NCBI GenBank assembly: GCA_028283825.1
Contig: JAPWJW010000001.1
Location: 1,302,001 to 1,366,000, forward strand
Reading direction: 5' to 3'
Length of the DNA stretch: 64,000 bases
From: Azospirillaceae bacterium
GTDB taxonomy: Bacteria > Pseudomonadota > Alphaproteobacteria > Azospirillales > Azospirillaceae
Shown here: positions 1 to 64,000 of the stretch, piece after piece
Numbering within the stretch: the first letter of the stretch is position 1
Layout: every line of letters starts with the position of its first letter
Translations under genes and position numbers: made by a program
Notes under the pieces: model-generated
What the model saw: the letters and a program-made list of their open reading frames with translations, nothing else
Databases searched by the model: none
Told to the model about the DNA's origin: nothing

Positions 1-326
1 GCGATGGTGGCCAGCACCGCCCCGGAGGCCACGTGGCTGCCGATGTCGGCGGACCAATGGGCGACATAGCCGCTGACACGGGCATGCAGGTCGGCCTCGG
101 CATAGGGCATCGCCTGTCCCGGCAGGACCAGATCCTGCGTGGCGGGCGCCCGGCCGGGCTGGATGACGTTGACCGCCATCGCGGTCTGCGCCTCGGCTTT
201 GGCCTGGGCCGACGCGTGCAGGCGGGGGATGATCCCCAGCGCCAGCAGGGCGCCCGCCACCAGGGCAGGAACGATGAGAAGAAAGGGGCGGCGGGCGGGG
301 GGCTTGTTCATGGCGGACGGGCTCAT
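1..326 (-). CDS. RND efflux periplasmic adaptor subunit (partial, N-terminal part only)
   Basis: Membrane-fusion (HlyD/AcrA-type) adaptor that would link the inner-membrane RND pump encoded just upstream to an outer-membrane channel. Only about 108 codons are in the window; the C-terminus lies beyond base 1. The N-terminus has a positively charged stretch and a hydrophobic helix (about residues 14-32), a signal or anchor sequence. It is followed by the typical adaptor start of the beta-barrel/lipoyl region, including ARVSGYV and DIGSHVASGAVLATI. The start at 326 overlaps the permease stop by four bases (ATGA), which implies translational coupling; an internal ATG at 311 is an alternative. Substrate cannot be told from this fragment. 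Confidence 0.85.
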   Translation of the reverse strand, partial: MSPSAMNKPPARRPFLLIVPALVAGALLALGIIPRLHASAQAKAEAQTAMAVNVIQPGRAPATQDLVLPGQAMPYAEADLHARVSGYVAHWSADIGSHVASGAVLATI

Positions 327-3300
327 GATTGGGGGTTTTCCTGGAAGGGGGGCAGGGCATGGGTAGGGCCAGGGCGGGCGGCGCGGCGGGCCAGCCAGCC
401 GTGCAGGGCGGCGAAGGCGACGGGCACGAAGACCAGGGTGGCGACGGTGGCCGCCGCCAGGCCGCCGATGACGGCGCGTCCCAGCGGGGCGTTCTGCTCA
501 CCCCCATCCCCCAGCCCCAGGGCCATGGGCACCATGCCGATCAGCATGGCCAGCGCCGTCATCACCACGGGGCGGAAGCGGCCGACGCCGGCGGTCAGTG
601 CCGCGTCCAGCGGTGCCGCCCCGTCCGCCTGGGCGTGCCGGGCGGCGTTGACCACCAGGATGCTGTTGGCGGTGGCGATGCCGATGCACAGGATGGTGCC
701 GGTCAAGGCCGGGACGCTCAGGGTCGTCTGCGTGCTGAACAGCATCCAGGCGATGCCGGCGAACAGGGCCGGCAGGCCGCTGATGATGACCAGCGGGTCC
801 AGCCACGACTGGAAGGTCACCACCATCAGCAGGTAGACCAGCACCATGGCCAGGACCAGGCCCGACGCCAGGCCGGTGAAGGACTGGCTCATCGCCTGCA
901 CCTGGCCGCGCACCACCAGCGTGGACCCCGGGGCAAGGTGGGGCCGGGCGGCGGCGACCAGCTTTTCCACGTCGGCCGCCGTGGCGCCCAGGTCGCGGCC
1001 CTGGACCGAGGCGAAGATGTCGATCACCGGCTGGACGTTGTAGTGGGAGACCACGGCCTGCTGCTGTGACCGCGACAGCGACCCCAGCGTGCCTAGGCGG
1101 TTGGCCGCCGGCGGCGCGCCCGGCGCCGTGGCCGTGGTGGCGGGCGTGGTGACGGGGATGTTGGCCAGCGCCTGAAGGCTGTCCACATCGTACTGCGGCA
1201 CCTCGGCCATCAGCGGATAGCTGACGCCGTTGCGCGGGTTCAGCCAGAAATTGGGCGTGGTCTGCGAACTGCCGGACAGCGCGATCAGCAGGTTCTGGGC
1301 CACGTCGCGCTGTTGCAGGCCCGATTGCAGCGCTTTGGTCCGGTCCACGGTCACGTCGATGGATGGCAGGTCGTCGGGCTGCTGGATGCGGGCATCGACC
1401 AAGCCATGCACACCGCGCAACTGGTCCAGCAGGGTGCGCGCCACCGCGCGGTTGGCATCCAGATCCTTGCCCACGATCTGGATGTCGATGGGGGCGGGCA
1501 GGCCGAAGCTCAGGATCTGGCTGGTGATGTCGGCCGGCAGGAAGGCGAAGGTGATGGACGGGAACGCCTGGGTCAGCGCCTGGCGCAACTGCGTGACATA
1601 GCCGGCGGTGGGGTGATGATTGGCACCCAGCGTCACCAGGATGTCGGCGTCGGCGCTGCCGATGGGGGCGGCGCTGTTGTAGGTCAGGTTGATGCCGCTG
1701 ACGGGCAGGCCGATGTTGTCCAGCACGCTGGCCAGTTCGGCCGCCGGAATGGTCTGGCGGATGCGGGTCTCCACCTCATCGGCGATGCGGGCGGTCTCCT
1801 CAATCCGGGTGCCGGTGGCGGCCCGCATGTGCAGGCGGATTTCGCCGGAGTCCACCGCCGGGAAAAAGTCGCGCCCGACGAAGGCCAGCAGCACGGTGGA
1901 CGCCAGGCACAACACCAGGAAGGCGGCGATGGTCCGGCGGGGTGCGGCCAGCGCGCCTTCCAGCAGGTGGCGGTAACGGTCGCGCAGCCGTTCGAACCCG
2001 CGCTCGAACCCGGCCTGCATCGCCGACAGACGTCCGGCCAGGCCGGTGGGGGACGTCTTCCCCGTCCGCAGCAGCATCATGGCCAGCGTCGGCACCAGCG
2101 TGCGGGACAGGAAGTAGGAGGCGGCCATGGCGAACATCACCGCCTCCGCCATCGGCACGAACAGATAGCGGGCCACACCCGACAACAGGAACATCGGCAG
2201 GAAGACGATGCAGATGCACAGGGTGGAAACCAGGGTGGGCATCGCGATCTCACCCGACCCGTCCAGGATGGCGGTGTGCAGCGGCTTGCCCATTTCCAGG
2301 TGATGGGTGACGTTCTCGATCGCCACCGTGGCGTCGTCCACCAGGATGCCCACGGCCAGCGCCAGGCCGCCCAGGGTCATGGTGTTGATGGTCTGCCCCA
2401 GGGCGCTCAGGGCCACCAGCGAGGCCAGGATGGACAGCGGGATGGACACCGCGATGATCAGCGTCGACCGCCAGCTGCCCAGGAACAGCAGGATCATGGC
2501 GCCGGTCAGGCCGGCGGCGATCATGCCTTCGCGCACCACGCCCTGGACGGCGCTCTGCACGAAGACCGACTGGTCCGACACCGTCTGGATGGCCAGGGCC
2601 TTGGGCAGGCCGGCCACGATGGTCGGCAGCATCGCCTTGACCTGGTTGATGATGTCCAGGGTCGAGGCGCTGCCGCTTTTCTCCACCTGCAACAGGGCGG
2701 ACCGCTTGCCGTCATGGCGCACGATGTTGGCCTGGGGGGCGTAGCCGTCGCGGACGTGGCCGACATCGCGCAGATAGACGACGCTGTCGCCGACGGTCTT
2801 GATGGGCAGGTCGTTCAGGGAGTCGACCGTGGGCGTGCTGCCGTTCATCTGCACATTGTATTCGCGGGCGCCGATCTTGGCCGTGCCGCCCGGCAGGGTC
2901 AGGTTCTGGGCATTCACGGCGTTGACCACGTCCAGCGGCGCCAGGCCCTTGGCCTGTAACGCCTGGGGATTCAGGTCGATCATGATCTGGCGCACCTTGC
3001 CGCCATAGGGCAGGGGCACAGACGCGCCCTGGACGGTGGCCAGCTGGGTGCGGATGAAGTTGTTGCCCAGGTCGTACAACTGCTGTTCGGGCAGGCTGTC
3101 GCTGGCCAGGGCCAATTGCAGGATGGGCACGGTGGAGGCGTTGTAGGCCATCACCATGGGCGGCAGCGTGCCCGACGGCATGTTGCGCAGGATGGACTGC
3201 GCGTTGGACGAAGCCTCGGCTATGGCGCGGTTGATGTCGGCGCCCGGATGGAAGAAGACCTTCACCACCGCGACGCCGTTCAGGGATTGTGACTCGATAT

Positions 3301-3538
3301 GCTCGATATCATCCACGTCCGAGGTCAGGGCGCGTTCGTATCCCGACGTGATGCGGTTGGCCATGTCCTCCGCCGACAGGCCGTTATAGCTCCAGACGAT
3401 GCTGAGCACCGGGATGTCGATATTGGGGAAGATGTCCGTCGGCATGCGCAGCAGCACCAGCGGCCCGACGATCAACAACAGCAGCGCCAGCACGATGAAC
3501 GTGTGTGGCCGCTGCAAGGCAAGCCGGACGATCCACAT
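323..3538 (-). CDS. RND efflux transporter permease subunit
   Basis: Inner-membrane proton-driven pump of the AcrB/MexF-like RND superfamily, 1071 residues, the usual full length. It opens with the standard RND start (short amphipathic segment, hydrophobic helix at about 12-32, then [14 protein letters not shown]). The conserved TM4 proton-relay motif [13 protein letters not shown] is at about 398-410, with the paired aspartates D401/D402. The double aspartate argues for a multidrug (HAE-type) pump rather than a CzcA metal pump. However, the divergent neighbour is a heavy-metal-type two-component system, so the substrate is open. It is co-transcribed with the adaptor that overlaps its stop codon. 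A likely operator lies in the 167 bp between this gene and the response regulator. Confidence 0.95.
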
Positions 3539-3625
3539 GTAATAACCCCTGGAACACCAAAACGTCGGCCAGTGAAGGCCACGGTGTCACCTTAGGCAGG
3601 GCGTCTGTCCCGGCCCTGACGCCCG

Positions 3626-3643
3626 GATTACGATTCCGTAATC
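3626..3643. promoter_or_regulatory. Perfect palindrome, cop-box-like operator
   Basis: GATTACG-ATTC-CGTAATC is a perfect 7-bp inverted repeat. It contains ATTAC-N6-GTAAT, the general shape of boxes bound by CopR/CzcR-type response regulators. It sits 63 bp before the response-regulator start and 88 bp before the divergent RND permease start, so one dimer site could serve both promoters. The binding assignment is inferred. Confidence 0.6.
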
Positions 3644-3705
3644 TGTGGACTTGGGCACGGCCCTGCCGTCAAATCGGCGTGTTTCCGTCCACCTTGGGGA
3701 CAGCC

Positions 3706-4380
3706 ATGCGCCTGCTTGTCGTCGAAGATGAACGCAAGACCGCCGATTATTTGAAGAAGGGTCTGGAGGAGTCCGGCTATGTCGTCGATGTGGCGTCGGA
3801 CGGGCTGGACGGCCTGCACCTGGCGACGGAGGAGGAGTACGACGTCATCATCCTGGACGTCATGCTGCCGCGCCTGGACGGCTGGACCGTGCTGAAGCGC
3901 CTGCGCGACAGCCGGGCCACGCCCGTGCTGTTCCTGACCGCCCGGGACGAGGTGGAGGACAGGGTGCGCGGCCTGGAACTGGGCGCCGACGATTACCTGG
4001 TGAAGCCCTTCGCCTTCGTGGAACTGCTGGCGCGCGTGCGCACCCTGGGGCGGCGGGGACCGCCGCGCGAGGGGGCGGAACTGGCGGTGGGCGACTTGCA
4101 GATCGATGCCGTTCGCCGCCGGGTTCGGCGGGGCGACACCCGCATCGACCTGACGCCGCGCGAATTCGCCCTGCTGCACCTGCTGGTCCGGCGGCGGGGG
4201 GAGGTGTTGAGCCGCACCCAGATCGCCTCCTTCGTCTGGGACATGAACTTCGACAGCGACACCAACGTCGTCGACGTGGCGGTGCGCCGCCTGCGCGCCA
4301 AGATCGACGACGATTACGGCGTGAAGCTGATCCACACCGTGCGTGGCGTCGGGTACGTGCTGGACCTGAAGGACGATTGA
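3706..4380 (+). CDS. OmpR/PhoB-family response regulator (heavy-metal type)
   Basis: Transcription factor of 224 residues. The receiver domain (1-115) has acidic pocket E7/D8, phospho-acceptor D51 in [10 protein letters not shown]78 and K100 in YLVKPFAF. The C-terminal winged helix (about 128-222) ends in [11 protein letters not shown]. The compact linker and overall sequence resemble the CusR/CopR/IrlR group. The start chosen is ATG 3706, where the receiver fold begins; the frame stays open upstream to 3505 but that extension does not look like protein. The stop overlaps the histidine kinase start (TGATG), so the two are translated together. It probably controls itself and the divergent RND pump through the palindrome at 3626-3643. 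Confidence 0.93.
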
Positions 4381-5777
4381 TGCGCCGCCTTTCGCTGACG
4401 GCCACCCTGGTTATCGCCTTCGCCGTCCTGATCACCGCCGTGCTGGGCGGTGCGGGCGTGGTGCTGTACGGCGCCCTGGCGCGGCAGACCCAGGCGACGG
4501 CGGATGAGGACGTGGTGCTGACCGCCCGGCACCTGCGCCGGCTGATCGTGGAGGTCGGCAGCGTCGGCGGCATCCGGGAACATGAGGGGCGGTTGACGGC
4601 CCTGGTGCTGGGCGATGACGCGCGGCTGTTGCAGGTGCGCGACGCCGACGGCGCGTTGCTGATCGACCGTAATCCCGGGCGCACGCCGGTGGCGCCGCTG
4701 GTGCCCGTGCCCTCCGCCCACCGCATCACCGATGCCGACGTCAGCGAATGGCCGGATGCGGGGGGTGCGCCGGTGCGCGGGCTGGCGGTGGCGGTGACCT
4801 TGCCGGATGGGGCGACGGTCCAGGTGGTGGTCGCCCGCGACATGGCGGACCGGGCCGGCCTGATGGCGTGGTATCGCCGCACCATTATCCTGACCATGGC
4901 GGCAAGCCTGGCGGTGGCGCTGGCGCTGGGCTATGGCCTGGTGCGCATCGCGCTGCGGCCACTGCAACACATCGCGCGCACGGTGGCGGAGGTGACGGCC
5001 CAGCGCCTGGACCACCGCATCGACCAGGCGGCCCTGCCGGTGGAATTCGACGGATTAGCACGGTCGCTGAACGCCATGCTGCAACGGTTGGAAACCGGGT
5101 TCGACCGGATGTCGCAGTTCACCGCCGACTTGGCGCACGATTTGCGCACGCCGGTGTCCAACATGCGGGGGGCGGGGGAGGTGGCGCTGTCCCGGCCCCG
5201 CACGGCGGACGAATACCAGGGGCTGATCGTTTCCAACCTTGAGGAATGCGAGCGGCTGTCGCGCATGATCGAAAGCGTGCTGTTCCTGGCACGGGCCGAA
5301 CACCCCCAGTTCGCCGCCGCGCTGACGGTGTTCAACCTCTCCGACGAATTGGCCCGCATCGCCGATTATTTCGAAGGCATCGCCGATGAGGCCGGGGTGG
5401 CGGTGCGGGTAACGGCGTCCGGGACGCTTCGCGCCGACGCCGACCTGTTCCGGCGGGCGGTCAGCAACCTGCTGGCCAATGCGCTACGCTACACCGCGGC
5501 GGGCGGCACCGTCACCATCAGCGCCGGGGTGGAGGCGGACGGCACGCGCCGGATCACGGTCGCCAATCCCGGCGCGCCCATCCCGCCCCAGCATCTGGAC
5601 CGGCTGTTCGACCGTTTCTACCGCGTGGATCCGTCGCGAACCGGTGCCACGGGATCGACCGGCCTGGGCCTGGCTATCGTGCGCACCATCATGGATTTGC
5701 ACGGCGGCATCGCCACTGTCGCCAGCGATGGCGGGGGAACGCGCTTCGACCTTCGTTTCCCGCCTCACCCGGCGTAA
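4380..5777 (+). CDS. Sensor histidine kinase (heavy-metal type)
   Basis: Membrane-bound sensor kinase of 465 residues, partner of the preceding regulator. TM1 is at about 8-30, then a periplasmic sensor loop of roughly 130 residues, TM2 at about 167-190 and a HAMP linker. The HisKA box has phospho-acceptor H253 in [12 protein letters not shown]. The HATPase domain shows the N box ([12 protein letters not shown]), the F box (LFDRFYRVD) and the G box ([10 protein letters not shown]). ATG 4380 overlaps the preceding TGA by one base; a TTG three bases earlier is also possible. The signal is unknown; heavy metal is suggested only by family resemblance and cop-box-like site. Confidence 0.92.
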
Positions 5778-5816
5778 GTGCCGCCGCCACTGTCATCATC
5801 CTGAGATGCGCGTGAA

Positions 5817-7085
5817 CTATGGTCCCGCCGTCTTCGTGGCCGACCAGCCGTCCGTCAGGGTTCCCAGAAAGGCGATGATGTCGTGAATCTCGTCCTTGTT
5901 CAGCGCCGCCGGGTCGCCCGGCTGTCGGCCGAAGGGCGGTTCCATGTTCACGGCGTCCTGCCGGCCCTGCGGCAAATCGTCGAACTTCATGACGCTGCCG
6001 TGGGTGTCGCGGCCGTACCATTTGGCCGGGTCGCTGTCCCGCTCCGCATAGAATTCCATCACCTGTTGCAGGGTGTGGAAGGCGCCGTTGTGCATGAACA
6101 CGCTCCGCAGGGCGACGTTGCGCAGGGTGGGCGTGCGGAAGCGGCCGCAATAGTCGGTGACGTTGGTGAAGTCGGTGCGCAAGGGCCCGCACAGCCCCAT
6201 GTCGAAATAGGCGGCGTCGGCGTTGGCCGGTATCGCGCGGTTGCGGGGCACGCCGATGGCGATCATGCCGTAGTCGGTGAAGTGCGGCGGGGTGCCGTCG
6301 CGCCCGCGCTGGCTGATGTGGCAGCTGGCGCAGTTGCCCCGCGCCGGATCCTCGAACGCCGCCAGGCCGCGCGCCTCCTCGGCCGTCAGCGTGGCCTTGC
6401 CCGCCAGATAGGCGTCGTATTTGCTGGTGTAGGGATGGAAGGTGGCGCCGTCCTGCTGGAAGGCCGCCAGGGCGCGCAGGGCCAGTTCCACCGTCTGCGC
6501 CGGCGTGGCGTCCTTGGCGGCTACGGTGGCCCGCAACCGGGCGCCGTAGCCCCCTTGCTCCAGTCGTCTCCCCAAGTCGGCAGGGTCGGTATTGCCCATC
6601 TCGAACGGGCTGAACAGCGGCACGCGGGCCTGTTCCCGCTGTCCGTCCACCCGGCCGTCCCAGGTCAGGCCGCCGGTGGGGCCGTTGTCGATGCTCTCAT
6701 CCCCCTCATCCTCCGGCGTGAAGTAATGCTCGGTGAAGGCCGGGACGTCCTGCAAATACATCAGCGACGGCACCGCCCGCACGCCGGGTGTTTTGCCGTC
6801 GGCGCCGCCCAGGCGCACCGCCAAGCCGTCCGGCGGGCCGAAAGCGTGCGCCGGGTCATGGCAGCTGGCGCACGCCAGGGTGCCGGAGGCCGACAGGCTG
6901 GGATCGAAGAACAACTGCCGGCCCACCTCTGCCAGGGCGGCGGCCTGGCGGTAGACTTCCGCCCGGCTCAGGGCCTGGGCATGCGCCTGCGGGGTGCCGG
7001 TGGCGCACAGCGCCGCAAGGGCGATGAAGGGGATGCGTTTTTTTATGCGCGCGTATAAGACCGAAGAAACCGAAAAGGAAAACAT
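5817..7085 (-). CDS. Di-haem cytochrome c peroxidase (CcpA/MauG family)
   Basis: Secreted two-haem peroxidase of about 422 residues that reduces hydrogen peroxide in the periplasm using electrons from cytochrome c, or a MauG-like oxidase. A signal peptide is visible (KKR then a hydrophobic core, ending PQAHA at about 31-35). Haem-attachment motifs CASCH are at 72-76 and 252-256. The family context (LFFDPSLSASGTLACASCHDP; RTPTLRNVALRSVFMHNG) is clear. The start is uncertain. ATG 7085 gives a long n-region with no ribosome-binding site. It would also overlap head-to-head by two bases with the better-supported plus-strand gene beginning at 7084/7087. It converges with the histidine kinase, leaving a 39-bp gap. 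Confidence 0.9.
   Translation of the reverse strand: MFSFSVSSVLYARIKKRIPFIALAALCATGTPQAHAQALSRAEVYRQAAALAEVGRQLFFDPSLSASGTLACASCHDPAHAFGPPDGLAVRLGGADGKTPGVRAVPSLMYLQDVPAFTEHYFTPEDEGDESIDNGPTGGLTWDGRVDGQREQARVPLFSPFEMGNTDPADLGRRLEQGGYGARLRATVAAKDATPAQTVELALRALAAFQQDGATFHPYTSKYDAYLAGKATLTAEEARGLAAFEDPARGNCASCHISQRGRDGTPPHFTDYGMIAIGVPRNRAIPANADAAYFDMGLCGPLRTDFTNVTDYCGRFRTPTLRNVALRSVFMHNGAFHTLQQVMEFYAERDSDPAKWYGRDTHGSVMKFDDLPQGRQDAVNMEPPFGRQPGDPAALNKDEIHDIIAFLGTLTDGWSATKTAGP
7043..7058. promoter_or_regulatory. Near-perfect palindrome between divergent genes
   Basis: TTATGCGCGCGTATAA is a near-perfect inverted repeat (two mismatched positions). It lies in the short overlap zone of the cytochrome c peroxidase and phosphoesterase 5-prime ends. 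TATAAG at 7054-7059 could also be a plus-strand -10 element. No family of regulator is recognised. Confidence 0.35.
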
Positions 7086-7086
7086 G

Positions 7087-8670
7087 ATGCGGTTGGCGAA
7101 GAAATTGATGGGCATGGGCTGGCGCGGGCTTCCAGTGGTGATGACGCTGACCGCCGGCATCATGACAGGCTTTGGTGACCGGGCGATGGCGGCGGAACAG
7201 CATGTCGCCGCCGGCAAGGACCTGGACCAGATCCAGACCGTGGTGGTGATTTACGCGGAAAACCGCAGCTTCGACAATCTGTACGGCGACTTCCCCGGCG
7301 CCAACGGCCTGGCCAATGCCGCCGCCGCGGCACCACAGCGCGACCGCGACGGATCGCCGCTGAAGGAACTGCCCCCCATCTGGGGCGGCCTGACGGCGCG
7401 CGGGGTGATGCCGGAGGTGACGCAAGCGCAGACCGAACATCTGCCCAACCAGCCCTTCGCCGTGGACGACCCCAAGAGCTTCAACCAGCCCATGGGCGTC
7501 ATCACCCGCGACCTGGTGCATCGCTTCTACCAGAACCAGATGCAGATCGATGGCGGCAAGAATGACCTGTTCGCGGCCTATGGCGATTCCGGCGGCATGG
7601 TCATGGCCCATTACGACGGGTCCAAGCAGGCGATGTGGAAGCTGGCGCGGGACTACACCCTGGCCGACAACTTCTTCATGGGTGGCTTCGGCAGTTCCTT
7701 CTTCAACCATTTCATCCTGGTCTGCTCCTGCGCGCCGCAGTACCCGCACGCGGACCAGAGCCCGGCCAAGGGCCTGGTCGCGGTGACCAACCCGGACGGC
7801 GTCAGCCTGAAGCTGGCCGATAACAGCCCCAAGTCGGCGCTGGAGGGCGTGCCCAAATTCTTCAAGGACGGCACGATCACGCCGGACTTCTACGCCGTGA
7901 ACACCATGCAGCCGGCCTACCAGCCCAGCGAGAACAAGCCGGCGCCGGGCGGCGATCCGCGGCTCGCGGATCCGGCGAACCCCACGACCCTGCCGCCGCA
8001 GACCATGACCAATATCGGCGACCTGCTGAGCCAGAAGAAGGTCAGCTGGGCCTGGTACGGCGGCGCCTGGCAGGCGACGCTGGACGGGCACAACACCTCG
8101 CCCGTGCCCAATTTCCAGTTCCACCATCAGCCCTTCAACTTCTTCGCCAATTACGCCCCCGGCACCAAGGCCCGGGCGGAGCATCTGCGCGACGGCGGGC
8201 TGGAGGGCCGGGCCTTCATCCGGGACATCGACGCCGGCAAGCTGCCGACCGTCACCTTCTACAAGCCGCAGGGCAACCTGACCCAGCATTCCGGCTATGC
8301 CGACGTGGAATCGGGCGACAACCACATCGCCACCCTGGTGCAGCACCTGCAGGCGTCGCCGCAGTGGAAGCATATGCTGGTGGTGGTGACCTATGACGAG
8401 AACGGCGGCTATTGGGACCATGTGGCCCCGCCCAAGGGCGACCGCTGGGGCCCCGGCACCCGCATCCCGGCCGTCATCATCTCGCCCTACGCCAAGAAGG
8501 GCTATGTCGACCACAGCTTCTACGACACCACGTCCATCCTGCGCTTCATCACCCGCCGCTTTGACCTGCCCAAGCTGGAAGGCATCAAGCAGCGCGACGC
8601 CGCCCTGGCCGCCAACGGCAGCCCGGCGCTGGGTGACCTGACGGGGGCGCTGGACTTCGGCGCGAAGTGA
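7087..8670 (+). CDS. AcpA-like acid phosphatase / phospholipase C-family phosphoesterase
   Basis: Exported phosphoesterase of about 527 residues in the alkaline-phosphatase superfamily (PF04185, AcpA/phospholipase C branch). It probably hydrolyses phosphate esters or phospholipid head groups in the periplasm. The signal peptide (residues 1-36) ends in RAMAAEQ. The family hallmark ENRSFDNLYG is at about 58-67, with the metal/nucleophile region around it, and YDENGGYWDHVAPP lies towards the C-terminus. AAAGGAAAAC directly precedes the start codons at 7084/7087, giving a good ribosome-binding site. A hairpin terminator follows. The head-to-head pairing with a cytochrome c peroxidase hints at shared control, but no functional link is proven. 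Confidence 0.88.
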   Translation: MRLAKKLMGMGWRGLPVVMTLTAGIMTGFGDRAMAAEQHVAAGKDLDQIQTVVVIYAENRSFDNLYGDFPGANGLANAAAAAPQRDRDGSPLKELPPIWGGLTARGVMPEVTQAQTEHLPNQPFAVDDPKSFNQPMGVITRDLVHRFYQNQMQIDGGKNDLFAAYGDSGGMVMAHYDGSKQAMWKLARDYTLADNFFMGGFGSSFFNHFILVCSCAPQYPHADQSPAKGLVAVTNPDGVSLKLADNSPKSALEGVPKFFKDGTITPDFYAVNTMQPAYQPSENKPAPGGDPRLADPANPTTLPPQTMTNIGDLLSQKKVSWAWYGGAWQATLDGHNTSPVPNFQFHHQPFNFFANYAPGTKARAEHLRDGGLEGRAFIRDIDAGKLPTVTFYKPQGNLTQHSGYADVESGDNHIATLVQHLQASPQWKHMLVVVTYDENGGYWDHVAPPKGDRWGPGTRIPAVIISPYAKKGYVDHSFYDTTSILRFITRRFDLPKLEGIKQRDAALAANGSPALGDLTGALDFGAK

Positions 8671-8690
8671 GATTTCAAAAGGACAGAAAA

Positions 8691-8722
8691 ACGGGCGCCC
8701 AGGTCGGCGCCCGTCACATTTT
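8691..8722 (+). terminator. Rho-independent terminator after the phosphoesterase
   Basis: ACGGGCGCC (8691-8699), loop CAGGTC, GGCGCCCGT (8706-8714), then CACATTTT. It lies 20 bp after the phosphoesterase stop and separates it from the AT-rich island. Confidence 0.75.
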
Positions 8723-8744
8723 GACGGGGGGCTCGAGGTCGCCC

Positions 8745-8771
8745 TTGTCAGATTTGAGTGCGCGCTATACA
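8745..8771 (+). promoter_or_regulatory. Candidate promoter of the SLATT-like gene pair
   Basis: TTGTCA at 8745-8750 and TATACA at 8766-8771 are spaced 15 bp, slightly short for sigma-70. An inverted repeat ACAACT (8769-8774) / AGTTGT (8788-8793) overlaps the -10 and could be an operator. The start codon is at 8806. Confidence 0.35.
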
Positions 8772-8805
8772 ACTGACGGGTGATGTTAGTTGTTGGCACT
8801 AGAGA

Positions 8806-9336
8806 ATGAATGCGGAAAACCCTTCCTCCTCGCTACAATTGAGTAATACTCAGGCTCGATATTGGTTGGAGGTTGTTCAGGTCAGAAGGAATGTATCTTA
8901 CATCTCTTTGCATTGCAGAAGATCTGAGGCCATCGATAGAAGGTTGGATATATTTGCTGCTGTTTGTGGATCTGGAAGCATAGGTGGCTGGGCGATATGG
9001 AGCCAATATCATGTTTTTTGGGCTGTCATTATCGCCCTTTCTCAGGTTTTAACCGCGATTAAGCCGCATCTTCCATATAAAAAGAGAATAAAGTCCCTGT
9101 ATAAATTGATGTATGATTTGGAAGTGATAGCTCTCAAGGCGGAGGATAGATGGTATGAAATAACAGAGGGGCGAGTTTCTCAGGATTCCATACACAAATA
9201 CTATATCGATATGAAAAATGATATTAAGGTTTCTGTTAATTCATCATTTGGTGAAAATACTCTTCCCGAAATAAAAGCACTCATTAACAAATCTGATCAA
9301 ATGGCAACTGAGTATTTTCAATCTAGATGGGGATGA
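8806..9336 (+). CDS. Two-TM SLATT-like membrane protein in an AT-rich island
   Basis: Protein of 176 residues, not firmly identified. It has an N-terminal helical region with several Arg/Tyr, then two closely spaced hydrophobic helices (about 48-65, rich in small residues, ending GGWAIW; and about 69-86), and a charged helical C-terminal half. This layout fits the SLATT group of small two-TM proteins, which are predicted pore-forming effectors of nucleotide-signalling defence systems; that placement is by architecture only. Base composition is far more AT-rich than the neighbours and rare codons (ATA, AGA, TTA) are frequent, suggesting horizontal acquisition. It overlaps the next small gene by four bases (ATGA), so the two form a coupled pair. 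No cyclase, SLOG or nuclease gene is adjacent. Confidence 0.6.
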   Translation: MNAENPSSSLQLSNTQARYWLEVVQVRRNVSYISLHCRRSEAIDRRLDIFAAVCGSGSIGGWAIWSQYHVFWAVIIALSQVLTAIKPHLPYKKRIKSLYKLMYDLEVIALKAEDRWYEITEGRVSQDSIHKYYIDMKNDIKVSVNSSFGENTLPEIKALINKSDQMATEYFQSRWG

Positions 9337-9473
9337 TGATGGCGATTGACAAGAAAGTAATCGTGGATCGGCCCGATGTTCGGGGCTCTGTTTTGCCGAG
9401 CACCACGTTAAAGATTCCGACTCCCCCTGTGAAACCTCCAGCGGCTCCTAAGAGTGATAAGTCCAGCAGGTAG
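9333..9473 (+). CDS. Small Pro/Lys-rich protein coupled to the SLATT-like gene
   Basis: A 46-codon reading frame starts at an ATG triplet run (9333, 9336, 9339), overlapping the upstream stop by ATGA. The product begins MMMAIDKKVIVDRPDVRG and ends in a Pro/Ala/Lys-rich tail (PTPPVKPPAAPKSDKSSR). It has no hydrophobic segment and is likely cytosolic and disordered. The translational overlap and the shared AT-leaning composition of the pair support it as a real gene. Function unknown; a regulator, chaperone or antidote of its membrane partner are possibilities. Confidence 0.55.
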   Translation: MMMAIDKKVIVDRPDVRGSVLPSTTLKIPTPPVKPPAAPKSDKSSR

Positions 9474-9490
9474 CGCGTCAAAAGACTCGT

Positions 9491-10168
9491 TCAGAACGCA
9501 TACTTCAGCGTGACGCCCACCACGGGGTACCAGCTGTAGTCTTTCACGTCGTCGCGCAATTCCTGGCGTTCATCCTCCAGCTGCTGGTTGAAGCTGGGGG
9601 TGGAGGTCACGGGGCCGGTGGCGTCGAGGGAGACGCGGGGTGTGCCGTGGTACATGGCGCCCAGGTCGAAGCCCAGGCGCCAATGGTCGCTGACCGCCCC
9701 CTCGTAACCGACGCCGATATAGGGGGAGAAACGGTTGAAGGCGATCTTGCCGTTCAACTGGCCCACCTCGGTCGCGGTGTAGGTGGTGCCGTGGATGGTG
9801 TAGGTGCTGTTGGTGGGCGTGCCCTTCAGGTCGACCTCGTTCAGGTTCAGGCGCATGCCGGCGCTGAGGCGCCAGCCATCGCGGAAGGGATGCAGGTCGA
9901 CCAGCGCGCCGAAGGATTCCAGCGTGGCGTCGCCGTCGTAATGCACGTTGCGCACATCGCGGTTGGCGGAAAATGAGAAACCGTTGCCGTTGATGCGCAG
10001 GCCGAACAGGTCATCCAGCCGCGCGCCCGCCTCAAGGCCCAGGCCCAGCGTGCTGATCACCGGGCCCACGCTGTATTCGGGGGTGAATTCATTGGCGGCG
10101 ATTGCCGGAAGGGCGGCCGAGACGGCGGCCAGAGATATCAGAATGGGCATGAAACGACGGCTGCGCAT
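9491..10168 (-). CDS. Outer-membrane beta-barrel protein
   Basis: Protein of 225 residues with a signal peptide (MRSRRFMPILISLAAVSAAL, cleavage near PAIAA/NEF). Alternating polar/hydrophobic strands and a C-terminal aromatic residue in GVTLKYAF indicate a small porin-like barrel assembled by BAM. Phrases such as RLSAGMRLNLNEVDLKG and RFSPYIGVGYEG resemble OmpW/OprG-like or autotransporter-barrel-type surface proteins, but no exact family is claimed. The start at 10168 is preceded by GGGAGAA at a good distance; an ATG 27 bp upstream lacks this. Confidence 0.75.
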   Translation of the reverse strand: MRSRRFMPILISLAAVSAALPAIAANEFTPEYSVGPVISTLGLGLEAGARLDDLFGLRINGNGFSFSANRDVRNVHYDGDATLESFGALVDLHPFRDGWRLSAGMRLNLNEVDLKGTPTNSTYTIHGTTYTATEVGQLNGKIAFNRFSPYIGVGYEGAVSDHWRLGFDLGAMYHGTPRVSLDATGPVTSTPSFNQQLEDERQELRDDVKDYSWYPVVGVTLKYAF

Positions 10169-10485
10169 GGCGTTCTCCCAAAACAGACAATGCAACCTCC
10201 GCCTGTGCCGAATAATGCCGGGCCCTGCCCGCCATCATCTGGTGATCAGGCGCTATCCTGTATCGAAGTGGACCAATGGTGACGCAGGTCAACGGGGTAA
10301 TTCTTCTTCTCAATCTTAGGGTTGCATGCTTCCATTTTGGGATGGCGCCCCAGACATTTGGCTGGGGTGGTCTAGACAACCACGGATTATTGCCGGATTG
10401 GGCCTAGTGCCTTGGTCGGCCGACCCGCTTGACAGGCGGCCTTCAAGGCTTTGATCTGACACGCATTCGCTTGAGGACATGTCGA
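10169..10485. other. Intergenic stretch without recognised features
   Basis: 317 bp between the divergent barrel-protein and PPTase genes. Presumably it carries both promoters, but no convincing -35/-10 pair, operator or RNA structure was seen. GAGG at 10473-10476 is the ribosome-binding site of the PPTase. Confidence 0.5.
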
Positions 10486-11217
10486 ATGCGCGAAGTATCA
10501 CCCTTGGTCTTGCGGACCCTCTCCCTGGCTGAGGTGGATGCCACCGTTTATGATCGGCTGTGGCGGCTGCTGAATGGGGAGGAGCAGGCCCGGGCCGAGC
10601 GGTTCGTATTCGAACGCAACCGCCGGGAGTTCGTGGCGGCGCACGGCCTGACCCGCCTGCTGCTGGGCCGGCTGGCCGGCCGCGACCCGGCCGCCCTGTC
10701 GTTCGCGCCCATCACCCCGCAGGGCAAGCCTGGACTGGTCGATGCCCCGCCCGCGCTGGACTTCAACCTGTCGCATACCGATGGCCTGGTGGCCTGTGCC
10801 GTCACCCTGGCGCCGGGCGCCCGCGTGGGCCTGGATGTGGAGGATGGCGCCCGCGACGTAGGCGCGGACATTGCCACCCACATGTTTTCGGCCGATGAAC
10901 TGGCCTGGCTGGATGGGCGGCCTGGCGGCCGCGACGGCCCCGACCTGATGACCTTCTGGACCTTGAAGGAGGCTTACATCAAGGCGCTGGGCATGGGCCT
11001 GTCGCTGCCGACCGACAGCTTCAGCATCCTGCCGGCCGCCGCGTCGGGGGACTGGACGCTGGTGCGGCACGACGGGTCGCTGGCGGTGGGGCAGGGGTGC
11101 CGCTTCTGGTGCCGCGACCTGCCCAGTGGGCACAAGCTGGCGCTGGCCGTCGTGGCGCCGGAAGACCAGCTCCCCGCCGATCCGGTAATGGGTGAGGGGC
11201 TGGCCGACCTGTGGTGA
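10486..11217 (+). CDS. 4'-phosphopantetheinyl transferase, Sfp type
   Basis: Cytosolic enzyme of 243 residues that moves the phosphopantetheine arm of CoA onto carrier-protein domains (polyketide, non-ribosomal peptide or fatty-acid synthesis). The Sfp signature is complete: FNLSHTDG at 93-100, GLDVED at 115-120 (Mg ligands D117, E119) and WTLKEAYIKALG at 158-169 (E162, K161/K166). The two-lobed length is that of Sfp/EntD rather than AcpS. ATG 10486 has an upstream GAGG. No PKS/NRPS gene is in the window, so its carrier partner is elsewhere. It converges on the B12-controlled TonB receptor with a 4-bp gap, so the proximity may not be functional. Confidence 0.92.
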   Translation: MREVSPLVLRTLSLAEVDATVYDRLWRLLNGEEQARAERFVFERNRREFVAAHGLTRLLLGRLAGRDPAALSFAPITPQGKPGLVDAPPALDFNLSHTDGLVACAVTLAPGARVGLDVEDGARDVGADIATHMFSADELAWLDGRPGGRDGPDLMTFWTLKEAYIKALGMGLSLPTDSFSILPAAASGDWTLVRHDGSLAVGQGCRFWCRDLPSGHKLALAVVAPEDQLPADPVMGEGLADLW

Positions 11218-11221
11218 ACGG

Positions 11222-13315
11222 TCAGAACGTCTGGGCGATGGTGAAGCGGAACGAGCGCGGTTCCAGTGGGTGGATGTGCACGTCGGTGACACCATCGGCC
11301 GGTTCGCCCTTGAGCCGGTCGGTGTAATAATAATCGGCGGCGTCATCCTTGCTGTCGAACAGGTTGTAGACGCCGACGCCCAAGCGCAGGCCATTGGTAA
11401 GCCCGTAATCCAGCGTCAGGTTCCACTCATGATAGCCGGAGGACTGGACGCTGTTGTCCTCGATCAGCGGGTGGGCGCCCAGGTAGCGGAACTCCAGCCC
11501 GCCGGACAGGCGGCCTTCCGCCCAGGTGCCGGCCGCCCAGGGCTCGGACCCGCCCCATGAACCCAGATCCTTGAGGTACACGGCCAGCGAGCCGATGAAC
11601 TTGGGCGCGTCGGGGATGAAGTCGCCGGCCGGGTCGCTGTCGGTATAGCGGGCGTGGCTGAAGGCGACGCTGCCGTAGAACTCCAGCCAGGACCAGGGGG
11701 CGTAGGTCGTGTTCAGTTCCAGCCCCCGCCGCCGGCTGGGCCGGCCGGCCTCGGTCTGGCCCACGTCGGCGTCGTAGGTCAGTTCCGAGACGAAATCCAT
11801 CTGGAAGGCGGTCAGGGTGGCCGTCAGGTTGGGCAGGATGGTGCTGCGGATGCCCACCTCCTCCCCATTGGCCTTGGCGATCAGGGGGGCCGCACCCTGG
11901 GTGGCGCCGCGCGCGTCATCACTGTGGAAGCCACGGCCGGCGCTGACGTAGAACTCCGTCCCGTCCCACAGGGTGGCGATGGCGCTGCCCTTGGGCTGGA
12001 ACAGGCTGGCGGCCACGACGCCGGCATTGGTGCCGTGGACGGTGGCGGTCAGGTAATCCTCGCGCACGCCCACGACGGTGCGCAGCCAGGATGTCCAGCG
12101 GCTGGTGTCCTGAAGATAGGCGCCGCCGCCGGCCTCCCGCACATTGTCATTGGTCAGCATGGCCCATGCGATGCGCGCCCTGGTGGCCTGCAGGTCGACA
12201 TGGACGTCGTCATAGCGGACGTCCATGCCGGTCGTCAGTTCGTGGTCGATGCCCAGGACGGTCAAGGGCAGGGTGTAGGCGACGCCGCTGCCGGTCAGCA
12301 TGCGGTTTTCGTTCTGGGCGTGCTGGTCACCCATCACCGGGCTGTCGAGGTAATGGGTGAAGTCGTTCCACAGCGTCAGCTGGTTGTTCACCACATAGGC
12401 GTTGGCGGTCACCTCGCCGCCGGCCAGCCAGCCCTTCTCCACCGGGGTGGCGAAGGTGCCGGACAGGCCGATGCGCTGGGCGCTACCGCCGTCGGTGGGG
12501 TCCAGGGTGCCGTACCGGCCGATCAGGCCTTCCGCGATGGCGCGTTCGGGCTGGTCCGTCGTGGCGTTCCAGGTGGCGCGGTAATACATGGCGGTGACGG
12601 TGAAGCCGTCGTCCTTCCCCCCTTGGCTGTAGCGCAATACGGCGTTGCCCTTCTTCAGGTCGTCGGGATGCGTCCAGGGGCCGTCGTAGTGCACCAGCTC
12701 ACCCCCCGCCATCAGTTGGCCGGCGCCCAGGTCGGTGGTGCCGGCGCTGAAGATCCGCCCATATCCCATGGTGCCCACGGTCAGGGCGGTCTGGGTTGCG
12801 ACCTCGTTGGCGTAGCCCATCTGGATCGATCCCACGGCGGAGAAATCGCCCTGCGCCGCGAAGTAGGGTCCCTTGGTGTAGCCCAGGCCGCTGGCCAGTT
12901 CCGGGATGATGAAATTCATGTCGGTGTAGCCCTGACCGTGGGCATGGGTGCGCATGTTCACCGGCATGCCGTCCACCGACAGGGCCATGTCGGTGCCATG
13001 GTCCAGGTTGAAGCCGCGCAGCAGGTACTGGTTGGCCTTGCCCTCGCCGCTGTGGCTGGTGACCACCAGGCCGGGCACGGTCTCCAGGATCTGGCCGACG
13101 CGGTAGGCCGGCAGCAGGTCCAGCTCATCCTTCGCCACCACGCCCTGGCTGGAGGTGGTGGCCGTGCCGATCAGGTCGCGCCGGGCGGCGGTGACCACCA
13201 CTTCATCGCCCGTGGACGCGGCATCGGCGTCGGGCGTGCCGGCATAGGCGGCGGGTGTCAGGGTGATCAGCAGGAAAAGGGATGTGGTTATTCTTTCGGG
13301 AACGAAACGACCCAT
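11222..13315 (-). CDS. TonB-dependent outer-membrane receptor under B12 riboswitch control
   Basis: Outer-membrane active transporter of about 697 residues. It has a signal peptide (1-26, ending AAYAG), a TonB box region EVVVTAARRD at about 33-42, a plug domain (ILETVPGLVV; YLLRGFNLDHGTD; VDGMPVNMRTHAHGQ), then a 22-strand barrel ending in FRFTIAQTF. ATG 13315 has AGAGG upstream. The plug is more like general siderophore/unknown-substrate receptors than classical BtuB. The cobalamin riboswitch in its leader nevertheless implies uptake of cobalamin, a corrinoid or something needed when B12 is scarce, such as cobalt. Confidence 0.92.
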   Translation of the reverse strand: MGRFVPERITTSLFLLITLTPAAYAGTPDADAASTGDEVVVTAARRDLIGTATTSSQGVVAKDELDLLPAYRVGQILETVPGLVVTSHSGEGKANQYLLRGFNLDHGTDMALSVDGMPVNMRTHAHGQGYTDMNFIIPELASGLGYTKGPYFAAQGDFSAVGSIQMGYANEVATQTALTVGTMGYGRIFSAGTTDLGAGQLMAGGELVHYDGPWTHPDDLKKGNAVLRYSQGGKDDGFTVTAMYYRATWNATTDQPERAIAEGLIGRYGTLDPTDGGSAQRIGLSGTFATPVEKGWLAGGEVTANAYVVNNQLTLWNDFTHYLDSPVMGDQHAQNENRMLTGSGVAYTLPLTVLGIDHELTTGMDVRYDDVHVDLQATRARIAWAMLTNDNVREAGGGAYLQDTSRWTSWLRTVVGVREDYLTATVHGTNAGVVAASLFQPKGSAIATLWDGTEFYVSAGRGFHSDDARGATQGAAPLIAKANGEEVGIRSTILPNLTATLTAFQMDFVSELTYDADVGQTEAGRPSRRRGLELNTTYAPWSWLEFYGSVAFSHARYTDSDPAGDFIPDAPKFIGSLAVYLKDLGSWGGSEPWAAGTWAEGRLSGGLEFRYLGAHPLIEDNSVQSSGYHEWNLTLDYGLTNGLRLGVGVYNLFDSKDDAADYYYTDRLKGEPADGVTDVHIHPLEPRSFRFTIAQTF

Positions 13316-13459
13316 CTTGGTTGGCCTCTTGGCAACGTGACACGTCACCACGGACCAAAGAACGGACATCTCGGCCGACAGCCTGGTTTCCCCAAAGGCC
13401 GATGGCGGGTGTCATTCCCCATTGGTGCACCCCGCCCAATGTGCCCGTGCGTGACCACG

Positions 13460-13670
13460 ACGTGACGGCAGGTCTCCTGGCTCACGGGTCACGGCCCTGG
13501 GGACACCGCCTTCCCGGAAACCAGCGTGCTGGCCGTCCAGTGGCTTTACCCCGGGCCTTGGAAGGGCGGGGGTGGTGTCGGGCTCACCGTTCACAGTTGC
13601 GGGGGCAGCCGCGGCTTTGCGGGGTTTGAGCGCCCCATTACCGCGTTCCCTTTTCATCCCGCCCTTTCGG
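13460..13670 (-). ncRNA. Cobalamin (AdoCbl) riboswitch
   Basis: Read on the minus strand, the leader shows the ordered B12-aptamer blocks. These are AAAAGGGAA near 13647-13656, the core GCTGCCCCCGCAACTGT, GAGCCCGAC, the GCCACTG box, GGGAAGGC, and the closing GAGCCAGGAGACCTGCC near 13468-13484. It is followed by about 145 nt of leader before the TonB receptor start. By family knowledge AdoCbl binding represses the downstream gene. Confidence 0.93.
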
Positions 13671-14098
13671 GTTGGGAAACCGTCGCGCACCCTTCTACGG
13701 GGGATTGCGCCACTTGGCAAATGGGGTGTTCGCCCTATTGGGGGAAAGCACGATGGCGCAAGACCTTGTCGATTGCGTGACAACGCCCCTGATCGCGCGG
13801 GCATGGCAGCAATACGGGGCCCTTTAAGCGATTTCCCTTGTGCCTGTGACCGCTAGCATCCACTTATGCAGCCTTAAGGAATGGACGATACCGTCCGTTT
13901 CCGTGCCGGGCCGCTGGGCCTGGCGGTATCCCTGTGGGTGGCGCGTAGCGGTGGCGGCTTTTTTCTGTCCGTCCCTGTAGCACCCCTGGGCATGCTTCTC
14001 CCTTTGGACCACGCCTGCCGGCACGCGCCCGGGCAAGGGCACACCGCGAACCGCGGCCGCAAAAGAGACGGCTGGCGCGACGCCCTAGGATTCCTGTT
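13671..14098. other. Intergenic stretch between riboswitch and helicase
   Basis: Must contain the promoter of the riboswitch transcript (minus) and that of the helicase (plus). No confident promoter was seen. AGGA at 14087-14090 is the likely ribosome-binding site for the helicase TTG start. Confidence 0.45.
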
Positions 14099-15739
14099 TT
14101 GAGCACTTTCGACACGCTTTCGCTCCGGCCTGAGATTCAGGCCGCTCTGGCCCAATTGGGCCATCACACCGCCACCCCCATCCAGGCCCGTGCCATTCCG
14201 CACGCGCTGGAGGGCCGCGACGTCCTGGGCATCGCCCAGACCGGCACCGGCAAGACGGCGGCCTTCACCCTGCCCATCCTGCAGCGCCTGGGGGCCGCGC
14301 CGTCGGCCCTGCCGCTGCGCATGCCCCGCGCCCTGATCCTGACCCCGACCCGTGAGTTGGCGGTGCAGATCGGCGAGAGCATCACCAGCTACGGCGTCGG
14401 GCTGAAGCTGGCCCACACCGTCATCCTGGGCGGCGTCGGCCAGGGCAGCCAGGTGCGGGCCCTGACCAACGGCGTCGATATCATCGTCGCCACCCCCGGC
14501 CGCCTGCTGGACCTGATGACCCAGGGCCATTTGCGCCTGGACAAGGTCGAGGTCCTCGTGCTGGACGAAGCCGACCGCATGCTGGACATGGGCTTCATCC
14601 ACAGCCTGAAGAAGATCATGGCCAAGCTGCCGGCGGCCCGGCAGACGCTGTTCTTCTCCGCCACCATGCCGGCCGACGTGTCGGAACTGGCCAACAAGAT
14701 GCTGCGCAACCCCCTGCGGGTGGAGGTGACGCCCGTCTCCACCACCGCCGAGCGGATTGAGCAGAAGGTCATCTTCGTGCCGGCCACGGAAAAGCGCCAT
14801 GTGCTGGTCGACCTGATCCGCGGCGACACCGGCATGCAGCGCAGCATCGTCTTCACCCGCACCAAGCACGGCGCCAACCGCGTCTCGGCCCAGCTGGAGC
14901 AGGCGGGCATCGAGGCAGCGGCCATCCATGGCAACAAGTCACAGAACGCGCGGCAGAAGGCGCTGGACGGTTTCCGCGCCGGCAGCGTGCGGGTGCTGGT
15001 CGCGACCGACATCGCGGCGCGCGGCATCGACGTGGACGGCGTCACCCACGTGGTGAACTTCGACCTGCCGAACGAGCCTGAGACCTATGTCCACCGCATC
15101 GGCCGCACGGCCCGCGCCGGCGCCTCCGGCGTTGCCGTGTCGCTGTGCGCGGATGGCGAGGAAAAGGGCTTCCTGAAGGACATCGAGAAGCTGATCCGCA
15201 AGGCCATCCCGGTGGGTGAGCGTCCGGCCGCCACGCCGCAGGCCGCCGCCGCCCCGGTGTCCCGCCCGCCGTTGGCTGCCGGTGCCCGTCCGTCCCGTGG
15301 CGGCAATGGTGGCCAGGCCCAGGGCCGTGGTGGCCGTGGCCAGCCCCGCGCCCAGCAGGCCCGCCCCGCCGGTGACGGCCAGGCGGCGGATGCCCGGCCG
15401 CAGGGCCAGCGTCCGGCGCGGACCGAAGGCAACCGCCCGCAAGGGCAGGGTCAGGGCCGTCCCCAGGGGCAGCAGCAGGCGCGTCCGCAGGGGCCGCGTC
15501 CCCAGGGTCCCCGCCCGGCTCAGGGGGAGCGTCCCCAGGGCGACCGTCCTCAGGCGCCGCGCCCCCAGGCCCCGCGTCCGCAGGGGCCCCGGCCCGAAGG
15601 CCAGCGCAGCGATGCGCCGCGCCCGGTGCGGGATGCCCGCTCCGCGCCGTTCTCGGACTTCGTCGCGGCCCTGAATGCCAACGATGACCAGCAGCCGCAG
15701 CAGCGCGAGGGCCGCAACGGCCCGCGCCGTCGCCGCTGA
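14099..15739 (+). CDS. DEAD-box RNA helicase, RhlE-like, with long Arg/Pro/Gln-rich tail
   Basis: ATP-dependent RNA helicase of 546 residues, for ribosome assembly or RNA decay. The Q motif is near TPIQ (27-30), motif I AQTGTGKT is at 46-53, then PTRELA, TPGR, DEAD at 156-159, SAT, and in the second RecA lobe RGIDVDGV and [10 protein letters not shown]. The core ends near residue 375. The rest (about 150 residues) is low-complexity, built of short Arg-Pro-Gln-Gly units that probably bind RNA. The start is TTG 14099, with AGGA 8 bp upstream and the usual family N-terminus MSTFDTLSL. The gene for RNase E, a common degradosome partner of such helicases, lies at 29.9-33.0 kb. Confidence 0.93.
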
Positions 15740-15800
15740 GCCGCCTCGGTCGTTTCCAGTTTTCCAGTTGTGATGGTTCTTAAGGAAAGAGGAGGTCCCC

Positions 15801-16040
15801 ATGGGCCGCAGCAGCAGCAAGCCGAAATCCAAGTCCGTCAACGAATTCGTCCTGTTCGACGTCCTGTATGATGACGGCAGCCGGTCGTCCAACCGCCGGG
15901 TGCCCTCGACCGAACTGGGTGGCCTGGATGGCGACGAACCCGCCCGCGCCATCATCGAGGCGCAGGATCGTGAGATCGCCGCCATGTCCGGCAACCCGCG
16001 CGGCCGCATCAAGACCCTGACCCGGTCGCCGATCCGCTGA
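15801..16040 (+). CDS. Small conserved hypothetical protein
   Basis: A 79-residue cytosolic protein. It has a basic Ser/Lys-rich N-terminus (MGRSSSKPKSKS), then an acidic/aromatic stretch (EFVLFDVLYDDGS) and a basic C-terminus. AGAGGAGG at 15789-15796 is a strong ribosome-binding site for ATG 15801, and coding bias matches the neighbours. Not recognised as a named family. It lies 61 bp after the DEAD-box helicase on the same strand and ends before a strong terminator, so it may be co-expressed with the helicase. Confidence 0.7.
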   Translation: MGRSSSKPKSKSVNEFVLFDVLYDDGSRSSNRRVPSTELGGLDGDEPARAIIEAQDREIAAMSGNPRGRIKTLTRSPIR

Positions 16041-16082
16041 CGGCCGGTGCTGATCCGTCCGGATCGATTGCCCGTATTGACG

Positions 16083-16120
16083 AACGCCCCGTGGTTCCGG
16101 CCCCGGGGCGTTTTGTTTTT
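16083..16120 (+). terminator. Rho-independent terminator
   Basis: AACGCCCCG (16083-16091) pairs with CGGGGCGTT (16104-16112), followed by TTGTTTTT. It closes the helicase/small-protein transcript. Confidence 0.85.
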
Positions 16121-16169
16121 GACGGGACGCCTGGGGGCGGCCCACCCTGGTCGGGCGGAAGGAGAGCAC

Positions 16170-16601
16170 ATGGCATCCCTGACACGGCCCCTGGCCACCA
16201 ACATCGCGGCCTACGCCACCAGTCTGGTGGTGTTCCTGGGCCTGGATGCGGTGTGGCTGACCCTGACGGCCGACATCTATCGCGGCACCCTGGGCGACAT
16301 GGTGGCGGGGCAGGCGCGGCTGGTGCCGGCGGTGCTGTTCTATCTGCTGGACGTGGCCGGCATCGTCTTCTTCTGCATCCGGCCCGCCCTGGCGCAGGCA
16401 TCCGGACGGGTGCGACCGGCGCTGGTGAAGGGCGCGTTGTTCGGTTTCTTCACCTATGCCACCTACGATTTGACCAACTATGCCACCCTGCGCATCTGGA
16501 CGGCCGGCATCACCGCGCTGGACATGGCCTGGGGCACGGCGCTGACCGCCGTCGCGGCGGGGGCGGGCTATCTGGCCGCGCGCCATATACGCGGCATTTG
16601 A
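16170..16601 (+). CDS. DUF2177 family membrane protein
   Basis: Inner-membrane protein of 143 residues with four hydrophobic segments. The N-terminal helix runs into the motif GLDAVWLTLTADIYRG, and later FGFFTYATYDLTNYATL is typical of DUF2177 (PF09945). Function unknown in the family. ATG 16170 is preceded by GGAAGGAGAG. The stop codon lies inside the left arm of a perfect 12-bp inverted repeat that begins dispersed repeat copy A. Confidence 0.85.
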   Translation: MASLTRPLATNIAAYATSLVVFLGLDAVWLTLTADIYRGTLGDMVAGQARLVPAVLFYLLDVAGIVFFCIRPALAQASGRVRPALVKGALFGFFTYATYDLTNYATLRIWTAGITALDMAWGTALTAVAAGAGYLAARHIRGI

Positions 16602-16754
16602 ACGGGGCCGTTCAAATGCGCCCTCAGGCGCCGGGCGCCAGCATCCGCTGGCTTGGCTGATCCTCGCTTTCCAGTCCGCCTCTGGCTCCCCGGAATGCTC
16701 CGGCGGACGCCGTCGCGTCCTACAGCGACACGAATCAAAACTTCGGGCCGCTGG
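16594..16754 (+). repeat. Dispersed structured repeat, copy A
   Basis: It begins with a perfect hairpin GCATTTGAACGG-GG-CCGTTCAAATGC (16594-16619). Then come CCCTCAGGCGCCGGGCG, hairpin 1 CCAGC-ATCC-GCTGG (16638-16651), the conserved CTTTCCAGTCCGC block, a small hairpin CCGGA-ATGC-TCCGG (16690-16703), hairpin 2 GGACGC-CGTC-GCGTCC (16705-16720) and a terminal CAGCG...CGCTGG stem to 16754. It fills the convergent gap between the DUF2177 gene and the lipoprotein gene and ends 3 bp from the latter's stop. Related copies lie at 24609-24758, 57249-57379 and, inverted, 29024-29145. Confidence 0.85.
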
Positions 16755-16756
16755 AT

Positions 16757-17242
16757 CTATTTCAGCAGGAAGCTGTAGGGCCGGCCGTTGGATGTGCGGT
16801 TGACGATCTGGCCCGGGGTATATTCGAAGGTGTCGTCCAGCAGGACGCGGGTGTAGACGGGCTTGCCCACCATGGCCAGCGGCGCCACGTCCGCCAGTTC
16901 GTAATGCAGGTGCACCTTGTTGCCGTCCATGACGGTGACCACGGTGACATCGCCGCCGAAGCAAACCTGGCCGTTGAACTTGGCGCGGACGTAATAGGTG
17001 TCGCGTCCGTCCATCAGCACGGATGATTCAATCCGGCGGATTTCCACCGGCGTCAGCGGTACCTCAAGCCGGTACATGGAAATGAGGTCGGTGCCGGTGG
17101 GGCGGCTGGTGTGCAGGGTCAGCGCGCAGGCCGCCTGCAACAGCTTCTGATCGGGGCCGGGGCCCGTCTCATCCCCGCCGCCGCAGCCGGCCAGGGCCAG
17201 GCCTGCCAGCAGCGCCATGCCCGCACTTTTCAGATACCGCAT
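16757..17242 (-). CDS. Putative lipoprotein, last gene of the rpoE-chrR transcript
   Basis: A 161-residue protein with a type II signal peptide: MRYLKSAGMALLAGLALAGC, lipobox LAGC with lipidated C20. The mature part is a compact mixed domain (LTPVEIRRIESSVLMDGRDT; YYVRAKFNGQVCFGGDVTVV) of unrecognised family. It lies 85 bp downstream of the DUF1295 gene on the same strand, so it may belong to the RpoE-ChrR operon. Repeat copy A begins 2 bp beyond its stop and could form the 3-prime end of its mRNA. Function unknown. Confidence 0.7.
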   Translation of the reverse strand: MRYLKSAGMALLAGLALAGCGGGDETGPGPDQKLLQAACALTLHTSRPTGTDLISMYRLEVPLTPVEIRRIESSVLMDGRDTYYVRAKFNGQVCFGGDVTVVTVMDGNKVHLHYELADVAPLAMVGKPVYTRVLLDDTFEYTPGQIVNRTSNGRPYSFLLK

Positions 17243-17327
17243 CCTGTCATCCCCCGCGCCATCGTCCACCCCAGCTATCGAATGGCCGCCGGCGCCGGTC
17301 AAGGACCATTGTGCTGGCCTTGGGAAG

Positions 17328-18134
17328 CTAACCCTTTGGCGGCAGGGGGAAGAAGGCGCTGGTCCGCCGTTGATAGTCGGCGAAGGCCGCCCCCCGGGAC
17401 CGCGCCATGTGCGCCTCCAGATGCGGGATGCCGGAGACATGGACCAGCAGCCAATACATGATCGCCGGCCCGCCGAACGCCAGCCAGCCCCAGGGCCACA
17501 CGCCGTCAGGACCCGGCGCCAGGGCGAAGCAGGGATAGGCCAGCCACCCCAGCCATTCGAAGAAATAGTTGGGATGGCGCGACCAGCGCCATAGGCCGGT
17601 GTCGCAGACCTTGCCATGGCCGCCCGTGCGGCGGAACCGCGCCAGTTGCGCATCCGCCAGCCCTTCGCCCAGCACGGCGGCCAGCAGGACCAGCGTGCCC
17701 AGGACATCCGGGATGCCCAGGCCGGGCGCCGGGTTGCGGGCGGCGAGATAGAGGGGGACCATCAGCAGGGCCGCCGCCACGGCTTGGGCTTGCAGAAACC
17801 AGAACATGCGGCGGGGGGCCGCGGCACCCCAGTCCTGGGTCAACTGCGCATAGCGGGGATCATCGCCGGCGCCCCGTGTGCGCAAGGCGATGTGCGTTCC
17901 CAGCCGCGCCGACCACAGGAAGATCAGCGTGCCCACCAGCACCTGGCGCGGGCTGGCGGCATCCTGTCCATTCAGCGGGACCAGGGCCACCGCCACCCCG
18001 CCCAACCCCATGGCGAAGGACCAGCAGGTGTCCACCCAGCCCGATGCCCGTGTCGCCTGTTGCAGGCCCCAGGCCAGCGCCATGGCGGCGCTCAAGGCCG
18101 CCGCGACGATGATGCCCAGCGCCGCGATGCCCAT
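17328..18134 (-). CDS. DUF1295 family membrane protein (steroid 5-alpha-reductase-like)
   Basis: Integral membrane protein of 268 residues with about six hydrophobic helices. The C-terminal signature GLWRWSRHPNYFFEWLGW and HVSGIPHLEAHMARSRG is that of DUF1295 proteins, related to steroid 5-alpha-reductases and isoprenylcysteine methyltransferases (NADPH- or SAM-dependent enzymes acting on lipids). It starts 4 bp after the chrR stop, so it is in the sigma-factor operon. DUF1295 genes commonly accompany CFA-synthase-like genes in RpoE/ChrR regulons, which suggests a role in modifying membrane fatty acids. Its actual reaction is not known. Confidence 0.85.
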   Translation of the reverse strand: MGIAALGIIVAAALSAAMALAWGLQQATRASGWVDTCWSFAMGLGGVAVALVPLNGQDAASPRQVLVGTLIFLWSARLGTHIALRTRGAGDDPRYAQLTQDWGAAAPRRMFWFLQAQAVAAALLMVPLYLAARNPAPGLGIPDVLGTLVLLAAVLGEGLADAQLARFRRTGGHGKVCDTGLWRWSRHPNYFFEWLGWLAYPCFALAPGPDGVWPWGWLAFGGPAIMYWLLVHVSGIPHLEAHMARSRGAAFADYQRRTSAFFPLPPKG

Positions 18135-18138
18135 GGCG

Positions 18139-18795
18139 CTACAACCCGACCAGGGGCTGGACCAGGCGGCCCAGCAGGCCGTGGATGCGCAGGCGGCCGC
18201 GCACGGCGATCAGGCAGAGGCAGTCGCCGTCCTGCCGGCCGACGGTGGGTTCATGGTCCACGCCCGCGTCCAGCTCCACCATGTCGCCGGGACCGAAGCG
18301 GCCCAGGCTGTCGCTGAAGGCGCCCTGGATGACACAGGTGTATTCCAACCCGCGATGGCCGTGCAGGGGGATGGCCATGCCCGGTTTCACCCGGAACAGC
18401 ATGACCTTGTAGCCCTGGCGGGGGTCCACCCGCACGGCGCGGCCCCGGATGCCGGGCGCCACCAGGCGCCAGGGGCCCAGGTGCCGATGGCGCAGGGTGG
18501 CGGGAAGCGTGGGGTCGGCATCCGGGACGGACGCGGTGCCGGTTTCCCCCGCCAGCTTCTCCAGTGTGCGCTCCAGCGCGTCCGGCGCCATGGCGGCGGG
18601 GGGCAGGGTGTCCAGCAGGGCGCCGCCCAGCGCCTCCAGCCCTTGCGCCCGGCGGCGGCATAGGGGGCAGAAGTCCAGGTGCGTGGCCACGACCAGGGCA
18701 GGGCCGTCGTCCAGCGTGCCGGCGGCATGGCGCGCCAGCAGGTCGCCGCCGGGATGATGGGTGGGCAATTGATGGATGGGGCTCATGTCAGACAT
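18139..18795 (-). CDS. chrR: ChrR-type zinc anti-sigma factor
   Basis: Cytosolic anti-sigma factor of 218 residues that binds the RpoE encoded just upstream. The N-terminal zinc anti-sigma domain carries the His/Cys set in HHPGGDLLARHAAG and HLDFCPLCRRR. The C-terminal cupin domain (HGHRGLEYTCVIQGAFSD; ELDAGVDHEP) is the ChrR domain needed, in Rhodobacter sphaeroides, for release of sigma-E by singlet oxygen. The start overlaps the rpoE stop by 8 bp (ATG 18795; ATG 18786 is an alternative), ensuring coupled translation. Confidence 0.92.
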   Translation of the reverse strand: MSDMSPIHQLPTHHPGGDLLARHAAGTLDDGPALVVATHLDFCPLCRRRAQGLEALGGALLDTLPPAAMAPDALERTLEKLAGETGTASVPDADPTLPATLRHRHLGPWRLVAPGIRGRAVRVDPRQGYKVMLFRVKPGMAIPLHGHRGLEYTCVIQGAFSDSLGRFGPGDMVELDAGVDHEPTVGRQDGDCLCLIAVRGRLRIHGLLGRLVQPLVGL

Positions 18796-19330
18796 CGTCG
18801 ATCAGCCCGCGCAGACGGTTCATGGCCAGGCGTAGGCGCGACTTCACGGTGCCGAGCGGAATGCCCAGGCGCTGGGCGATATCGGGATGGGGCGCATCCT
18901 CGAAGAAGGACAGGCGCACCACCGCCAACTGGTCTGGCGGCAGGCTGTCCAGGGTGGCGCGCAGACGCCCCGCCAGTTCGGCCGCACCGACGATGGTGTC
19001 GGCCTGTTCCGGTTCCGGGGGAAGCAGCGGTTCCTGCGCCACCGCCTTGTCGCCGGCCCGATCGCGGCGCAGGGCATCGACACGCAGGTTGCGGGCGATG
19101 GTGAAGATCCAGGTGCTGGCGGCGGCGCGGGCCGGGTCGAAGAAGGCGGCCTTGCGCCAGACGGTCAGCATCGCCTCCTGCGCCAGTTCCTCCGCCACCA
19201 TCGGCGGCACGCCGCTGCCGGCCAGATAGCTTTTGATGCGGGGGGCGAAATGCCGGAACAGGGCGGCGAAGGCGGCGCGGTCACCCTGGGTGGCGATGGC
19301 CAGCAGGTGCCGGGCGTGTATGTCCGTCAC
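18788..19330 (-). CDS. rpoE: ECF sigma factor RpoE (ChrR-regulated group)
   Basis: RNA polymerase sigma factor of about 180 residues. Sigma region 2 is in DRAAFAALFRHFAPRIKSYL through STWIFTIARNLRVDALRRD. Region 4 is in LDSLPPDQLAVVRLSFFED and IAQRLGIPLGTVKSRLRLAM. The frame is open to ATG 19489. I place the start at GTG 19330, because this gives the normal family N-terminus and because the likely sigma-E promoter (-10 at 19502-19495) would put the transcript start at about 19489, too late for the upstream ATG; GTG 19375 is also possible. It probably activates its own operon and the divergent DUF1365-CFA genes. Confidence 0.92.
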   Translation of the reverse strand: MTDIHARHLLAIATQGDRAAFAALFRHFAPRIKSYLAGSGVPPMVAEELAQEAMLTVWRKAAFFDPARAAASTWIFTIARNLRVDALRRDRAGDKAVAQEPLLPPEPEQADTIVGAAELAGRLRATLDSLPPDQLAVVRLSFFEDAPHPDIAQRLGIPLGTVKSRLRLAMNRLRGLIDDV

Positions 19331-19494
19331 CCCCAATCGCGCCGCCGGCCCAGGTTCCGTGCCCTCAACCGTCACTGACGCGGCCCCGACAACCGTTCCG
19401 ACAAGAGACCATGCACCACCCGGCGCGCCCGGCGTGCGGGCGCCGGCGTGGCGTCTGTCAAAGGGGCGTGGGCGAAGGGTGTCATGCATGCCAT

Positions 19495-19523
19495 CCTATA
19501 CGAACCACGGCTGGATCGGATCA
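19495..19523 (-). promoter_or_regulatory. RpoE-type promoter of the rpoE-chrR operon
   Basis: Minus strand: TGATCC (19523-19518), 15-bp spacer, CGTATAGG (19502-19495). It has the same -35 and -10 words as the divergent promoter at 19539-19568, and TGATCC is the known -35 of Rhodobacter sphaeroides RpoE promoters. Confidence 0.75.
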
Positions 19524-19538
19524 CCCGTCCCGCGTGAC

Positions 19539-19568
19539 TGATCCGATATTCACCTTGGGTCGTATAGG
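19539..19568 (+). promoter_or_regulatory. RpoE-type promoter of the DUF1365-CFA synthase operon
   Basis: TGATCC (19539-19544), 16-bp spacer, CGTATAGG (19561-19568), 30 bp before the DUF1365 start. It mirrors the rpoE promoter on the other strand. Confidence 0.75.
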
Positions 19569-19598
19569 GGTCGAAAGCGTCAACGGGACGGCAGGGCC

Positions 19599-20462
19599 AT
19601 GAAAATTCCCCGTGGGGACAGGGCTGGGCGGGACGATACGGCCGACGGCTTGCGCAGCGCCATCTACCGGGGGGCGGTCGTCCACCATCGCACCTGGCCG
19701 CGCCGCCACCATCTGCGTTATCGCCTGTGGACGCTGCTGCTGGACCTGGATGAGGTGCCGGCGCTGCATCGGCACCTGCGCTGCTTCTCCCATAACCGTT
19801 TCAACCTGCTGTCCTTTCATGATGCCGACCATGGCGACGGATCGGGGCGGCCGCTGGGTGACCAGGTCGCGCGGCTGCTGGCCGATGCCCGGGTCGACTA
19901 TGACGGCGGCTCCATCCGGTTGTGGTGCATGCCCCGGGTGCTGGGGCACGTGTTCAACCCGCTGAGCGTCTATTTCTGCCACCGCCGCGACGGCATGCTG
20001 TGCGCCCTGGTGCATGAGGTGAACAACACCTTCGGTCAGCGCCACAGCTATGTGGTGCCGGTGCCGGACGGCACGCCGCCGGACGCGGTGCTGCGCCAGC
20101 ACTGCGCCAAGCGGTTCCATGTCTCCCCCTTCCTCGACATGGACATGAGTTACGATTTTCGCGTGGCGCCGCCAGGGGATGGCATGACCGTCGCCATCCA
20201 GGCGCGGGCGCCGGACCGGGCGGCGGCGGTGCTGTCCGCCAGCTTCATCGGCCGCCGCCACGCCCTGACGGATACGGAACTGGTGTCCGCCTGGATGGCG
20301 CACCCCCTGCTGACGCTGAAGGTCGTGGCCGCCATCCATTGGGAGGCCCTGCGGCTGTTGCTGAAGGGCGTCGGCTTCCGCCGTAGCCCACCGCCGCCGG
20401 CCAGGGCCTACACCCTGGGTGACCCGGTGCCGGGCTCCGCTCCCGCCGAAACCCGCCTTTAA
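19599..20462 (+). CDS. DUF1365 family protein
   Basis: Protein of 287 residues with the DUF1365 pattern: AIYRGAVVHHRTWPRRH at the N-terminus, a conserved FSHNRFNLLSF, then MPRVLGHVFNPLSVYFCH and VHEVNNTFGQRHSY. No enzyme activity is established for the family, but it almost always sits next to CFA-synthase-like methyltransferases, as here (15 bp upstream of the next gene). Transcription from the RpoE-type promoter at 19539-19568 would tie it to singlet-oxygen or membrane-oxidation stress. Confidence 0.9.
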   Translation: MKIPRGDRAGRDDTADGLRSAIYRGAVVHHRTWPRRHHLRYRLWTLLLDLDEVPALHRHLRCFSHNRFNLLSFHDADHGDGSGRPLGDQVARLLADARVDYDGGSIRLWCMPRVLGHVFNPLSVYFCHRRDGMLCALVHEVNNTFGQRHSYVVPVPDGTPPDAVLRQHCAKRFHVSPFLDMDMSYDFRVAPPGDGMTVAIQARAPDRAAAVLSASFIGRRHALTDTELVSAWMAHPLLTLKVVAAIHWEALRLLLKGVGFRRSPPPPARAYTLGDPVPGSAPAETRL

Positions 20463-20477
20463 GGAATCCGCACCGCC

Positions 20478-21695
20478 ATGCCCCTCGACGCGCCCGCCCT
20501 TGAGCCGCAGCCCCGCCCCGCCACCGGTTTGGCCGGCGCCTTGCTGTCGCGTCTGATGGCGGCGCTGGCGGTGGGCCGGGTGACGGTGATCCTGCCGGAC
20601 GGCCGCACCCTGTCGCACCAGGCGGCGCAACCGGGGCCGGCGGGCACGCTGGTGCTGCACCGCTGGCGGGCGCTGGGCCGCATGGTGACCGGCGGCGACA
20701 TCGCCTTCGCGGAGGCCTACGCCGATGGCGACTGGTCCAGCCCCGACCTGCCGGCCCTGCTGGAACTGGCGGCCCGCAACATCGCCGCGTTGGACGACGC
20801 CATGGCCGGCCTGGCGCCGGCCCGTCTGCTCAACCGCCTGTTCCACTGGCGGCGGCCCAATTCCCGGGGCGGCAGCCGGCGCAACATCATGGCGCACTAC
20901 GATCTGGGCAACGCCTTCTACGCCCGCTGGCTGGACCGGGGCATGAGTTATTCCTCCGCCCTTTACACCGGTGCCGACCAGACGCTGGAGGCGGCGCAGG
21001 AGGCCAAGCTGGACCGTGTCGTAGACCTGCTGGACCTGGCCGGCGCCGACCGGGTGCTGGAGATCGGCTGCGGCTGGGGCGCGTTGGCGGAGCGCATGGC
21101 GCGCCAAGGCTGCCACGTCACCGGCCTGACCTTGTCGCCGGCCCAACTGGCGGCGGCGCAGGATCGGCTGATCGACGCCGACCTGGGCGGTCGGGCCGAT
21201 TTACGATTGCAGGATTATCGCGATATCACAGGCACTTACGACCGCATCGTCTCCATCGAGATGCTGGAGGCGGTGGGCGAGCGTTACTGGCCCGCCTATT
21301 TCCGCACCCTGCGCGGGCGCCTGGCCCACGACGGCGTCGCCGTGCTGCAGGTCATCACCATCGACGAGGCGCGCTTCGACCGGTATCGGCGCGAGGTGGA
21401 CTTCATCCAGCGCCATGTCTTTCCCGGCGGCATGCTGCCGTCGCCCACGCGCCTGGCGCAGGAGGCTGCGGCCGCCGGCCTGCGGGTGCAGTCGGCGATG
21501 ACCTTCGGCGACAGCTACGCCCGCACCCTGGCGGAATGGCGCCGTCGCTTCCACGACGCCTGGGACGACATCCAGGCCATGGGATTTCCGCCCCGTTTTC
21601 GGCAATTATGGGACTATTATCTGGCGTATTGCGAAGCGGGCTTCCGCGCCGGCCTGATCGACGTCGGCCTCTATCGCCTGGTGCCCGCCGTTTAG
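20478..21695 (+). CDS. cfa: Cyclopropane-fatty-acyl-phospholipid synthase family methyltransferase
   Basis: SAM-dependent enzyme of 405 residues acting on unsaturated acyl chains of membrane phospholipids. The SAM-binding motif VLEIGCGWGALAERMA is at about 193-208. Downstream are the CFA hallmarks VSIEMLEAVGERYWPAYF and DFIQRHVFPGGMLPS. The N-terminal domain (about 1-130) matches the lipid-binding part of CFA synthases. In RpoE/ChrR regulons such enzymes make cyclopropane or methylated/furan fatty-acid precursors; which one applies here cannot be told from sequence. It is second in the RpoE-driven operon with DUF1365. Confidence 0.92.
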   Translation: MPLDAPALEPQPRPATGLAGALLSRLMAALAVGRVTVILPDGRTLSHQAAQPGPAGTLVLHRWRALGRMVTGGDIAFAEAYADGDWSSPDLPALLELAARNIAALDDAMAGLAPARLLNRLFHWRRPNSRGGSRRNIMAHYDLGNAFYARWLDRGMSYSSALYTGADQTLEAAQEAKLDRVVDLLDLAGADRVLEIGCGWGALAERMARQGCHVTGLTLSPAQLAAAQDRLIDADLGGRADLRLQDYRDITGTYDRIVSIEMLEAVGERYWPAYFRTLRGRLAHDGVAVLQVITIDEARFDRYRREVDFIQRHVFPGGMLPSPTRLAQEAAAAGLRVQSAMTFGDSYARTLAEWRRRFHDAWDDIQAMGFPPRFRQLWDYYLAYCEAGFRAGLIDVGLYRLVPAV

Positions 21696-21710
21696 CTAAT
21701 TCGGACGGAA

Positions 21711-21724
21711 CTGATCCGGATCAA
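21711..21724. promoter_or_regulatory. FNR/CRP-family box
   Basis: CTGAT-CCGG-ATCAA matches the FNR/FixK consensus TTGAT-N4-ATCAA with one mismatch, 59 bp before the TauE/SafE start at 21783. Such exporters often travel with low-oxygen cytochrome oxidase genes, so anaerobic activation is plausible. Confidence 0.55.
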
Positions 21725-21782
21725 GTGATGCGGCCGGCACATCGTTTATGGATGGGGCGTGAACGCAGCCGGACATCGCGCC

Positions 21783-22553
21783 ATGCATGACCACCTGACC
21801 CTGATGCAATCCTCCCCCCTCAGCCTGCCGGCCTTGATGGCGGCGCTGTTCATGGCCGGGCTGACGGGCGGCTTCGGCCATTGCGTGGGCATGTGCGGCC
21901 CCTTCGTGCTGGCCCAGGTCGGCGCGGGCAAGGACGGGGGACCGTCCCTGGTGCGGGCCGGCGGCGCCCTGCTGCTGCCCTATCATCTGGGCCGGCTGAC
22001 GACCTATTCAGCACTGGGCGCGGTGGCCGGCGGGCTGTCGGGCCTGATGGTGCAGGTGCCGGCCTACCGCTGGCTGCTGGCGGCCTTCCTGGCCATCGCG
22101 GCCTTGCTGTTCCTGCGCCAGGGGTTGGCGGGGCTGGGGCGCATGGCGCCGCGCCTGGTGCACTGGCTGCCCAGCGGCCGGTTCAGCCTGGCCACCCGGG
22201 GGGCGGCGCGGCTGATGGGGGCGCTGTCCCGGCCCCTGCGCCCCCTGTTCGCCAATCCGCGCGGTCTCAACGGTTATTTCCTGGGCGTGCTGCTGGGCTT
22301 CATCCCCTGCGGCATGGTCTACGCCGCCCTGGCGGGGGCGGTGGGCAGCGGCTCGGCCCCGGCGGGCGCCCTGGCGCTGGTGGCCTTCGGACTGGGCACC
22401 GTGCCCAGCCTGCTGACGGTGGCCGTGGCCGGCCGGGCGGTGGGGCGGCAGTTCGCGGACCTTGCCGCCTGGGTGACGCCGCCCCTGATGCTGATCAACG
22501 CGGCCCTGTTGCTCAGCCTGGCCTTCGGCGTGCTGGACAAGACACCGGTCTAA
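21783..22553 (+). CDS. Sulfite exporter TauE/SafE-family (UreH-domain) membrane protein
   Basis: Polytopic inner-membrane protein of 256 residues with about six hydrophobic helices in two halves. The motif GLTGGFGHCVGMCGPFVLAQ in the first helices and the second-half counterpart YFLGVLLGFIPCGMVYAAL mark the TauE/SafE group with paired Cys/Met residues. Members of this branch are linked to cytochrome cbb3 oxidase or copper handling, though substrates are mostly untested. ATG 21783 is chosen because the FNR-like box would place the transcript start shortly before it; GTG 21759 is possible. The stop is 1 bp from the convergent hydrolase stop. Confidence 0.85.
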   Translation: MHDHLTLMQSSPLSLPALMAALFMAGLTGGFGHCVGMCGPFVLAQVGAGKDGGPSLVRAGGALLLPYHLGRLTTYSALGAVAGGLSGLMVQVPAYRWLLAAFLAIAALLFLRQGLAGLGRMAPRLVHWLPSGRFSLATRGAARLMGALSRPLRPLFANPRGLNGYFLGVLLGFIPCGMVYAALAGAVGSGSAPAGALALVAFGLGTVPSLLTVAVAGRAVGRQFADLAAWVTPPLMLINAALLLSLAFGVLDKTPV

Positions 22554-22554
22554 C

Positions 22555-23296
22555 TCACGCGCTGCACAGCGCGCGGGCGCGGTCGATGGCCGCCAGCACC
22601 GCCTTGCGTTGAGTCCAGGGCAGGAAGTGGCCGGCCCCCGCCAGCGTCCGCACCTCCACCGTGGCGCCGGTCAAATGGCGGCGCAGGTAATCGACGTTGC
22701 CATAGGGCGATTCCCGGTCGGCGGTGCCGTGCAGGATGACGACGGGGCAGCGCAGCTGGGGCAGGTCGCGGGCAAGCGCGCGCAACTCCGGCGCTATGGT
22801 CAGCAGTTCGCGGTTGGCGTTGCGCAAGGGGCGGGGCAACAGGCGGCGCCAGGGCTCCCGGTCCGCCCAGGGCTGCAAGGGGTGCTGGTGTTCCAGGCCC
22901 GGATCGAAGGACGTCGCCACCAGCACCAGGGCCGCCACCCGCGCCGGCTGGTCCAGCGCCAGGCGCGCCACCACCGGGGCCGCCCATGGAATGGCCCACC
23001 AGGATGGCCGGCGGGTTGGCGGGGTTCAGCGACAGCAGCGGTGCCAGGCGCCCGGCCTGGGCCCTCAACCCCACCAGCGCCTCGGCCGGCGGGCTGTGAC
23101 CGAAGCCCGGCCGGTCGGGCGACAGCAGCGACAGCCCAGGCGGGCCGTGGCGCAGGAACCAGCGCCAGCCCTTGGCGCTGCCCGGCGTGCCGTGCACCAT
23201 GATCACCGGCCGTGCCGCCTGTTCCACCGGGTCGGGACCTGCGGCCAGCACGCTGAGGCCGTGGCCTCCCACCGTCAGGCGGCGCACGCCATTCAT
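22555..23296 (-). pseudogene. Alpha/beta hydrolase, interrupted by a one-base frameshift
   Basis: The gene begins at ATG 23296, overlapping the upstream GNAT-like gene by ATGA. The N-terminal half has HGTPG (oxyanion region, 35-39), SPDRPGFGHS and the nucleophile elbow VGHSMGG with S103. Just after this, at the G run 22976-22979, the frame shifts. The rest (VARLALDQPARVAALVLVATS through VVILHGTADRESPYGN and GAGHFLPW, with acid Asp and catalytic His) continues in another frame to 22555. Removing one base restores a single frame of about 246 residues. It is either a recent inactivation or a sequencing error in a homopolymer; all catalytic residues remain. Confidence 0.85.
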
Positions 23297-24504
23297 GCGG
23301 GGTCGTTTTCGGTGGAGCGATAGGGGCTCTCGGCCGTCAGCGCTTCGATATCCGCGGCCACGCCCTCGCGTTCCCGGTCCACGAAGTCGGCCACGGCGCG
23401 GCGCAGGCCCGGGTCGGCGATGTAATGGGCGCTGTAGGTGGTGACGGGCAGATAGCCGCGCTGCACCTTGTGTTCGCCCTGCGCTCCCGCCTCCACCCGC
23501 TTCAGCCCCCGTTGGATGGCGAAGTCGATGGCGCGGTAATAGCACGCCTCGAAATGCAGGAAGGGATAGTCGCCGGCCGACCCCCAGTTGCGGCCATAGA
23601 GGGTGTCGCCGCCGAACAGGTTCAGGGCGCCGCCCACCCAGGTGGGGCGGCCCCGGGCGTCGGGCCGCGCCGGGTCGCGCGCCAGGATCAGCAGCACGCT
23701 GTCCGCCATCTCCGCCCCCAGCCGATGGAAGAAATCTTCCGTCAGGTAGGCCCATCCCCATTTGCGGTCGCTGGTGGCGTTGTACAGGTGGAAGAAGGCG
23801 TCCCAATGTTCCGGCAAGATGTCGGCGCCGGTCAGGGCCAGTATCTCCACCCCGCTATCGGCCACCGCCTGGCGTTCCTTGCGTACCGCCTTGCGCTTGC
23901 GGCTGCTGAAGGCGGCCAGGAAATCGTCGAAATCGCGATAGCCCCGGTTTTCCCAATGGTACTGGATGCCGTGGCGGTCCAGCCAGCCGGCCCCGGTCAG
24001 GGCGGCGCGGTCGGTCCCGTCGGGGAAGGTGACGTGGGCGGAGGACAGCTTGTTGTCCTGCACGGCGCGGCGCAGGGCCGCGACCAGATGGCGGCGCACG
24101 GCATCCGGATCAGGGCAGTTGGGATCGGCCAACAGGCGCGGGCCGGTCACCGGCGTGAAGGGGACGGAAACCTGGAGCTTGGGGTAATACTCCCCGCCCG
24201 CCTTTTCATAGGCGTTGGCCCAGCCCTGGTCGAAGACGTATTCGCCATAGGAATGGGATTTCAGGTACATCGGCGCCGCCCCCACCAGGCGGCCCTGGGC
24301 GTCGCGGATGGTCAGGTGCTGCGGCAGCCAGCCGGCCTTGCGCCCGACGGAACCGCTGTCCTCGAGTATCCTCAGGAAGGCGTGCCGGGTGAAGGGATGG
24401 TCGGTACCGGCCAACCGGTCCCAATCCTCGGCAATCAGCGCATCGATACGCGGCGCCACGCCCACCTTCAGGCCAGCGGCCCAGTCGTTATCACCATCTG
24501 CCAT
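23293..24504 (-). CDS. GNAT-fold family protein (DUF482, FemAB-like acyltransferase)
   Basis: Protein of about 403 residues of the PF04339 family, often labelled peptidoglycan-biosynthesis-like or GNAT N-acetyltransferase. Diagnostic stretches are MYLKSHSYGEYVFDQGWANA near the N-terminus, FSSRKRKAVRKER in the middle, and LHFEACYYRAIDFAIQRGL and GAQGEHKVQRGYLP towards the C-terminus. Substrate is unknown; aminoacyl- or acyl-transfer to a cell-surface molecule is inferred from the fold. Starts at GTG 24528, ATG 24516 and ATG 24504 are all possible; the last has GGAATGGG upstream. It overlaps the frameshifted hydrolase by 4 bp and is probably in one operon with it. Confidence 0.85.
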   Translation of the reverse strand: MADGDNDWAAGLKVGVAPRIDALIAEDWDRLAGTDHPFTRHAFLRILEDSGSVGRKAGWLPQHLTIRDAQGRLVGAAPMYLKSHSYGEYVFDQGWANAYEKAGGEYYPKLQVSVPFTPVTGPRLLADPNCPDPDAVRRHLVAALRRAVQDNKLSSAHVTFPDGTDRAALTGAGWLDRHGIQYHWENRGYRDFDDFLAAFSSRKRKAVRKERQAVADSGVEILALTGADILPEHWDAFFHLYNATSDRKWGWAYLTEDFFHRLGAEMADSVLLILARDPARPDARGRPTWVGGALNLFGGDTLYGRNWGSAGDYPFLHFEACYYRAIDFAIQRGLKRVEAGAQGEHKVQRGYLPVTTYSAHYIADPGLRRAVADFVDREREGVAADIEALTAESPYRSTENDPA

Positions 24505-24608
24505 CACGCTGCCCATTCCGGTCGGCACCCAGGCTAATAGTCGGGTGCCGGCCGGTGTTTAACAAGGGGTGTGGCCAAAGGGGGCCGCTGTCGCGACCTT
24601 ATACGCGC

Positions 24609-24758
24609 GGCCTTTGATCGTGACCGACCAAAGGCCCCCTCAGGCGCCGGGCGCCAGCATCCGCTGGCTTGGCTATCCTCGTTCTGCCCTGCGGTGCTCA
24701 CTCCGGGGCTGGCGGTCGCCAGCCTCCAGCGACACGAGTCAACGTTTCGTGCCGCTGG
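24609..24758 (+). repeat. Dispersed structured repeat, copy B
   Basis: The leading hairpin is GGCCTTTGATCG-TGAC-CGACCAAAGGCC (24609-24636). CCCTCAGGCGCC follows, then hairpin 1 CCAGC-ATCC-GCTGG (24654-24667), hairpin 2 GCTGGCG-GT-CGCCAGC (24708-24723) and a terminal CCAGCG...CGCTGG stem enclosing CACGA/TCGTG (to 24758). The block CTTTCCAGTCCGC of the other copies has diverged here. It ends 11 bp from the stop codon of the RidA-family gene. Confidence 0.85.
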
Positions 24759-24768
24759 TATTAAGCCC

Positions 24769-25236
24769 TTACACCACTTCCAGAATGGCCTCGACCTCAA
24801 CGGCCACGCCCAGCGGCAATGCTGCGGCGCTGACGGCGGAGCGGGCGTGGCGGCCGGCGTCGCCGAACACCTGGACGAAGGTTTCGGACGCGCCGTTGAT
24901 CACCTTGGGCTGGTCGGTGAAGTCGCCGGTGGAATTGACGAAGCCCACCAGCTTGACCACGCGCACCACGCGGTCCAGGTCGCCGCCCAGGGCCGCCTTG
25001 GCCTGGGCGATCAGGTTCAGGGCGCACAGGCGGGCCGCTTCCACGCCCTGTTCCACCGTGAAGGTGTCGCCCAGCTTGCCGACGCAGCGCAGCTCACCAT
25101 TCCAGAACGGCACCTGGCCGGACAGGAACAGGGTGTTGCCGGTCTGCACGGCCGGGACGTAGGCCGCCACCGGGATGGCCGGGGTCGGCAGCTCGATGGC
25201 GAGTTCTTTCAGACGGGCGTCGATACGGCCGGCCAT
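24769..25236 (-). CDS. RidA family protein (YjgF/YER057c/UK114)
   Basis: Cytosolic trimeric enzyme of 155 residues; RidA proteins hydrolyse reactive enamine/imine intermediates such as 2-aminoacrylate. This longer form matches the RidA subgroup with VQTGNTLFLSGQVPFWNGEL, the glycine-rich core GDLDRVVRVVKLVGFVNS, and HARSAVSAAALPLGVAVEVE at the C-terminus. In the last stretch the usual catalytic Arg is present (ARSAV). GGAGGAAACC precedes ATG 25236. It lies 25 bp after the PAP2 gene on the same strand, so it may share its transcript. Repeat copy B follows its stop. Confidence 0.9.
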   Translation of the reverse strand: MAGRIDARLKELAIELPTPAIPVAAYVPAVQTGNTLFLSGQVPFWNGELRCVGKLGDTFTVEQGVEAARLCALNLIAQAKAALGGDLDRVVRVVKLVGFVNSTGDFTDQPKVINGASETFVQVFGDAGRHARSAVSAAALPLGVAVEVEAILEVV

Positions 25237-25261
25237 GGTTTCCTCCTGGGTTGGGTCAATG

Positions 25262-25936
25262 TCACTGACGTGATTTCCGGACGGCGACCATAGCGCCATC
25301 GGGCGCCGGCAGCCAGCCGCGCCGTGTGAAGCTATCGCGCAAAAGCCCCGTGATCACCACCGCCACGGCCGCCCCCGCCAGCACGTCGGACGGGTAATGC
25401 GCCCCCACCCACAGCCGGGTGGTGGCCAGCGCCAGGGCCAGGGCCAGCAGCGGTGCCTTGGCGCGCGGCCACAGCATGCCCACCGACAGGGCCAATGACA
25501 CCAGCGTGTCGGCATGGCCCGAGGGGAAGGAATAATAACGGAAGCCCATGTGGAAGGGCTGGGGCAGGAAGATGCCCTGGCTCAGGAACAGCACCGGGCG
25601 CGGGCGACCCACCACCGCCTTGATGGCATCAACCATCAGGCCGGACAGCGCCACCGCCAGGAAGACGAAAGCCGCCATGGCCAGCCACTGGCCCAGCCGC
25701 TGCCGCTGCGTTCCTTCCGCCTGGGCACGGGCGGTCGCCAGGGCGATGACCGCCAGGCCCAGGGGCACCAGGCTGTAAAGGCTGTCGCCGGCCACGGTCA
25801 GGCGGTGGCTGAGCGCCTTGACCTCGGCCGGCAGGGTGGCGGCCCACAGGGTGAAGGGCCGATCCAGCCACAGCATGAGGGCGGCCTCCAGCACCAGGAA
25901 ACCGCCCCAGGCCAGGATCAGGGCCGGCCGCCTCAC
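25262..25936 (-). CDS. PAP2-family membrane phosphatase
   Basis: Integral membrane phosphatase of 224 residues, probably acting on an isoprenyl- or lipid-phosphate at the periplasmic face. The three phosphatase motifs are present: KAVVGRPRP (motif 1), FPSGHADT (motif 2, catalytic His) and RLWVGAHYPSDVLAG (motif 3, nucleophile His). About six hydrophobic helices surround them. The GTG start overlaps the upstream GT39 stop by 4 bp (GTGA). In this operon it could recycle the lipid carrier or trim lipid A phosphate before glycosylation. Confidence 0.88.
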   Translation of the reverse strand: MRRPALILAWGGFLVLEAALMLWLDRPFTLWAATLPAEVKALSHRLTVAGDSLYSLVPLGLAVIALATARAQAEGTQRQRLGQWLAMAAFVFLAVALSGLMVDAIKAVVGRPRPVLFLSQGIFLPQPFHMGFRYYSFPSGHADTLVSLALSVGMLWPRAKAPLLALALALATTRLWVGAHYPSDVLAGAAVAVVITGLLRDSFTRRGWLPAPDGAMVAVRKSRQ

Positions 25937-27744
25937 GGCTGCGGCGTAGCCGCTGGCTGTTCGGCTGCGGGCGGCTGGGCCGTTGGCTCGGCCGCCGGGG
26001 CGTTGACCGGTGCGCCGGCGCGGTACAGCGCCAGGTTGGCCCAGTTGCCGCGGGAATAGTTGAAGCCCCGGAAGTGCTTGATCAGTTCCGGCGACAGGCC
26101 GCGCGCCGCCAGGGCGGCGGTGAAGGCCGGTTCTTCCTTGTCGCGCACCAGGGCCAGGCCGCAGCTTGGGTCATCGGCCAGGTGGTTGGCCACCATGTCC
26201 GGCTCACCCAGCATGGTCTTGGTGCCCACCAGGAACACCATGCTGGGTTCGGTATAGCCGGCGGCGGCCAGCACGGTGGTGGGGCACAGGCGGTTGTCGG
26301 CCACCACCTGGGCGATGGCGGGGCTCAGCCACATGGCCTTCAGCGTGGGCATGACCAGGCCCAGGATGGTGACCATGCTGAGGGCCCCGCCGGCGGCGAT
26401 GCCCAGGGTCAGCCGCTTCAGGCAGCCGATGCGTTCCAGCACCACGAAGGCGATGCCGGTGGCCAGCACCAGGGCGCAGGCGACAGCACCCGCCGGCAGG
26501 TTGGTCCCCTCCAGCCGCAGGGGCGCGCCGATGGCAATGACGGCCAGGGCGGCGGTGATGATCAGGTACAGGGCGATCACGCCCCAGCGGCCGACCGCCG
26601 CCGCGATTGAGGGACGGCCCCGTTCCTCCGGCGGCAGGTTGCGGTTGGCGGCCTTGCCCTCCGCCGTCTTGGCGTCGATGCGCGACAGCAGGGCCGCCAT
26701 GCCGAGGAAGGCCAGGGCGGGGAAGGTGGGCAGGACGTAGTGGGGCAGCTTGGTCGCCACCGCCTCGAAGATCAGCCAGGTGGGCACGATCCAGGCCAGG
26801 CAGAAACGCACGGCGTCGTCATGGCGGCGGCGCCAGGCCCAGGCGGCGCCTAAGCCCACCAGCAGGCTGCCCGGCCAGAAGCTGAGCCAGAAGGTGATCA
26901 GGTAATAACCCGGTGGGCCGGCGTGCTTTTCCTGGCCCGAACCGACCTTGCCCAGGAACTCATGGCCGATGGAGTCCGCGAAGAACTGGCCCTTGGTGGC
27001 GATGGTGATGGCGATCAGCCAGGGCAGCACCATGGCCAGCACGATGGCGATGCCGGGCAGGGGGCGCAGGCCCTTCAGCCAGCGCCAGTCACGGTCGGCG
27101 AAGCCCAGGGTGATGATGGACCCCAGCACCGGCAGCAGGATGACCGGCCCCTTGACCAGGATGCTGACGCCCATGGCGATCCAGAAGGTCAGCACCAGGC
27201 CCCAGGTGGGGGGGATGGGCTTGCGCCGGTCCAGGTAGATGCGGCCCAACGCGCCCATGGCCGCCACCACGGTGGCCAGTAGCACGGCGTCCGTCTTGGC
27301 CATGCGCGCCTCGACGCTCAGCAGCACGCTGACGGCCATCAGCAGGGCCGCACCAAAACCGGTGGTGGCGCCGAACAGCAGCTGCCCCGCCCAGGCGGTC
27401 AGCAGCACGGCGATGACGGCGCCGACCAGCGAGGGCAGTCGATAGGCCCAGATGGGCGTATCCTCGGCATTATGGTCGCCGGTGATGGCCTGGACGGCGG
27501 TCACCGTGGCGCTCTGCAGCCAATAGATGCCCACCGGCTTCTTGTTGCGCGCCTCATCCTGGAAACGGATGGAGACGAAGTCCTTGGTTTCCAGCATCTG
27601 CCGCGTCGCCTGGGCGAAGCGGCTTTCGTCGCGGTCGAACGGCGGGATGGTGGTGAAGCCGGGCAGGAAGGCGGCGAGCGCCAGCAGGGCCAGGATCACA
27701 TAATGCACGGGCCGCAGGACGGCGGGACGATAGGGGTCGTTCAT
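25933..27744 (-). CDS. ArnT-like glycosyltransferase family 39 protein
   Basis: Large inner-membrane glycosyltransferase of 603 residues using a polyprenyl-phosphate-sugar donor. The N-terminal GT39/ArnT signature PPFDRDESRFAQATRQM, with the catalytic Asp/Glu in the first periplasmic loop, is followed by 10-12 hydrophobic helices. The cytoplasmic/periplasmic C-terminal part ends in an Ala/Pro-rich tail. With the GT2 and LAB_N-domain genes just upstream it forms the common three-gene set. By analogy with ArnC/ArnT, the GT2 charges undecaprenyl phosphate and this enzyme transfers the sugar to lipid A or another envelope acceptor. The sugar is unknown. Confidence 0.9.
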   Translation of the reverse strand: MNDPYRPAVLRPVHYVILALLALAAFLPGFTTIPPFDRDESRFAQATRQMLETKDFVSIRFQDEARNKKPVGIYWLQSATVTAVQAITGDHNAEDTPIWAYRLPSLVGAVIAVLLTAWAGQLLFGATTGFGAALLMAVSVLLSVEARMAKTDAVLLATVVAAMGALGRIYLDRRKPIPPTWGLVLTFWIAMGVSILVKGPVILLPVLGSIITLGFADRDWRWLKGLRPLPGIAIVLAMVLPWLIAITIATKGQFFADSIGHEFLGKVGSGQEKHAGPPGYYLITFWLSFWPGSLLVGLGAAWAWRRRHDDAVRFCLAWIVPTWLIFEAVATKLPHYVLPTFPALAFLGMAALLSRIDAKTAEGKAANRNLPPEERGRPSIAAAVGRWGVIALYLIITAALAVIAIGAPLRLEGTNLPAGAVACALVLATGIAFVVLERIGCLKRLTLGIAAGGALSMVTILGLVMPTLKAMWLSPAIAQVVADNRLCPTTVLAAAGYTEPSMVFLVGTKTMLGEPDMVANHLADDPSCGLALVRDKEEPAFTAALAARGLSPELIKHFRGFNYSRGNWANLALYRAGAPVNAPAAEPTAQPPAAEQPAATPQP

Positions 27745-27796
27745 CGGCGGGCGTGTTCCAGCGGCTTCTGAAGAAAGGACGGCGACGGCAACGGCG

Positions 27797-28132
27797 TCAG
27801 GTGGCTTCGGCGGCTTCCGCGCGCTTGTGCTTGTGGATCAGGTGCAGGTTGCGGGCATAGACCACCAGGCCCGGCATCTGGCCGGCGATGATCACCAGGT
27901 CGGGCTTCAGCAAACCATACAGCAGCACCAGGCTGCCGCCGGCCAGGCTGAAATACCAGAAGGCGACGGGCACGACGCTGCGGCCCGCGCGCTCGCTGGA
28001 AATCCACTGGACGATGAAGCGGGACATGAACATGGCCTGGCCGAACAGGCCGAAGGCCGCGATCCAGCCATTGTTGCCCAGGGCCTGATGCCACCAGTGC
28101 AGCAGGAACTGCGCGACGTGATCCCAGACCAT
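27797..28132 (-). CDS. LAB_N domain membrane protein (lipid-A-disaccharide synthase N-terminal-like)
   Basis: Small membrane protein of 111 residues with three hydrophobic helices. The pattern GLFGQAMFMSRFIVQWISSE and VVPVAFWYFSLAGGSLVLLYG is the LAB_N (PF07578) domain, of unknown biochemical role, also fused to some LpxB enzymes. It sits 3 bp after the GT2 stop and 52 bp before the ArnT-like gene. The C-terminus is basic and cytosolic (HKHKRAEAAEAT). It is probably an accessory subunit, or a flippase-like factor, for sugar-lipid transfer. Confidence 0.88.
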   Translation of the reverse strand: MVWDHVAQFLLHWWHQALGNNGWIAAFGLFGQAMFMSRFIVQWISSERAGRSVVPVAFWYFSLAGGSLVLLYGLLKPDLVIIAGQMPGLVVYARNLHLIHKHKRAEAAEAT

Positions 28133-28135
28133 GGA

Positions 28136-28856
28136 TCAGACCTCCTGCGCCGTGCCGGGCATGGTGTTCCGGCGCAGCATCCACAGCATGCCCAGCAGGT
28201 CGAAGAAGCCGACAGCGGCCCGGCCCAGGTTGGTGTACTTGGACCGGCCGGCGTGGCGGGCGCGGTCGTTGATGGGCACGTTGGCCATCTTCCAGCCGCT
28301 GTATGTGGCGACCGTGGGGATGAAGCGGTGGATGGCGTCGAACTGCGGCAGTTCCAGCAATGGCGGCGCGGTGCACCAGCTTGAAGCCGCAGCCGGTGTC
28401 GGGGCAGCCGTCGCGCAGCAGGGACCGGCGGATGCCGTTGCCCAGGCGCGAGGTGATTTTCTTGGCCAGGGTGTCGTCGCGCCGGCGGCGGATGCCGCAC
28501 ACCACCTTCACCTCCGGATCGCGTTCCACCGCCGCCAGCATGGGCGCGATGTCGCGGGGGTCGTTCTGCATGTCGCCGTCGACCATCATGATCCAGTCGG
28601 TCCTGGCGGCATGGCAGCCGGTGCGGATGGCGCGGCTTTTCCCGGCGCGGCGGCCGTGGCGGATGACCCGCACGAAGGGGTACTTGGCCTTGGCTTGTTG
28701 CAGGTCGGCGGGTGTGCCGTCCGTGCTGCCGTCATCGACGAACAGGACCTCATAGTCCCCGGGGTAGGGGGCGACGGCTTGCAGCTCTTCCAGCAGCGGC
28801 AGGATGTTTCCCTGCTCGTTCAGGACGGAAATCAGGATGGTGTAGCGCAAACCCAT
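28136..28856 (-). pseudogene. Glycosyltransferase family 2 (DPM1/ArnC-like), one-base frameshift
   Basis: Starts at ATG 28856 with GAGGTG just upstream. The donor-binding motif FVDDGSTDGTP (40-49), the acceptor lysine region and MVDGDMQNDP (DGD 93-95) are intact. After FKLVHRAA, near 28359-28360, an extra base shifts the frame. The remainder (MLELPQFDAIHRFIP through GMLWMLRRNTMPGTAQEV) is in another frame and ends at 28136. The restored protein would be about 239 residues. Expected role: make polyprenyl-phosphate-sugar for the ArnT-like enzyme. Because the downstream genes are intact, a sequencing error is as likely as real inactivation. Confidence 0.85.
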
Positions 28857-29023
28857 CACCTCGGGGCACGGAAGGGCGAACAAGCCAAACCGGGGCAAAC
28901 GCCTCGGCAAAGGCGTCCCCGGATCGTTTGGGGCAGAAAGCTACAGTTTGCCGCCAGCGTCAACAAGGGCGGGCGTCATGGTGCGACCTCAGGGGGCAAG
29001 GGTGCCCTGCGGTGGGGCGTCTT

Positions 29024-29145
29024 GAACGGCCGCTGTCCCATGCCGTTCAGGCCCCGACCGGGGCCGCCGAAGATTTACGGGGAGCCGAAGGCGGACTGGA
29101 AATCGAGGACAAGGCAAGGGCCCGGATGGGCCCGCCCGCCGTTTG
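29024..29145 (-). repeat. Dispersed structured repeat, copy D (inverted)
   Basis: Reading the minus strand: hairpin 1 GGGCCC-ATCC-GGGCCC (29133-29118), TCCTCGATTTCCAGTCCGCC, hairpin 2 GGCCCC-GGTC-GGGGCC (29065-29050), then a terminal stem GAACGGC...GCCGTTC (29048-29024). The stems differ in sequence from copies A-C but stay paired, and the ATCC and GGTC loops are kept. It occupies most of the 297-bp gap between the GT2 and nicotinamidase genes, just beyond the nicotinamidase stop. Confidence 0.8.
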
Positions 29146-29153
29146 AGGGAACA

Positions 29154-29789
29154 CTAAAATGCCAGAACGTCCGCCAGGCTGATGCCTTTGACACCCGCGG
29201 CCGTCCAGTCGCGGCGGGCGGCGGCCAGTGAACCGTGCAGGTCGATGGCGCGGCAGGCCTCTTCCACAATGAACGCCTCGAACCCCAGCCGGGCGGCGTC
29301 GGTGGCGGAATAGGCGACGCAATAGTCGGTGGCGAGGCCAGCCAGGAACACGCGCCGCACCCCCCGCTCGCGCAAGGCCCCGGCCAGACCGGTGGCCGTC
29401 ACCTTGTCGTTCTCAAAAAAAGCGGAATAGCTGTCGATGGCGGGGCGGAAGCCCTTGCGGATCACCAGTTGCGCGCTTTGCAGCGCCGGCGCCAGGCCGG
29501 CATGGAACGCGGCGCCGGCCGTTCCCTGAACGCAATGATCCGGCCACAGCACCTGCGGGCCGTAGGGCATCTGTGTCATGTCGAAGGGCAGTTTGCCCGC
29601 GTGCGCGCTGGCGAAGGAGGTATGGCCGGCCGGATGCCAGTCCTGCGTCAGGACGACGGTGCCGAATTGGGGCGCCAGCGCGTTGGCGGGCGCCACCACC
29701 GCGTCGCCATCGGCCACGGCAAGGGCGCCGCCCGGACAGAAGTCGTTCTGGATGTCGATCAGGATCAGGGCATCGGTATCGGCGGGCAT
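29154..29789 (-). CDS. pncA: Nicotinamidase / pyrazinamidase
   Basis: Cytosolic hydrolase of 211 residues converting nicotinamide to nicotinate for NAD salvage. The catalytic triad D12 (LILIDIQNDF), K112 (VIRKGF) and C157 (GLATDYCVAY) is present, with metal ligands D50, H52 (TQDWHPAGH) and H85 (WPDHCVQGT). Length and motif order match PncA of other proteobacteria. Single gene; the promoter must lie in the 140 bp shared with the rne terminator. The stop is followed at once by repeat copy D. Confidence 0.94.
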   Translation of the reverse strand: MPADTDALILIDIQNDFCPGGALAVADGDAVVAPANALAPQFGTVVLTQDWHPAGHTSFASAHAGKLPFDMTQMPYGPQVLWPDHCVQGTAGAAFHAGLAPALQSAQLVIRKGFRPAIDSYSAFFENDKVTATGLAGALRERGVRRVFLAGLATDYCVAYSATDAARLGFEAFIVEEACRAIDLHGSLAAARRDWTAAGVKGISLADVLAF

Positions 29790-29832
29790 GGCAACCTTTG
29801 GGCGCGGCAGGGTATCGTGAACACCATATATG

Positions 29833-29867
29833 AAAAAGCCCTCCCAGGCCGAGGGGCCGGGAGGGCT
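29833..29867 (-). terminator. Rho-independent terminator of rne
   Basis: On the minus strand AGCCCTCCC pairs with GGGAGGGCT around a GGCC-containing loop, followed by TTTTC. It lies 63 bp after the rne stop. Confidence 0.8.
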
Positions 29868-29929
29868 GATTCGTTTAGGCTGTGGGCGCTAGGCCGTCAG
29901 CCTTGGCGGTTGAACCCACCCTGAAGGCC

Positions 29930-32900
29930 TTACTTCAGGATGCGGTTCCACCAGCCCTTCTTGGGCTGTTCCACCGACGGGTTCAACTCCACCGAGGGAT
30001 GCTCGGCCGGTGCCGCGTCCTCGGCGGCCACCTCGACGGCGGCCGGGGCTTCCGCAACGGGGGCCTCGACAGCCGGGGCCGGTTCGGCGGCGGCTTCGGT
30101 CACCACCGGCGTTTCCTCGGCGGCGGGGACGGCCTTCTTGCGGCTGCGGGTGGCGCGCTTGGGCTTGGCCGGGGCCTCTTCCGCCGGGACTTCCGCGATG
30201 GGCGTCTCGACGGCGGGGGCCTCGACAGCCGGGGCCGGTTCGGCGGCGGCTTCGGTCACCACCGGCGCTTCCTCGGCGGCGGGGGCGGCCTTCTTGCGGC
30301 TGCGGGTGGCGCGCTTGGGCTTGGCCGGGGCCTCTTCCGCCGGGACTTCCGTCACGGGGGTGGGGGCTTCGGCGGCGGCTTCGACCACCGGCTCGGCAGC
30401 CGGCGCTTCGTGCGCCGGTTCCACCGGGGTCGGTTCCACCGCGGCGTCGGGCGTCACGGCGTCGGCCGCGATGGGCTCGGCCGCTTCACCATCCGCCGCG
30501 TCGGCGACATCGCCGTCCTCACCCGTGGTGCCGTCCTCGGCGCCATGGCGGCCACGACGGCGGCCACCGCGCTTGCCACGGCGACGCTTCTTGCGCTCCC
30601 CGTTGGCTTCGCCGTCGGCGTCCGTCTCACCGTCCACGCCTTCGGCGCTTTCGCCTTCACCTTCACCGTCGGCATCGGCCTCGACAGGCTCAAGGGCGGC
30701 AGCGTCGGCCACGGCCTCGGTCGTCTCGGTTTCCTGCTCCGTCGTCTCGGCGCGGTCCTGACCGCCACGGCGGCGGCGGCGGCGGCGGCGACGCTCCTGG
30801 GACGCTGCGTCGGACGCCTGGGCCTCGGTCGTGGTCTCCTCGACCTCATCCTCGACCACGTCTTCCTCAACGGCTACGTCCTGATGTTCCAGGGCGCGGT
30901 CGGTCTCGGCGTAGATACGCTCGGCGCTGACGGCGGCGGCGGGCTGGTCATCGGCCGCCGTACGGGCGCGGATGCGCTCCAGACGGTGATCCGGCGGCAC
31001 CAGACTGTCGTCGGCCGACAGGAAGACGCGGAAACCGTAACGACGCTCAATGGTCGTCAGGGCATCGCGCTTCTGGTTCAGGATGTACAGGGTCACCGCA
31101 CTGGCGGCCGTCACCGTGATCTCGGTGGAGCGGCGGCGGATGCCTTCGTCCTCGATGGCGCGCAGCACGGCCAGGGCCGCACTTTCCAGCGAACGCACCA
31201 TACCGGTGCCTTCGCAATGCGGGCAACGCTCGAAGTTGATTTCCTGCAGGCTGGGGCGCAGGCGCTGACGCGACAGTTCCATCAGGCCGAAGGGCGAGAT
31301 GCGGCCCAGCTGGATGCGTGCCCGGTCGGCCTTCATGGCCTCCTTCAGGCGCTTTTCGACCGCGGCGTTGTTGCGGCCGTCTTCCATGTCGATGAAGTCG
31401 ATGACGACCAGGCCGGCCAGGTCACGCAGGCGCAACTGGCGGGCCACCTCTTCGGCGGCCTCCAGGTTGGTGCGCACCGCCGTCTCCTCGATGTTCCGCT
31501 CCTTGGTGGCGCGGCCGGAGTTGACGTCGATGGCGACCAGCGCTTCCGTCTGGTTGATGACGATGTAGCCGCCGGAGCGCAACTGCACCACCGGGTTGAA
31601 CATCAGGTCGATCTGGCTGTCCACCTGGAAGCGGTGGAACAGCGGAATGTCGTCCGTGTACTGCTGGATCTTCTTGGCGTGGCTGGGCATCAGCATGCGC
31701 ATGAAGTCCTTGGCGGTGCGGTAGCCCGCCTCGCCTTCCACATGCACCTCGTCCACGTCGCTGGCGTACAGGTCGCGGATCGACCGCTTGATGAGGTTCG
31801 CTTCCTCGTAGATCAGCGCCGGGGCCACCGCCTGCATCGTCTGCTCGCGGATGTTGTCCCAGAGGCGCATCAGGTACTCGAGGTCGCGCTTGATCTCCTG
31901 CTTGGACCGTTCCATGCCCGCGGTGCGCAGGATGACGGCCATGCCTTTCGGAATGTCCAGCTCCTCCAGCAACTCCTTCAGGCGCTTGCGATCCTGCGGG
32001 TTGGTGATCTTGCGGGAAATGCCACCGCCCCGGGGGGTGTTGGGCATCAGCACGCAGTAGCGGCCGGGCAGGGACAGGTAGGTGGTCAGCGCCGCACCCT
32101 TGGTGCCGCGCTCTTCCTTGGTGACCTGGACCAGCAGGATCTGGCGGCGGCGGATGACTTCCTGAATCTTGTAGGATCGCAGCGAACGGGGGCGGCGACG
32201 CTCCTCCTCCTCGCCATCGGCGTGGGCGGCCTCGGCGTGGCCGCTTTCCTGCGGGGCGCGGTCGTTGCGGTCGCGGCCACGGCGGCCACGACGGCCCCGA
32301 TGGCGGCGACGGTCGGCGTTCTGGCGGGCGGTCTCGCCTTCGGCGGTTTCGCCCTCGCCACCTTCCTCGCCTTCACCTTCACCGGCGTCCTCGCCGTAGG
32401 CGTCGTCTTCGCCCTCGGTGAACTCGCCCTCGGCGTAGGGGGCTTCGCTGAACTCGGCGGTCTCGCCATCGGCGTCGCCGGCCGACAGTTCCTCGCTGAT
32501 GTAGGGCTGATCGATGATCAGGGGCTGGGCCGCCGGCACATAGGCGTCGTCGGCATGGCCTTCGGGCACCACCAGATCGGTGGCCACGGTTTCGTGGGCG
32601 CCGACCTCATCGGCCACGGCCGCGATCGCCGCCGGGGCGGCCGCGTCGTCATAGGGGGCGGATGAGGCGCCGGCCTCCAGCAGGGGCGGATGCGCCGCCG
32701 TCTGCAGGGCCTCTTCCTCTTCGTGCTCCTGCGCTTCGCGTTCGCGCTCCAGCTCTTCCTGCTCGCGGATCAGCGCTTCGCGGTCGGCGACCGGGATGCG
32801 GTAATAGTCCGGATGGATTTCGGAGAAGGCGAGGAAGCCGTGGCGGTTGCCGCCGTATTCCACGAAGGCCGCCTGTAGCGACGGCTCCACCCGGATCACC

Positions 32901-33037
32901 TTGGCAAGATAGATATTGCCCTTCAGCTGCTTCCGGCTGGCGATTTCGAAATCAAGCTCATCAAGCTTGTTACCATTGACCACAACGACCCGGGTCTGCT
33001 CCGGATGCGTGGCGTCGACAAGCATACGCTTGGCCAT
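29930..33037 (-). CDS. rne: Ribonuclease E/G
   Basis: Endoribonuclease of 1035 residues, core of mRNA decay and rRNA/tRNA processing. The S1 domain starts at about 37 (KGNIYLAKVIRVEPSLQAAFVEYG). It is split by a roughly 200-residue acidic, then Arg-rich, insert before KIQEVIRRRQILLVQVTKE, as is usual in alphaproteobacteria. The catalytic Asp residues are in ALVAIDVNSGR and VVIDFIDM. The Zn-link CPHCEGTG has cysteines 605 and 608. The C-terminal third is disordered Ala/Glu/Pro-rich sequence with Arg/Lys islands and an exact-frame 52-residue tandem duplication. GAGG precedes ATG 33037. Degradosome partners probably include the DEAD-box helicase of this window. Confidence 0.95.
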   Translation of the reverse strand: MAKRMLVDATHPEQTRVVVVNGNKLDELDFEIASRKQLKGNIYLAKVIRVEPSLQAAFVEYGGNRHGFLAFSEIHPDYYRIPVADREALIREQEELEREREAQEHEEEEALQTAAHPPLLEAGASSAPYDDAAAPAAIAAVADEVGAHETVATDLVVPEGHADDAYVPAAQPLIIDQPYISEELSAGDADGETAEFSEAPYAEGEFTEGEDDAYGEDAGEGEGEEGGEGETAEGETARQNADRRRHRGRRGRRGRDRNDRAPQESGHAEAAHADGEEEERRRPRSLRSYKIQEVIRRRQILLVQVTKEERGTKGAALTTYLSLPGRYCVLMPNTPRGGGISRKITNPQDRKRLKELLEELDIPKGMAVILRTAGMERSKQEIKRDLEYLMRLWDNIREQTMQAVAPALIYEEANLIKRSIRDLYASDVDEVHVEGEAGYRTAKDFMRMLMPSHAKKIQQYTDDIPLFHRFQVDSQIDLMFNPVVQLRSGGYIVINQTEALVAIDVNSGRATKERNIEETAVRTNLEAAEEVARQLRLRDLAGLVVIDFIDMEDGRNNAAVEKRLKEAMKADRARIQLGRISPFGLMELSRQRLRPSLQEINFERCPHCEGTGMVRSLESAALAVLRAIEDEGIRRRSTEITVTAASAVTLYILNQKRDALTTIERRYGFRVFLSADDSLVPPDHRLERIRARTAADDQPAAAVSAERIYAETDRALEHQDVAVEEDVVEDEVEETTTEAQASDAASQERRRRRRRRRGGQDRAETTEQETETTEAVADAAALEPVEADADGEGEGESAEGVDGETDADGEANGERKKRRRGKRGGRRRGRHGAEDGTTGEDGDVADAADGEAAEPIAADAVTPDAAVEPTPVEPAHEAPAAEPVVEAAAEAPTPVTEVPAEEAPAKPKRATRSRKKAAPAAEEAPVVTEAAAEPAPAVEAPAVETPIAEVPAEEAPAKPKRATRSRKKAVPAAEETPVVTEAAAEPAPAVEAPVAEAPAAVEVAAEDAAPAEHPSVELNPSVEQPKKGWWNRILK
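30063..30352 (-). repeat. rne: 156-bp tandem duplication inside rne
   Basis: Two nearly identical units start at 30063 and 30219 (period 156 bp, 52 codons). Each encodes PAEEAPAKPKRATRSRKK followed by an Ala/Glu/Pro-rich segment (PVVTEAAAEPAPAVEAP). The copies differ at only a few positions, so the duplication is recent or homogenised. The Arg/Lys cluster is a likely RNA-binding island. Confidence 0.9.
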
Positions 33038-33608
33038 TTTTTATCCTCATGGCACAGGGACGGTGGGGTCCGCGCGACGGACGAACCCACCGGTGTGCCA
33101 CTGTTTGTCGCCGAAGCATCGGGCCCCAGTCGCCGCCTTGTAGCACCCCGAAACGGCGCTTCCAGGAAGCGGCCAGCGGGGGGGCGGGCGACCGGAACCT
33201 GGCGCTGACCCAATGGAAAATGGGGGCCGGCGCCGGCTTCGTGGTTTCACAGGACCGCGCATCCATCAAGGCGTCCCACCCACGGATCGCATCGCAGCGG
33301 ACTTGGCTGGCTGCGGTACGGGAACCGGGGGCGACGCCCCCACCCCGGGAGAGGGGCGGGACGAGGATGCTGGTTGTCGCGAAATTGAAGATAAACACGG
33401 GCGCCCCATACTACAATGAAAGAATCATGACTTTGTCGGTCCTATTTCAACCGGCGGGGGGCGGTGGGGGCCGGCAGGGCGCCCACCCGAGTCGAAATGC
33501 GGCGGGTTTCTTAGACGCCGTCTCATGATCCCGCTTGAAGCAATTGATTCAAGAAGGGTATAAGGCGCACTGGTAAGGCCTGTCTCGATTGGTTTCGGGG
33601 GATGCGCA
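33038..33608. other. Intergenic region between rne and the amidase gene
   Basis: It holds the rne leader (probably long, as RNase E commonly autoregulates through its 5-prime UTR) and, at its right end, the amidase promoter. Open frames exist across 33049-33528 but show no ribosome-binding site or protein-like composition. No other structure is claimed. Confidence 0.45.
33535..33564 (+). promoter_or_regulatory. Candidate sigma-70 promoter of the amidase gene
   Basis: TTGAAG (33535-33540), 18-bp spacer, TATAAG (33559-33564), 45 bp before the GTG start. An inverted repeat CTTGAA/TTCAAG (33534-33553) overlaps the -35. Confidence 0.55.
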
Positions 33609-35084
33609 GTGTCCGCCTTTGGGCGTCGACCTCACCGGATCTGTAGGCGCCAGGTGTCGCGGGGGGCGATCCTGGCTTGGGTGACGCCTGTCCTGATGTT
33701 CGCCCTGCTTACGTTTGTGCCGGCTCGCGCGCGGGACATGGCGTCCGTCCGGGGGACGGAGATGGCGCAGGCCACGCAGGTGCTGCGCCTGCCGTCGTCC
33801 AAGCGCACCAGCGTCCTGGCCGTGCGCCTGGGCCTGCAGGGGGAAATGACCCGCTTCGTCCTGGAGATGAGTGAGCGCACGGACTATCGCGTCACCACCG
33901 CCATCAACCCCGGCCGGGTGGTGATCGATTTGCCGTCGGTCGCCTGGCAGGCGGCCCTGCCCGGGGCCGGGCGCGGCCTGGTCAAAGACGTGCGCATGAC
34001 CAGCAGCCTGTCCGGTGCCGCCCAGGTGGTGCTGATGACCGAAGGGCCGGTGCGCGTCGCCAATGCCGATTTCCTGCCCGCGCGCGACGGCCATCCGCCG
34101 CGCCTGGTGCTGGACCTGGCCCACGGCGACCTGGGCAGCCTGATGGCCGCACTGGTCCCGACAGCGCCGCCGTCCCCACCGCCGCCACCGGTGGAGGACA
34201 GAAGCGTGGCCGTCCTGCCGGAGGCGCCGGGCACCGGCATGCCGCCGGTGGGTGCCGCCATGGTGCCGGCCGCCAGCCGGGCCGGCATGCTGCCGACCCT
34301 GCCGCCCGATCCGTCGCCGCCGCCCAAGGCGGCCCCTTCATCCATCATGGTGCCGCCGGCGCCCACGGAAAAACCAACCCTGCGCGACCGCCTGCCGCTG
34401 ATCGTGCTGGACCCCGGCCACGGCGGTGATGACCCCGGCGCCACCAGCGTCAACGGCGATCATGAGAAGGACATCACCCTGGCCATGGCGCGCGTGGTCG
34501 CCCGCGCGCTGGAGGCGACGGGCCGCTACCGCGTGGCGCTGACCCGCGACAGCGACATCTTCATCCCCCTGCGCGATCGGCCCGCCAAGGCCCGCGCCCT
34601 GGGGGCCGACCTGTTCATCTCGCTGCACGCCGACATCGTGGTGGGCCGGCCGGTGCGCGGCCTGTCCGTCTACACCCTGTCGGACAAGGCGACGGACCGT
34701 GAGGCCGACATGCTGGCCCAGCGCGAGAACCGGTCCGACGCCATCGTCGGCATGGACCTGGCCGGGCAGAACGAACAGGTGGTGGGCATCCTGATCGACC
34801 TGGCGCAGCGCGACACCCGCAACCAGTCGCGCCGTCTGGCCAACCTGGTGGTGGACACGGTCGGGCACGACATCACCCTGCTGAACTCGCCTTTGCGGTC
34901 GGCCGGTTTCGCCGTGCTGACGGCCCCCGACGTGCCGGCCATTCTGGTGGAGATGGGCTATCTGTCGCATCCGGTGGATGCCCGCCTGCTGGTGACCGAC
35001 AGCCACCGCCGGCGCTTCGCTACCGACATGGTGCGCGCCATCGACACCTTCTTCGGGCCCCGCCGCAAGCCAACCCGTAAATAA
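33609..35084 (+). CDS. N-acetylmuramoyl-L-alanine amidase (AmiC-type, AMIN + Amidase_3)
   Basis: Periplasmic peptidoglycan hydrolase of 491 residues that cuts the glycan-peptide bond during cell separation. A basic n-region and hydrophobic helix (about 20-42, ending ARA) form the signal sequence. An AMIN domain (about 60-175) targets it to septal peptidoglycan, followed by a Pro-rich linker (about 180-255). The Zn amidase domain has H271 (DPGHGGDDPG), E286 (HEKDITLAM), H340 (ISLHADI) and catalytic E448 (ILVEMGYLSH). The start is GTG 33609; the nearby ATG frame closes at once. The PBP1A gene follows 131 bp later. Confidence 0.92.
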   Translation: MSAFGRRPHRICRRQVSRGAILAWVTPVLMFALLTFVPARARDMASVRGTEMAQATQVLRLPSSKRTSVLAVRLGLQGEMTRFVLEMSERTDYRVTTAINPGRVVIDLPSVAWQAALPGAGRGLVKDVRMTSSLSGAAQVVLMTEGPVRVANADFLPARDGHPPRLVLDLAHGDLGSLMAALVPTAPPSPPPPPVEDRSVAVLPEAPGTGMPPVGAAMVPAASRAGMLPTLPPDPSPPPKAAPSSIMVPPAPTEKPTLRDRLPLIVLDPGHGGDDPGATSVNGDHEKDITLAMARVVARALEATGRYRVALTRDSDIFIPLRDRPAKARALGADLFISLHADIVVGRPVRGLSVYTLSDKATDREADMLAQRENRSDAIVGMDLAGQNEQVVGILIDLAQRDTRNQSRRLANLVVDTVGHDITLLNSPLRSAGFAVLTAPDVPAILVEMGYLSHPVDARLLVTDSHRRRFATDMVRAIDTFFGPRRKPTRK

Positions 35085-35215
35085 GCCACGATCGCGGCGC
35101 CAGTCGTGCGCCTGAGGCATGCGCGCCGCTGCCGGGCGGGGCGCGACAGGCCGGGCGCTTCCTGTTAGGGTGCCGGCCTCTTTCGGCAACATACCCGCGG
35201 GTGTTGGTCCTTCCC

Positions 35216-37666
35216 ATGCGCATTATCGTCAAGCTGTTGGTCGTGTTGTTGATTCTGGCGGGGGCGGGTTGCGTCGGCCTGTACCTGGGCTACCGCCATT
35301 ACGCGGCGGACCTGCCGGACTATCACCAGCTGGTGGACTATCAGCCGCCGACGGCGACGCGGGTGCAGGCGGGCGACGGCCATTTGATCGCGGAGTTCGC
35401 GGCGGAGCGGCGGGTGTTCGTGCCCATCAGCCTGATCCCCAAGCGCGTGCGTCAGGCCTTCGTCTCCGCCGAGGACCAGAACTTCTACCAGCATGGCGGC
35501 GTCGACTGGCTGGCCATCGCCCGCGCCATGGCCACCAACGTGGAACGGCTGGGCCAGGACCGCCGCCCCATCGGCGCCAGCACCATCACCCAGCAGGTGA
35601 CGCGCCTGTTCCTGCTGAACAATGAGGTCAGCTACGTCCGCAAGATCAAGGAGGCCATCCTCTCCTACCGGATCGAGGAGGCCCTGTCCAAGGACCGCAT
35701 CCTTGAGCTGTACCTGAACGAGATTTACTTAGGGAACCGGTCCTTCGGCGTGGCCGCCGCCGCGCTGAACTACTTCAACAAGTCGCTGGATGAGCTGACG
35801 GTGGATGAGGCGGCCTTCCTCGCCTCCCTGCCCAAGGCGCCGGACCGCTATTTCCGCGACCGCTTCCATGATGCCGCCATCGCGCGCCGCAACTATGTGC
35901 TGGGCCGCATGGCGGAGGACGGCTATATCACCGCCGCCGAGGCCAAGGACGCGCAAACCCGGCAGCTGACCTTCCGCGACCGCCACGCCGGTGAGCAGGT
36001 GGACGCCGACTACTTCGTGGAGGAGGTGCGGCGCGAGCTGCTGTCGGTCTACGGCGAGTCCAAGCTGTATGAGGGCGGGCTTTCCATCCGCACCACCCTG
36101 GACCCCAAGCTGCAGCAGGCGGCGGTGGAGGCCCTGCGCCACGGGCTTGAGGCCTTTGACCGGCGCAAGGGCTGGCGCGGCGCCGTCGGCCGCCTGGACA
36201 GCCTGGCCAACTGGCAGGACCAGCTGGCCAAGGCGGCCGTGCCCGCTGGCGGGGAGCGCTGGCAGCTGGCGGTGGTGCTGAAGGCCGAGGGGGATGAGGC
36301 CGCCATCGGCCTGAAAGAGGGCGAGGGCAAGCTGCGGCCGGAGGATGTGAAGTGGGCCCGGCGCCAGGCGCTGACCGCCGGCGATGTCATCATGGTCGAA
36401 CCCGTCATGGCGGAGCCGGCCAAGGGGGCGGACAAGGACGCGGCGCCGGCGCCCGTGCCCGGTCTCTACACCCTGCGCCAGATTCCTGAGTTGCAGGGGG
36501 CGGTGGTCGCCATGGACCCGCGCACTGGCCGCGTCTTGGCCATGAGCGGCGGCTTCAGCGCCCGCATCAGTTCCTTCAACCGCGCCACGCAGGCCAACCG
36601 CCAGCCGGGTTCGTCCTTCAAGCCCTTCGTCTATCTGGCGGCGCTGGACCGGGGCTTCACCCCGTCCAGCCTGGTGCTGGACGCGCCCTTCTCGCTGGAG
36701 CAGGGGGCGGGACAGGAGAAGTGGCGGCCCAGCAACTACACCGACCAGTTCTATGGCCCGACGCCGCTGCGCGTGGGCATCGAGAAGTCGCGCAACGTCA
36801 TGACCGTGCGCCTGGCGCAGAACATCGGCATGCCGGCGGTGGTGAACGAGGCCAAGCTGTTCGGCATCAGCGACCATCTGGCGCCGGAACTGTCCATGGC
36901 GCTGGGGGCGGGCGAGACCACGGTGCTGAAGCTGACCACCGCCTACGCCATGCTGGACAACGGTGGCAAGCGCATCACCCCCACCTTCGTGGACCGGGTG
37001 CAGGACGCGGCCGGCAAGACCATCTACCGGCACGACCAGCGCGCCTGCGACGGCTGCCAGGTGGCGCCGGCCGCGCCGGAGGCCGCCTCCAATGCCGAGG
37101 TCGGCGCCGTTCCCGACGTGCCCGACACGCGCGAACAGATCGAGGACCCCCGCACCGTCTACCAGATCGTCAACATCCTGCAGGGGGTGGTGGACCGCGG
37201 CACGGCGGCGCGCCTGCGCGTGCTGGGCAAGACGCTGGCCGGCAAGACCGGCACCACCAACGACAGCCAGGACGCCTGGTTCGTGGGCTTCAGCCCCGAC
37301 CTGGTGTTCGGCGTCTTCACCGGCTACGACCAGCCGCGCTCCCTGGGCGATCATGAGACCGGCGCCTCCGTCGCCGTGCCCATCTTCGAGGAGTTCATGA
37401 AGACCGCCCTGGCGGACAAGCCCTCGCTGCCCTTCCGGGTGCCACCGGGCGTGCGCCTGGTGCGGGTCAATCCCGAAACCGGCCGCCTGGCCGAACCGGG
37501 CGACCGCAAGGCCATCTGGGAAGCCTTCATCCCGGGCACCGAGCCCAAGGGCAACGAAGGCGTGCTGGACGGCGGCGACGGCGGCAGCGTCTGGGTCCAG
37601 GCGGCACCGGGCGCCGCCCAGCAGCAGAACACCCAGATGGGCACCGGCACCGGCACGGTCTACTGA
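35216..37666 (+). CDS. mrcA: Penicillin-binding protein 1A (bifunctional transglycosylase/transpeptidase)
   Basis: Class A PBP of 816 residues, anchored by one N-terminal helix (about 3-25). The GT51 transglycosylase domain has catalytic E86 in SAEDQNFYQHGG and the motifs GASTITQQVTR and LELYLNEIYLG. An OB-like insert follows. The transpeptidase domain has S466-S-F-K469 (nucleophile S466), SRN in GIEKSRNVMTV, and KTGTT. The C-terminal tail is Gly/Gln-rich. ATG 35216 gives the normal short cytosolic N-terminus. It pairs with the upstream amidase as a cell-wall growth/remodelling unit. Convergent with the SDR gene. Confidence 0.94.
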   Translation: MRIIVKLLVVLLILAGAGCVGLYLGYRHYAADLPDYHQLVDYQPPTATRVQAGDGHLIAEFAAERRVFVPISLIPKRVRQAFVSAEDQNFYQHGGVDWLAIARAMATNVERLGQDRRPIGASTITQQVTRLFLLNNEVSYVRKIKEAILSYRIEEALSKDRILELYLNEIYLGNRSFGVAAAALNYFNKSLDELTVDEAAFLASLPKAPDRYFRDRFHDAAIARRNYVLGRMAEDGYITAAEAKDAQTRQLTFRDRHAGEQVDADYFVEEVRRELLSVYGESKLYEGGLSIRTTLDPKLQQAAVEALRHGLEAFDRRKGWRGAVGRLDSLANWQDQLAKAAVPAGGERWQLAVVLKAEGDEAAIGLKEGEGKLRPEDVKWARRQALTAGDVIMVEPVMAEPAKGADKDAAPAPVPGLYTLRQIPELQGAVVAMDPRTGRVLAMSGGFSARISSFNRATQANRQPGSSFKPFVYLAALDRGFTPSSLVLDAPFSLEQGAGQEKWRPSNYTDQFYGPTPLRVGIEKSRNVMTVRLAQNIGMPAVVNEAKLFGISDHLAPELSMALGAGETTVLKLTTAYAMLDNGGKRITPTFVDRVQDAAGKTIYRHDQRACDGCQVAPAAPEAASNAEVGAVPDVPDTREQIEDPRTVYQIVNILQGVVDRGTAARLRVLGKTLAGKTGTTNDSQDAWFVGFSPDLVFGVFTGYDQPRSLGDHETGASVAVPIFEEFMKTALADKPSLPFRVPPGVRLVRVNPETGRLAEPGDRKAIWEAFIPGTEPKGNEGVLDGGDGGSVWVQAAPGAAQQQNTQMGTGTGTVY

Positions 37667-37669
37667 CGG

Positions 37670-37699
37670 CACGGGCCACCCTGGCGACGGGGCGGCCCG
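37670..37699. terminator. Possible bidirectional hairpin between mrcA and the SDR gene
   Basis: ACGGGCC (37670-37676) pairs with GGCCCGT (37693-37699) in the convergent gap. There is no clear T tract, so it is weak as an intrinsic terminator. Confidence 0.35.
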
Positions 37700-37717
37700 T
37701 TATGTCAGGTGGGCGCC

Positions 37718-38521
37718 TTACGCCGCCGGCTTCAGCCGGGCGGCCGCCGTGCTGTGCGACAGGTTGGGCTTCAGGCCCTGCCGCGCCGCCTCATAGGCCC
37801 GCCAGTCCGCCACGTCGGGCAGGGCGGGGATGGTGATCAGTTCACCCTGGTCCAGGGCGGCCAATGAGGCGTCCACCATCTCGTCCGCCGGCATCACCCA
37901 TTCCTGCGGCAGGTTGTCGACCGGCACACCGGCGACATCCCAGAACTCCGTCCGCGTGGCGCCGGGCAGCACGGCCTGCACCCGCAGGCCCTTGCCGGCC
38001 AACTCATGGTACAGCGACTGGGTGAAGGCGATGACGAAGGCCTTGGTTCCGCCGTAGGTGCCGTTCAGCAGCTCCGGCGCGATGCCGACGATGGACGCGA
38101 TGTTGATCACCAGCCCGCCGCCCCGCCGCACCATGCCGGGCACGGCGGCATGGGTCAGGCGGGTCAGCGCTGTCACGTTCAGCTGGATCATGGCGTCCAT
38201 CGCGTCGACATCGGCCTCCAGCAAGGGGGTGGCGGAACCCACGCCGGCATTGTTGACCAGGGCGGTGATGCCAGCGTCCTCCCGCAAGCGGGCCTCCACG
38301 GCGCGCAGGTCGGCGGGTTTGGTCAGGTCGGCGGCCAGCACCTCGACCTTGCGGCCGGTTTCGGCGGCCAGGCGCTGGGCGCGCTCCTGCAGGCGGGCGA
38401 CGTTGCGCGCCACCAGGATCAGGTCATACCCGCGCCGGGCCAGGCGGTCGGCATAGATGGCGCCGATGCCGGAAGACGCGCCGGTGACGACCGCCGTGCC
38501 CTTGGAAGAAGTGATGCTCAT
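37718..38521 (-). CDS. SDR-family NAD(P)-dependent oxidoreductase
   Basis: Cytosolic short-chain dehydrogenase of 267 residues. The Rossmann motif TGASSGIG is at 13-20, then NNAGVG, and the catalytic Tyr-x-x-x-Lys in NGTYGGTKAFV. AAAGGAAA precedes ATG 38521. The nearest relatives by feel are DltE-like or general SDRs of unknown substrate. It is divergent from a GlxA-type regulator with 136 bp between starts, so that regulator is its probable controller. No frameshift or truncation. Confidence 0.88.
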   Translation of the reverse strand: MSITSSKGTAVVTGASSGIGAIYADRLARRGYDLILVARNVARLQERAQRLAAETGRKVEVLAADLTKPADLRAVEARLREDAGITALVNNAGVGSATPLLEADVDAMDAMIQLNVTALTRLTHAAVPGMVRRGGGLVINIASIVGIAPELLNGTYGGTKAFVIAFTQSLYHELAGKGLRVQAVLPGATRTEFWDVAGVPVDNLPQEWVMPADEMVDASLAALDQGELITIPALPDVADWRAYEAARQGLKPNLSHSTAAARLKPAA

Positions 38522-38657
38522 GATCCGGTTTCCTTTCGATCCCTGCCGGCGGGGCGCCGGGGGTGATGGGGGAAAGATAGGGGCATCGGCGCTTGACCTG
38601 AATGTCATTGACGCCACATTTTAGGACATCAGGTTCTTGGGCGTTGAGGGTGGCATC

Positions 38658-39599
38658 ATGAGACGGGTCGGCATCGTCGTGTTTCCCGACTTTCAGATCC
38701 TGGACCTGGTGGTCGTCACCGTGTTCGAGGTCGCCAACGTTGTGGCCGGCCGGCCGCTGTATGACGTGCACCTGGTGTCGCCTTCAGGCGGGCGGGTGGC
38801 CAGTTCCGCCGGCGTGGTGGTGGAAACCCAGGCGCCGGGCGATCTGGCTTACGACACCGTGGTGGTGGCGGGGCGGATGGATGTGGCCGAAATGGGGGAC
38901 GACCTGCTGGACCTTGTCCGCGCCGCCGCTAGGCAATCGCGCCGCACCGCCAGCGTCTGCACCGGTGCCTTCATCCTGGCCCAGGCGGGCCTGCTGGATG
39001 ATCGGCGGGCCACCACCCACTGGATCCACGCCCGGGCCATGCAACGCGAATTCCCCCGCGTACGCATGGAGGAAGACCGCATCTTCGTCCAGGACGGTCC
39101 CATCTGGACTTCCGCCGGCATGACCGCCGCCATCGACCTGTCGCTGGCCTTGGTGGAGGCGGATGTCGGCAGCGACATCTCCCGCGCCGTGGCGCGCAAG
39201 ATGGTGGTCTATCACCGCCGGCCGGGCGGACAGTCGCAATTCTCCGCCCTGCTGGAACTGGAACCCCGGTCGGACCGCATCCATTCGGCGCTGCGCTATG
39301 CGCGTGAGAACCTGAAGGCCGACCTGTCGGTGGAACGCCTGGCGGAGGTGGCGCACCTCAGCCCCCGGCAATTCAGCCGCGCCTTCCAGGCGGAAACCGG
39401 CCAGTCACCGGCCAAGGCGGTGGAGAATTTGCGGGTGGAGGCGGCACGGGTACTGATGGAGGAGGGGCGCCACCCCATCGAGATCATCGTGCGCGAGACC
39501 GGATTCGGCGACCGGGAACGCATGCGCCGCGCCTTCCTGCGCGCCTACGGCCAACCGCCGCAGGCCGTCCAGCGGGCGATGCGGTCGGCCGCCGCCTAG
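38658..39599 (+). CDS. GlxA-family transcriptional regulator (DJ-1/PfpI + AraC HTH)
   Basis: Regulator of 313 residues. The N-terminal class I glutamine-amidotransferase-like (DJ-1/PfpI) domain (about 1-190) includes the nucleophile-elbow region ASVCTGAFILAQAGLLDD and RRATTHWIH. The C-terminal AraC double helix-turn-helix (about 215-310) contains LAEVAHLSPRQFSRAFQAE and IVRETGFGDRERMRRAF. ATG 38658 gives the standard RRVGIVVFPDFQILDL start. It is divergent from the SDR gene and probably activates it. The effector is unknown. Confidence 0.92.
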   Translation: MRRVGIVVFPDFQILDLVVVTVFEVANVVAGRPLYDVHLVSPSGGRVASSAGVVVETQAPGDLAYDTVVVAGRMDVAEMGDDLLDLVRAAARQSRRTASVCTGAFILAQAGLLDDRRATTHWIHARAMQREFPRVRMEEDRIFVQDGPIWTSAGMTAAIDLSLALVEADVGSDISRAVARKMVVYHRRPGGQSQFSALLELEPRSDRIHSALRYARENLKADLSVERLAEVAHLSPRQFSRAFQAETGQSPAKAVENLRVEAARVLMEEGRHPIEIIVRETGFGDRERMRRAFLRAYGQPPQAVQRAMRSAAA

Positions 39600-39678
39600 A
39601 TAGATCGGGGCTCTCCGTATGGTTGATCGCTCGAATTATGCGGCCAATAAGAAATTAATATGCCGATTTGTTTAGTTG

Positions 39679-40569
39679 CTAATCGGTAGGGGTGAGGTGA
39701 ATCGTATTTTCTCGTATCGTCTGGAGTGTTGCCTCAAGTGCTTTGTAATCGTCGCCTATTTGTACGCTGTTCATTAAAGCGCAAGCCTGCTCAATGCATG
39801 AAGAGAGCCAATTGTATTCAATAGGAAGCTCTAGATTCAGCACGCGCGACCGGAAGCGTTGTAACTGATTTAGGACTGCATCTTTGCCTTGATCTACTGT
39901 TGTGAGCATGGACGCTGACCAGATAGTCTTGAGCGTCGCGCTGAGCGGCCGTGAGATCACCTTGTCGGTGAGGTCATTCGCGTCCGCATAGCTCGAAGCT
40001 TCGACATGGTCTTTCATTGCAGTGAAGCGCTTGTGGTCGATATGTTTCCCCACCAATCCGTAATTATTAGTTTGGTATCGGAAGTGAAAATCTTGGCGCC
40101 TACCCAGCAATAAACTGGTATCACATCCTTTGCGAACAAAAGTAAATAGATCGCTATCGAGGCGTATAAGTGGAGATACGAGCGCGTCAAAATCAGAGAA
40201 ATTCACAGATGAAACAATATTTGATAATTCTGTATCAAATATATCGTCATCATCATGAAAATATATGATTGAATCTAGTAATAAATCTGAAGCCATACTG
40301 TAATCAGTATAACTAATATGACTGACTCCATTAGCAGATCGATTGTTTACTGACGCAATATCTTTGAGAATGGCGCGGCATGTAAAATAATCTAAAGTGA
40401 AAGTATCATTCCATACCTGAATCAAACGAGGAATTTCGGCTGGAAATCCGGGAACGGGCATTGGAGGCAGGTAGTGGGCGGGATCTATCGAAAGGCCGTT
40501 CCGCTGTGACCGCGCGAGTTCTGCCCACGCGGGCGACTGCCGCTGTACGAGAAAAACTCTATCGACCAT
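39679..40569 (-). CDS. Putative glycosyltransferase in AT-rich DNA
   Basis: A 296-residue cytosolic protein from markedly AT-rich sequence unlike both neighbours, so probably acquired. The central stretch SIIYFHDDDDIFDTEL contains a cluster of aspartates like the metal-binding DxD region of GT-A glycosyltransferases. RQDFHFRYQTNNYGL and an N-terminal strand MVDRVFLVQRQ are compatible with the rhamnosyltransferase-like group (PF11316), but this is only a resemblance. GGAG precedes ATG 40569. Single gene between a plus-strand regulator and marR. Function not established. Confidence 0.55.
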   Translation of the reverse strand: MVDRVFLVQRQSPAWAELARSQRNGLSIDPAHYLPPMPVPGFPAEIPRLIQVWNDTFTLDYFTCRAILKDIASVNNRSANGVSHISYTDYSMASDLLLDSIIYFHDDDDIFDTELSNIVSSVNFSDFDALVSPLIRLDSDLFTFVRKGCDTSLLLGRRQDFHFRYQTNNYGLVGKHIDHKRFTAMKDHVEASSYADANDLTDKVISRPLSATLKTIWSASMLTTVDQGKDAVLNQLQRFRSRVLNLELPIEYNWLSSCIEQACALMNSVQIGDDYKALEATLQTIRENTIHLTPTD

Positions 40570-40715
40570 CAAATTCTCCGTGATGTGGGGCGTATTGAGA
40601 TTCACCGGGAATGAATAACGGCGGCGACAAGATGGGTCATGAAGCGTTCCATCCGCAGCTTGAATCACGCTCTCGCAACGGATGGAAGCCAAATCTCAGT
40701 TGGCCCTGGGTTGGG

Positions 40716-41156
40716 TCAGAAAACCAGCCCGGCCAGGGTGTTGCGCAACGCCGCCGCCTGGGGGGGGCCGTTCGCGGCTTCGAACTCCCGCTGTGCCTCG
40801 CGCCAGAGGATGGAGGCCTCGCGCAATGCCGCCCGGCCCTGGTCGGTCAGGGTGATCTCATGGCTGCGCCGGTCCTGGGGCGCGGGGGCGACGCGCAGCA
40901 GGCCGTCGCGCTCCAGCGGGCGCAGGTTCTTGCCGGTGGTGGTGCGGTCCAGATCCAGGCGCGCCGCCATCTCGTTCACCGACAGCGTCCCGGCCTCATA
41001 GACCAGCGCCAGCAGGCAGAACTGGGTCATGCGCAGGCCGGTGGGCGCCAGCTTGGCGTCATAGGCGTTGGTGATGCGCCGCGCCGCGCGCCGCAGCGCC
41101 GCACAGTTGCACGCGGCGACGCCGTCGCCCGGACCCATTTTCCCACCGTGCGTCAT
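40716..41156 (-). CDS. MarR-family transcriptional regulator
   Basis: Winged-helix repressor of 146 residues. The HTH/wing is in LSVNEMAARLDLDRTTTGKN and LLRVAPAPQDRRSHEITLTD, with dimerisation helices at both ends. A CNC motif at residues 16-18 could sense oxidants or electrophiles. AAGGAG sits six bases before ATG 41156, choosing it over the ATG at 41162. It is divergent from the MATE exporter. Two 12-bp direct repeats with palindromic cores at 41214-41245 lie between the genes and are the likely operator for both. Confidence 0.9.
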   Translation of the reverse strand: MTHGGKMGPGDGVAACNCAALRRAARRITNAYDAKLAPTGLRMTQFCLLALVYEAGTLSVNEMAARLDLDRTTTGKNLRPLERDGLLRVAPAPQDRRSHEITLTDQGRAALREASILWREAQREFEAANGPPQAAALRNTLAGLVF

Positions 41157-41210
41157 GTCCATCTCCTTCTTTTCCGTTTTTAGCAAAGCGATGGCGCTTG
41201 CGCCAGGTAA

Positions 41211-41245
41211 GAGTATATGCTCCTAAATGAGGGCATATGCTCCTA
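41211..41245. promoter_or_regulatory. Tandem operator between marR and the MATE gene
   Basis: TATATGCTCCTA (41214-41225) and CATATGCTCCTA (41234-41245) are direct repeats exactly 20 bp apart, two helical turns. Each contains a quasi-palindrome (GAGTATATGCTC; GGGCATATGCTCC). This is a typical layout for cooperative MarR dimers. Confidence 0.6.
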
Positions 41246-41258
41246 TCTGGAAATCGCC

Positions 41259-42668
41259 ATGACCACCGACATCACCGCGGCGCTGCCCGAAGCGGATGAG
41301 GCACCGGCCCCGCCGGCCGTGCCACCCGCCCGTCATGCCCTGCTGCATGGCCCCATCGTGCCCACCATGCTGCGCCTGGCCTTGCCCACCGTCGTGGTGC
41401 TGGTGATCCAGACCCTGGTCAGCGTGGCGGAGACCTATTACGTCAGCGCGCTGGGCACCGACGCGCTGGTGGGGGCGGCCCTGGTGCTGCCCGTGTCCAT
41501 GCTGATGACCATGGTAGCGGCCGGCGGCATCGGCGGCGGCGTGGCGGCGGCAGTGTCGCGCGCCATGGGGGCGGGGCGGCAGCGGGATGCGGGCGCCCTG
41601 GTGTTCCACGCCCTGGTGCTGGCCGTCGGCTTCGGCTTGGCTTTCACCCTGGGTCTGCGCTTCGGCGGTCCCGTCCTCTACCGCCTGCTGGGGGCGCGGG
41701 ACGGGGCCCTGGACGCGGCGCTGACCTATTCCAACTGGCTGTTCGCCGGTGCGGTGCCGCTGTGGATCATCAACCTGATGTCGGCGGTGCTGCGCGGCAT
41801 CGGCAATGTGCGGGTGCCGGCGCTGGTCAGCTTCGTCGGCGCGCTGGTGATGATCCCGCTGTCGCCCTTCCTGATCTTCGGCATTGGCCCCGTTCAAGGG
41901 TTCGGCATCGCCGGTGCCGGCATGGCGGTCAGCGGCTATTACACCGTCGCCGCCCTGGCCCTGCTGGCCTACATGCTGCGTGGCCGCGCCGGCCTGGTGC
42001 TGCGCCGCGTGGCGCTGGAGGGGCGGCTGTTCCGCGACATCCTGGGCGTGGGCAGCATCTCCGCCCTCAGCGCCATCCAGTTGAACCTCATCACCATCCT
42101 GGTCACCGGCGCCGTGGGCCGTTTCGGCACCGATGCCCTGGCCGGGTTCGGCATGGGCTCGCGCCTCGATTACCTGCTGATCCCCATGCTGTTCGGCCTG
42201 GGCACGGCGGTGCTGACCCTGGTGGGGACCGCCATGGGGGCGGGCAACCAGGCCCGCGCCCGCCGCGTCGCCTGGATCGGCGCCTTCATGGGCGCCGGCG
42301 TGACGGAACTGATTGGCCTGATCGTTGCCCTGTGGCCGTCGGCCTGGGTGGATTTGTTCAGTCATGAGCCGGCGGTGCTGGCCCATGGCGCCCACTACCT
42401 GCGCACTGTCGGCCCCGTCTATGGCGCCGTGGGCCTGACCTTCATCCTGGGCTTCGCCTCGCAAGGCGGCGGCCGGCCGCTATGGGCTTTCCTGGCCGGC
42501 ACCGCGCGCCTGGGCGTGGCGGGCGGCTTGGGCTGGCTGGCGGTGGCGGCCTTGGATGCGGGCATCGGCACGCTGTTCGCCCTGGTGGCGGCCGCCAGCG
42601 TCACCTCGGCGGTGTTGTGCGCGGCCGCCACGGTCAGTGGCGCCATCTGGCGGCCGGGGCGGGAGTGA
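41259..42668 (+). CDS. MATE-family efflux transporter
   Basis: Inner-membrane drug/metabolite exporter of 469 residues with 12 hydrophobic helices in two related halves. Typical features are PTMLRLALPTVVVLVIQTLV at the start, and AVSRAMGAGRQRDA and GTAMGAGNQARARRVAW as the duplicated loop motifs. ATG 41259 is chosen because an upstream in-frame ATG (41217) lies inside the presumed operator. Induction would follow release of MarR by the transported compound. Convergent with gmk. Confidence 0.92.
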   Translation: MTTDITAALPEADEAPAPPAVPPARHALLHGPIVPTMLRLALPTVVVLVIQTLVSVAETYYVSALGTDALVGAALVLPVSMLMTMVAAGGIGGGVAAAVSRAMGAGRQRDAGALVFHALVLAVGFGLAFTLGLRFGGPVLYRLLGARDGALDAALTYSNWLFAGAVPLWIINLMSAVLRGIGNVRVPALVSFVGALVMIPLSPFLIFGIGPVQGFGIAGAGMAVSGYYTVAALALLAYMLRGRAGLVLRRVALEGRLFRDILGVGSISALSAIQLNLITILVTGAVGRFGTDALAGFGMGSRLDYLLIPMLFGLGTAVLTLVGTAMGAGNQARARRVAWIGAFMGAGVTELIGLIVALWPSAWVDLFSHEPAVLAHGAHYLRTVGPVYGAVGLTFILGFASQGGGRPLWAFLAGTARLGVAGGLGWLAVAALDAGIGTLFALVAAASVTSAVLCAAATVSGAIWRPGRE

Positions 42669-42683
42669 ACCGCCCCGACAACC

Positions 42684-43367
42684 TCACAGCCCCGCCTGCA
42701 GGCCCTTCACGAATTCCGACAGGCCCACCTGGCGGCGGCGCACCTGGCGTTCGGCCGTCAGGATGGCGTGGGCCTTGGCGACGGAACTTTCCACGTCGTT
42801 GTTGATGATGACGTAGTCGTACTCCGCCCAATGGCTCATCTCATTGGACGCCTTGCTCATGCGCTTGGCGATTTCCGCCTGGCTGTCCTGGGCGCGGCTG
42901 GTCAGGCGGCGTTCCAGTTCGCGGGCCGACGGCGGCAGGATGAAGATGCTGACCAGGTCGTCGCGCGCCTTTTCCTTCAGCTGCTGCGTGCCCTGCCAGT
43001 CGATGTCGAACAGCACGTCGCGGCCGCCGGCCAGCGCCTGTTCCACCGGCTCACGCGGGGTGCCGTAGTAGTTGTCGAAGACCTTGGCGTATTCCAGCAG
43101 CTTGCCCTGATTGATCATCAGGTCGAACTCTGTCCGGTCGGTGAAGTGATAGTCCACGCCCGCGACCTCGCCCGGCCGCTTGGACCGGGTGGTGGCGGAG
43201 ACCGACATGGTCAGTTCGGTGTCCTGCGCCAGCAGGCGGCGGGCGATGGTGGTCTTGCCGGCACCGGAGGGGGAGGACAGCACCAGCATCAGGCCGCGGC
43301 GGCGCATGTACGGGTTCAGCGGGTTCGGACTCTCGATGGTGTCGTTGCTCATGGCGGGCGTGCTCAT
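42684..43367 (-). CDS. gmk: Guanylate kinase
   Basis: Cytosolic enzyme of 227 residues phosphorylating GMP to GDP. The P-loop is in LSSPSGAGKTTIARRL, GMP-binding TTRSKRPGEVAGVDYHF and YGTPREPVEQAL follow, then VLFDIDWQGTQQL, and the lid with RLTSRAQDS. The ATG at 43367 overlaps the yicC stop by ATGA, while ATG 43352 would give the more usual short N-terminus. The yicC-gmk pairing is conserved in alphaproteobacteria. Confidence 0.95.
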   Translation of the reverse strand: MSTPAMSNDTIESPNPLNPYMRRRGLMLVLSSPSGAGKTTIARRLLAQDTELTMSVSATTRSKRPGEVAGVDYHFTDRTEFDLMINQGKLLEYAKVFDNYYGTPREPVEQALAGGRDVLFDIDWQGTQQLKEKARDDLVSIFILPPSARELERRLTSRAQDSQAEIAKRMSKASNEMSHWAEYDYVIINNDVESSVAKAHAILTAERQVRRRQVGLSEFVKGLQAGL

Positions 43368-44260
43368 TCGATATTCTGGACCTGTTCGCGGAACTGCTCG
43401 ATCGTCGCCTTCAGCGACAGACCGATGCGGGTCAGTTCCACGTCGGCGGATTTGGAACAGAGGGTGTTGGCCTCGCGGTTGAATTCCTGGCACAGGAAGT
43501 CCAGCCGCCGGCCCACGGCGGTGCCTTCGGCCAGCAGGTCGCGGGCCTGGGCGATGTGGGCGCGCAGGCGGTCCAGTTCTTCCCGCACGTCGGCCTTGGC
43601 GATCAGCAGGGCGGCTTCCTGCGCCAGCCGTTCCTCCGGCAGCGCCGGCAAGGCCTCCAGCAGGGCCTGCACCTGGGTCTTCAGCTTGTCGCGCAGGGCC
43701 TCAGGTTGCAGGGTGGCGGTGCCGGCCGCCGCTTCGGTCAGGGTGGTGATCTCATCCAGATGGCCGGTCAGCACGGTGGCCAGGCGGGCGCCCTCGGCCC
43801 CCCGGGCGGCGGCCAGGGCCGTGATGGCCTGGGTCACCGTCTTGCCGATGGCGGCCTCAAGCGTGGCGCGGTCTTCCGGCTGTTCCGCTTCCTCGCCCGT
43901 GTCGATGACACCGCGCACGGCCAGCAGGGCGTCCAGGCGCGGCGGGGCGGCGCCCGCCCCCTCGATCTCGCGCGCCAGTTCCAGCACCTGGGCCAGGAAC
44001 TCGCGGTTCAGGCGCAGGGGGGCGGTGGTGGCGCTGCGGTTCACCGTCAGGTTCAGCGTGACGTTACCGCGCCGGATCAGGCGGTTGACTTCCCCGCGCG
44101 CCAGGGCCTCGACCGCGTCGAAGCCGGACGGCTGGCGGGTGCGCAGGTCCAGGGCGCGGCCGTTGACGCTTTTCACCTCGACGATCCACGAGGTGGCGTC
44201 CAACGCGCCTTCCGCCCGGGCGAAGCCGGTCATGCTGGCGAGGGGGGAAGGTTTGGTCAA
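43364..44260 (-). CDS. yicC: YicC/YloC-family endoribonuclease
   Basis: Protein of about 298 residues. The N-terminal YicC domain starts with SMTGFARAEGALD and VEVKSVNGRALDLRTR. The C-terminal DUF1732 part has ADVREELDRLRAHI, GRRLDFLCQEFNREANT and the closing ELTRIGLSLKATIEQFREQ. Family members are RNA endonucleases linked to stress survival and RyhB decay in E. coli. The start is uncertain: TTG 44260 gives the usual few residues before SMTGFAR, ATG 44233 is minimal. Overlaps gmk by 4 bp. Confidence 0.9.
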   Translation of the reverse strand: MTKPSPLASMTGFARAEGALDATSWIVEVKSVNGRALDLRTRQPSGFDAVEALARGEVNRLIRRGNVTLNLTVNRSATTAPLRLNREFLAQVLELAREIEGAGAAPPRLDALLAVRGVIDTGEEAEQPEDRATLEAAIGKTVTQAITALAAARGAEGARLATVLTGHLDEITTLTEAAAGTATLQPEALRDKLKTQVQALLEALPALPEERLAQEAALLIAKADVREELDRLRAHIAQARDLLAEGTAVGRRLDFLCQEFNREANTLCSKSADVELTRIGLSLKATIEQFREQVQNIE

Positions 44261-44456
44261 AGGGCGGTCCCCGGATTGAGGTTGATGGTGTAGGGGACGC
44301 ATCGGGCCCCGCGCTGCCGGCTGGACCGGTGGCGAGACATGTTGCATCGTCTGTGCGGGGTTATAGCCCGCGGGGGCGGCGACAAACAAGCAAGCGCCTG
44401 TTGTCCCAGCCGTTCGGGGGCCGAAAGTTCATGCGCATCGAAGGGGGAACAAGGTC

Positions 44457-45218
44457 TTGCACGCGCCCAACAGCATTCTGATCACCGGGGCCTCCAGCGG
44501 CATCGGTGAGGCCTTGGCCCTAGCCTATGCGGCGCCGGGGCGGCAGCTGTGGCTGACGGGGCGGGACCGGGACCGGCTGGACGCGGTGGCGGAGGCGGCC
44601 CGCGCCAAGGGCGCCCGGGTCACGGCGGCGGCGCTGGACGTCATGGACCGCCAGGCCCTGGCCGACTGGATCCTGGCGGCCGACTCCGGCGTGCCCATCG
44701 ACCTTGCCATCGCCAATGCCGGCATCTCCGGCGGCACCGGGGCGGCCGGCGAGACGGAGGAGCAGGCCCGCCGCATCCTGGCGGTGAACATCGAAGGGGT
44801 GCTGAACACCATCCATCCGCTGATCCCCCGCATGGTGGAACGCAAGCGCGGGCAACTGGCGCTGATGTCCTCGCTGGCGGCCTTTCGCGGCATGCCCGGC
44901 GCCCCCGCCTATTGCGCGTCCAAGGCGGCGGTGCGGTCCTATGGCGAGGGCTTGCGCGGCGACCTGCTGGGCAAGGGGGTGGAGGTCACGGTCATCTGCC
45001 CCGGCTTCGTGCGCAGCCGCATGACGGCCGTGAACAGCTTCCCCATGCCCTTCCTGATGGATGCCGACCGGGCGGCCCGTATCATCATCCGGGGGCTGGT
45101 GGCCAACCGCGCCCGCGTGGCTTTCCCCTGGCCCACCTATGCCGTGTCCTGGCTGCTGGGCGTGCTGCCGCCCGGCTGGACCGATGCCTTGCTGGCGCAG
45201 GCGCCCCGAAAGGGCTGA
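44457..45218 (+). CDS. SDR-family oxidoreductase
   Basis: Short-chain dehydrogenase of 253 residues. TGASSGIGEALA is near residues 9-20, followed by IANAGISGG and the catalytic pair in PAYCASKAAVRSYGE. The C-terminal part contains a short hydrophobic segment (YAVSWLLGVLPP), suggesting membrane association. TTG 44457 is the best start, with AAGGGGGA upstream. The glycosyltransferase gene follows by 19 bp on the same strand, so the two may modify the same surface molecule. Substrate unknown. Confidence 0.88.
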   Translation: MHAPNSILITGASSGIGEALALAYAAPGRQLWLTGRDRDRLDAVAEAARAKGARVTAAALDVMDRQALADWILAADSGVPIDLAIANAGISGGTGAAGETEEQARRILAVNIEGVLNTIHPLIPRMVERKRGQLALMSSLAAFRGMPGAPAYCASKAAVRSYGEGLRGDLLGKGVEVTVICPGFVRSRMTAVNSFPMPFLMDADRAARIIIRGLVANRARVAFPWPTYAVSWLLGVLPPGWTDALLAQAPRKG

Positions 45219-45237
45219 TCCGGAAGGAATAAGGCAT

Positions 45238-45951
45238 ATGGCCGTCTTTAATGGATTCTGGCACGGGGAGACGATGCCGCCCCATGTGCGGACGTGCATC
45301 TCATCCTTCATCGACCATGGGCACGCCTACCATCTTTATTGCTACCGGCAATATGACGCGATCGACGGCGTCCGGTTCGAGGATGCCAACGAGATTTATC
45401 CCGAAGATGAGATTTTCTATTACAGGAATGAGGATGGCAGCCGGGGCAGCATCGCCGCCTTCTCCAACCTGTTCCGCTACAAGCTGCTGTCGATGAAGGG
45501 CGATTGGTGGGTCGACACCGATGTGTATTGCCTGAGCGATGTGGTGCCGCCGGGGGAGACGTTCTTCGGGTGGGAAGACAAGAACAAGATATGCACCGCC
45601 ATCCTGAAGTTTCCCGCCGGCCACCCCATCCTGGGCGACCTGCTTGAACAAAGCCTGGCGGCGGGCAGGGACCTGTACTGGGGGCAAACGGGGCCATCCC
45701 TGCTGACGAAAATCATTCAGGAACGGTCGGTGACCCATCTTTCCTACCCGCCGCACTATGCCTATCCCGTGGATTGGCGGGACTACCGGCGCCTGGTGCG
45801 CCAGGACGACTGCGCCGAGATCGAGACGCGGGTGGCGGGCCTGCCCTTCCTCCACCTCTGGAATGAGATGTTCAGGCGCGACCCGGCCAACGACCTGGAC
45901 GCGCCCGAAGCGGGCTCCTTCTGGGACAAGCGGCTGAAACGGCGGGAATGA
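45238..45951 (+). CDS. Glycosyltransferase with DxD motif (alpha-1,4-GalT/Gly_transf_sug-like)
   Basis: Cytosolic protein of 237 residues. GGWWVDTDVYCL-like sequence (here KGDWWVDTDVYCLSD) is the nucleotide-sugar/Mn-binding DxD region of GT32-type transferases, with FSNLFRYKLLS just before it, as in that family. C-terminal LPFLHLWNEMFRRD matches the acceptor-domain end. GGAAGGAAT precedes ATG 45238. It lies directly after the SDR gene. The target is probably a capsule, LPS or glycolipid, but no other polysaccharide genes are near. Confidence 0.75.
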   Translation: MAVFNGFWHGETMPPHVRTCISSFIDHGHAYHLYCYRQYDAIDGVRFEDANEIYPEDEIFYYRNEDGSRGSIAAFSNLFRYKLLSMKGDWWVDTDVYCLSDVVPPGETFFGWEDKNKICTAILKFPAGHPILGDLLEQSLAAGRDLYWGQTGPSLLTKIIQERSVTHLSYPPHYAYPVDWRDYRRLVRQDDCAEIETRVAGLPFLHLWNEMFRRDPANDLDAPEAGSFWDKRLKRRE

Positions 45952-45960
45952 CGGCGAGAC

Positions 45961-47160
45961 TTAGGCGCGGAGGGCGGCCACCGCTTTGAGCAAGCGGTCC
46001 AGTTCCGCATCGGTGGTGAGATAGCTGACGGAGGCTCGGGCGATTTCCGTCAGGCCTCGTGCCGTCATGTCCAGCGGCGTGTAGGGGATGCCATTGGCGC
46101 CGATGGTGATGCCATGGTCCAGCAGCCGTGCCCGCACCGCCGACCCCGTCCAGCCGTCGACGGTGAAGGAAACCAGGCCGCTGCGCGTGTCCGGCGCGCC
46201 GATGTCGCGCACGGCGACGCCGGGGATGGCGCTCAGCTGGGTGCGCAGGTCGTCCGCCACGGCCTGGATGCGGCCACGGATGGCCGGAATGCCCACGCTC
46301 AGCGCCAGGTCCAGCGCCTGGCCCAGACCCAGCAGCAGGGCCACCGACGCCTCCGCCGGTTCCAGCACACGGGCATCGTCACGCGGCGCCCCACTGCCGG
46401 CATGGGATGCCCAGGGGGCCGACTGCACGTCCAGGAAGGCGGGCGCCAGGCGGGCCAGGAAACCGCGTCGGACGTGCAGCAGGGCGGTGCCACGGGGCCC
46501 GCGCAAATGCTTGCGCCCGGGCGCCTTCAGCATGTCGCAGCCCAGCGCCGCCACATCGACCGGGATCTGGCCCACCACCTGGGCGGCGTCGATGACATAG
46601 GGGATGCTGGCGGCCCGTGCCACGCGGCCCACGGCGGCGGCGTCGTTCACCAGGCCGCCGTTGGCCGCCCCCCAGGTCAGGTTGATCAGCTTCACCCGGT
46701 CATCGATCAGGGACCCGAGCGCGTCGGCGTCGACGCGGCCGTCATCCAGGGTCGGGATGACCTCCACCGTGGCGCCGGCCCGGGCGGCCTTGTCGCGCAG
46801 GGTGGTCAGGTTGCCGCCCCATTCCTGGCGCCCGACCAGGATGCGGTCGCCCGCCGCCAGCGGCGGCAGGGCGGCGATGGCCAGGCCCCAGGCACTGGAC
46901 CCACCGGTGGAGAAGGCGATCTCGTCCGCGCCGGCGCCCAACAGCGACGCGGCGGCGGCCCGGGTGCGCTGCACGGCCTCGGCGGCCTGCGCCCCCGCTT
47001 CCATGGGGCCGACCCTGGCCTCCAGTTCCAGATGCCCCACGATGGCCCGCGTCACGGCGGCGGGGGGCAACGAGGCGCCGGCATGGTTGAAATAGGCATG
47101 GTCGGGGCGGCAGCCCGGTGTGTCGGCGCGCAACAGATCGACTTGAGTATCGGTCAGCAT
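45961..47160 (-). CDS. Class V aminotransferase (cysteine desulfurase/NifS-like fold)
   Basis: PLP enzyme of 399 residues. It has the fold motifs YFNHAGASLPP, the cofactor-contact VIDAAQVVGQIPVDVAAL, and PLP lysine K217 in APGRKHLRGPRG. The C-terminal domain includes SGLVSFTVDGW. It resembles the isopenicillin-N-epimerase/selenocysteine-lyase-like group rather than IscS: there is no mobile Cys loop, so sulfur transfer is doubtful. The stop is near the convergent glycosyltransferase. The LysR gene lies upstream on the same strand. Substrate unknown. Confidence 0.82.
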   Translation of the reverse strand: MLTDTQVDLLRADTPGCRPDHAYFNHAGASLPPAAVTRAIVGHLELEARVGPMEAGAQAAEAVQRTRAAAASLLGAGADEIAFSTGGSSAWGLAIAALPPLAAGDRILVGRQEWGGNLTTLRDKAARAGATVEVIPTLDDGRVDADALGSLIDDRVKLINLTWGAANGGLVNDAAAVGRVARAASIPYVIDAAQVVGQIPVDVAALGCDMLKAPGRKHLRGPRGTALLHVRRGFLARLAPAFLDVQSAPWASHAGSGAPRDDARVLEPAEASVALLLGLGQALDLALSVGIPAIRGRIQAVADDLRTQLSAIPGVAVRDIGAPDTRSGLVSFTVDGWTGSAVRARLLDHGITIGANGIPYTPLDMTARGLTEIARASVSYLTTDAELDRLLKAVAALRA

Positions 47161-47274
47161 GGTCGGCGGCGATCCCTGGTTGGGTTCGTTTGTCTGATTT
47201 GTCGTTGACCCAGCATGCCCGCCCGTCACGCCTCCGGCCAATTGAAAGTGCGTCAACTCAATGATTGATCCGGC

Positions 47275-48237
47275 TCATGTCTTGAGCGGCGCCTGGCCTT
47301 GGGACGCGCCCAGTTTCGCCCGCAGCTTGGCGGTCAGCCGTTCCGCGAACTCGGTGCCGCGCGGATGTTCCTCGCGCAACTGTGGGCGGTGCAGCAGGCG
47401 CAGTTGCCGGCGCACGGTGGGACCGTCCAGGCGGATCAGGCGCAGGCGATCCTCCGGGAAACCCCGGGTGTACAGCCAGGGCATGACGCCGATGGCCAGG
47501 CCGCTCAGCACCAGCCCGTAGAGGGAGTTGATCTGGTCCACGCGATAGCGCGCCGACGGGGCCAGGTCGTTCTGCTGCAAGGCGGCGGAGGTCAGCTCAC
47601 CAATGCTGCCGCCGGCGAAATGGACGATCTCCTGTCCGGCCAATGCTCGCCACGGCAGGCGGTCGTGGATGGCCAGCGGGTGGTCGGCGCGGGCCACCAG
47701 CAGCATCTCATCCTCGAACAGGGGCACGCCCTCAAGGTCGGGGTCGGGGGTGGCCTGTACCGTCACCACCAGGTCGTAGGTGCCGCCGCGCAGACCCCGG
47801 ATCAGTTGGTCGGCGCGCCCGTCGTGCAGGTGGGGAACGACCCCCGGCATGTCGCCCGCCAGTTCCACCAGGGACATGGCCACCGCCTCCATCGCCGTGG
47901 GGATGGCGCCGATGCGCACCGTGGCGATCTCCCGCCCCGCCACCTCATGCATGTCGCTGAAGGCGTTGGCGGCCGTCGTCAGCAGGCGTCGCGCGTGCGG
48001 CAGCAGCGAGATGCCGGCGTCGGTCAGCGTCACCTTGTGGGTCGTGCGGTCGAACAGCCGGATGCCCAGGTGCGCTTCGATCTGGCGGATGCCGGCGCTG
48101 ATCGCCGGCTGGGACACCGCCATCTCCTCCGCCGTGCGGCAGAAGTTCCCCGTCCGCGCCAATTCCACGAAAAAGCGGAGCTGGCGCAGCGAGATGGGAT
48201 TCTTCCAGGCGTCAAGGGCGTCGGTGCTGCGGGGCAT
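47275..48237 (-). CDS. LysR-family transcriptional regulator
   Basis: Regulator of 320 residues. The N-terminal winged HTH (about 17-75) is LRQLRFFVELARTGNFCRTA, then EEMAVSQPAISAGIRQIEAH. The effector-binding domain (about 100-300) has the periplasmic-binding-protein fold. Divergent from the TonB-receptor-led purine operon with 230 bp between starts. A perfect T-N11-A site (TTTGC-N7-GCAAA, 48241-48257) lies four bases before its start. It probably represses itself and activates the divergent operon in response to a purine or related ligand. Confidence 0.9.
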   Translation of the reverse strand: MPRSTDALDAWKNPISLRQLRFFVELARTGNFCRTAEEMAVSQPAISAGIRQIEAHLGIRLFDRTTHKVTLTDAGISLLPHARRLLTTAANAFSDMHEVAGREIATVRIGAIPTAMEAVAMSLVELAGDMPGVVPHLHDGRADQLIRGLRGGTYDLVVTVQATPDPDLEGVPLFEDEMLLVARADHPLAIHDRLPWRALAGQEIVHFAGGSIGELTSAALQQNDLAPSARYRVDQINSLYGLVLSGLAIGVMPWLYTRGFPEDRLRLIRLDGPTVRRQLRLLHRPQLREEHPRGTEFAERLTAKLRAKLGASQGQAPLKT

Positions 48238-48240
48238 GGT

Positions 48241-48257
48241 TTTGCTAATAAGGCAAA
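48241..48257. promoter_or_regulatory. LysR-type T-N11-A box
   Basis: TTTGC-TAATAAG-GCAAA has perfect 5-bp arms and the T-N11-A spacing of LysR sites. It lies in an AT-rich patch (48238-48300) just outside the lysR start codon, suiting autorepression; the operon promoter would be to its right. Confidence 0.6.
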
Positions 48258-48467
48258 TTTATAAAAACATAAATGTAAAAACTTTCCCCTCTGAATTCGA
48301 CCTCGTCATACTGCGTTCACATTCCAGACCGGGCGGGGTGCGGTGGCGGGCAGCCACCAGACGCGGGGTCGGAATGGAACGGCGACGGGCGACAAGCCTC
48401 GCGCCACCTCGGGGGAGGAGCCGCCGACCGGGCAAGTGTCGGGCGCAAAAAAAGCATCGGGGGCTCC

Positions 48468-51413
48468 ATGTCAATCAAAGGGAAGGCGCGCAACCGCGCC
48501 GGGCGTATCACCGCGACCATCGTCGCCATCACCGCAGGGCCGCTGGCCATCGGATCGGCTGCGGCGCAGACCGCTTCCGGCGACGGGGCGCTGACTGAGA
48601 TCATCGTCACCGGCTCGCGCATCAAGAGCCCCGACGCCACCAGCGTCAGCCCGGTCAGCACGATCAATGGCCAGGAGCTGCAGCAGCGCGGCGTGACGCG
48701 GGTGGAAGACCTGATCAACACCCTGCCGCAGGCCTATGCCGACCAGGGTGCCGGCAACCGCGGCGGCACGGTGGGCGCCAGCGGCACCTCCACCATCAAC
48801 CTGCGCAACCTGGGCAATCAGCGCACCCTGGTGCTGATCGACGGCCGCCGCCTGATGCAGGGCGATCCGGACCGCACCTCGGCCCAGGCGCCCGACATCA
48901 ACAACATCCCCGCCGCCCTGGTGGAACGTGTCGATGTGGTCACCGGCGGCGCCTCCGCCGTCTATGGCTCCGACGCCCTGGCGGGCGTGGTGAACTTCAT
49001 CCTCAAGAAGGATTTCGACGGCGTCCAGGTCGACACCACCAACGGCTTCTACAATCACGCCAACAACAACGCCATCCGCTCCGTCGCGGCGGCCGCCAAG
49101 CAGCCTTATGCCAGCGGCGCCAACTTTGACGGCCCGCAGGACGATTTCTCCATCACCGCCGGCAAGAACTTCGCCAGCGGCCGGGGCAACATCACCGGCT
49201 TCTTCAGCTACCGCCGCGCCTCGGGCGTGGGCACGTCGGACCGCGACTTCTCGACCTGCGGCCTGTCGGCCAGCGCCAGCGGGTACGGCTGCTCGCTGTC
49301 CAGCGCGACATATCCGGCGCAGTTCCAGCCGCTGAACCCCACCACCGGGGCGGCGCGCGGCACCTACACGCTGGATGCCGCCACCGGCAACACGCTGCGG
49401 ACCTATAAGACGTCCGACGGCTTCAACAACGGCAACACCTACGACCTGCAGTCGCCGGACCAGCGCTACAACGCCGACGTCTTCGCGCATTACGAATACG
49501 CCCCGAACCAGCAGGTCTATGGCGAGTTCATGTTCATGCGCGACAAGGCGGACATCCGCCTGTCGCCCACCGCCGTGTTCAGCGTGGCGGAGACGGTGAA
49601 CTGCGACAACCCCTACCTGTCGGCGCAGGAGGTCAACGTCCTCTGCACCTCCGCCGGGTTGAAGGCCAACCAGAACGCCTCGGTCGTGGTGTCGGAACGT
49701 GATGTCCAGGCGGGTTCCCGCCACGACTACACCACCCACACCTCCTACCGTGGCGTGCTGGGCGCCAAGGGCGACATCAGCCCGGATTGGCAGTACGACG
49801 TCTATGCCCAGTACGGACGCACCCAGTATGACTCGCGCCTGACCGGCGACATCTCGCTGGCGAACTTCGCCAATTCCCTCCAGGCCGTGACCAATTCCAG
49901 CGGCCAGATCGTCTGCAAGAACGCCACCGCCGGCTGCGTGCCGCTGAACATCTTCAGCATCGGCGGCATCACGTCCGACGCACTGAACTACGTGCAGCAG
50001 GACTTCTACCGCACCGGCTTCACCGAGGAACTGGTGGCCAGCGGTTCCGTCACCGGCCAGGTGACGGCGATCAGCAGCCCCTTCGCCAAGAACCCGCTGG
50101 GGGTGGCGTTCGGCACGGAGTACCGCCGGGAGTCCATCGGCCTGACCCCGGACAGCCACTATTCCTCCAAGGACGTGGCGGGCAATTCGGGTGGTGAGTA
50201 CCCCATCTCCGGCGCCTTCGATGTGAAGGAACTGTTCGCCGAGATGACGGCGCCGCTGGTGGAGGATCGTCCCTTCTTCCACAGCCTGTCGCTGAACGCC
50301 GGCGCCCGGTATTCCGACTACAGCACGGCGGGTGACACCACCGCCTACAAGTTCGGCGGCGAATGGTCGCCGGAGTCCAGCGTCCGCTTCCGCGGCAGCT
50401 TCCAGCGGGCGGTGCGGGCACCCAACCTGGTGGAACTGTACGGGGCGCAGCAGATCACCACCGCCAACCTGACCGACCCGTGCGAGGGCACGCACCCCAC
50501 CGCCAGCCTGGCCTCGTGCATGGCCTCCGGCGTCACCGCCGCCCAGTACGGCAACATCACCCCGGCGGCGGGCCAGAAGTCCGGCGCCATGATCGGCGGC
50601 AACCCCGACCTGAAGCCGGAAGAATCCAACACCGTGTCGTTCGGGGCCCAGTTCACCCCGACCTTCCTGCCGGGCGTGACGGTCAGCGCCGATTATTTCG
50701 ATATCGATGTGAAAAAGCTGATCTCCACCGTCCCGGCGACGATCGAGCTCAGCCAGTGCATCGCCACCGGCACTTTCTGCAACCTGATCTCCCGCAACAC
50801 CACCACCGGTTCGCTGGTCACCCGCGGCTATGTCGTCACCACCTACATCAACGCCGGCTACCTCGACACCTCGGGCGTCGATTTCTCGCTGTCGGCCAAG
50901 TACGACGTGGTGGACCTGATCGGTGTGGAAGGTTGGGGCAAGGTCAGCCTGAACTTCTCCGGCACCTTCACCGACAAGTATGAGATCCAGGTGCTGCCCA
51001 ACACGCCGGCCTACAGCTGCGACGGCTATTTCGGCGTCACCTGCGGCATGCCCATCCCGAAATGGCGCCACCGCATGGTGGTGGATTGGGGTCTGCCCAA
51101 CGGCATGGACCTGATGGCCACCTGGCGCTACATCGGCGGTACCCGCAACGACAAGACCAGCAGCGCCACCTACCTGACCGGCACCTACTACGCCTATGAC
51201 TCGCGCCTGCCCAGCGTCAGCTATCTGGATCTGGGCGTGTCGATGCCGCTGGCCGACGACCTGAGCCTGCGGGTGGGCGTCAACAACGTATTCGACAAGG
51301 ACCCGCCCCTGACCGCCAGCACCGGTGGACAGGTTTCCAATGGCGCTTTCTACAGCGGCATCTACGATGCCCTGGGGCGCTACGTCTTCACCAACGTGAG
51401 CATGCGCTTCTGA
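48468..51413 (+). CDS. TonB-dependent receptor, first gene of the purine-nucleoside operon
   Basis: Outer-membrane transporter of 981 residues. It has a signal peptide (about 1-35, ending AAAQT), TonB box TEIIVTGSRIK, and plug sequences VEDLINTLPQAYADQG, INLRNLGNQRTLVLIDGRR and VERVDVVTGGASAVYGSDAL. A long barrel ends in FTNVSMRF. The NLGNQRTLVLIDGRR plug marks the large carbohydrate/organic-substrate type rather than siderophore receptors. GGGGG precedes ATG 48468. The operon (nucleoside hydrolase, purine permease, adenosine deaminase) suggests nucleosides, oligonucleotides or a nucleoside conjugate as cargo. Confidence 0.93.
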   Translation: MSIKGKARNRAGRITATIVAITAGPLAIGSAAAQTASGDGALTEIIVTGSRIKSPDATSVSPVSTINGQELQQRGVTRVEDLINTLPQAYADQGAGNRGGTVGASGTSTINLRNLGNQRTLVLIDGRRLMQGDPDRTSAQAPDINNIPAALVERVDVVTGGASAVYGSDALAGVVNFILKKDFDGVQVDTTNGFYNHANNNAIRSVAAAAKQPYASGANFDGPQDDFSITAGKNFASGRGNITGFFSYRRASGVGTSDRDFSTCGLSASASGYGCSLSSATYPAQFQPLNPTTGAARGTYTLDAATGNTLRTYKTSDGFNNGNTYDLQSPDQRYNADVFAHYEYAPNQQVYGEFMFMRDKADIRLSPTAVFSVAETVNCDNPYLSAQEVNVLCTSAGLKANQNASVVVSERDVQAGSRHDYTTHTSYRGVLGAKGDISPDWQYDVYAQYGRTQYDSRLTGDISLANFANSLQAVTNSSGQIVCKNATAGCVPLNIFSIGGITSDALNYVQQDFYRTGFTEELVASGSVTGQVTAISSPFAKNPLGVAFGTEYRRESIGLTPDSHYSSKDVAGNSGGEYPISGAFDVKELFAEMTAPLVEDRPFFHSLSLNAGARYSDYSTAGDTTAYKFGGEWSPESSVRFRGSFQRAVRAPNLVELYGAQQITTANLTDPCEGTHPTASLASCMASGVTAAQYGNITPAAGQKSGAMIGGNPDLKPEESNTVSFGAQFTPTFLPGVTVSADYFDIDVKKLISTVPATIELSQCIATGTFCNLISRNTTTGSLVTRGYVVTTYINAGYLDTSGVDFSLSAKYDVVDLIGVEGWGKVSLNFSGTFTDKYEIQVLPNTPAYSCDGYFGVTCGMPIPKWRHRMVVDWGLPNGMDLMATWRYIGGTRNDKTSSATYLTGTYYAYDSRLPSVSYLDLGVSMPLADDLSLRVGVNNVFDKDPPLTASTGGQVSNGAFYSGIYDALGRYVFTNVSMRF

Positions 51414-51439
51414 TGCGGTTGGGTGGGGAGAAAGCACCG

Positions 51440-52525
51440 ATGAACGTCGCCCGTGTCGCCTTGGCCGCCGCACTCGCCTGTTGGCTGGGGGCGGCGGCGC
51501 CCGCCACCGCTGCGGAACCGGCTTCGGAAAAGGTCCGCGTCTATTTCGACAACGATTTCCTGGGGCCGGGCCAAAGCAACATCCAGGCGATGATTCCCCT
51601 GCTGCGCGACCCCCGGGTCGAGCTGCTGGGGGTGGGCGTGGTCACCGGTGACGCCTGGATGCAGGAGGAAACGCAGCACCTGCTGCGTTTCCTGGAGATC
51701 GTCGGGCGGCCGGAGGTTCCGGTCGCCAAGGGGGCGGAGATGCCCCTGATCCGCACCCAAGGTGAGATGCGGGCGTGGGAACAGCGCTATGGTGCGGTTC
51801 CCTGGAAGGGCGCCTGGAACCCGGTGCGTCCCGGCCGCACCTACCACCCCGATGATCCAGCACTGGTACCGCCGATGCCGGAGGGAGAGCCGCGCATCAC
51901 GGCGGTGGCGGAGGATGCGGCCCACCTGCTGATCCGGCTGGTGCGCGCCCATCCGGGGGAAATCACGGTCATCACCGCCGGCCCCCTGACCAACATCGCC
52001 CTGGCCGTGCGCCTGGCGCCCGACCTGCCGTCCCTGGCCAAGGAGATCGTGATTGAGGGCGGCGGGCTGGACATGGCGGTGGCCCGCGTCACCGGCAACA
52101 CCGACTACGCCACCGACTTCAACTTCCTGTTCGATCCGGAGGCGGCGCACATCGTGCTGACCGCGCCCTGGAAGCGCATCACCCTGCTGGGCAACGTCAC
52201 CGGCAGCGTGAAGGTGACGCCGGAGTTGGTGGCCCAGGTCGCCAGTGCCGGTACGCCCCTGGCCCGCTATTTCCATGACTACGCCAAGGTCGGCCAGCCC
52301 CTGTGGGATGAGATGACCACCGCCGTCGCCATCGACCGGTCGCTGGCGACCGAGGAACTGGTGGCGCGCATGGATGTCGACCTGCTGCCGGGGCCGGACT
52401 ACGGCAACGCCCAGATCTGGAAGGACGAGTTCGCGCCCCACCAGGGAGAGCAGACCGTGCACGTGGTGCAGAAGGTGGACATTCCCCGCTTCCTGGCGAC
52501 CTTCACGGCGGAGGCCCGCAAATGA
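51440..52525 (+). CDS. Secreted nucleoside hydrolase family protein with altered metal loop
   Basis: Periplasmic protein of 361 residues with signal peptide MNVARVALAAALACWLGAAA (cleavage near ATAA/EP). The IUNH core is recognisable: VITAGPLTNIALAVRLAPDL, NTDYATDFNFLFDPEAA and the C-terminal Asp region LWDEMTTAVAID. The N-terminal Ca-binding loop, normally DxDxGxDD, reads DNDFLGPGQSN (37-47), so the DD pair is replaced. It could still split purine nucleosides to base and ribose, or bind without catalysis. ATG 51440 has GGGGAG upstream; ATG 51413 overlaps the receptor stop. The next gene overlaps by 4 bp. Confidence 0.88.
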   Translation: MNVARVALAAALACWLGAAAPATAAEPASEKVRVYFDNDFLGPGQSNIQAMIPLLRDPRVELLGVGVVTGDAWMQEETQHLLRFLEIVGRPEVPVAKGAEMPLIRTQGEMRAWEQRYGAVPWKGAWNPVRPGRTYHPDDPALVPPMPEGEPRITAVAEDAAHLLIRLVRAHPGEITVITAGPLTNIALAVRLAPDLPSLAKEIVIEGGGLDMAVARVTGNTDYATDFNFLFDPEAAHIVLTAPWKRITLLGNVTGSVKVTPELVAQVASAGTPLARYFHDYAKVGQPLWDEMTTAVAIDRSLATEELVARMDVDLLPGPDYGNAQIWKDEFAPHQGEQTVHVVQKVDIPRFLATFTAEARK

Positions 52526-53841
52526 AGGCGCTGCTCGACCGCCGTTTTCGCCTGGCGGAGCGCGGCACCAGCGTGGGGCGCGAGGGCGTGGCCGGCCTGA
52601 CCTCCTTCATGGCGGCGGCCTACCTGATCGTGGTGATCCCGGCCCTGCTGTCCAGCGGCGGCATGGATCGCGGGGCCGCCACCGCCGCCGCCATCGTCAT
52701 CATGGCGGTGGGCAGCCTGTTCATGGGCCTTTACGGCAACCTGCCTTTCATCGTCGGGCCAGGCCTCGGCGGTTCCGCCATCCTGGGCGTCACCCTGGCG
52801 CAGACGGAGCATATCCCCTGGCCGGTGGGGCTGGGCATCGCCCTGCTGTCGGGCGTGCTGTTCCTGGTGCTGACCGTCACGGGTGCCCGCAGCCTGGTGA
52901 TGCGGCTGGTGCCCCCGCCCATTAAGCTGGGGCTGGGCGCCTCATTGGGCCTGTTCATCGCCCTGCTGGGCTGTCGTGATGCCGGCATGGTGGCGCTGAA
53001 CACCAGAAGCGTCTCACTGGCCTTGGGCGATTTCAGCCAGCCCGGCCCCATCGTCACCCTGATCGGCCTGGGCGTGGCGGTGGCCTTGCAGGCGCGCAAG
53101 GTACCGGGCGCCATGCTGGCCGGCATCGCGGTGGCGACGCTGGCGGGCATCCCGCTGGGCCTGACCGTGCTGCCGTCGTCCCTCTTTTCATTGCCGCATT
53201 CGGTCCAGCCCATCTCCTTCCAGGTGGATCTGGCCGGCGCCTTCTCGTTGGCCGCCTTGCCTTATCTGTTCGCCTTTTTCGCGGGGGAGTTCTTTTCCAC
53301 CCTGGGCACCACGCTGGCCGTGGGCGCCAAGGCCTCGCTGACGGATGAGCACGGCAATCTGCCGGGCATCGAACGGCCCTTCCTGGTGGATTCGGTGATG
53401 GCCACCATTGGGCCGCTGATCGGCATCCCATCCGGCACGGCGCTGGTGGAATCCGCCGCCGGGGTGGAGGCGGGCGGGCGCACCGGCCTGACCGCGTCGG
53501 CCGCCGCCCTGTGCTTCCTGGCCACCTTGCTGATCACGCCGCTGGTGATGGCCGTACCCCGGCAGGCGACGGCGCCGGCGCTGATCCTGACCGGCCTATC
53601 CATGTTCAGCACCATCCGCCACCTGGTGGCGGAGGAGGTGGCCGACCTGCTGCCGACCCTGGTGATGGTGCTGGTCACCCTGGTGGCCAACAATTTCGGC
53701 ACCGGCATCGCCGCCGGCATCCTGGCCTATGTGCTGGTCCAGCTTCTCGCCGGACGGATACGCCGGGTCCCTGTCGGCCTTCTCATCCTGTCCATACCGC
53801 TCGGCTACTACTTCTATGTCGCCGCCACACGGCCGCACTAA
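52522..53841 (+). CDS. NCS2-family (AzgA-type) purine permease
   Basis: Inner-membrane proton symporter of 439 residues with 12-14 hydrophobic helices. The AzgA branch is shown by REGVAGLTSFMAAAYLIVVIP at the start, then GNLPFIVGPGLGGSAILG, PPPIKLGLGASLGLFIALLG, FFSTLGTTLAVGAKASLTDE and IPSGTALVESAAGVEAGGRT. Relatives carry adenine, guanine or hypoxanthine. The ATG overlaps the nucleoside hydrolase stop (ATGA). Logical role: import of the base released in the periplasm. Confidence 0.93.
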   Translation: MKALLDRRFRLAERGTSVGREGVAGLTSFMAAAYLIVVIPALLSSGGMDRGAATAAAIVIMAVGSLFMGLYGNLPFIVGPGLGGSAILGVTLAQTEHIPWPVGLGIALLSGVLFLVLTVTGARSLVMRLVPPPIKLGLGASLGLFIALLGCRDAGMVALNTRSVSLALGDFSQPGPIVTLIGLGVAVALQARKVPGAMLAGIAVATLAGIPLGLTVLPSSLFSLPHSVQPISFQVDLAGAFSLAALPYLFAFFAGEFFSTLGTTLAVGAKASLTDEHGNLPGIERPFLVDSVMATIGPLIGIPSGTALVESAAGVEAGGRTGLTASAAALCFLATLLITPLVMAVPRQATAPALILTGLSMFSTIRHLVAEEVADLLPTLVMVLVTLVANNFGTGIAAGILAYVLVQLLAGRIRRVPVGLLILSIPLGYYFYVAATRPH

Positions 53842-53871
53842 GCCGCCGTCGCCGCTGATCACAGGCCTTTG

Positions 53872-54996
53872 ATGATGATTCCCATTGCAGACACGCTTGC
53901 GACGGTGCCGCCGTCGCAAACCGGACGGACCGTCACCCGGGCGCAGCGTGCCTTCTTCCGCGCCATGCCCAAGGTGGAATTGCACTGCCACCTGCTGGGG
54001 GCGGTGCGGCCGCAGACCTTCGCCGACCTGGCGGCCAAACACGGCGCGCCGGTGACCGGGGCGGAGATCGACGGGTTCTACCGGCGCGGCGCCAAGCCGG
54101 TGGGGGTGCTGCACGTGCTGCGCGCCCTGGAAAGCCACCTGCTGCTGGAACCTGACGATTTCCGCCGCATCGCCTATGAATACCTGGCGGACGCGGCGGC
54201 GGAGAACGTGCGCCATGCGGAGTTCTTCTGGAACCCCACGGCCACCCTGCGCGACACGGACCTGCGCTACCCCGACATCCAGGTGGCCCTGGTGGCCGGC
54301 ATTGAGCAGGCGGCCGCCGACCACGGCATCAGCGGCCTGCTGATCCCCTCCATCGACCGGGAGGCCGATCCGAGGGCGGCGGTGGAGATGGTGGAGTTGA
54401 TGGCCGCCAGCCGCCACCCCCTGGTCCCCGGCATCGGCATCGACTATCGCGAGACCGAACGCCCGCCGGAGATGTTCGCCGACGCCTACGCCCTGGCCCG
54501 CCGGCATGGCCTGCGCCTGACCGCGCACGCCGGCGAATTCGGCACGTCCTGGCGCAATGTGGAAACCGTGGTGGAGCGCCTGGGCGTGGACCGGGTGGAC
54601 CATGGCTACAGCATCGTCGACAACCCCGACCGCCTGCGCGACTACGCGGCGCGCGGCCTGGTGTTCACCGTGGTGCCGACCAATTCCTATTACCTGCGCA
54701 CCTTGCCGCCGGAGCGCTGGGCGGCCGACCACCCCATCCGCCGCATGGCCGCACTGGGCCTGGCCATCCACCCCAACACCGACGATCCCACCCTGCACCG
54801 GGTCAGCCCGGCCGGCGCCTGGGAACTGATGTACAGCCATCTGGGCTTCGACATCGCCGACCTGCGCGCCATGATGTTGGCCGGCATCGACGGCAGTTGG
54901 GCGGGTGCCGAACAGCAGGCCGCCTGGCGCGCGGAATGGCCGGCGATCTTCGATACCCTGTCCGCCGGCCTGGGGTGGGAGCCCTCGGCCCTATGA
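53872..54996 (+). CDS. add: Adenosine deaminase
   Basis: Cytosolic Zn enzyme of 374 residues, deaminating adenosine (or adenine in close relatives) to the hypoxanthine form. Zn and catalytic motifs: H38/H40 in ELHCHLLGAVRPQT, HAGEFG, VDHGYS, and HPNTDDPTLHRV. PTNSYYL replaces the common PxSN motif, so the exact substrate may differ from E. coli Add. Two or three start codons cluster at 53869-53877; ATG 53872 is used. It follows the permease by 30 bp and overlaps the next start. Confidence 0.92.
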   Translation: MMIPIADTLATVPPSQTGRTVTRAQRAFFRAMPKVELHCHLLGAVRPQTFADLAAKHGAPVTGAEIDGFYRRGAKPVGVLHVLRALESHLLLEPDDFRRIAYEYLADAAAENVRHAEFFWNPTATLRDTDLRYPDIQVALVAGIEQAAADHGISGLLIPSIDREADPRAAVEMVELMAASRHPLVPGIGIDYRETERPPEMFADAYALARRHGLRLTAHAGEFGTSWRNVETVVERLGVDRVDHGYSIVDNPDRLRDYAARGLVFTVVPTNSYYLRTLPPERWAADHPIRRMAALGLAIHPNTDDPTLHRVSPAGAWELMYSHLGFDIADLRAMMLAGIDGSWAGAEQQAAWRAEWPAIFDTLSAGLGWEPSAL

Positions 54997-56309
54997 GCGC
55001 CACCGCCGACGTCATCCGCCTTAGCCGCGCGGCGGCGGCCAACATCCCGGCGGAAACCGCGGCCATGGTCCGGCGCTGCGTCCTGGACTGGTTTGGTCTC
55101 GCCATCGCCGGTGCCGATGAGCCGGTGTGCCGCCTGCTTCGCCCCCTGGCCCTGGCGGAGGGCGCCCGCCCGGTGGCAACCCTGATCGGCACGGGTGAGG
55201 GCGTCAGCGCCCGCCAGGCTGCCTTCCTGAACGCCGTGGTCGGCCATGCGCTGGACTACGACGACGTGGCGCTGGTCATGCACGTCCATCCCACCACCGT
55301 GATCCTGCCGCCGCTGCTGGCCCTGGCGGAGGAACGGGGCCTGGGCGGCCGGGCGGTGATCGCGGCCTTCGTCGCGGGGTATGAGGCCGCCGGCATGATC
55401 GGCCGCTGGCTGGGCGCCGGGCCCTATGACCGGGGTTTCCACATGACCGGCACCCTGGGCGCGCTTGGCGCCGCCGCCGCCTGCGCCCACCTGCTGGGCT
55501 TGGATGAGGAGGCGACGGCGCGTGCCTACGGCCTGGCGGCGTCGCAGGCGGCCGGGCTGAAGGCGCAGTTCGGCACCATGGCCAAGCCCGTCCATGCCGG
55601 CCGCGCGGCGGAGGCGGGGCTGACCGCCGCCCTATGGGCGGAAGCCGGCGTCACCAGCCGCACCGATATCCTGGAGGCCCGCCAGGGCTACGCCGCCACC
55701 CAATCGGCCATCCCCACCGGCCCCATTCTCTGGGACGGCCATGAGGTGGACCGCAATTCCTTCAAGTACCACGCTTCCTGTTTCGGGACCCATGGCGCCA
55801 TCGAGGCGATCCGGACCTTGCGGGCCGGCGGGGTGGAACCGGGGATGGTCACGCACCTGGATGTGATCGTGGATGCCGGCGCCGACCGGATGTGCAACAT
55901 CGCCGCTCCCCGCACGGGCACGGAGGCGAAGTTCAGCCTGCGGTTCGTCGCGGCCCTGGCCCTGTCGGGGGCCGACACCGCCATGCCCGGGCTGTACACC
56001 GACGCGGCGACGGCCCGGCCGGACCTGGTCGCCCTGCGCGACCGGGTGGCGGTCGGTTTCGGCCCGGCGGATTGGCCGCCCGACCTGACGGAGGTGGCGG
56101 TGACCTTGGCCGACGGATCGCGGCGGTCCGCCCGGTGTGACACCAGCCTGATCCAGGCCGACGATGCCCGGCTGCGGGCCAAGTTCCATCACCTGGCGGC
56201 CCTGCTATCGGGGGACGGCGCGCGCCATCTCGCCGGGCGTGTCGATCAATTTGAAGCCGAAGACGATATCGGCGCGCTGTGCCGCCTGGCCGTGGCGGTG
56301 CGGGGCTGA
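54993..56309 (+). CDS. MmgE/PrpD family protein
   Basis: Cytosolic protein of 438 residues in the 2-methylcitrate dehydratase/cis-aconitate decarboxylase family (PF03972). Characteristic pieces are RCVLDWFGLAIAGADEPV, NAVVGHALDYDDVALVMHVH, GFHMTGTLGALGAAAACAHL, FGTMAKPVHAGRAAEAGL and KYHASCFGTHGAIEAI. It has no obvious place in known purine salvage. Overlapping the adenosine deaminase stop by ATGA, it is nevertheless the last gene of that operon. It may dehydrate or decarboxylate a product of the imported compound. Confidence 0.88.
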   Translation: MSATADVIRLSRAAAANIPAETAAMVRRCVLDWFGLAIAGADEPVCRLLRPLALAEGARPVATLIGTGEGVSARQAAFLNAVVGHALDYDDVALVMHVHPTTVILPPLLALAEERGLGGRAVIAAFVAGYEAAGMIGRWLGAGPYDRGFHMTGTLGALGAAAACAHLLGLDEEATARAYGLAASQAAGLKAQFGTMAKPVHAGRAAEAGLTAALWAEAGVTSRTDILEARQGYAATQSAIPTGPILWDGHEVDRNSFKYHASCFGTHGAIEAIRTLRAGGVEPGMVTHLDVIVDAGADRMCNIAAPRTGTEAKFSLRFVAALALSGADTAMPGLYTDAATARPDLVALRDRVAVGFGPADWPPDLTEVAVTLADGSRRSARCDTSLIQADDARLRAKFHHLAALLSGDGARHLAGRVDQFEAEDDIGALCRLAVAVRG

Positions 56310-56330
56310 ACCCCCGCACCGGACGGCACG

Positions 56331-57002
56331 TCAGTCCCGCGTATAACCCCACACCGCCGCCGGCGGGATGTTGGACACTGCCCAGCCCAGGCGCTTGCCG
56401 GCCAGTTGCAGGGCCTGGCGGCGCAGGGGGGAGCGCAAGGAATAGGTGAAGGCCAGGAACTGCCTGCCTTCCGGCATGACGGCGTAGGCCTCATCCATGA
56501 TCAGGCGCTGGGCCTCCATCGGGATCAGGATCATGGGGATGCCGCAGACGATGGTGCCCACCTTGCCCACCCATTGCGGCGGCAGCAGGGTGCGCACGTC
56601 CTTCACGTCGCCGCGCAGGACGGTGACGCCGGGGAACTTGGCCGTCATGTAGGCGTGCAGTTCCCGGTCCCGCTCGATCACGAACAGGCGCGACGCCGGG
56701 ATGCCGGATTCCAGCAGGGCGCGGGTGATGGCGCCGGTGCCGCCGCCGTATTCCACGACGATCTCATCCGCCTCGCGCCGCACGTGGCGGCCCATCAGCC
56801 GGCCCAGCGCCGGGCCGGACGGGGTGATGGAGGCGATGGAGACGGGGTTGGCGGCCCAGCGGCGGAAGAACAGCCAGGCAGGATTCTCGTTCGCCGGGCT
56901 GTGCGGCCGGGGGCCGTGTCCGCGGGGATGGTTTCCCTTGGCGGTTCCCTTGCCGGCGAAGTCCTTGCCGTTCAGGGTCGTCTCGGCGCGATCAATGGGC
57001 AT
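56331..57002 (-). CDS. SAM-dependent methyltransferase (PmtA/rRNA-dimethylase-like)
   Basis: Cytosolic class I methyltransferase of 223 residues. The basic, Pro/His-rich first 40 residues are unusual. The SAM-binding motif VVEYGGGTGAITRALLESG is followed by FVIERDRELH and VLRGDVKD. NPVSIASITPSGPALGRLM before it is typical of the alphaproteobacterial phospholipid N-methyltransferase-like group (phosphatidylethanolamine methylation) or KsgA-like proteins. Substrate is inferred. Convergent with the PrpD gene, gap 21 bp. Confidence 0.82.
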   Translation of the reverse strand: MPIDRAETTLNGKDFAGKGTAKGNHPRGHGPRPHSPANENPAWLFFRRWAANPVSIASITPSGPALGRLMGRHVRREADEIVVEYGGGTGAITRALLESGIPASRLFVIERDRELHAYMTAKFPGVTVLRGDVKDVRTLLPPQWVGKVGTIVCGIPMILIPMEAQRLIMDEAYAVMPEGRQFLAFTYSLRSPLRRQALQLAGKRLGWAVSNIPPAAVWGYTRD

Positions 57003-57248
57003 AGGTCAGGCGTTCCCCAGCATCGGCATTCCAGCAATGGCCGGCCCGCGTACGGGCGTGCGGCGCATCAGGTCGGTGACTAAGGGGCATCGGGCCCCCG
57101 AAACACTAAGGGTGCGGGCACGGAACATAGGGGCAGAGATGGCATGGGCCGTCCGGATTTGCAATGACGGCTGTGTTACATCCCCGTTTCGCTTAGGCAA
57201 TTTCGGATTAGTCAGTGCGACGAAGAGTGTCACCCTGGGGTTCATCCG

Positions 57249-57379
57249 CCCTCAGTCGCCGGGCGCCGACATCCGTCGGCTTTGCTCATCCTCGCTTTCC
57301 AGTCCGCTACACTCCCCGGAAAGCTCCGGCGGCCCCGTCGGGGCCTACGGCGGCACGAGACAGGGTCTCGCGCCGTCGG
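57249..57379 (+). repeat. Dispersed structured repeat, copy C
   Basis: CCCTCAGTCGCCGGGCG is followed by hairpin 1 CCGAC-ATCC-GTCGG (57266-57279), CTTTCCAGTCCGC, the small hairpin CCGGA-AAGC-TCCGG (57316-57329) and hairpin 2 GGCCCC-GTC-GGGGCC (57331-57345). A terminal stem CGGCG...CGCCG encloses CGAGAC-AGG-GTCTCG, ending near 57379, seven bases from the ABC-F stop. Stem bases differ from copies A and B in compensating pairs. The leading hairpin of A and B is absent or decayed. Confidence 0.85.
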
Positions 57380-57385
57380 CATTCC

Positions 57386-59269
57386 TTAATCGGCGGACGT
57401 CGCCTGTTCCAAGGCTTCCGACGCGGCCAGCCATTCCTCCTCGACCGTATCCAGCGTCTTCTGCACCTGGCCCATTTCCATCTGCAATTGGGTCACGGCG
57501 TCCGCCGGCCCCTGGTACAGGGCGGGATCGGCCAACTTCACGTCCAGCTTGGCCTTCTTGGCGTTCAGTTGCGCCAGGCGCTTTTCCGCATCCTCCACCT
57601 TGCGGCGCAGGGGGGCCAACTGCTGGCGCGTCTCGGCGGCGGCGCGGCGGCCGCCCTTGCGGTCGCGGTTGCCGCCACCGCCGGAGTCCCGGCCGCCGCT
57701 TTCGGCGCGGCGCTGGTCCATCAGTAGGGCGCGGTATTCATCCAGGTCGCCGTCGTAGGATTTGCAGGTGCCGTTGGCGACCAGCCACAACCGGTCGGCC
57801 GTCAGTTCCACCAGGTGGGGATCATGGCTGATCAGGATGACGGCGCCCTGGTAGCCGTTGATGGCCTCCACCAGCGCCTCGCGGCTGTCGATATCCAGAT
57901 GGTTGGTCGGTTCGTCCAGCAGCAGGATGCTGGGGGCCTCCCGGCTCATCAGCGAGAACAGCAGGCGCGCCTTCTCACCGCCTGACAGGTCCTTGATCTG
58001 GGTTTCGGCCTTCAGCTTGGGGAAGCCGAAGCGGCCCAGATGGTTGCGCACCATCTGTTCCGTCGCGTTCTTCATGGCCGCCTGCATCTGCTGGATGGGC
58101 GTCCAGGTCATGGTCAGCTCTTCCGCCTGGTGCTGGGCGAAATAGCCGACCTTCAGCTTGGACGACCGCCGCATCTCCCCGCCCATGGCTTCCAGCCGGC
58201 CGGCCAGCAGCTTCACCAGCGTGGACTTGCCGTTGCCGTTGGCGCCCAGCAGGGCGATGCGGTCCTCAGGATCGATGCGCAGGTTCAGGTTGCGCAGGAT
58301 GGGCTTGTCGCCATACCCCACCGTCACCTCGTCCATGTTGATCAGGGGCGGGGGCATGGGCTCGGGCGAGGGGAAGTCGAAGCGGGTGCGCTGGTCCTCC
58401 AGCACGGTGATGGCCGGGCCCAGCTTTTCCAGCGCCTTCAGGCGGCTCTGCGCCTGCTTGGCCTTGCTGGCCTTGGCGCGGAAGCGGTCCACGAAGTCCT
58501 GCATGTGCTTGCGCTGGGCTTCCTGCTTGACCGACTGGGCCTTCAGGTTCTCCATCTTGGCGGCGCGCACCCGCACGAACTGGTCATACCCACCGGCGTA
58601 GGAGGTCAGCTTCTGCTGGTCCAGGTGGATGGTGGTGGTGGGTACCTTGTTCAGCAGCTCACGATCATGGCTGATCAGCAGGATGGTGTGGGGATAGTTC
58701 TTGAGGTAGGCCTCAAGCCAGACCGTCGCTTCCAGGTCCAGATGGTTGGTCGGCTCATCCAGCAGCAGCAGGTCGGGCTGGGTGAACAGCACACCCGCCA
58801 GGGCTACGCGCATGCGCCAGCCGCCGGAGAAGTCGGAACAGGGCCGCTGTTGCGCCGCCGCGTCGAAGCCCAGGCCGGACAGGATCTGTGCCGCCCGTGC
58901 CTCGGCCGTGTGCGCCTCGATATCCGCCAGACGGGTATAGATTTCGGCGATGCGGTCCGGGTCGGTGGCGGTCTCCGCCTCCGCCATCAGGGACGTGCGC
59001 TCCGTATCCGCCGCCATCACCGTGTCCAGCAGGCTGGTCGCCCCGGCCGGCACCTCCTGCCGCACCATGCCCATACGCATGGTGCTGGGCCAGGTGATCT
59101 CCCCGCCATCGGGGTGCAACTCGCCCGCGATCAGCTTGAACAGGGTCGACTTGCCCGTGCCGTTGCGGCCGACCAGCGCCACCTTGTGCCCCTTGGGAAT
59201 GGAGACGGTGGCTTGGTCCAGCAGGGTACGGCCGGCGATGCGGTAGGTGAGGTCATTGATGGTCAGCAT
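57386..59269 (-). CDS. ABC-F family ATPase (Uup/YheS-like)
   Basis: Soluble ATPase of 627 residues with two ABC domains and no membrane part. First domain: Walker A LVGRNGTGKSTLF, signature DFSGGWRMRVAL, Walker B LLLLDEPTNHLD. Second domain: LLGANGNGKSTLVKL, LSGGEKARLLF, ILLLDEPTNHLD. A charged linker joins them, and the C-terminal tail is a coiled coil (LRRKVEDAEKRLAQLNAKK; QMEMGQVQKTLDTVEEEW). ABC-F proteins act on ribosomes. ATG 59269 begins MLTINDLTY. Repeat copy C follows its stop. Confidence 0.94.
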   Translation of the reverse strand: MLTINDLTYRIAGRTLLDQATVSIPKGHKVALVGRNGTGKSTLFKLIAGELHPDGGEITWPSTMRMGMVRQEVPAGATSLLDTVMAADTERTSLMAEAETATDPDRIAEIYTRLADIEAHTAEARAAQILSGLGFDAAAQQRPCSDFSGGWRMRVALAGVLFTQPDLLLLDEPTNHLDLEATVWLEAYLKNYPHTILLISHDRELLNKVPTTTIHLDQQKLTSYAGGYDQFVRVRAAKMENLKAQSVKQEAQRKHMQDFVDRFRAKASKAKQAQSRLKALEKLGPAITVLEDQRTRFDFPSPEPMPPPLINMDEVTVGYGDKPILRNLNLRIDPEDRIALLGANGNGKSTLVKLLAGRLEAMGGEMRRSSKLKVGYFAQHQAEELTMTWTPIQQMQAAMKNATEQMVRNHLGRFGFPKLKAETQIKDLSGGEKARLLFSLMSREAPSILLLDEPTNHLDIDSREALVEAINGYQGAVILISHDPHLVELTADRLWLVANGTCKSYDGDLDEYRALLMDQRRAESGGRDSGGGGNRDRKGGRRAAAETRQQLAPLRRKVEDAEKRLAQLNAKKAKLDVKLADPALYQGPADAVTQLQMEMGQVQKTLDTVEEEWLAASEALEQATSAD

Positions 59270-59438
59270 GGCCGCCCTCATAGCATGAGGCGCGTCGGAA
59301 GGCACTGGGATGATACGCCGGGGGCGGTTGCGTATCTGGCAGCGCGATTCCCGCCGGATGACGGCCGGGTATTCGCCGCTCGGTCGTGGTATGGTCGGGG
59401 CGATATGATTACGCGATAAGGTGATAAGGTCGTTCGCG

Positions 59439-59756
59439 ATGTTGCCGGCAGAGGATCCCGTCCTGGCCCGTTTCCGCACCGCCATCGATGAGATGTATGG
59501 CGACCGGATCGCTCGCGTCGTGCTTTTCGGTTCCCGTGCCCGCGGCGACGCCCGTACCGATTCCGACTATGACGTGGCGGTTTTCCTGAAGTCCCTCCCG
59601 GATCGTTGGACGGAACTGGACCGGTTGGCCGCCCTGCGGGTACGGATGATCGATACGACGGGTGCGTTCTTCGACGCCAAGCCCTATCCGGCGGCGGCCT
59701 ATGAGGAGCGTACGCCGCTGATGCATGAAATCCGCCAGGATGGGATCACCTTATGA
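59439..59756 (+). CDS. MNT-type minimal nucleotidyltransferase (antitoxin of a MNT/HEPN pair)
   Basis: Protein of 105 residues with the minimal nucleotidyltransferase signature VVLFGSRARGDARTDSDYDV, carrying the GSxxRG and DxD residues. MNT proteins AMPylate and silence HEPN RNase toxins encoded just downstream. Here the stop overlaps the next start (TTATGA) as in intact pairs, but the HEPN gene is cut short after 19 codons. GTG 59421 is an alternative start. Confidence 0.85.
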   Translation: MLPAEDPVLARFRTAIDEMYGDRIARVVLFGSRARGDARTDSDYDVAVFLKSLPDRWTELDRLAALRVRMIDTTGAFFDAKPYPAAAYEERTPLMHEIRQDGITL

Positions 59757-59812
59757 CGCCGGAAGCTGGGCTGTTCCTGGCGAAGGCGCGTTCGATAGTG
59801 ATCTGCGCGTGA
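59753..59812 (+). pseudogene. HEPN toxin remnant (19 codons)
   Basis: Starts with MTPEAGLFLAKARSIVICA then TGA. The first 13 residues are the normal HEPN-domain N-terminus (MTPEAxxFLxKAR). No RxxxxH active site follows in any frame before the next gene, so the toxin has been deleted. Confidence 0.7.
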
Positions 59813-59834
59813 TGCGCGCGTGCGAAACGGAGCC

Positions 59835-60200
59835 ATGACCATGTCGGGGAAACGATCCAGTCTTGAAGACTTGTCCCGGTGCAATAGCACCCAGGTGTGC
59901 AGCCGCTGGGTTGATATTGCACGGGAGGTCCAGGCCAAGGGCGGCGTGGCTATTATCCAGGGAGATCGGGTGGAGATGGTGCTGCTGTCGGCGGATGAAT
60001 ATAACCGACTGACCATGAGGGCCGACTTGAGGACCAGGGTCGATGTGACGGCCCAGCGGGCTATTCTGGACCGGCTGACTGCGCAATTCGATGCTGAATT
60101 GGCGGCTTTGCAGGAGCCAGGGGCGGCGGATCGGCTCGACGATATGTTGGCCTCCAAAGGCCAAGGCAGTGTGCGGGCGAAAGCGGGCCCGTCGTATTAA
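59835..60200 (+). CDS. Phd/YefM-family antitoxin, apparently orphan
   Basis: Protein of 121 residues. The Phd/YefM DNA-binding core WVDIAREVQAKGGVAIIQGDRVEMVLLSADEY is intact, followed by a helical C-terminal arm (ILDRLTAQFDAELAALQEP) that would clamp a toxin. GGAG precedes ATGs 59835/59841. The gene lies 22 bp after the HEPN remnant. No toxin frame follows. Instead, after the TAA, the same frame stays protein-like to 60353 (RDREIFVPAAGDTAAL; MPDWAKPIYQAARTLAG), possibly the tail of a deleted gene. Confidence 0.75.
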   Translation: MTMSGKRSSLEDLSRCNSTQVCSRWVDIAREVQAKGGVAIIQGDRVEMVLLSADEYNRLTMRADLRTRVDVTAQRAILDRLTAQFDAELAALQEPGAADRLDDMLASKGQGSVRAKAGPSY

Positions 60201-60393
60201 GCGCGGGGGAGCTCTTCTCGCCTGGACGTGCGCGACCGTGAAATTTTTGTGCCAGCGGCTGGTGATACGGCCGCCCTGGCGGCCATGCCCGATTGGGCCA
60301 AGCCCATTTATCAAGCGGCGCGCACGCTGGCGGGGCCTGCCGGAACGGTTTGACAGCCTTGCGGTTGTGGCGGGACAGCTCTAGCGAAGGGCG

Positions 60394-60420
60394 TTGCGGG
60401 CCTGCGTGCGCCCGTATATA
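60394..60420 (+). promoter_or_regulatory. Candidate ndk promoter
   Basis: TTGCGG (60394-60399), 15-bp spacer, TATATA (60415-60420), 46 bp before the ndk start. The spacing is shorter than ideal. Confidence 0.4.
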
Positions 60421-60466
60421 ACGCCGCCACTTTAGAGATTCCTTCCAAATCCCAGGAGATCCGGCC

Positions 60467-60889
60467 ATGGCCGTCGAACAGACCTTCTCGATCATTAAGC
60501 CCGACGCCACCCGTCGCAACCTGACCGGCAAGATCAACGCCAAGTTCGAGGAAGCCGGCCTGCGCATCGTCGCGCAGAAGCGCGTCCAGCTGTCCAAGCA
60601 GCAGGCGGAGAAGTTCTACGAAGTGCACGCCGCCCGTCCGTTCTACGGCGAGCTGGTGGCCTTCATGATCTCCGGCCCGGTCGTGCTGCAGGTCCTGGAA
60701 GGTGAGAACGCCGTTCTCGCCAACCGTGAGATCATGGGCGCCACCAACCCGGCGAACGCCGCCGAGGGCACCATCCGCAAGGAATTCGCGGAATCGATCG
60801 AAGCCAACTCCGTCCACGGCTCCGACAGCCTGGAGAACGCCAAGATCGAGATCGGCTACTTCTTCTCCGGTTCCGAGATCGTCGGCTGA
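60467..60889 (+). CDS. ndk: Nucleoside diphosphate kinase
   Basis: Cytosolic enzyme of 140 residues that balances nucleoside triphosphates. The N-terminus [16 protein letters not shown], the nucleotide-binding [16 protein letters not shown] and the phospho-histidine motif NSVHGSDS are all present at full family length. CCAGGAG lies upstream of ATG 60467. It is followed by a strong terminator, so it is monocistronic. Confidence 0.96.
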
Positions 60890-60913
60890 TCGGCGGCTTA
60901 TCGGTGACGATGT

Positions 60914-60952
60914 AAAAGCGGCCCGGGGGCGACCTCGGGCCGCTTTTGTTTT
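60914..60952 (+). terminator. Rho-independent terminator of ndk
   Basis: AAAAGCGGCCCG (60914-60925) pairs with CGGGCCGCTTTT (60936-60947), then GTTTT. Confidence 0.9.
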
Positions 60953-61078
60953 GCGCGCGCGCCGGGGCTGGGAACGGCCGGCGGCAGGTGCGGACGGGGG
61001 CTTGAGAGGGCTGGAAAGACTGTGGTTTTGCCGCTAAATTGGGCAGGTCGATGGCCTGGCGCCTAATTGCGCATTTTT

Positions 61079-61117
61079 CTGACCATTTGGTCAAAAAAAT
61101 CCTGACCAAACGGACAA
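61079..61117. promoter_or_regulatory. RutR-like operator pair upstream of pyrimidine-degradation genes
   Basis: CTGACCATTTGGTCAA (61079-61094) matches the E. coli RutR consensus TTGACCA-NN-TGGTCAA at all but one base. A second, weaker copy CTGACCAAACGGACAA begins 23 bp later (61102-61117). The first gene starts about 90 bp downstream. RutR senses uracil/thymine, which fits the genes that follow. Confidence 0.7.
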
Positions 61118-61205
61118 ATCATGTCACTCTCCATCCCATAAGTTTCGGGCCCATGCGTATTGGGGTGCCCGGCGGCAACGCGCCGGGCCTGATGGGAGAG
61201 CGGCT

Positions 61206-62588
61206 TTGGCACAGCGTCATGACGGTTTCGGCGTCATTCCCTCCACGACTTTCGCGCCGGCCGATGGCCGCGGCAGCGGCGTCCCGAACAACATGGATGC
61301 CTTCTGGATGCCGTTCACGGCGAACCGCCAGTTCAAGAAGGCGCCGCGCCTGCTGGTGTCCGCCAAGGACATGCACTACACCACCGACGAGGGACGCCAG
61401 ATCCTGGACGGCACCGCCGGCCTGTGGTGCGTGAACGCCGGCCATTGCCGGCCTGAAATCGTGAAGGCGGTGCAGGCCCAGGTGGCGGAGATGGACTACG
61501 CCCCCGCCTTCCAGATGGGACATCCCGGCGCGTTCGAGCTGGCCGCCCAGTTGGCCGCCATGCTGCCCACCGGCATGGACAAGGTATTCTTCACCAACTC
61601 CGGCTCCGAATCCGTGGACACGGCGCTGAAGGTGGCGCTGGCCTACCACCGCGCTCGGGGGGAGGGGACGCGCACCCGCTTCATCGGCCGCGAACGTGGT
61701 TATCATGGCGTGGGTTTCGGTGGCATCTCCGTCGGCGGCATCCCCACCAACCGCAAGTTCTTCGGCCCCATGCTGGCCGGCGTCGATCATCTGCCGCACA
61801 CCCATGACAAGGCGCAGCAGGCCTTCACCAAGGGGCAGCCGGAGTGGGGCGCCCATCTGGCCGACGATCTGGAACGCATCGTCGCCTTGCACGACGCCTC
61901 CACCATCGCCGCCGTGATCGTGGAGCCGCTGGCGGGTTCGACCGGCGTGCTGGTGCCGCCCAAGGGCTATCTGGAAAAGCTGCGGGCCATCTGCGACCGC
62001 CACGGCATCCTGCTGATCTTCGATGAGGTCATCACCGGGTTCGGCCGCCTGGGCGCGCCCTTCGCCACCGACTTCTTCGGCGTGGTGCCGGACATCATCA
62101 CGGCGGCCAAGGGCCTGACCAACGCCACCGTCCCTATGGGCGCGGTGTTCTTCAAGAACGACATCTACGACGCCTTCATGGGCGGGCCGGAGAACGCGAT
62201 CGAGCTGTTCCACGGCTACACCTATTCCGGCCATCCGCTGGCCACCGCCGCCGGCCTGGCCACCTTGCAGGTCTACCGTGACGAGGGTCTGCTGACCCGC
62301 GGTGCGGAACTGGCGTCGTACTGGGAGGACGCGGTGCACAGCCTGCGCGGCCTGCCGCACGTCATCGACCTGCGCAATCTGGGCCTGATCGCCGGCATCG
62401 AGCTGGAACCCATCGCGGGCAAGCCGACGGCGCGGGCGTTCGACGCCTTCCTGCGCGCCTTCGAGAAGGGACTGCTGATCCGCACCACCGGCGACATCAT
62501 CGCGCTGTCGCCGCCGCTGATCATCGAGAAAAGCCACATTGACCAGATCTTCGGAACCCTGGCCGACGTGCTGCGCGAACTGCCGTGA
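61206..62588 (+). CDS. Beta-alanine:pyruvate (omega-amino acid) aminotransferase
   Basis: Class III PLP aminotransferase of 460 residues. The diagnostic start MDAFWMPFTANRQFKKAPR is followed by GLWCVNAGHCRPEI, FFTNSGSESVDTALK, the cofactor Asp in LLIFDEVITGFGR and PLP lysine K302 in ITAAKGLTNATVPMG. It converts beta-alanine (end product of uracil breakdown) plus pyruvate to malonate semialdehyde and alanine. The start TTG 61206 has GGGAGAG upstream; ATG 61293 would remove only the variable leader. The RutR-like operator and the following preT support a role in the reductive pyrimidine pathway. Confidence 0.93.
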   Translation: MAQRHDGFGVIPSTTFAPADGRGSGVPNNMDAFWMPFTANRQFKKAPRLLVSAKDMHYTTDEGRQILDGTAGLWCVNAGHCRPEIVKAVQAQVAEMDYAPAFQMGHPGAFELAAQLAAMLPTGMDKVFFTNSGSESVDTALKVALAYHRARGEGTRTRFIGRERGYHGVGFGGISVGGIPTNRKFFGPMLAGVDHLPHTHDKAQQAFTKGQPEWGAHLADDLERIVALHDASTIAAVIVEPLAGSTGVLVPPKGYLEKLRAICDRHGILLIFDEVITGFGRLGAPFATDFFGVVPDIITAAKGLTNATVPMGAVFFKNDIYDAFMGGPENAIELFHGYTYSGHPLATAAGLATLQVYRDEGLLTRGAELASYWEDAVHSLRGLPHVIDLRNLGLIAGIELEPIAGKPTARAFDAFLRAFEKGLLIRTTGDIIALSPPLIIEKSHIDQIFGTLADVLRELP

Positions 62589-62592
62589 CGAC

Positions 62593-62701
62593 CCACCACC
62601 CACGGGCATGGGTGGTGGCAAGATTGCAAAAATAAAATCAACAGCCTAAGTACGCCTACCGCTAGGAACAGGACCGCCGGGGTGCACGACCACCCCGGCG
62701 G
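62593..62701 (+). promoter_or_regulatory. Two perfect hairpins in the preT leader
   Basis: Hairpin 1: CCACCACCCA (62593-62602), loop CGGGCA, TGGGTGGTGG (62609-62618). Hairpin 2: CCGCCGGGGTG (62674-62684), loop CACGAC, CACCCCGGCGG (62691-62701), ending 22 bp before the preT ATG. Neither has a T tract. They may punctuate or protect the mRNA between the aminotransferase and preT, or act as an attenuator. Confidence 0.5.
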
Positions 62702-62722
62702 TGGCAAAGACGGGAGCAGTAG

Positions 62723-64000
62723 ATGAGTGCCGTTCATGGCGCGGTCCTTGGCCTGGACCGGGACCTGGTTGCGCCGTTCACCGCCTTGCAGGCGATGGCC
62801 GAGAGCAGCCGTTGCCTTTATTGTTACGAGGCCGCCTGCGTGACGGCCTGTCCCACGTCCATCGACATTCCGGGCTTCATCCGCAAGATCGGCACCGGCA
62901 ATGTGAAGGGGGCGGCGCGCACCATCCTGGATGCCAACATCATGGGCGGCACCTGCGCCCGCGCCTGCCCGACGGAGGTGCTGTGCGAACAGGCCTGCGT
63001 GCGCAACAAGGCGGAGGCCGAGCCGGTGCTGATCGGCCGGCTGCAGCGCTACGCCACCGACGTGCTGTTCAAGGCGGGCGTCCAGCCCTTCGCCCGCCAA
63101 GCGCCCACCGGCAAGCGGGTGGGCGTCGTCGGCGCCGGCCCGGCGGGCCTGGCCTGCGCCCATCGCCTGGCCATGCTGGGCCATGAGGTCACGGTGCTGG
63201 AGGCCCGCGCCAAGGCCGGCGGCCTGAACGAATACGGCCTGGCCGCCTACAAGATGGTGGACGATTTCGCCCAGCGCGAGATCGACTTCATCCTGTCCGT
63301 CGGTGGCATCACGGTGAAGACCGGCGTGGCGCTCGGCCGCGACGTGACCCTGGCGGAACTGCGCCAGGACTATGACGCCGTGTTCCTGGGGGTGGGCCTG
63401 GCTGGCACCAACACTCTGGCGGTTGCCGGTGAGGAGTTTGCCGGCGTGGCCGATGCGGTGGATGTGATTGCGGCCCTGCGCCAGAAAGAGGCGCCATCGG
63501 TGCCCTTGGCCGGCCGGCGCGTGGTGGTCATCGGTGGCGGTAACACCGCCATCGACGCTGCCATCCAATCGCTGTGCGCCGGGGCGTCCGAGGTCACCCT
63601 GGCCTACCGTCGCGGCACGGCCGAGATGGGCGCCACCGGGCATGAGCAGGACCTGGCCCGCACCCAGGGCGTGGTGTTGCGCACCTGGCTGGCCCCGCGC
63701 GAAATCCTGGGCGAGGGCGGTGCCGTCACCGGCATCGCCCTGGAGCGCATGGCGCTGACGGCTGGCCGGCTCACCGGCACCGGCGAGACGATGACCATCC
63801 CCTGCGACGTGGTGCTGAAGGCCGTGGGCCAGAAGCTGGCGCCCGGCGGCCTGGACGGGCTGACCCTGGTGGGCGGGCGCATCCAGGTGGATGAGAGCCT
63901 GGCCACGGGCCTGCCCGGCGTTTATGCCGGCGGCGACTGCATCAAGAGCGGCGAGGATCTGACCGTGCAGTCCGTGGCGGACGGCAAGGCCGCGGCCTTC
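62723..64000 (+). CDS. preT: NAD(P)-dependent dihydropyrimidine dehydrogenase subunit PreT (partial)
   Basis: At least 426 residues, running off the right edge. The N-terminal Fe-S region has C31, C34, C39, C43 (CLYCYEAACVTACP) and C78, C82, C88, C92 (CARACPTEVLCEQAC). The FAD-binding GAGPAG is at 137-142 and the NAD(P)-binding VVIGGGNTAIDAA follows, then the second FAD contact YAGGDCIKSGEDLTVQSVADG. This is the electron-input subunit of PreTA, which reduces uracil/thymine to dihydro forms. The preA subunit, dihydropyrimidinase and beta-ureidopropionase are expected beyond base 64000. Glutamate-synthase small subunits share the fold, but the context favours PreT. Confidence 0.9.
   Translation, partial: MSAVHGAVLGLDRDLVAPFTALQAMAESSRCLYCYEAACVTACPTSIDIPGFIRKIGTGNVKGAARTILDANIMGGTCARACPTEVLCEQACVRNKAEAEPVLIGRLQRYATDVLFKAGVQPFARQAPTGKRVGVVGAGPAGLACAHRLAMLGHEVTVLEARAKAGGLNEYGLAAYKMVDDFAQREIDFILSVGGITVKTGVALGRDVTLAELRQDYDAVFLGVGLAGTNTLAVAGEEFAGVADAVDVIAALRQKEAPSVPLAGRRVVVIGGGNTAIDAAIQSLCAGASEVTLAYRRGTAEMGATGHEQDLARTQGVVLRTWLAPREILGEGGAVTGIALERMALTAGRLTGTGETMTIPCDVVLKAVGQKLAPGGLDGLTLVGGRIQVDESLATGLPGVYAGGDCIKSGEDLTVQSVADGKAAAF

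Follow-up and report, generated by a model that had tools for sequence, protein, structure and literature searches.

A 2003 paper by Chen and Shapiro reportedly deals with CIRs, the Caulobacter CcrM-associated repeats. A review describes these as repeats of roughly 110 bp that lie between genes of Alphaproteobacteria and have hairpin arms (PMC2229807). Pneumococcal BOX, RUP and SPRITE elements are presented as modular folded repeats which are over-represented between convergent genes and sometimes supply stop codons (PMC3049150). REP/BIME sequences, numerous palindromes lying between genes and close to gene ends, are moved by RAYT (Y1) transposases. MITEs of the IS1031 group of the IS5 family are short, encode no protein, have defined ends, lie mostly between genes and carry a 3-bp TNA duplication, and a preference for TNA with a 3-bp repeat is attributed to the IS1031 group in the consulted part of PMC12016507.

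We identified a repeat of approximately 130-170 bp containing no protein gene that combines features of these systems and for which a new MITE-like family is the best reading. It resembles CIRs as an alphaproteobacterial intergenic repeat with hairpin arms but has more hairpins and no conserved GANTC, the comparison being with CIRs as described. The modular folded build, the excess between convergent genes and the contact with stop codons recall BOX, RUP and SPRITE, which however belong to an unrelated host group and for which the accessible part of PMC3049150 reports neither a TNA target nor stop-codon abutment. It differs from REP/BIME in the lack of RAYT from its genus, in its target duplication and in its longer ordered array. 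It differs from IS1031-group MITEs in its ends (TACC/TACG...), in the ordered array of covarying hairpins in its interior and in that a partner IS was not found. An Rfam search of the window returned nothing at the repeat and, at five loci searched at E <=5, no match at the repeat exceeded a family's cut-off, in keeping with the original prediction, which did not recognise a known REP, ERIC or Rickettsia-type element. A cobalamin riboswitch (window positions 13450-13699, minus strand, 87.8 bits) was detected elsewhere. We met no described family in the open-access literature searched; subscription papers fell outside that scope so an earlier description may exist.

The window, the 64,000-nucleotide stretch that was analysed (G000:C1:1302001-1366000), comes from a 7.16-Mb genome in five contigs which we take as Nitrospirillum, its ABC-F protein having 83-87% identity to five Nitrospirillum records and to Azospirillum sp. 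B4, and identity to those ranked next not exceeding 70%. The ABC-F protein of one record titled Mycobacterium sp. KBS0706 (L122, NZ_VCCH02000086.1) is as near to that of the window as the Inquilinus ones are, and its label may be wrong. The element consists, in order, of an optional 5′ hairpin P0, the motif CCCTCA, a short helix P1 (GCC/GGC) closing on P2, a P2 hairpin with a six-pair stem and an ATCC loop, a linker, a third hairpin P3 with a small apical stem, a P4 hairpin with a six-pair stem and an NGTC loop whose first base is G, A or C, and the long terminal hairpin P5. Copy A (16588-16753, plus strand) comprises P0 (16588-16620) and the P1-P5 core (16621-16753), with P2 at 16637-16652 (loop ATCC) and P4 at 16705-16720 (loop CGTC); the stop codon of a plus-strand gene (16599-16601) falls inside its P0 and that of a minus-strand gene lies at 16757-16759. 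Copy B (24602-24760, plus strand) has both ends (TACGCG...GCTGGTA), P0 at 24602-24636 and the core at 24637-24757, and is bracketed by a TTA target duplication at 24599-24601 and 24761-24763. Copy C (57249-57378, plus strand) and the inverted copy D (29024-29149, minus strand) are cores without P0, facing the minus-strand stop codons of the ABC-F gene (57386-57388) and of an isochorismatase-fold gene (29154-29156) respectively.

The four copies originally predicted are present at the places and in the orientations given for them, and the stems quoted for the ATCC-loop and GTC-type hairpins are correct, the ATCC hairpin being GCCAGC/GCTGGC in A and B, GCCGAC/GTCGGC in C and GGGCCC/GGGCCC in D. 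The shared order of hairpins likewise extends across the copies, with P0 confined to A and B and other sequence replacing the third hairpin of B (24680-24720), in which P2, P4 and P5 are retained; a similar replacement was seen in a copy (e3) of the congener G004. In window terms it also holds that each of the four follows the stop codon of a gene on the minus strand, but D is inverted and meets its gene with its other end. Pfam supports three of the named neighbours (RidA-like, isochorismatase-fold, which had been called nicotinamidase, and ABC-F), while the supposed lipoprotein gene beside copy A had no Pfam match. The bit scores against our covariance model R1 were 145.5 for A (16621-16753), 127.8 for C and 106 for D, all three of which were among its 32 training copies, and 88.9 for B, which was not. 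Taken alone copy D has no advantage in folding over its shuffled sequence, whichever strand is considered (z -0.90 and 0.21).

Compensating changes in the stems are real and abundant. We aligned 32 copies, 30 obtained by BLAST with copy A together with C and D, leaving out B on account of its replaced third hairpin. Pairing was found in 96.4% of 1089 cells (86.3% in shuffles), double changes in 21 of 37 pairs (9.5 in shuffles) and 92 cells were double-changed against 17.7 in shuffles; none of 500 shuffles reached the observed pairing and double-change values and the signal was lost when partners were slid. A pattern search of 1.2 Mb of the same genome, independent of the covariance model and demanding at least four of six P2 pairs, returned 121 copies of P2, 106 of them perfect, in 18 distinct sequences and 109 copies of P4, 91 of them perfect, in 11 distinct sequences, a further 27 of the 148 raw matches falling under the P2 limit and being left out as probably due to chance. 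Perfect stems are rarer in P0 (45/80) and P5 (68/127). In distant relatives the loops and the P2-P3-P4 order are constant and the stems are different.

Covariance-model searching identified many more copies in the genome and its relatives, in support of the original prediction. The genome itself holds at least 150 full-length matches to R1, and a contiguous unbiased 400 kb contained 19 matches, of which the 18 strong ones suggest approximately 320 copies per genome. Six further Nitrospirillum-type genomes have at least 105-109 matches each. Among 25 further named genomes, ten have weaker R1 matches. These are Azospirillum sp. TSH64 (3), A. melinis (3), A. oryzae COC8 (2), Azospirillum sp. TSO22-1 (2), Roseomonas CECT 9278 (36), Roseomonas HF4 (26), Magnetospirillum UT-4 (6), Rhodospirillales Ga0074136 (11), Siccirubricoccus (1) and Magnetovibrio (1). 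No match was found in the other 15, among which are two further Azospirillum genomes and the searched representatives of Acetobacter, Komagataeibacter, Inquilinus and Skermanella. A core model, R2, built from 20 distant copies also covaries (53 double-changed cells against 16 in shuffles), and at E <=1e-6 with strict filters it matched 19 of 289 sampled Alphaproteobacteria from 12 families, five of the 19 having supplied R2 training sequences. On PLSDB plasmids the Azospirillum type was found in 18 Azospirillum records and the Niveispirillum type in two Niveispirillum records, with no match to the Nitrospirillum type. We estimate that each genome of the nitrogen-fixing genus Nitrospirillum carries a few hundred copies of the family, which has relatives in Azospirillum, Niveispirillum, Roseomonas and Magnetospirillum. 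The original prediction had named a lack of further copies or of significant covariation as grounds for abandoning it, and at least 150 copies and strong covariation were found.

The repeat is a mobile element generating a 3-bp TNA target duplication, a property missing from the earlier reading. The flanks of window copies A-D are syntenic in the congeners G002, G003, G004 and G006, where the element is absent from all 16 of 16 sites, and in six congeners the region following the ABC-F gene lacks copy C. In 100 kb from each of G002, G003, G004 and G006 four copies were found in total, e1 and e2 representing one site common to G003 and G004 and e3 and e4 being present in G004 only. Azospirillum argentinense Az39 has a 156-bp insert at TCA, which is the mmsB stop codon, with TCA on both sides, and the site is empty in four other Azospirillum strains (taken from seven with two-piece matches); TCA is again duplicated in a comparison of A. 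brasilense MTCC4038 with TSH58. G045, a 77% complete MAG, carries near-identical copies, with nine of 13 stretches containing the core and eight both ends. Seven of these eight have identical TNA flanks (TAA three times, TTA three times, TCA once), the eighth being flanked by TAA and AAA. In the window's own genome eight of 45 copies, copy B among them with TTA, have identical flanking 3-mers and all eight are TNA (shuffle mean 2.4; 7 of 10,000 shuffles as high), the other 37 having no identical pair. Neither e3 nor e4 shows a clean duplication; at e4 CCTCAGG is retained in two species that are empty there and could be a remnant of loss. The element has discrete ends, TAC...GTA, with terminal inverted repeats that in G045 read TACCAGGTCTCGATGA and TACYAAGCCTCGATGA in pairs 146 bp apart and in Nitrospirillum are short and imperfect.

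Placement relative to genes was determined in 1.2 Mb of the genome, comprising 60 stretches of which 40 were picked for holding copies, using gene calls from a simple custom script. The best 150 of 165 matches were aligned, three duplicates were removed to leave 147 distinct copies, and removal of four edge copies left 143 with both neighbours known. Copies are intergenic, overlapping a gene by no more than 40 bp, in 144 of 147 cases, and for the majority a stop codon lies only tens of bases away. Their neighbours are convergent in 83 of 143, tandem in 52 and divergent in 8, compared with 69, 376 and 146 of 591 element-free gaps. Two sharp peaks were observed: the stop codon of the minus-strand gene begins exactly 3 nt past P5 in 15 of the 104 copies whose P5 end is intact, and the stop codon of the plus-strand gene ends exactly 7 nt ahead of the P0 stem in 15 of 57 copies with P0. 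As both TAA and TGA are TNA, the choice of target accounts for this exact abutment and provides a simple reason for harmless insertion of a mobile element precisely at stop codons. The TAG avoidance expected from a TNA target is not significant (2 of 30 abutting stops against 18 of 113), and copy A abuts a TAG stop. In tandem pairs the two orientations are about equally common (27 against 25), so there is no preference for host orientation, and gene-end location is explained by target choice together with tolerance of insertion there and not by any one gene orientation.

We consider it probable that the element is a non-autonomous MITE-like DNA transposon which is moved in trans by a transposase of IS1031-type target choice and whose hairpins are kept for its own spread. 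It inserts into TNA with duplication of the three bases, such that a jump into TAA or TGA (TTA or TCA for genes on the opposite strand) duplicates the stop codon and leaves the gene whole, and insertions at stop codons and between convergent genes would be the ones to survive. The target type is observed directly, and from it we infer a DDE transposase with IS1031-group target choice acting in trans. With less certainty, P0 and P2-P5 may fold on a single strand as RNA or single-stranded DNA, and the hairpins may serve the spread or tolerance of the element and not a particular host gene. A search by end motif, itself incomplete, found no partner IS with the ends of the repeat in 1.2 Mb of the genome or in the 77% complete G045. 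The genome does contain two IS1031-like ISs (L309, L315, L322; L329, L332, L336), so called from PF01609, a length of approximately 0.9 kb and TNA and not from an IS database, which are flanked by duplicated TTA, TAA, TCA and TGA within the context C-TNA-G. As direct parents these were rejected; the duplication is the same but the ends differ (GAGCC..., GAGGC... against TACC/TACG...).

The original prediction placed the fold in RNA or single-stranded DNA. The signal of folding points to the reverse of the strand read there. One-sided mismatches on that strand counted by copy are A-C in 66 cases and G-T in 25, and with each distinct stem counted once A-C in 57, G-T in 24 and other in 65 (p = 3e-4), the excess running in the same direction in P0, P2, P4 and P5. 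An A-C mismatch read on one strand corresponds to G-U on its complement, so that folding probably takes place on the reverse strand, for which we regard the evidence as moderate. In conserved unpaired columns, themselves constrained, C to T (1.75%) and A to G (6.1%) are commoner than G to A (0.58%) and T to C (0.61%); as this would yield G-T, mutation bias does not explain the excess of A-C. The reverse strand has the more stable predicted fold in 99 of 104 intact copies, partly due to base composition, and stable hairpins are predicted on both strands.

Stable hairpins on either strand and an intergenic position facing stop codons are also what would be expected of an element retained by selection at each site as a two-way terminator or protector of transcript 3′ ends, similar to the role proposed for some REP/BIME copies. 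We regard such a service to the host as distinctly improbable. The window copies have no counterpart at the matched sites of four congeners, tandem pairs show no orientation bias although one strand appears to be the folded one, and terminator-like sites beside copies are not depleted (convergent 16/127 against 21/281, tandem 4/37 against 37/563). Together this turnover of sites, the unbiased tandem orientation and the undepleted terminators do not favour a role for the neighbouring genes. Replacement of intrinsic terminators by copies was set aside on the same terminator counts. REP/BIME sequences mobilised by RAYT share the high copy number, the palindromes and the gene-end location but hardly merit belief here, with a target duplication present and PF01797 found in none of seven Nitrospirillum genomes, while that search detected it in 11 of 35 genomes; lack of a Y1 transposase contradicts this identity within the genus.

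A more serious alternative, though one we lean against, retains the MITE but attributes the matched stem changes to DNA processes, ectopic conversion or quasi-palindrome template switching, and not to selection on the fold. Linkage between the P2 type and the P4 type of a copy is weak (mutual information 1.151 against 1.034 when shuffled, with 32 of 1000 shuffles as high) and the commonest double change (88/218) is CG to GC, a double transversion, which together suggest that copies exchange sequence or that hairpins are rewritten as a whole. Double changes (10) exceed one-sided stem changes (7) even among the nine closest pairs, and a site common to G002, G004 and G000 has double changes in nearly every stem. 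These processes do not however predict tolerance of G-U on one strand (57 against 24) or frozen loops, and e1 and e2 share a rare P2 yet are separated by double changes in both P4 and P5. Selection, conversion and template switching remain mixed, the excess of G-U on one strand being the best sign of a real fold. The compensating changes originally described are upheld, but for selection on the fold of each resident copy inter-copy exchange is a live alternative. Matched-pair stem differences even at sites common to related species and the many natural replicates make this a good system for separating fold selection from conversion or template switching, and for testing whether movement of a mini-transposon needs a folded strand.

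Returning to the MITE-like transposon, its covarying interior hairpins are not needed by an ordinary MITE and count against a plain MITE reading. A bolder version, rather unlikely in our estimation, is that the reverse strand, as folded RNA or single-stranded DNA, takes part in the mobility of the element. The family would then be a TNA-targeting mini-transposon, common to several alphaproteobacterial families, that depends on a strand-specific array of hairpins with constant loops and freely rewritten stems. If so, a structured nucleic acid would assist the transposon, which would set it apart from ordinary MITEs.

Two sequence motifs within the repeat were also considered. GANTC is enriched in P5 (34/104; shuffle mean 12) and present anywhere in 48 of 147 copies but is not conserved, and identity with CIRs on this basis was rejected. 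The reverse-strand loops contain GGA, as a CsrA sponge would, but CsrA (PF02599) is found in none of seven Nitrospirillum genomes, and this reading was rejected; among 59 relatives three have CsrA, including G045, which does carry the repeat.

Some copies have other arrangements. What appears to be the shorter core type (72 nt) found in distant relatives is also present in the genome of the window, at L340 (G000:C1:213550-213621). In G045 (C2:2868-2909) two inverted element ends lie only 42 bp apart, resembling a P0 hairpin that stands by itself between element ends. On contig C1 of the window's genome (L292:8267-8601) three copies form a head-to-tail array in which the 104-bp inner units apparently lack P5.
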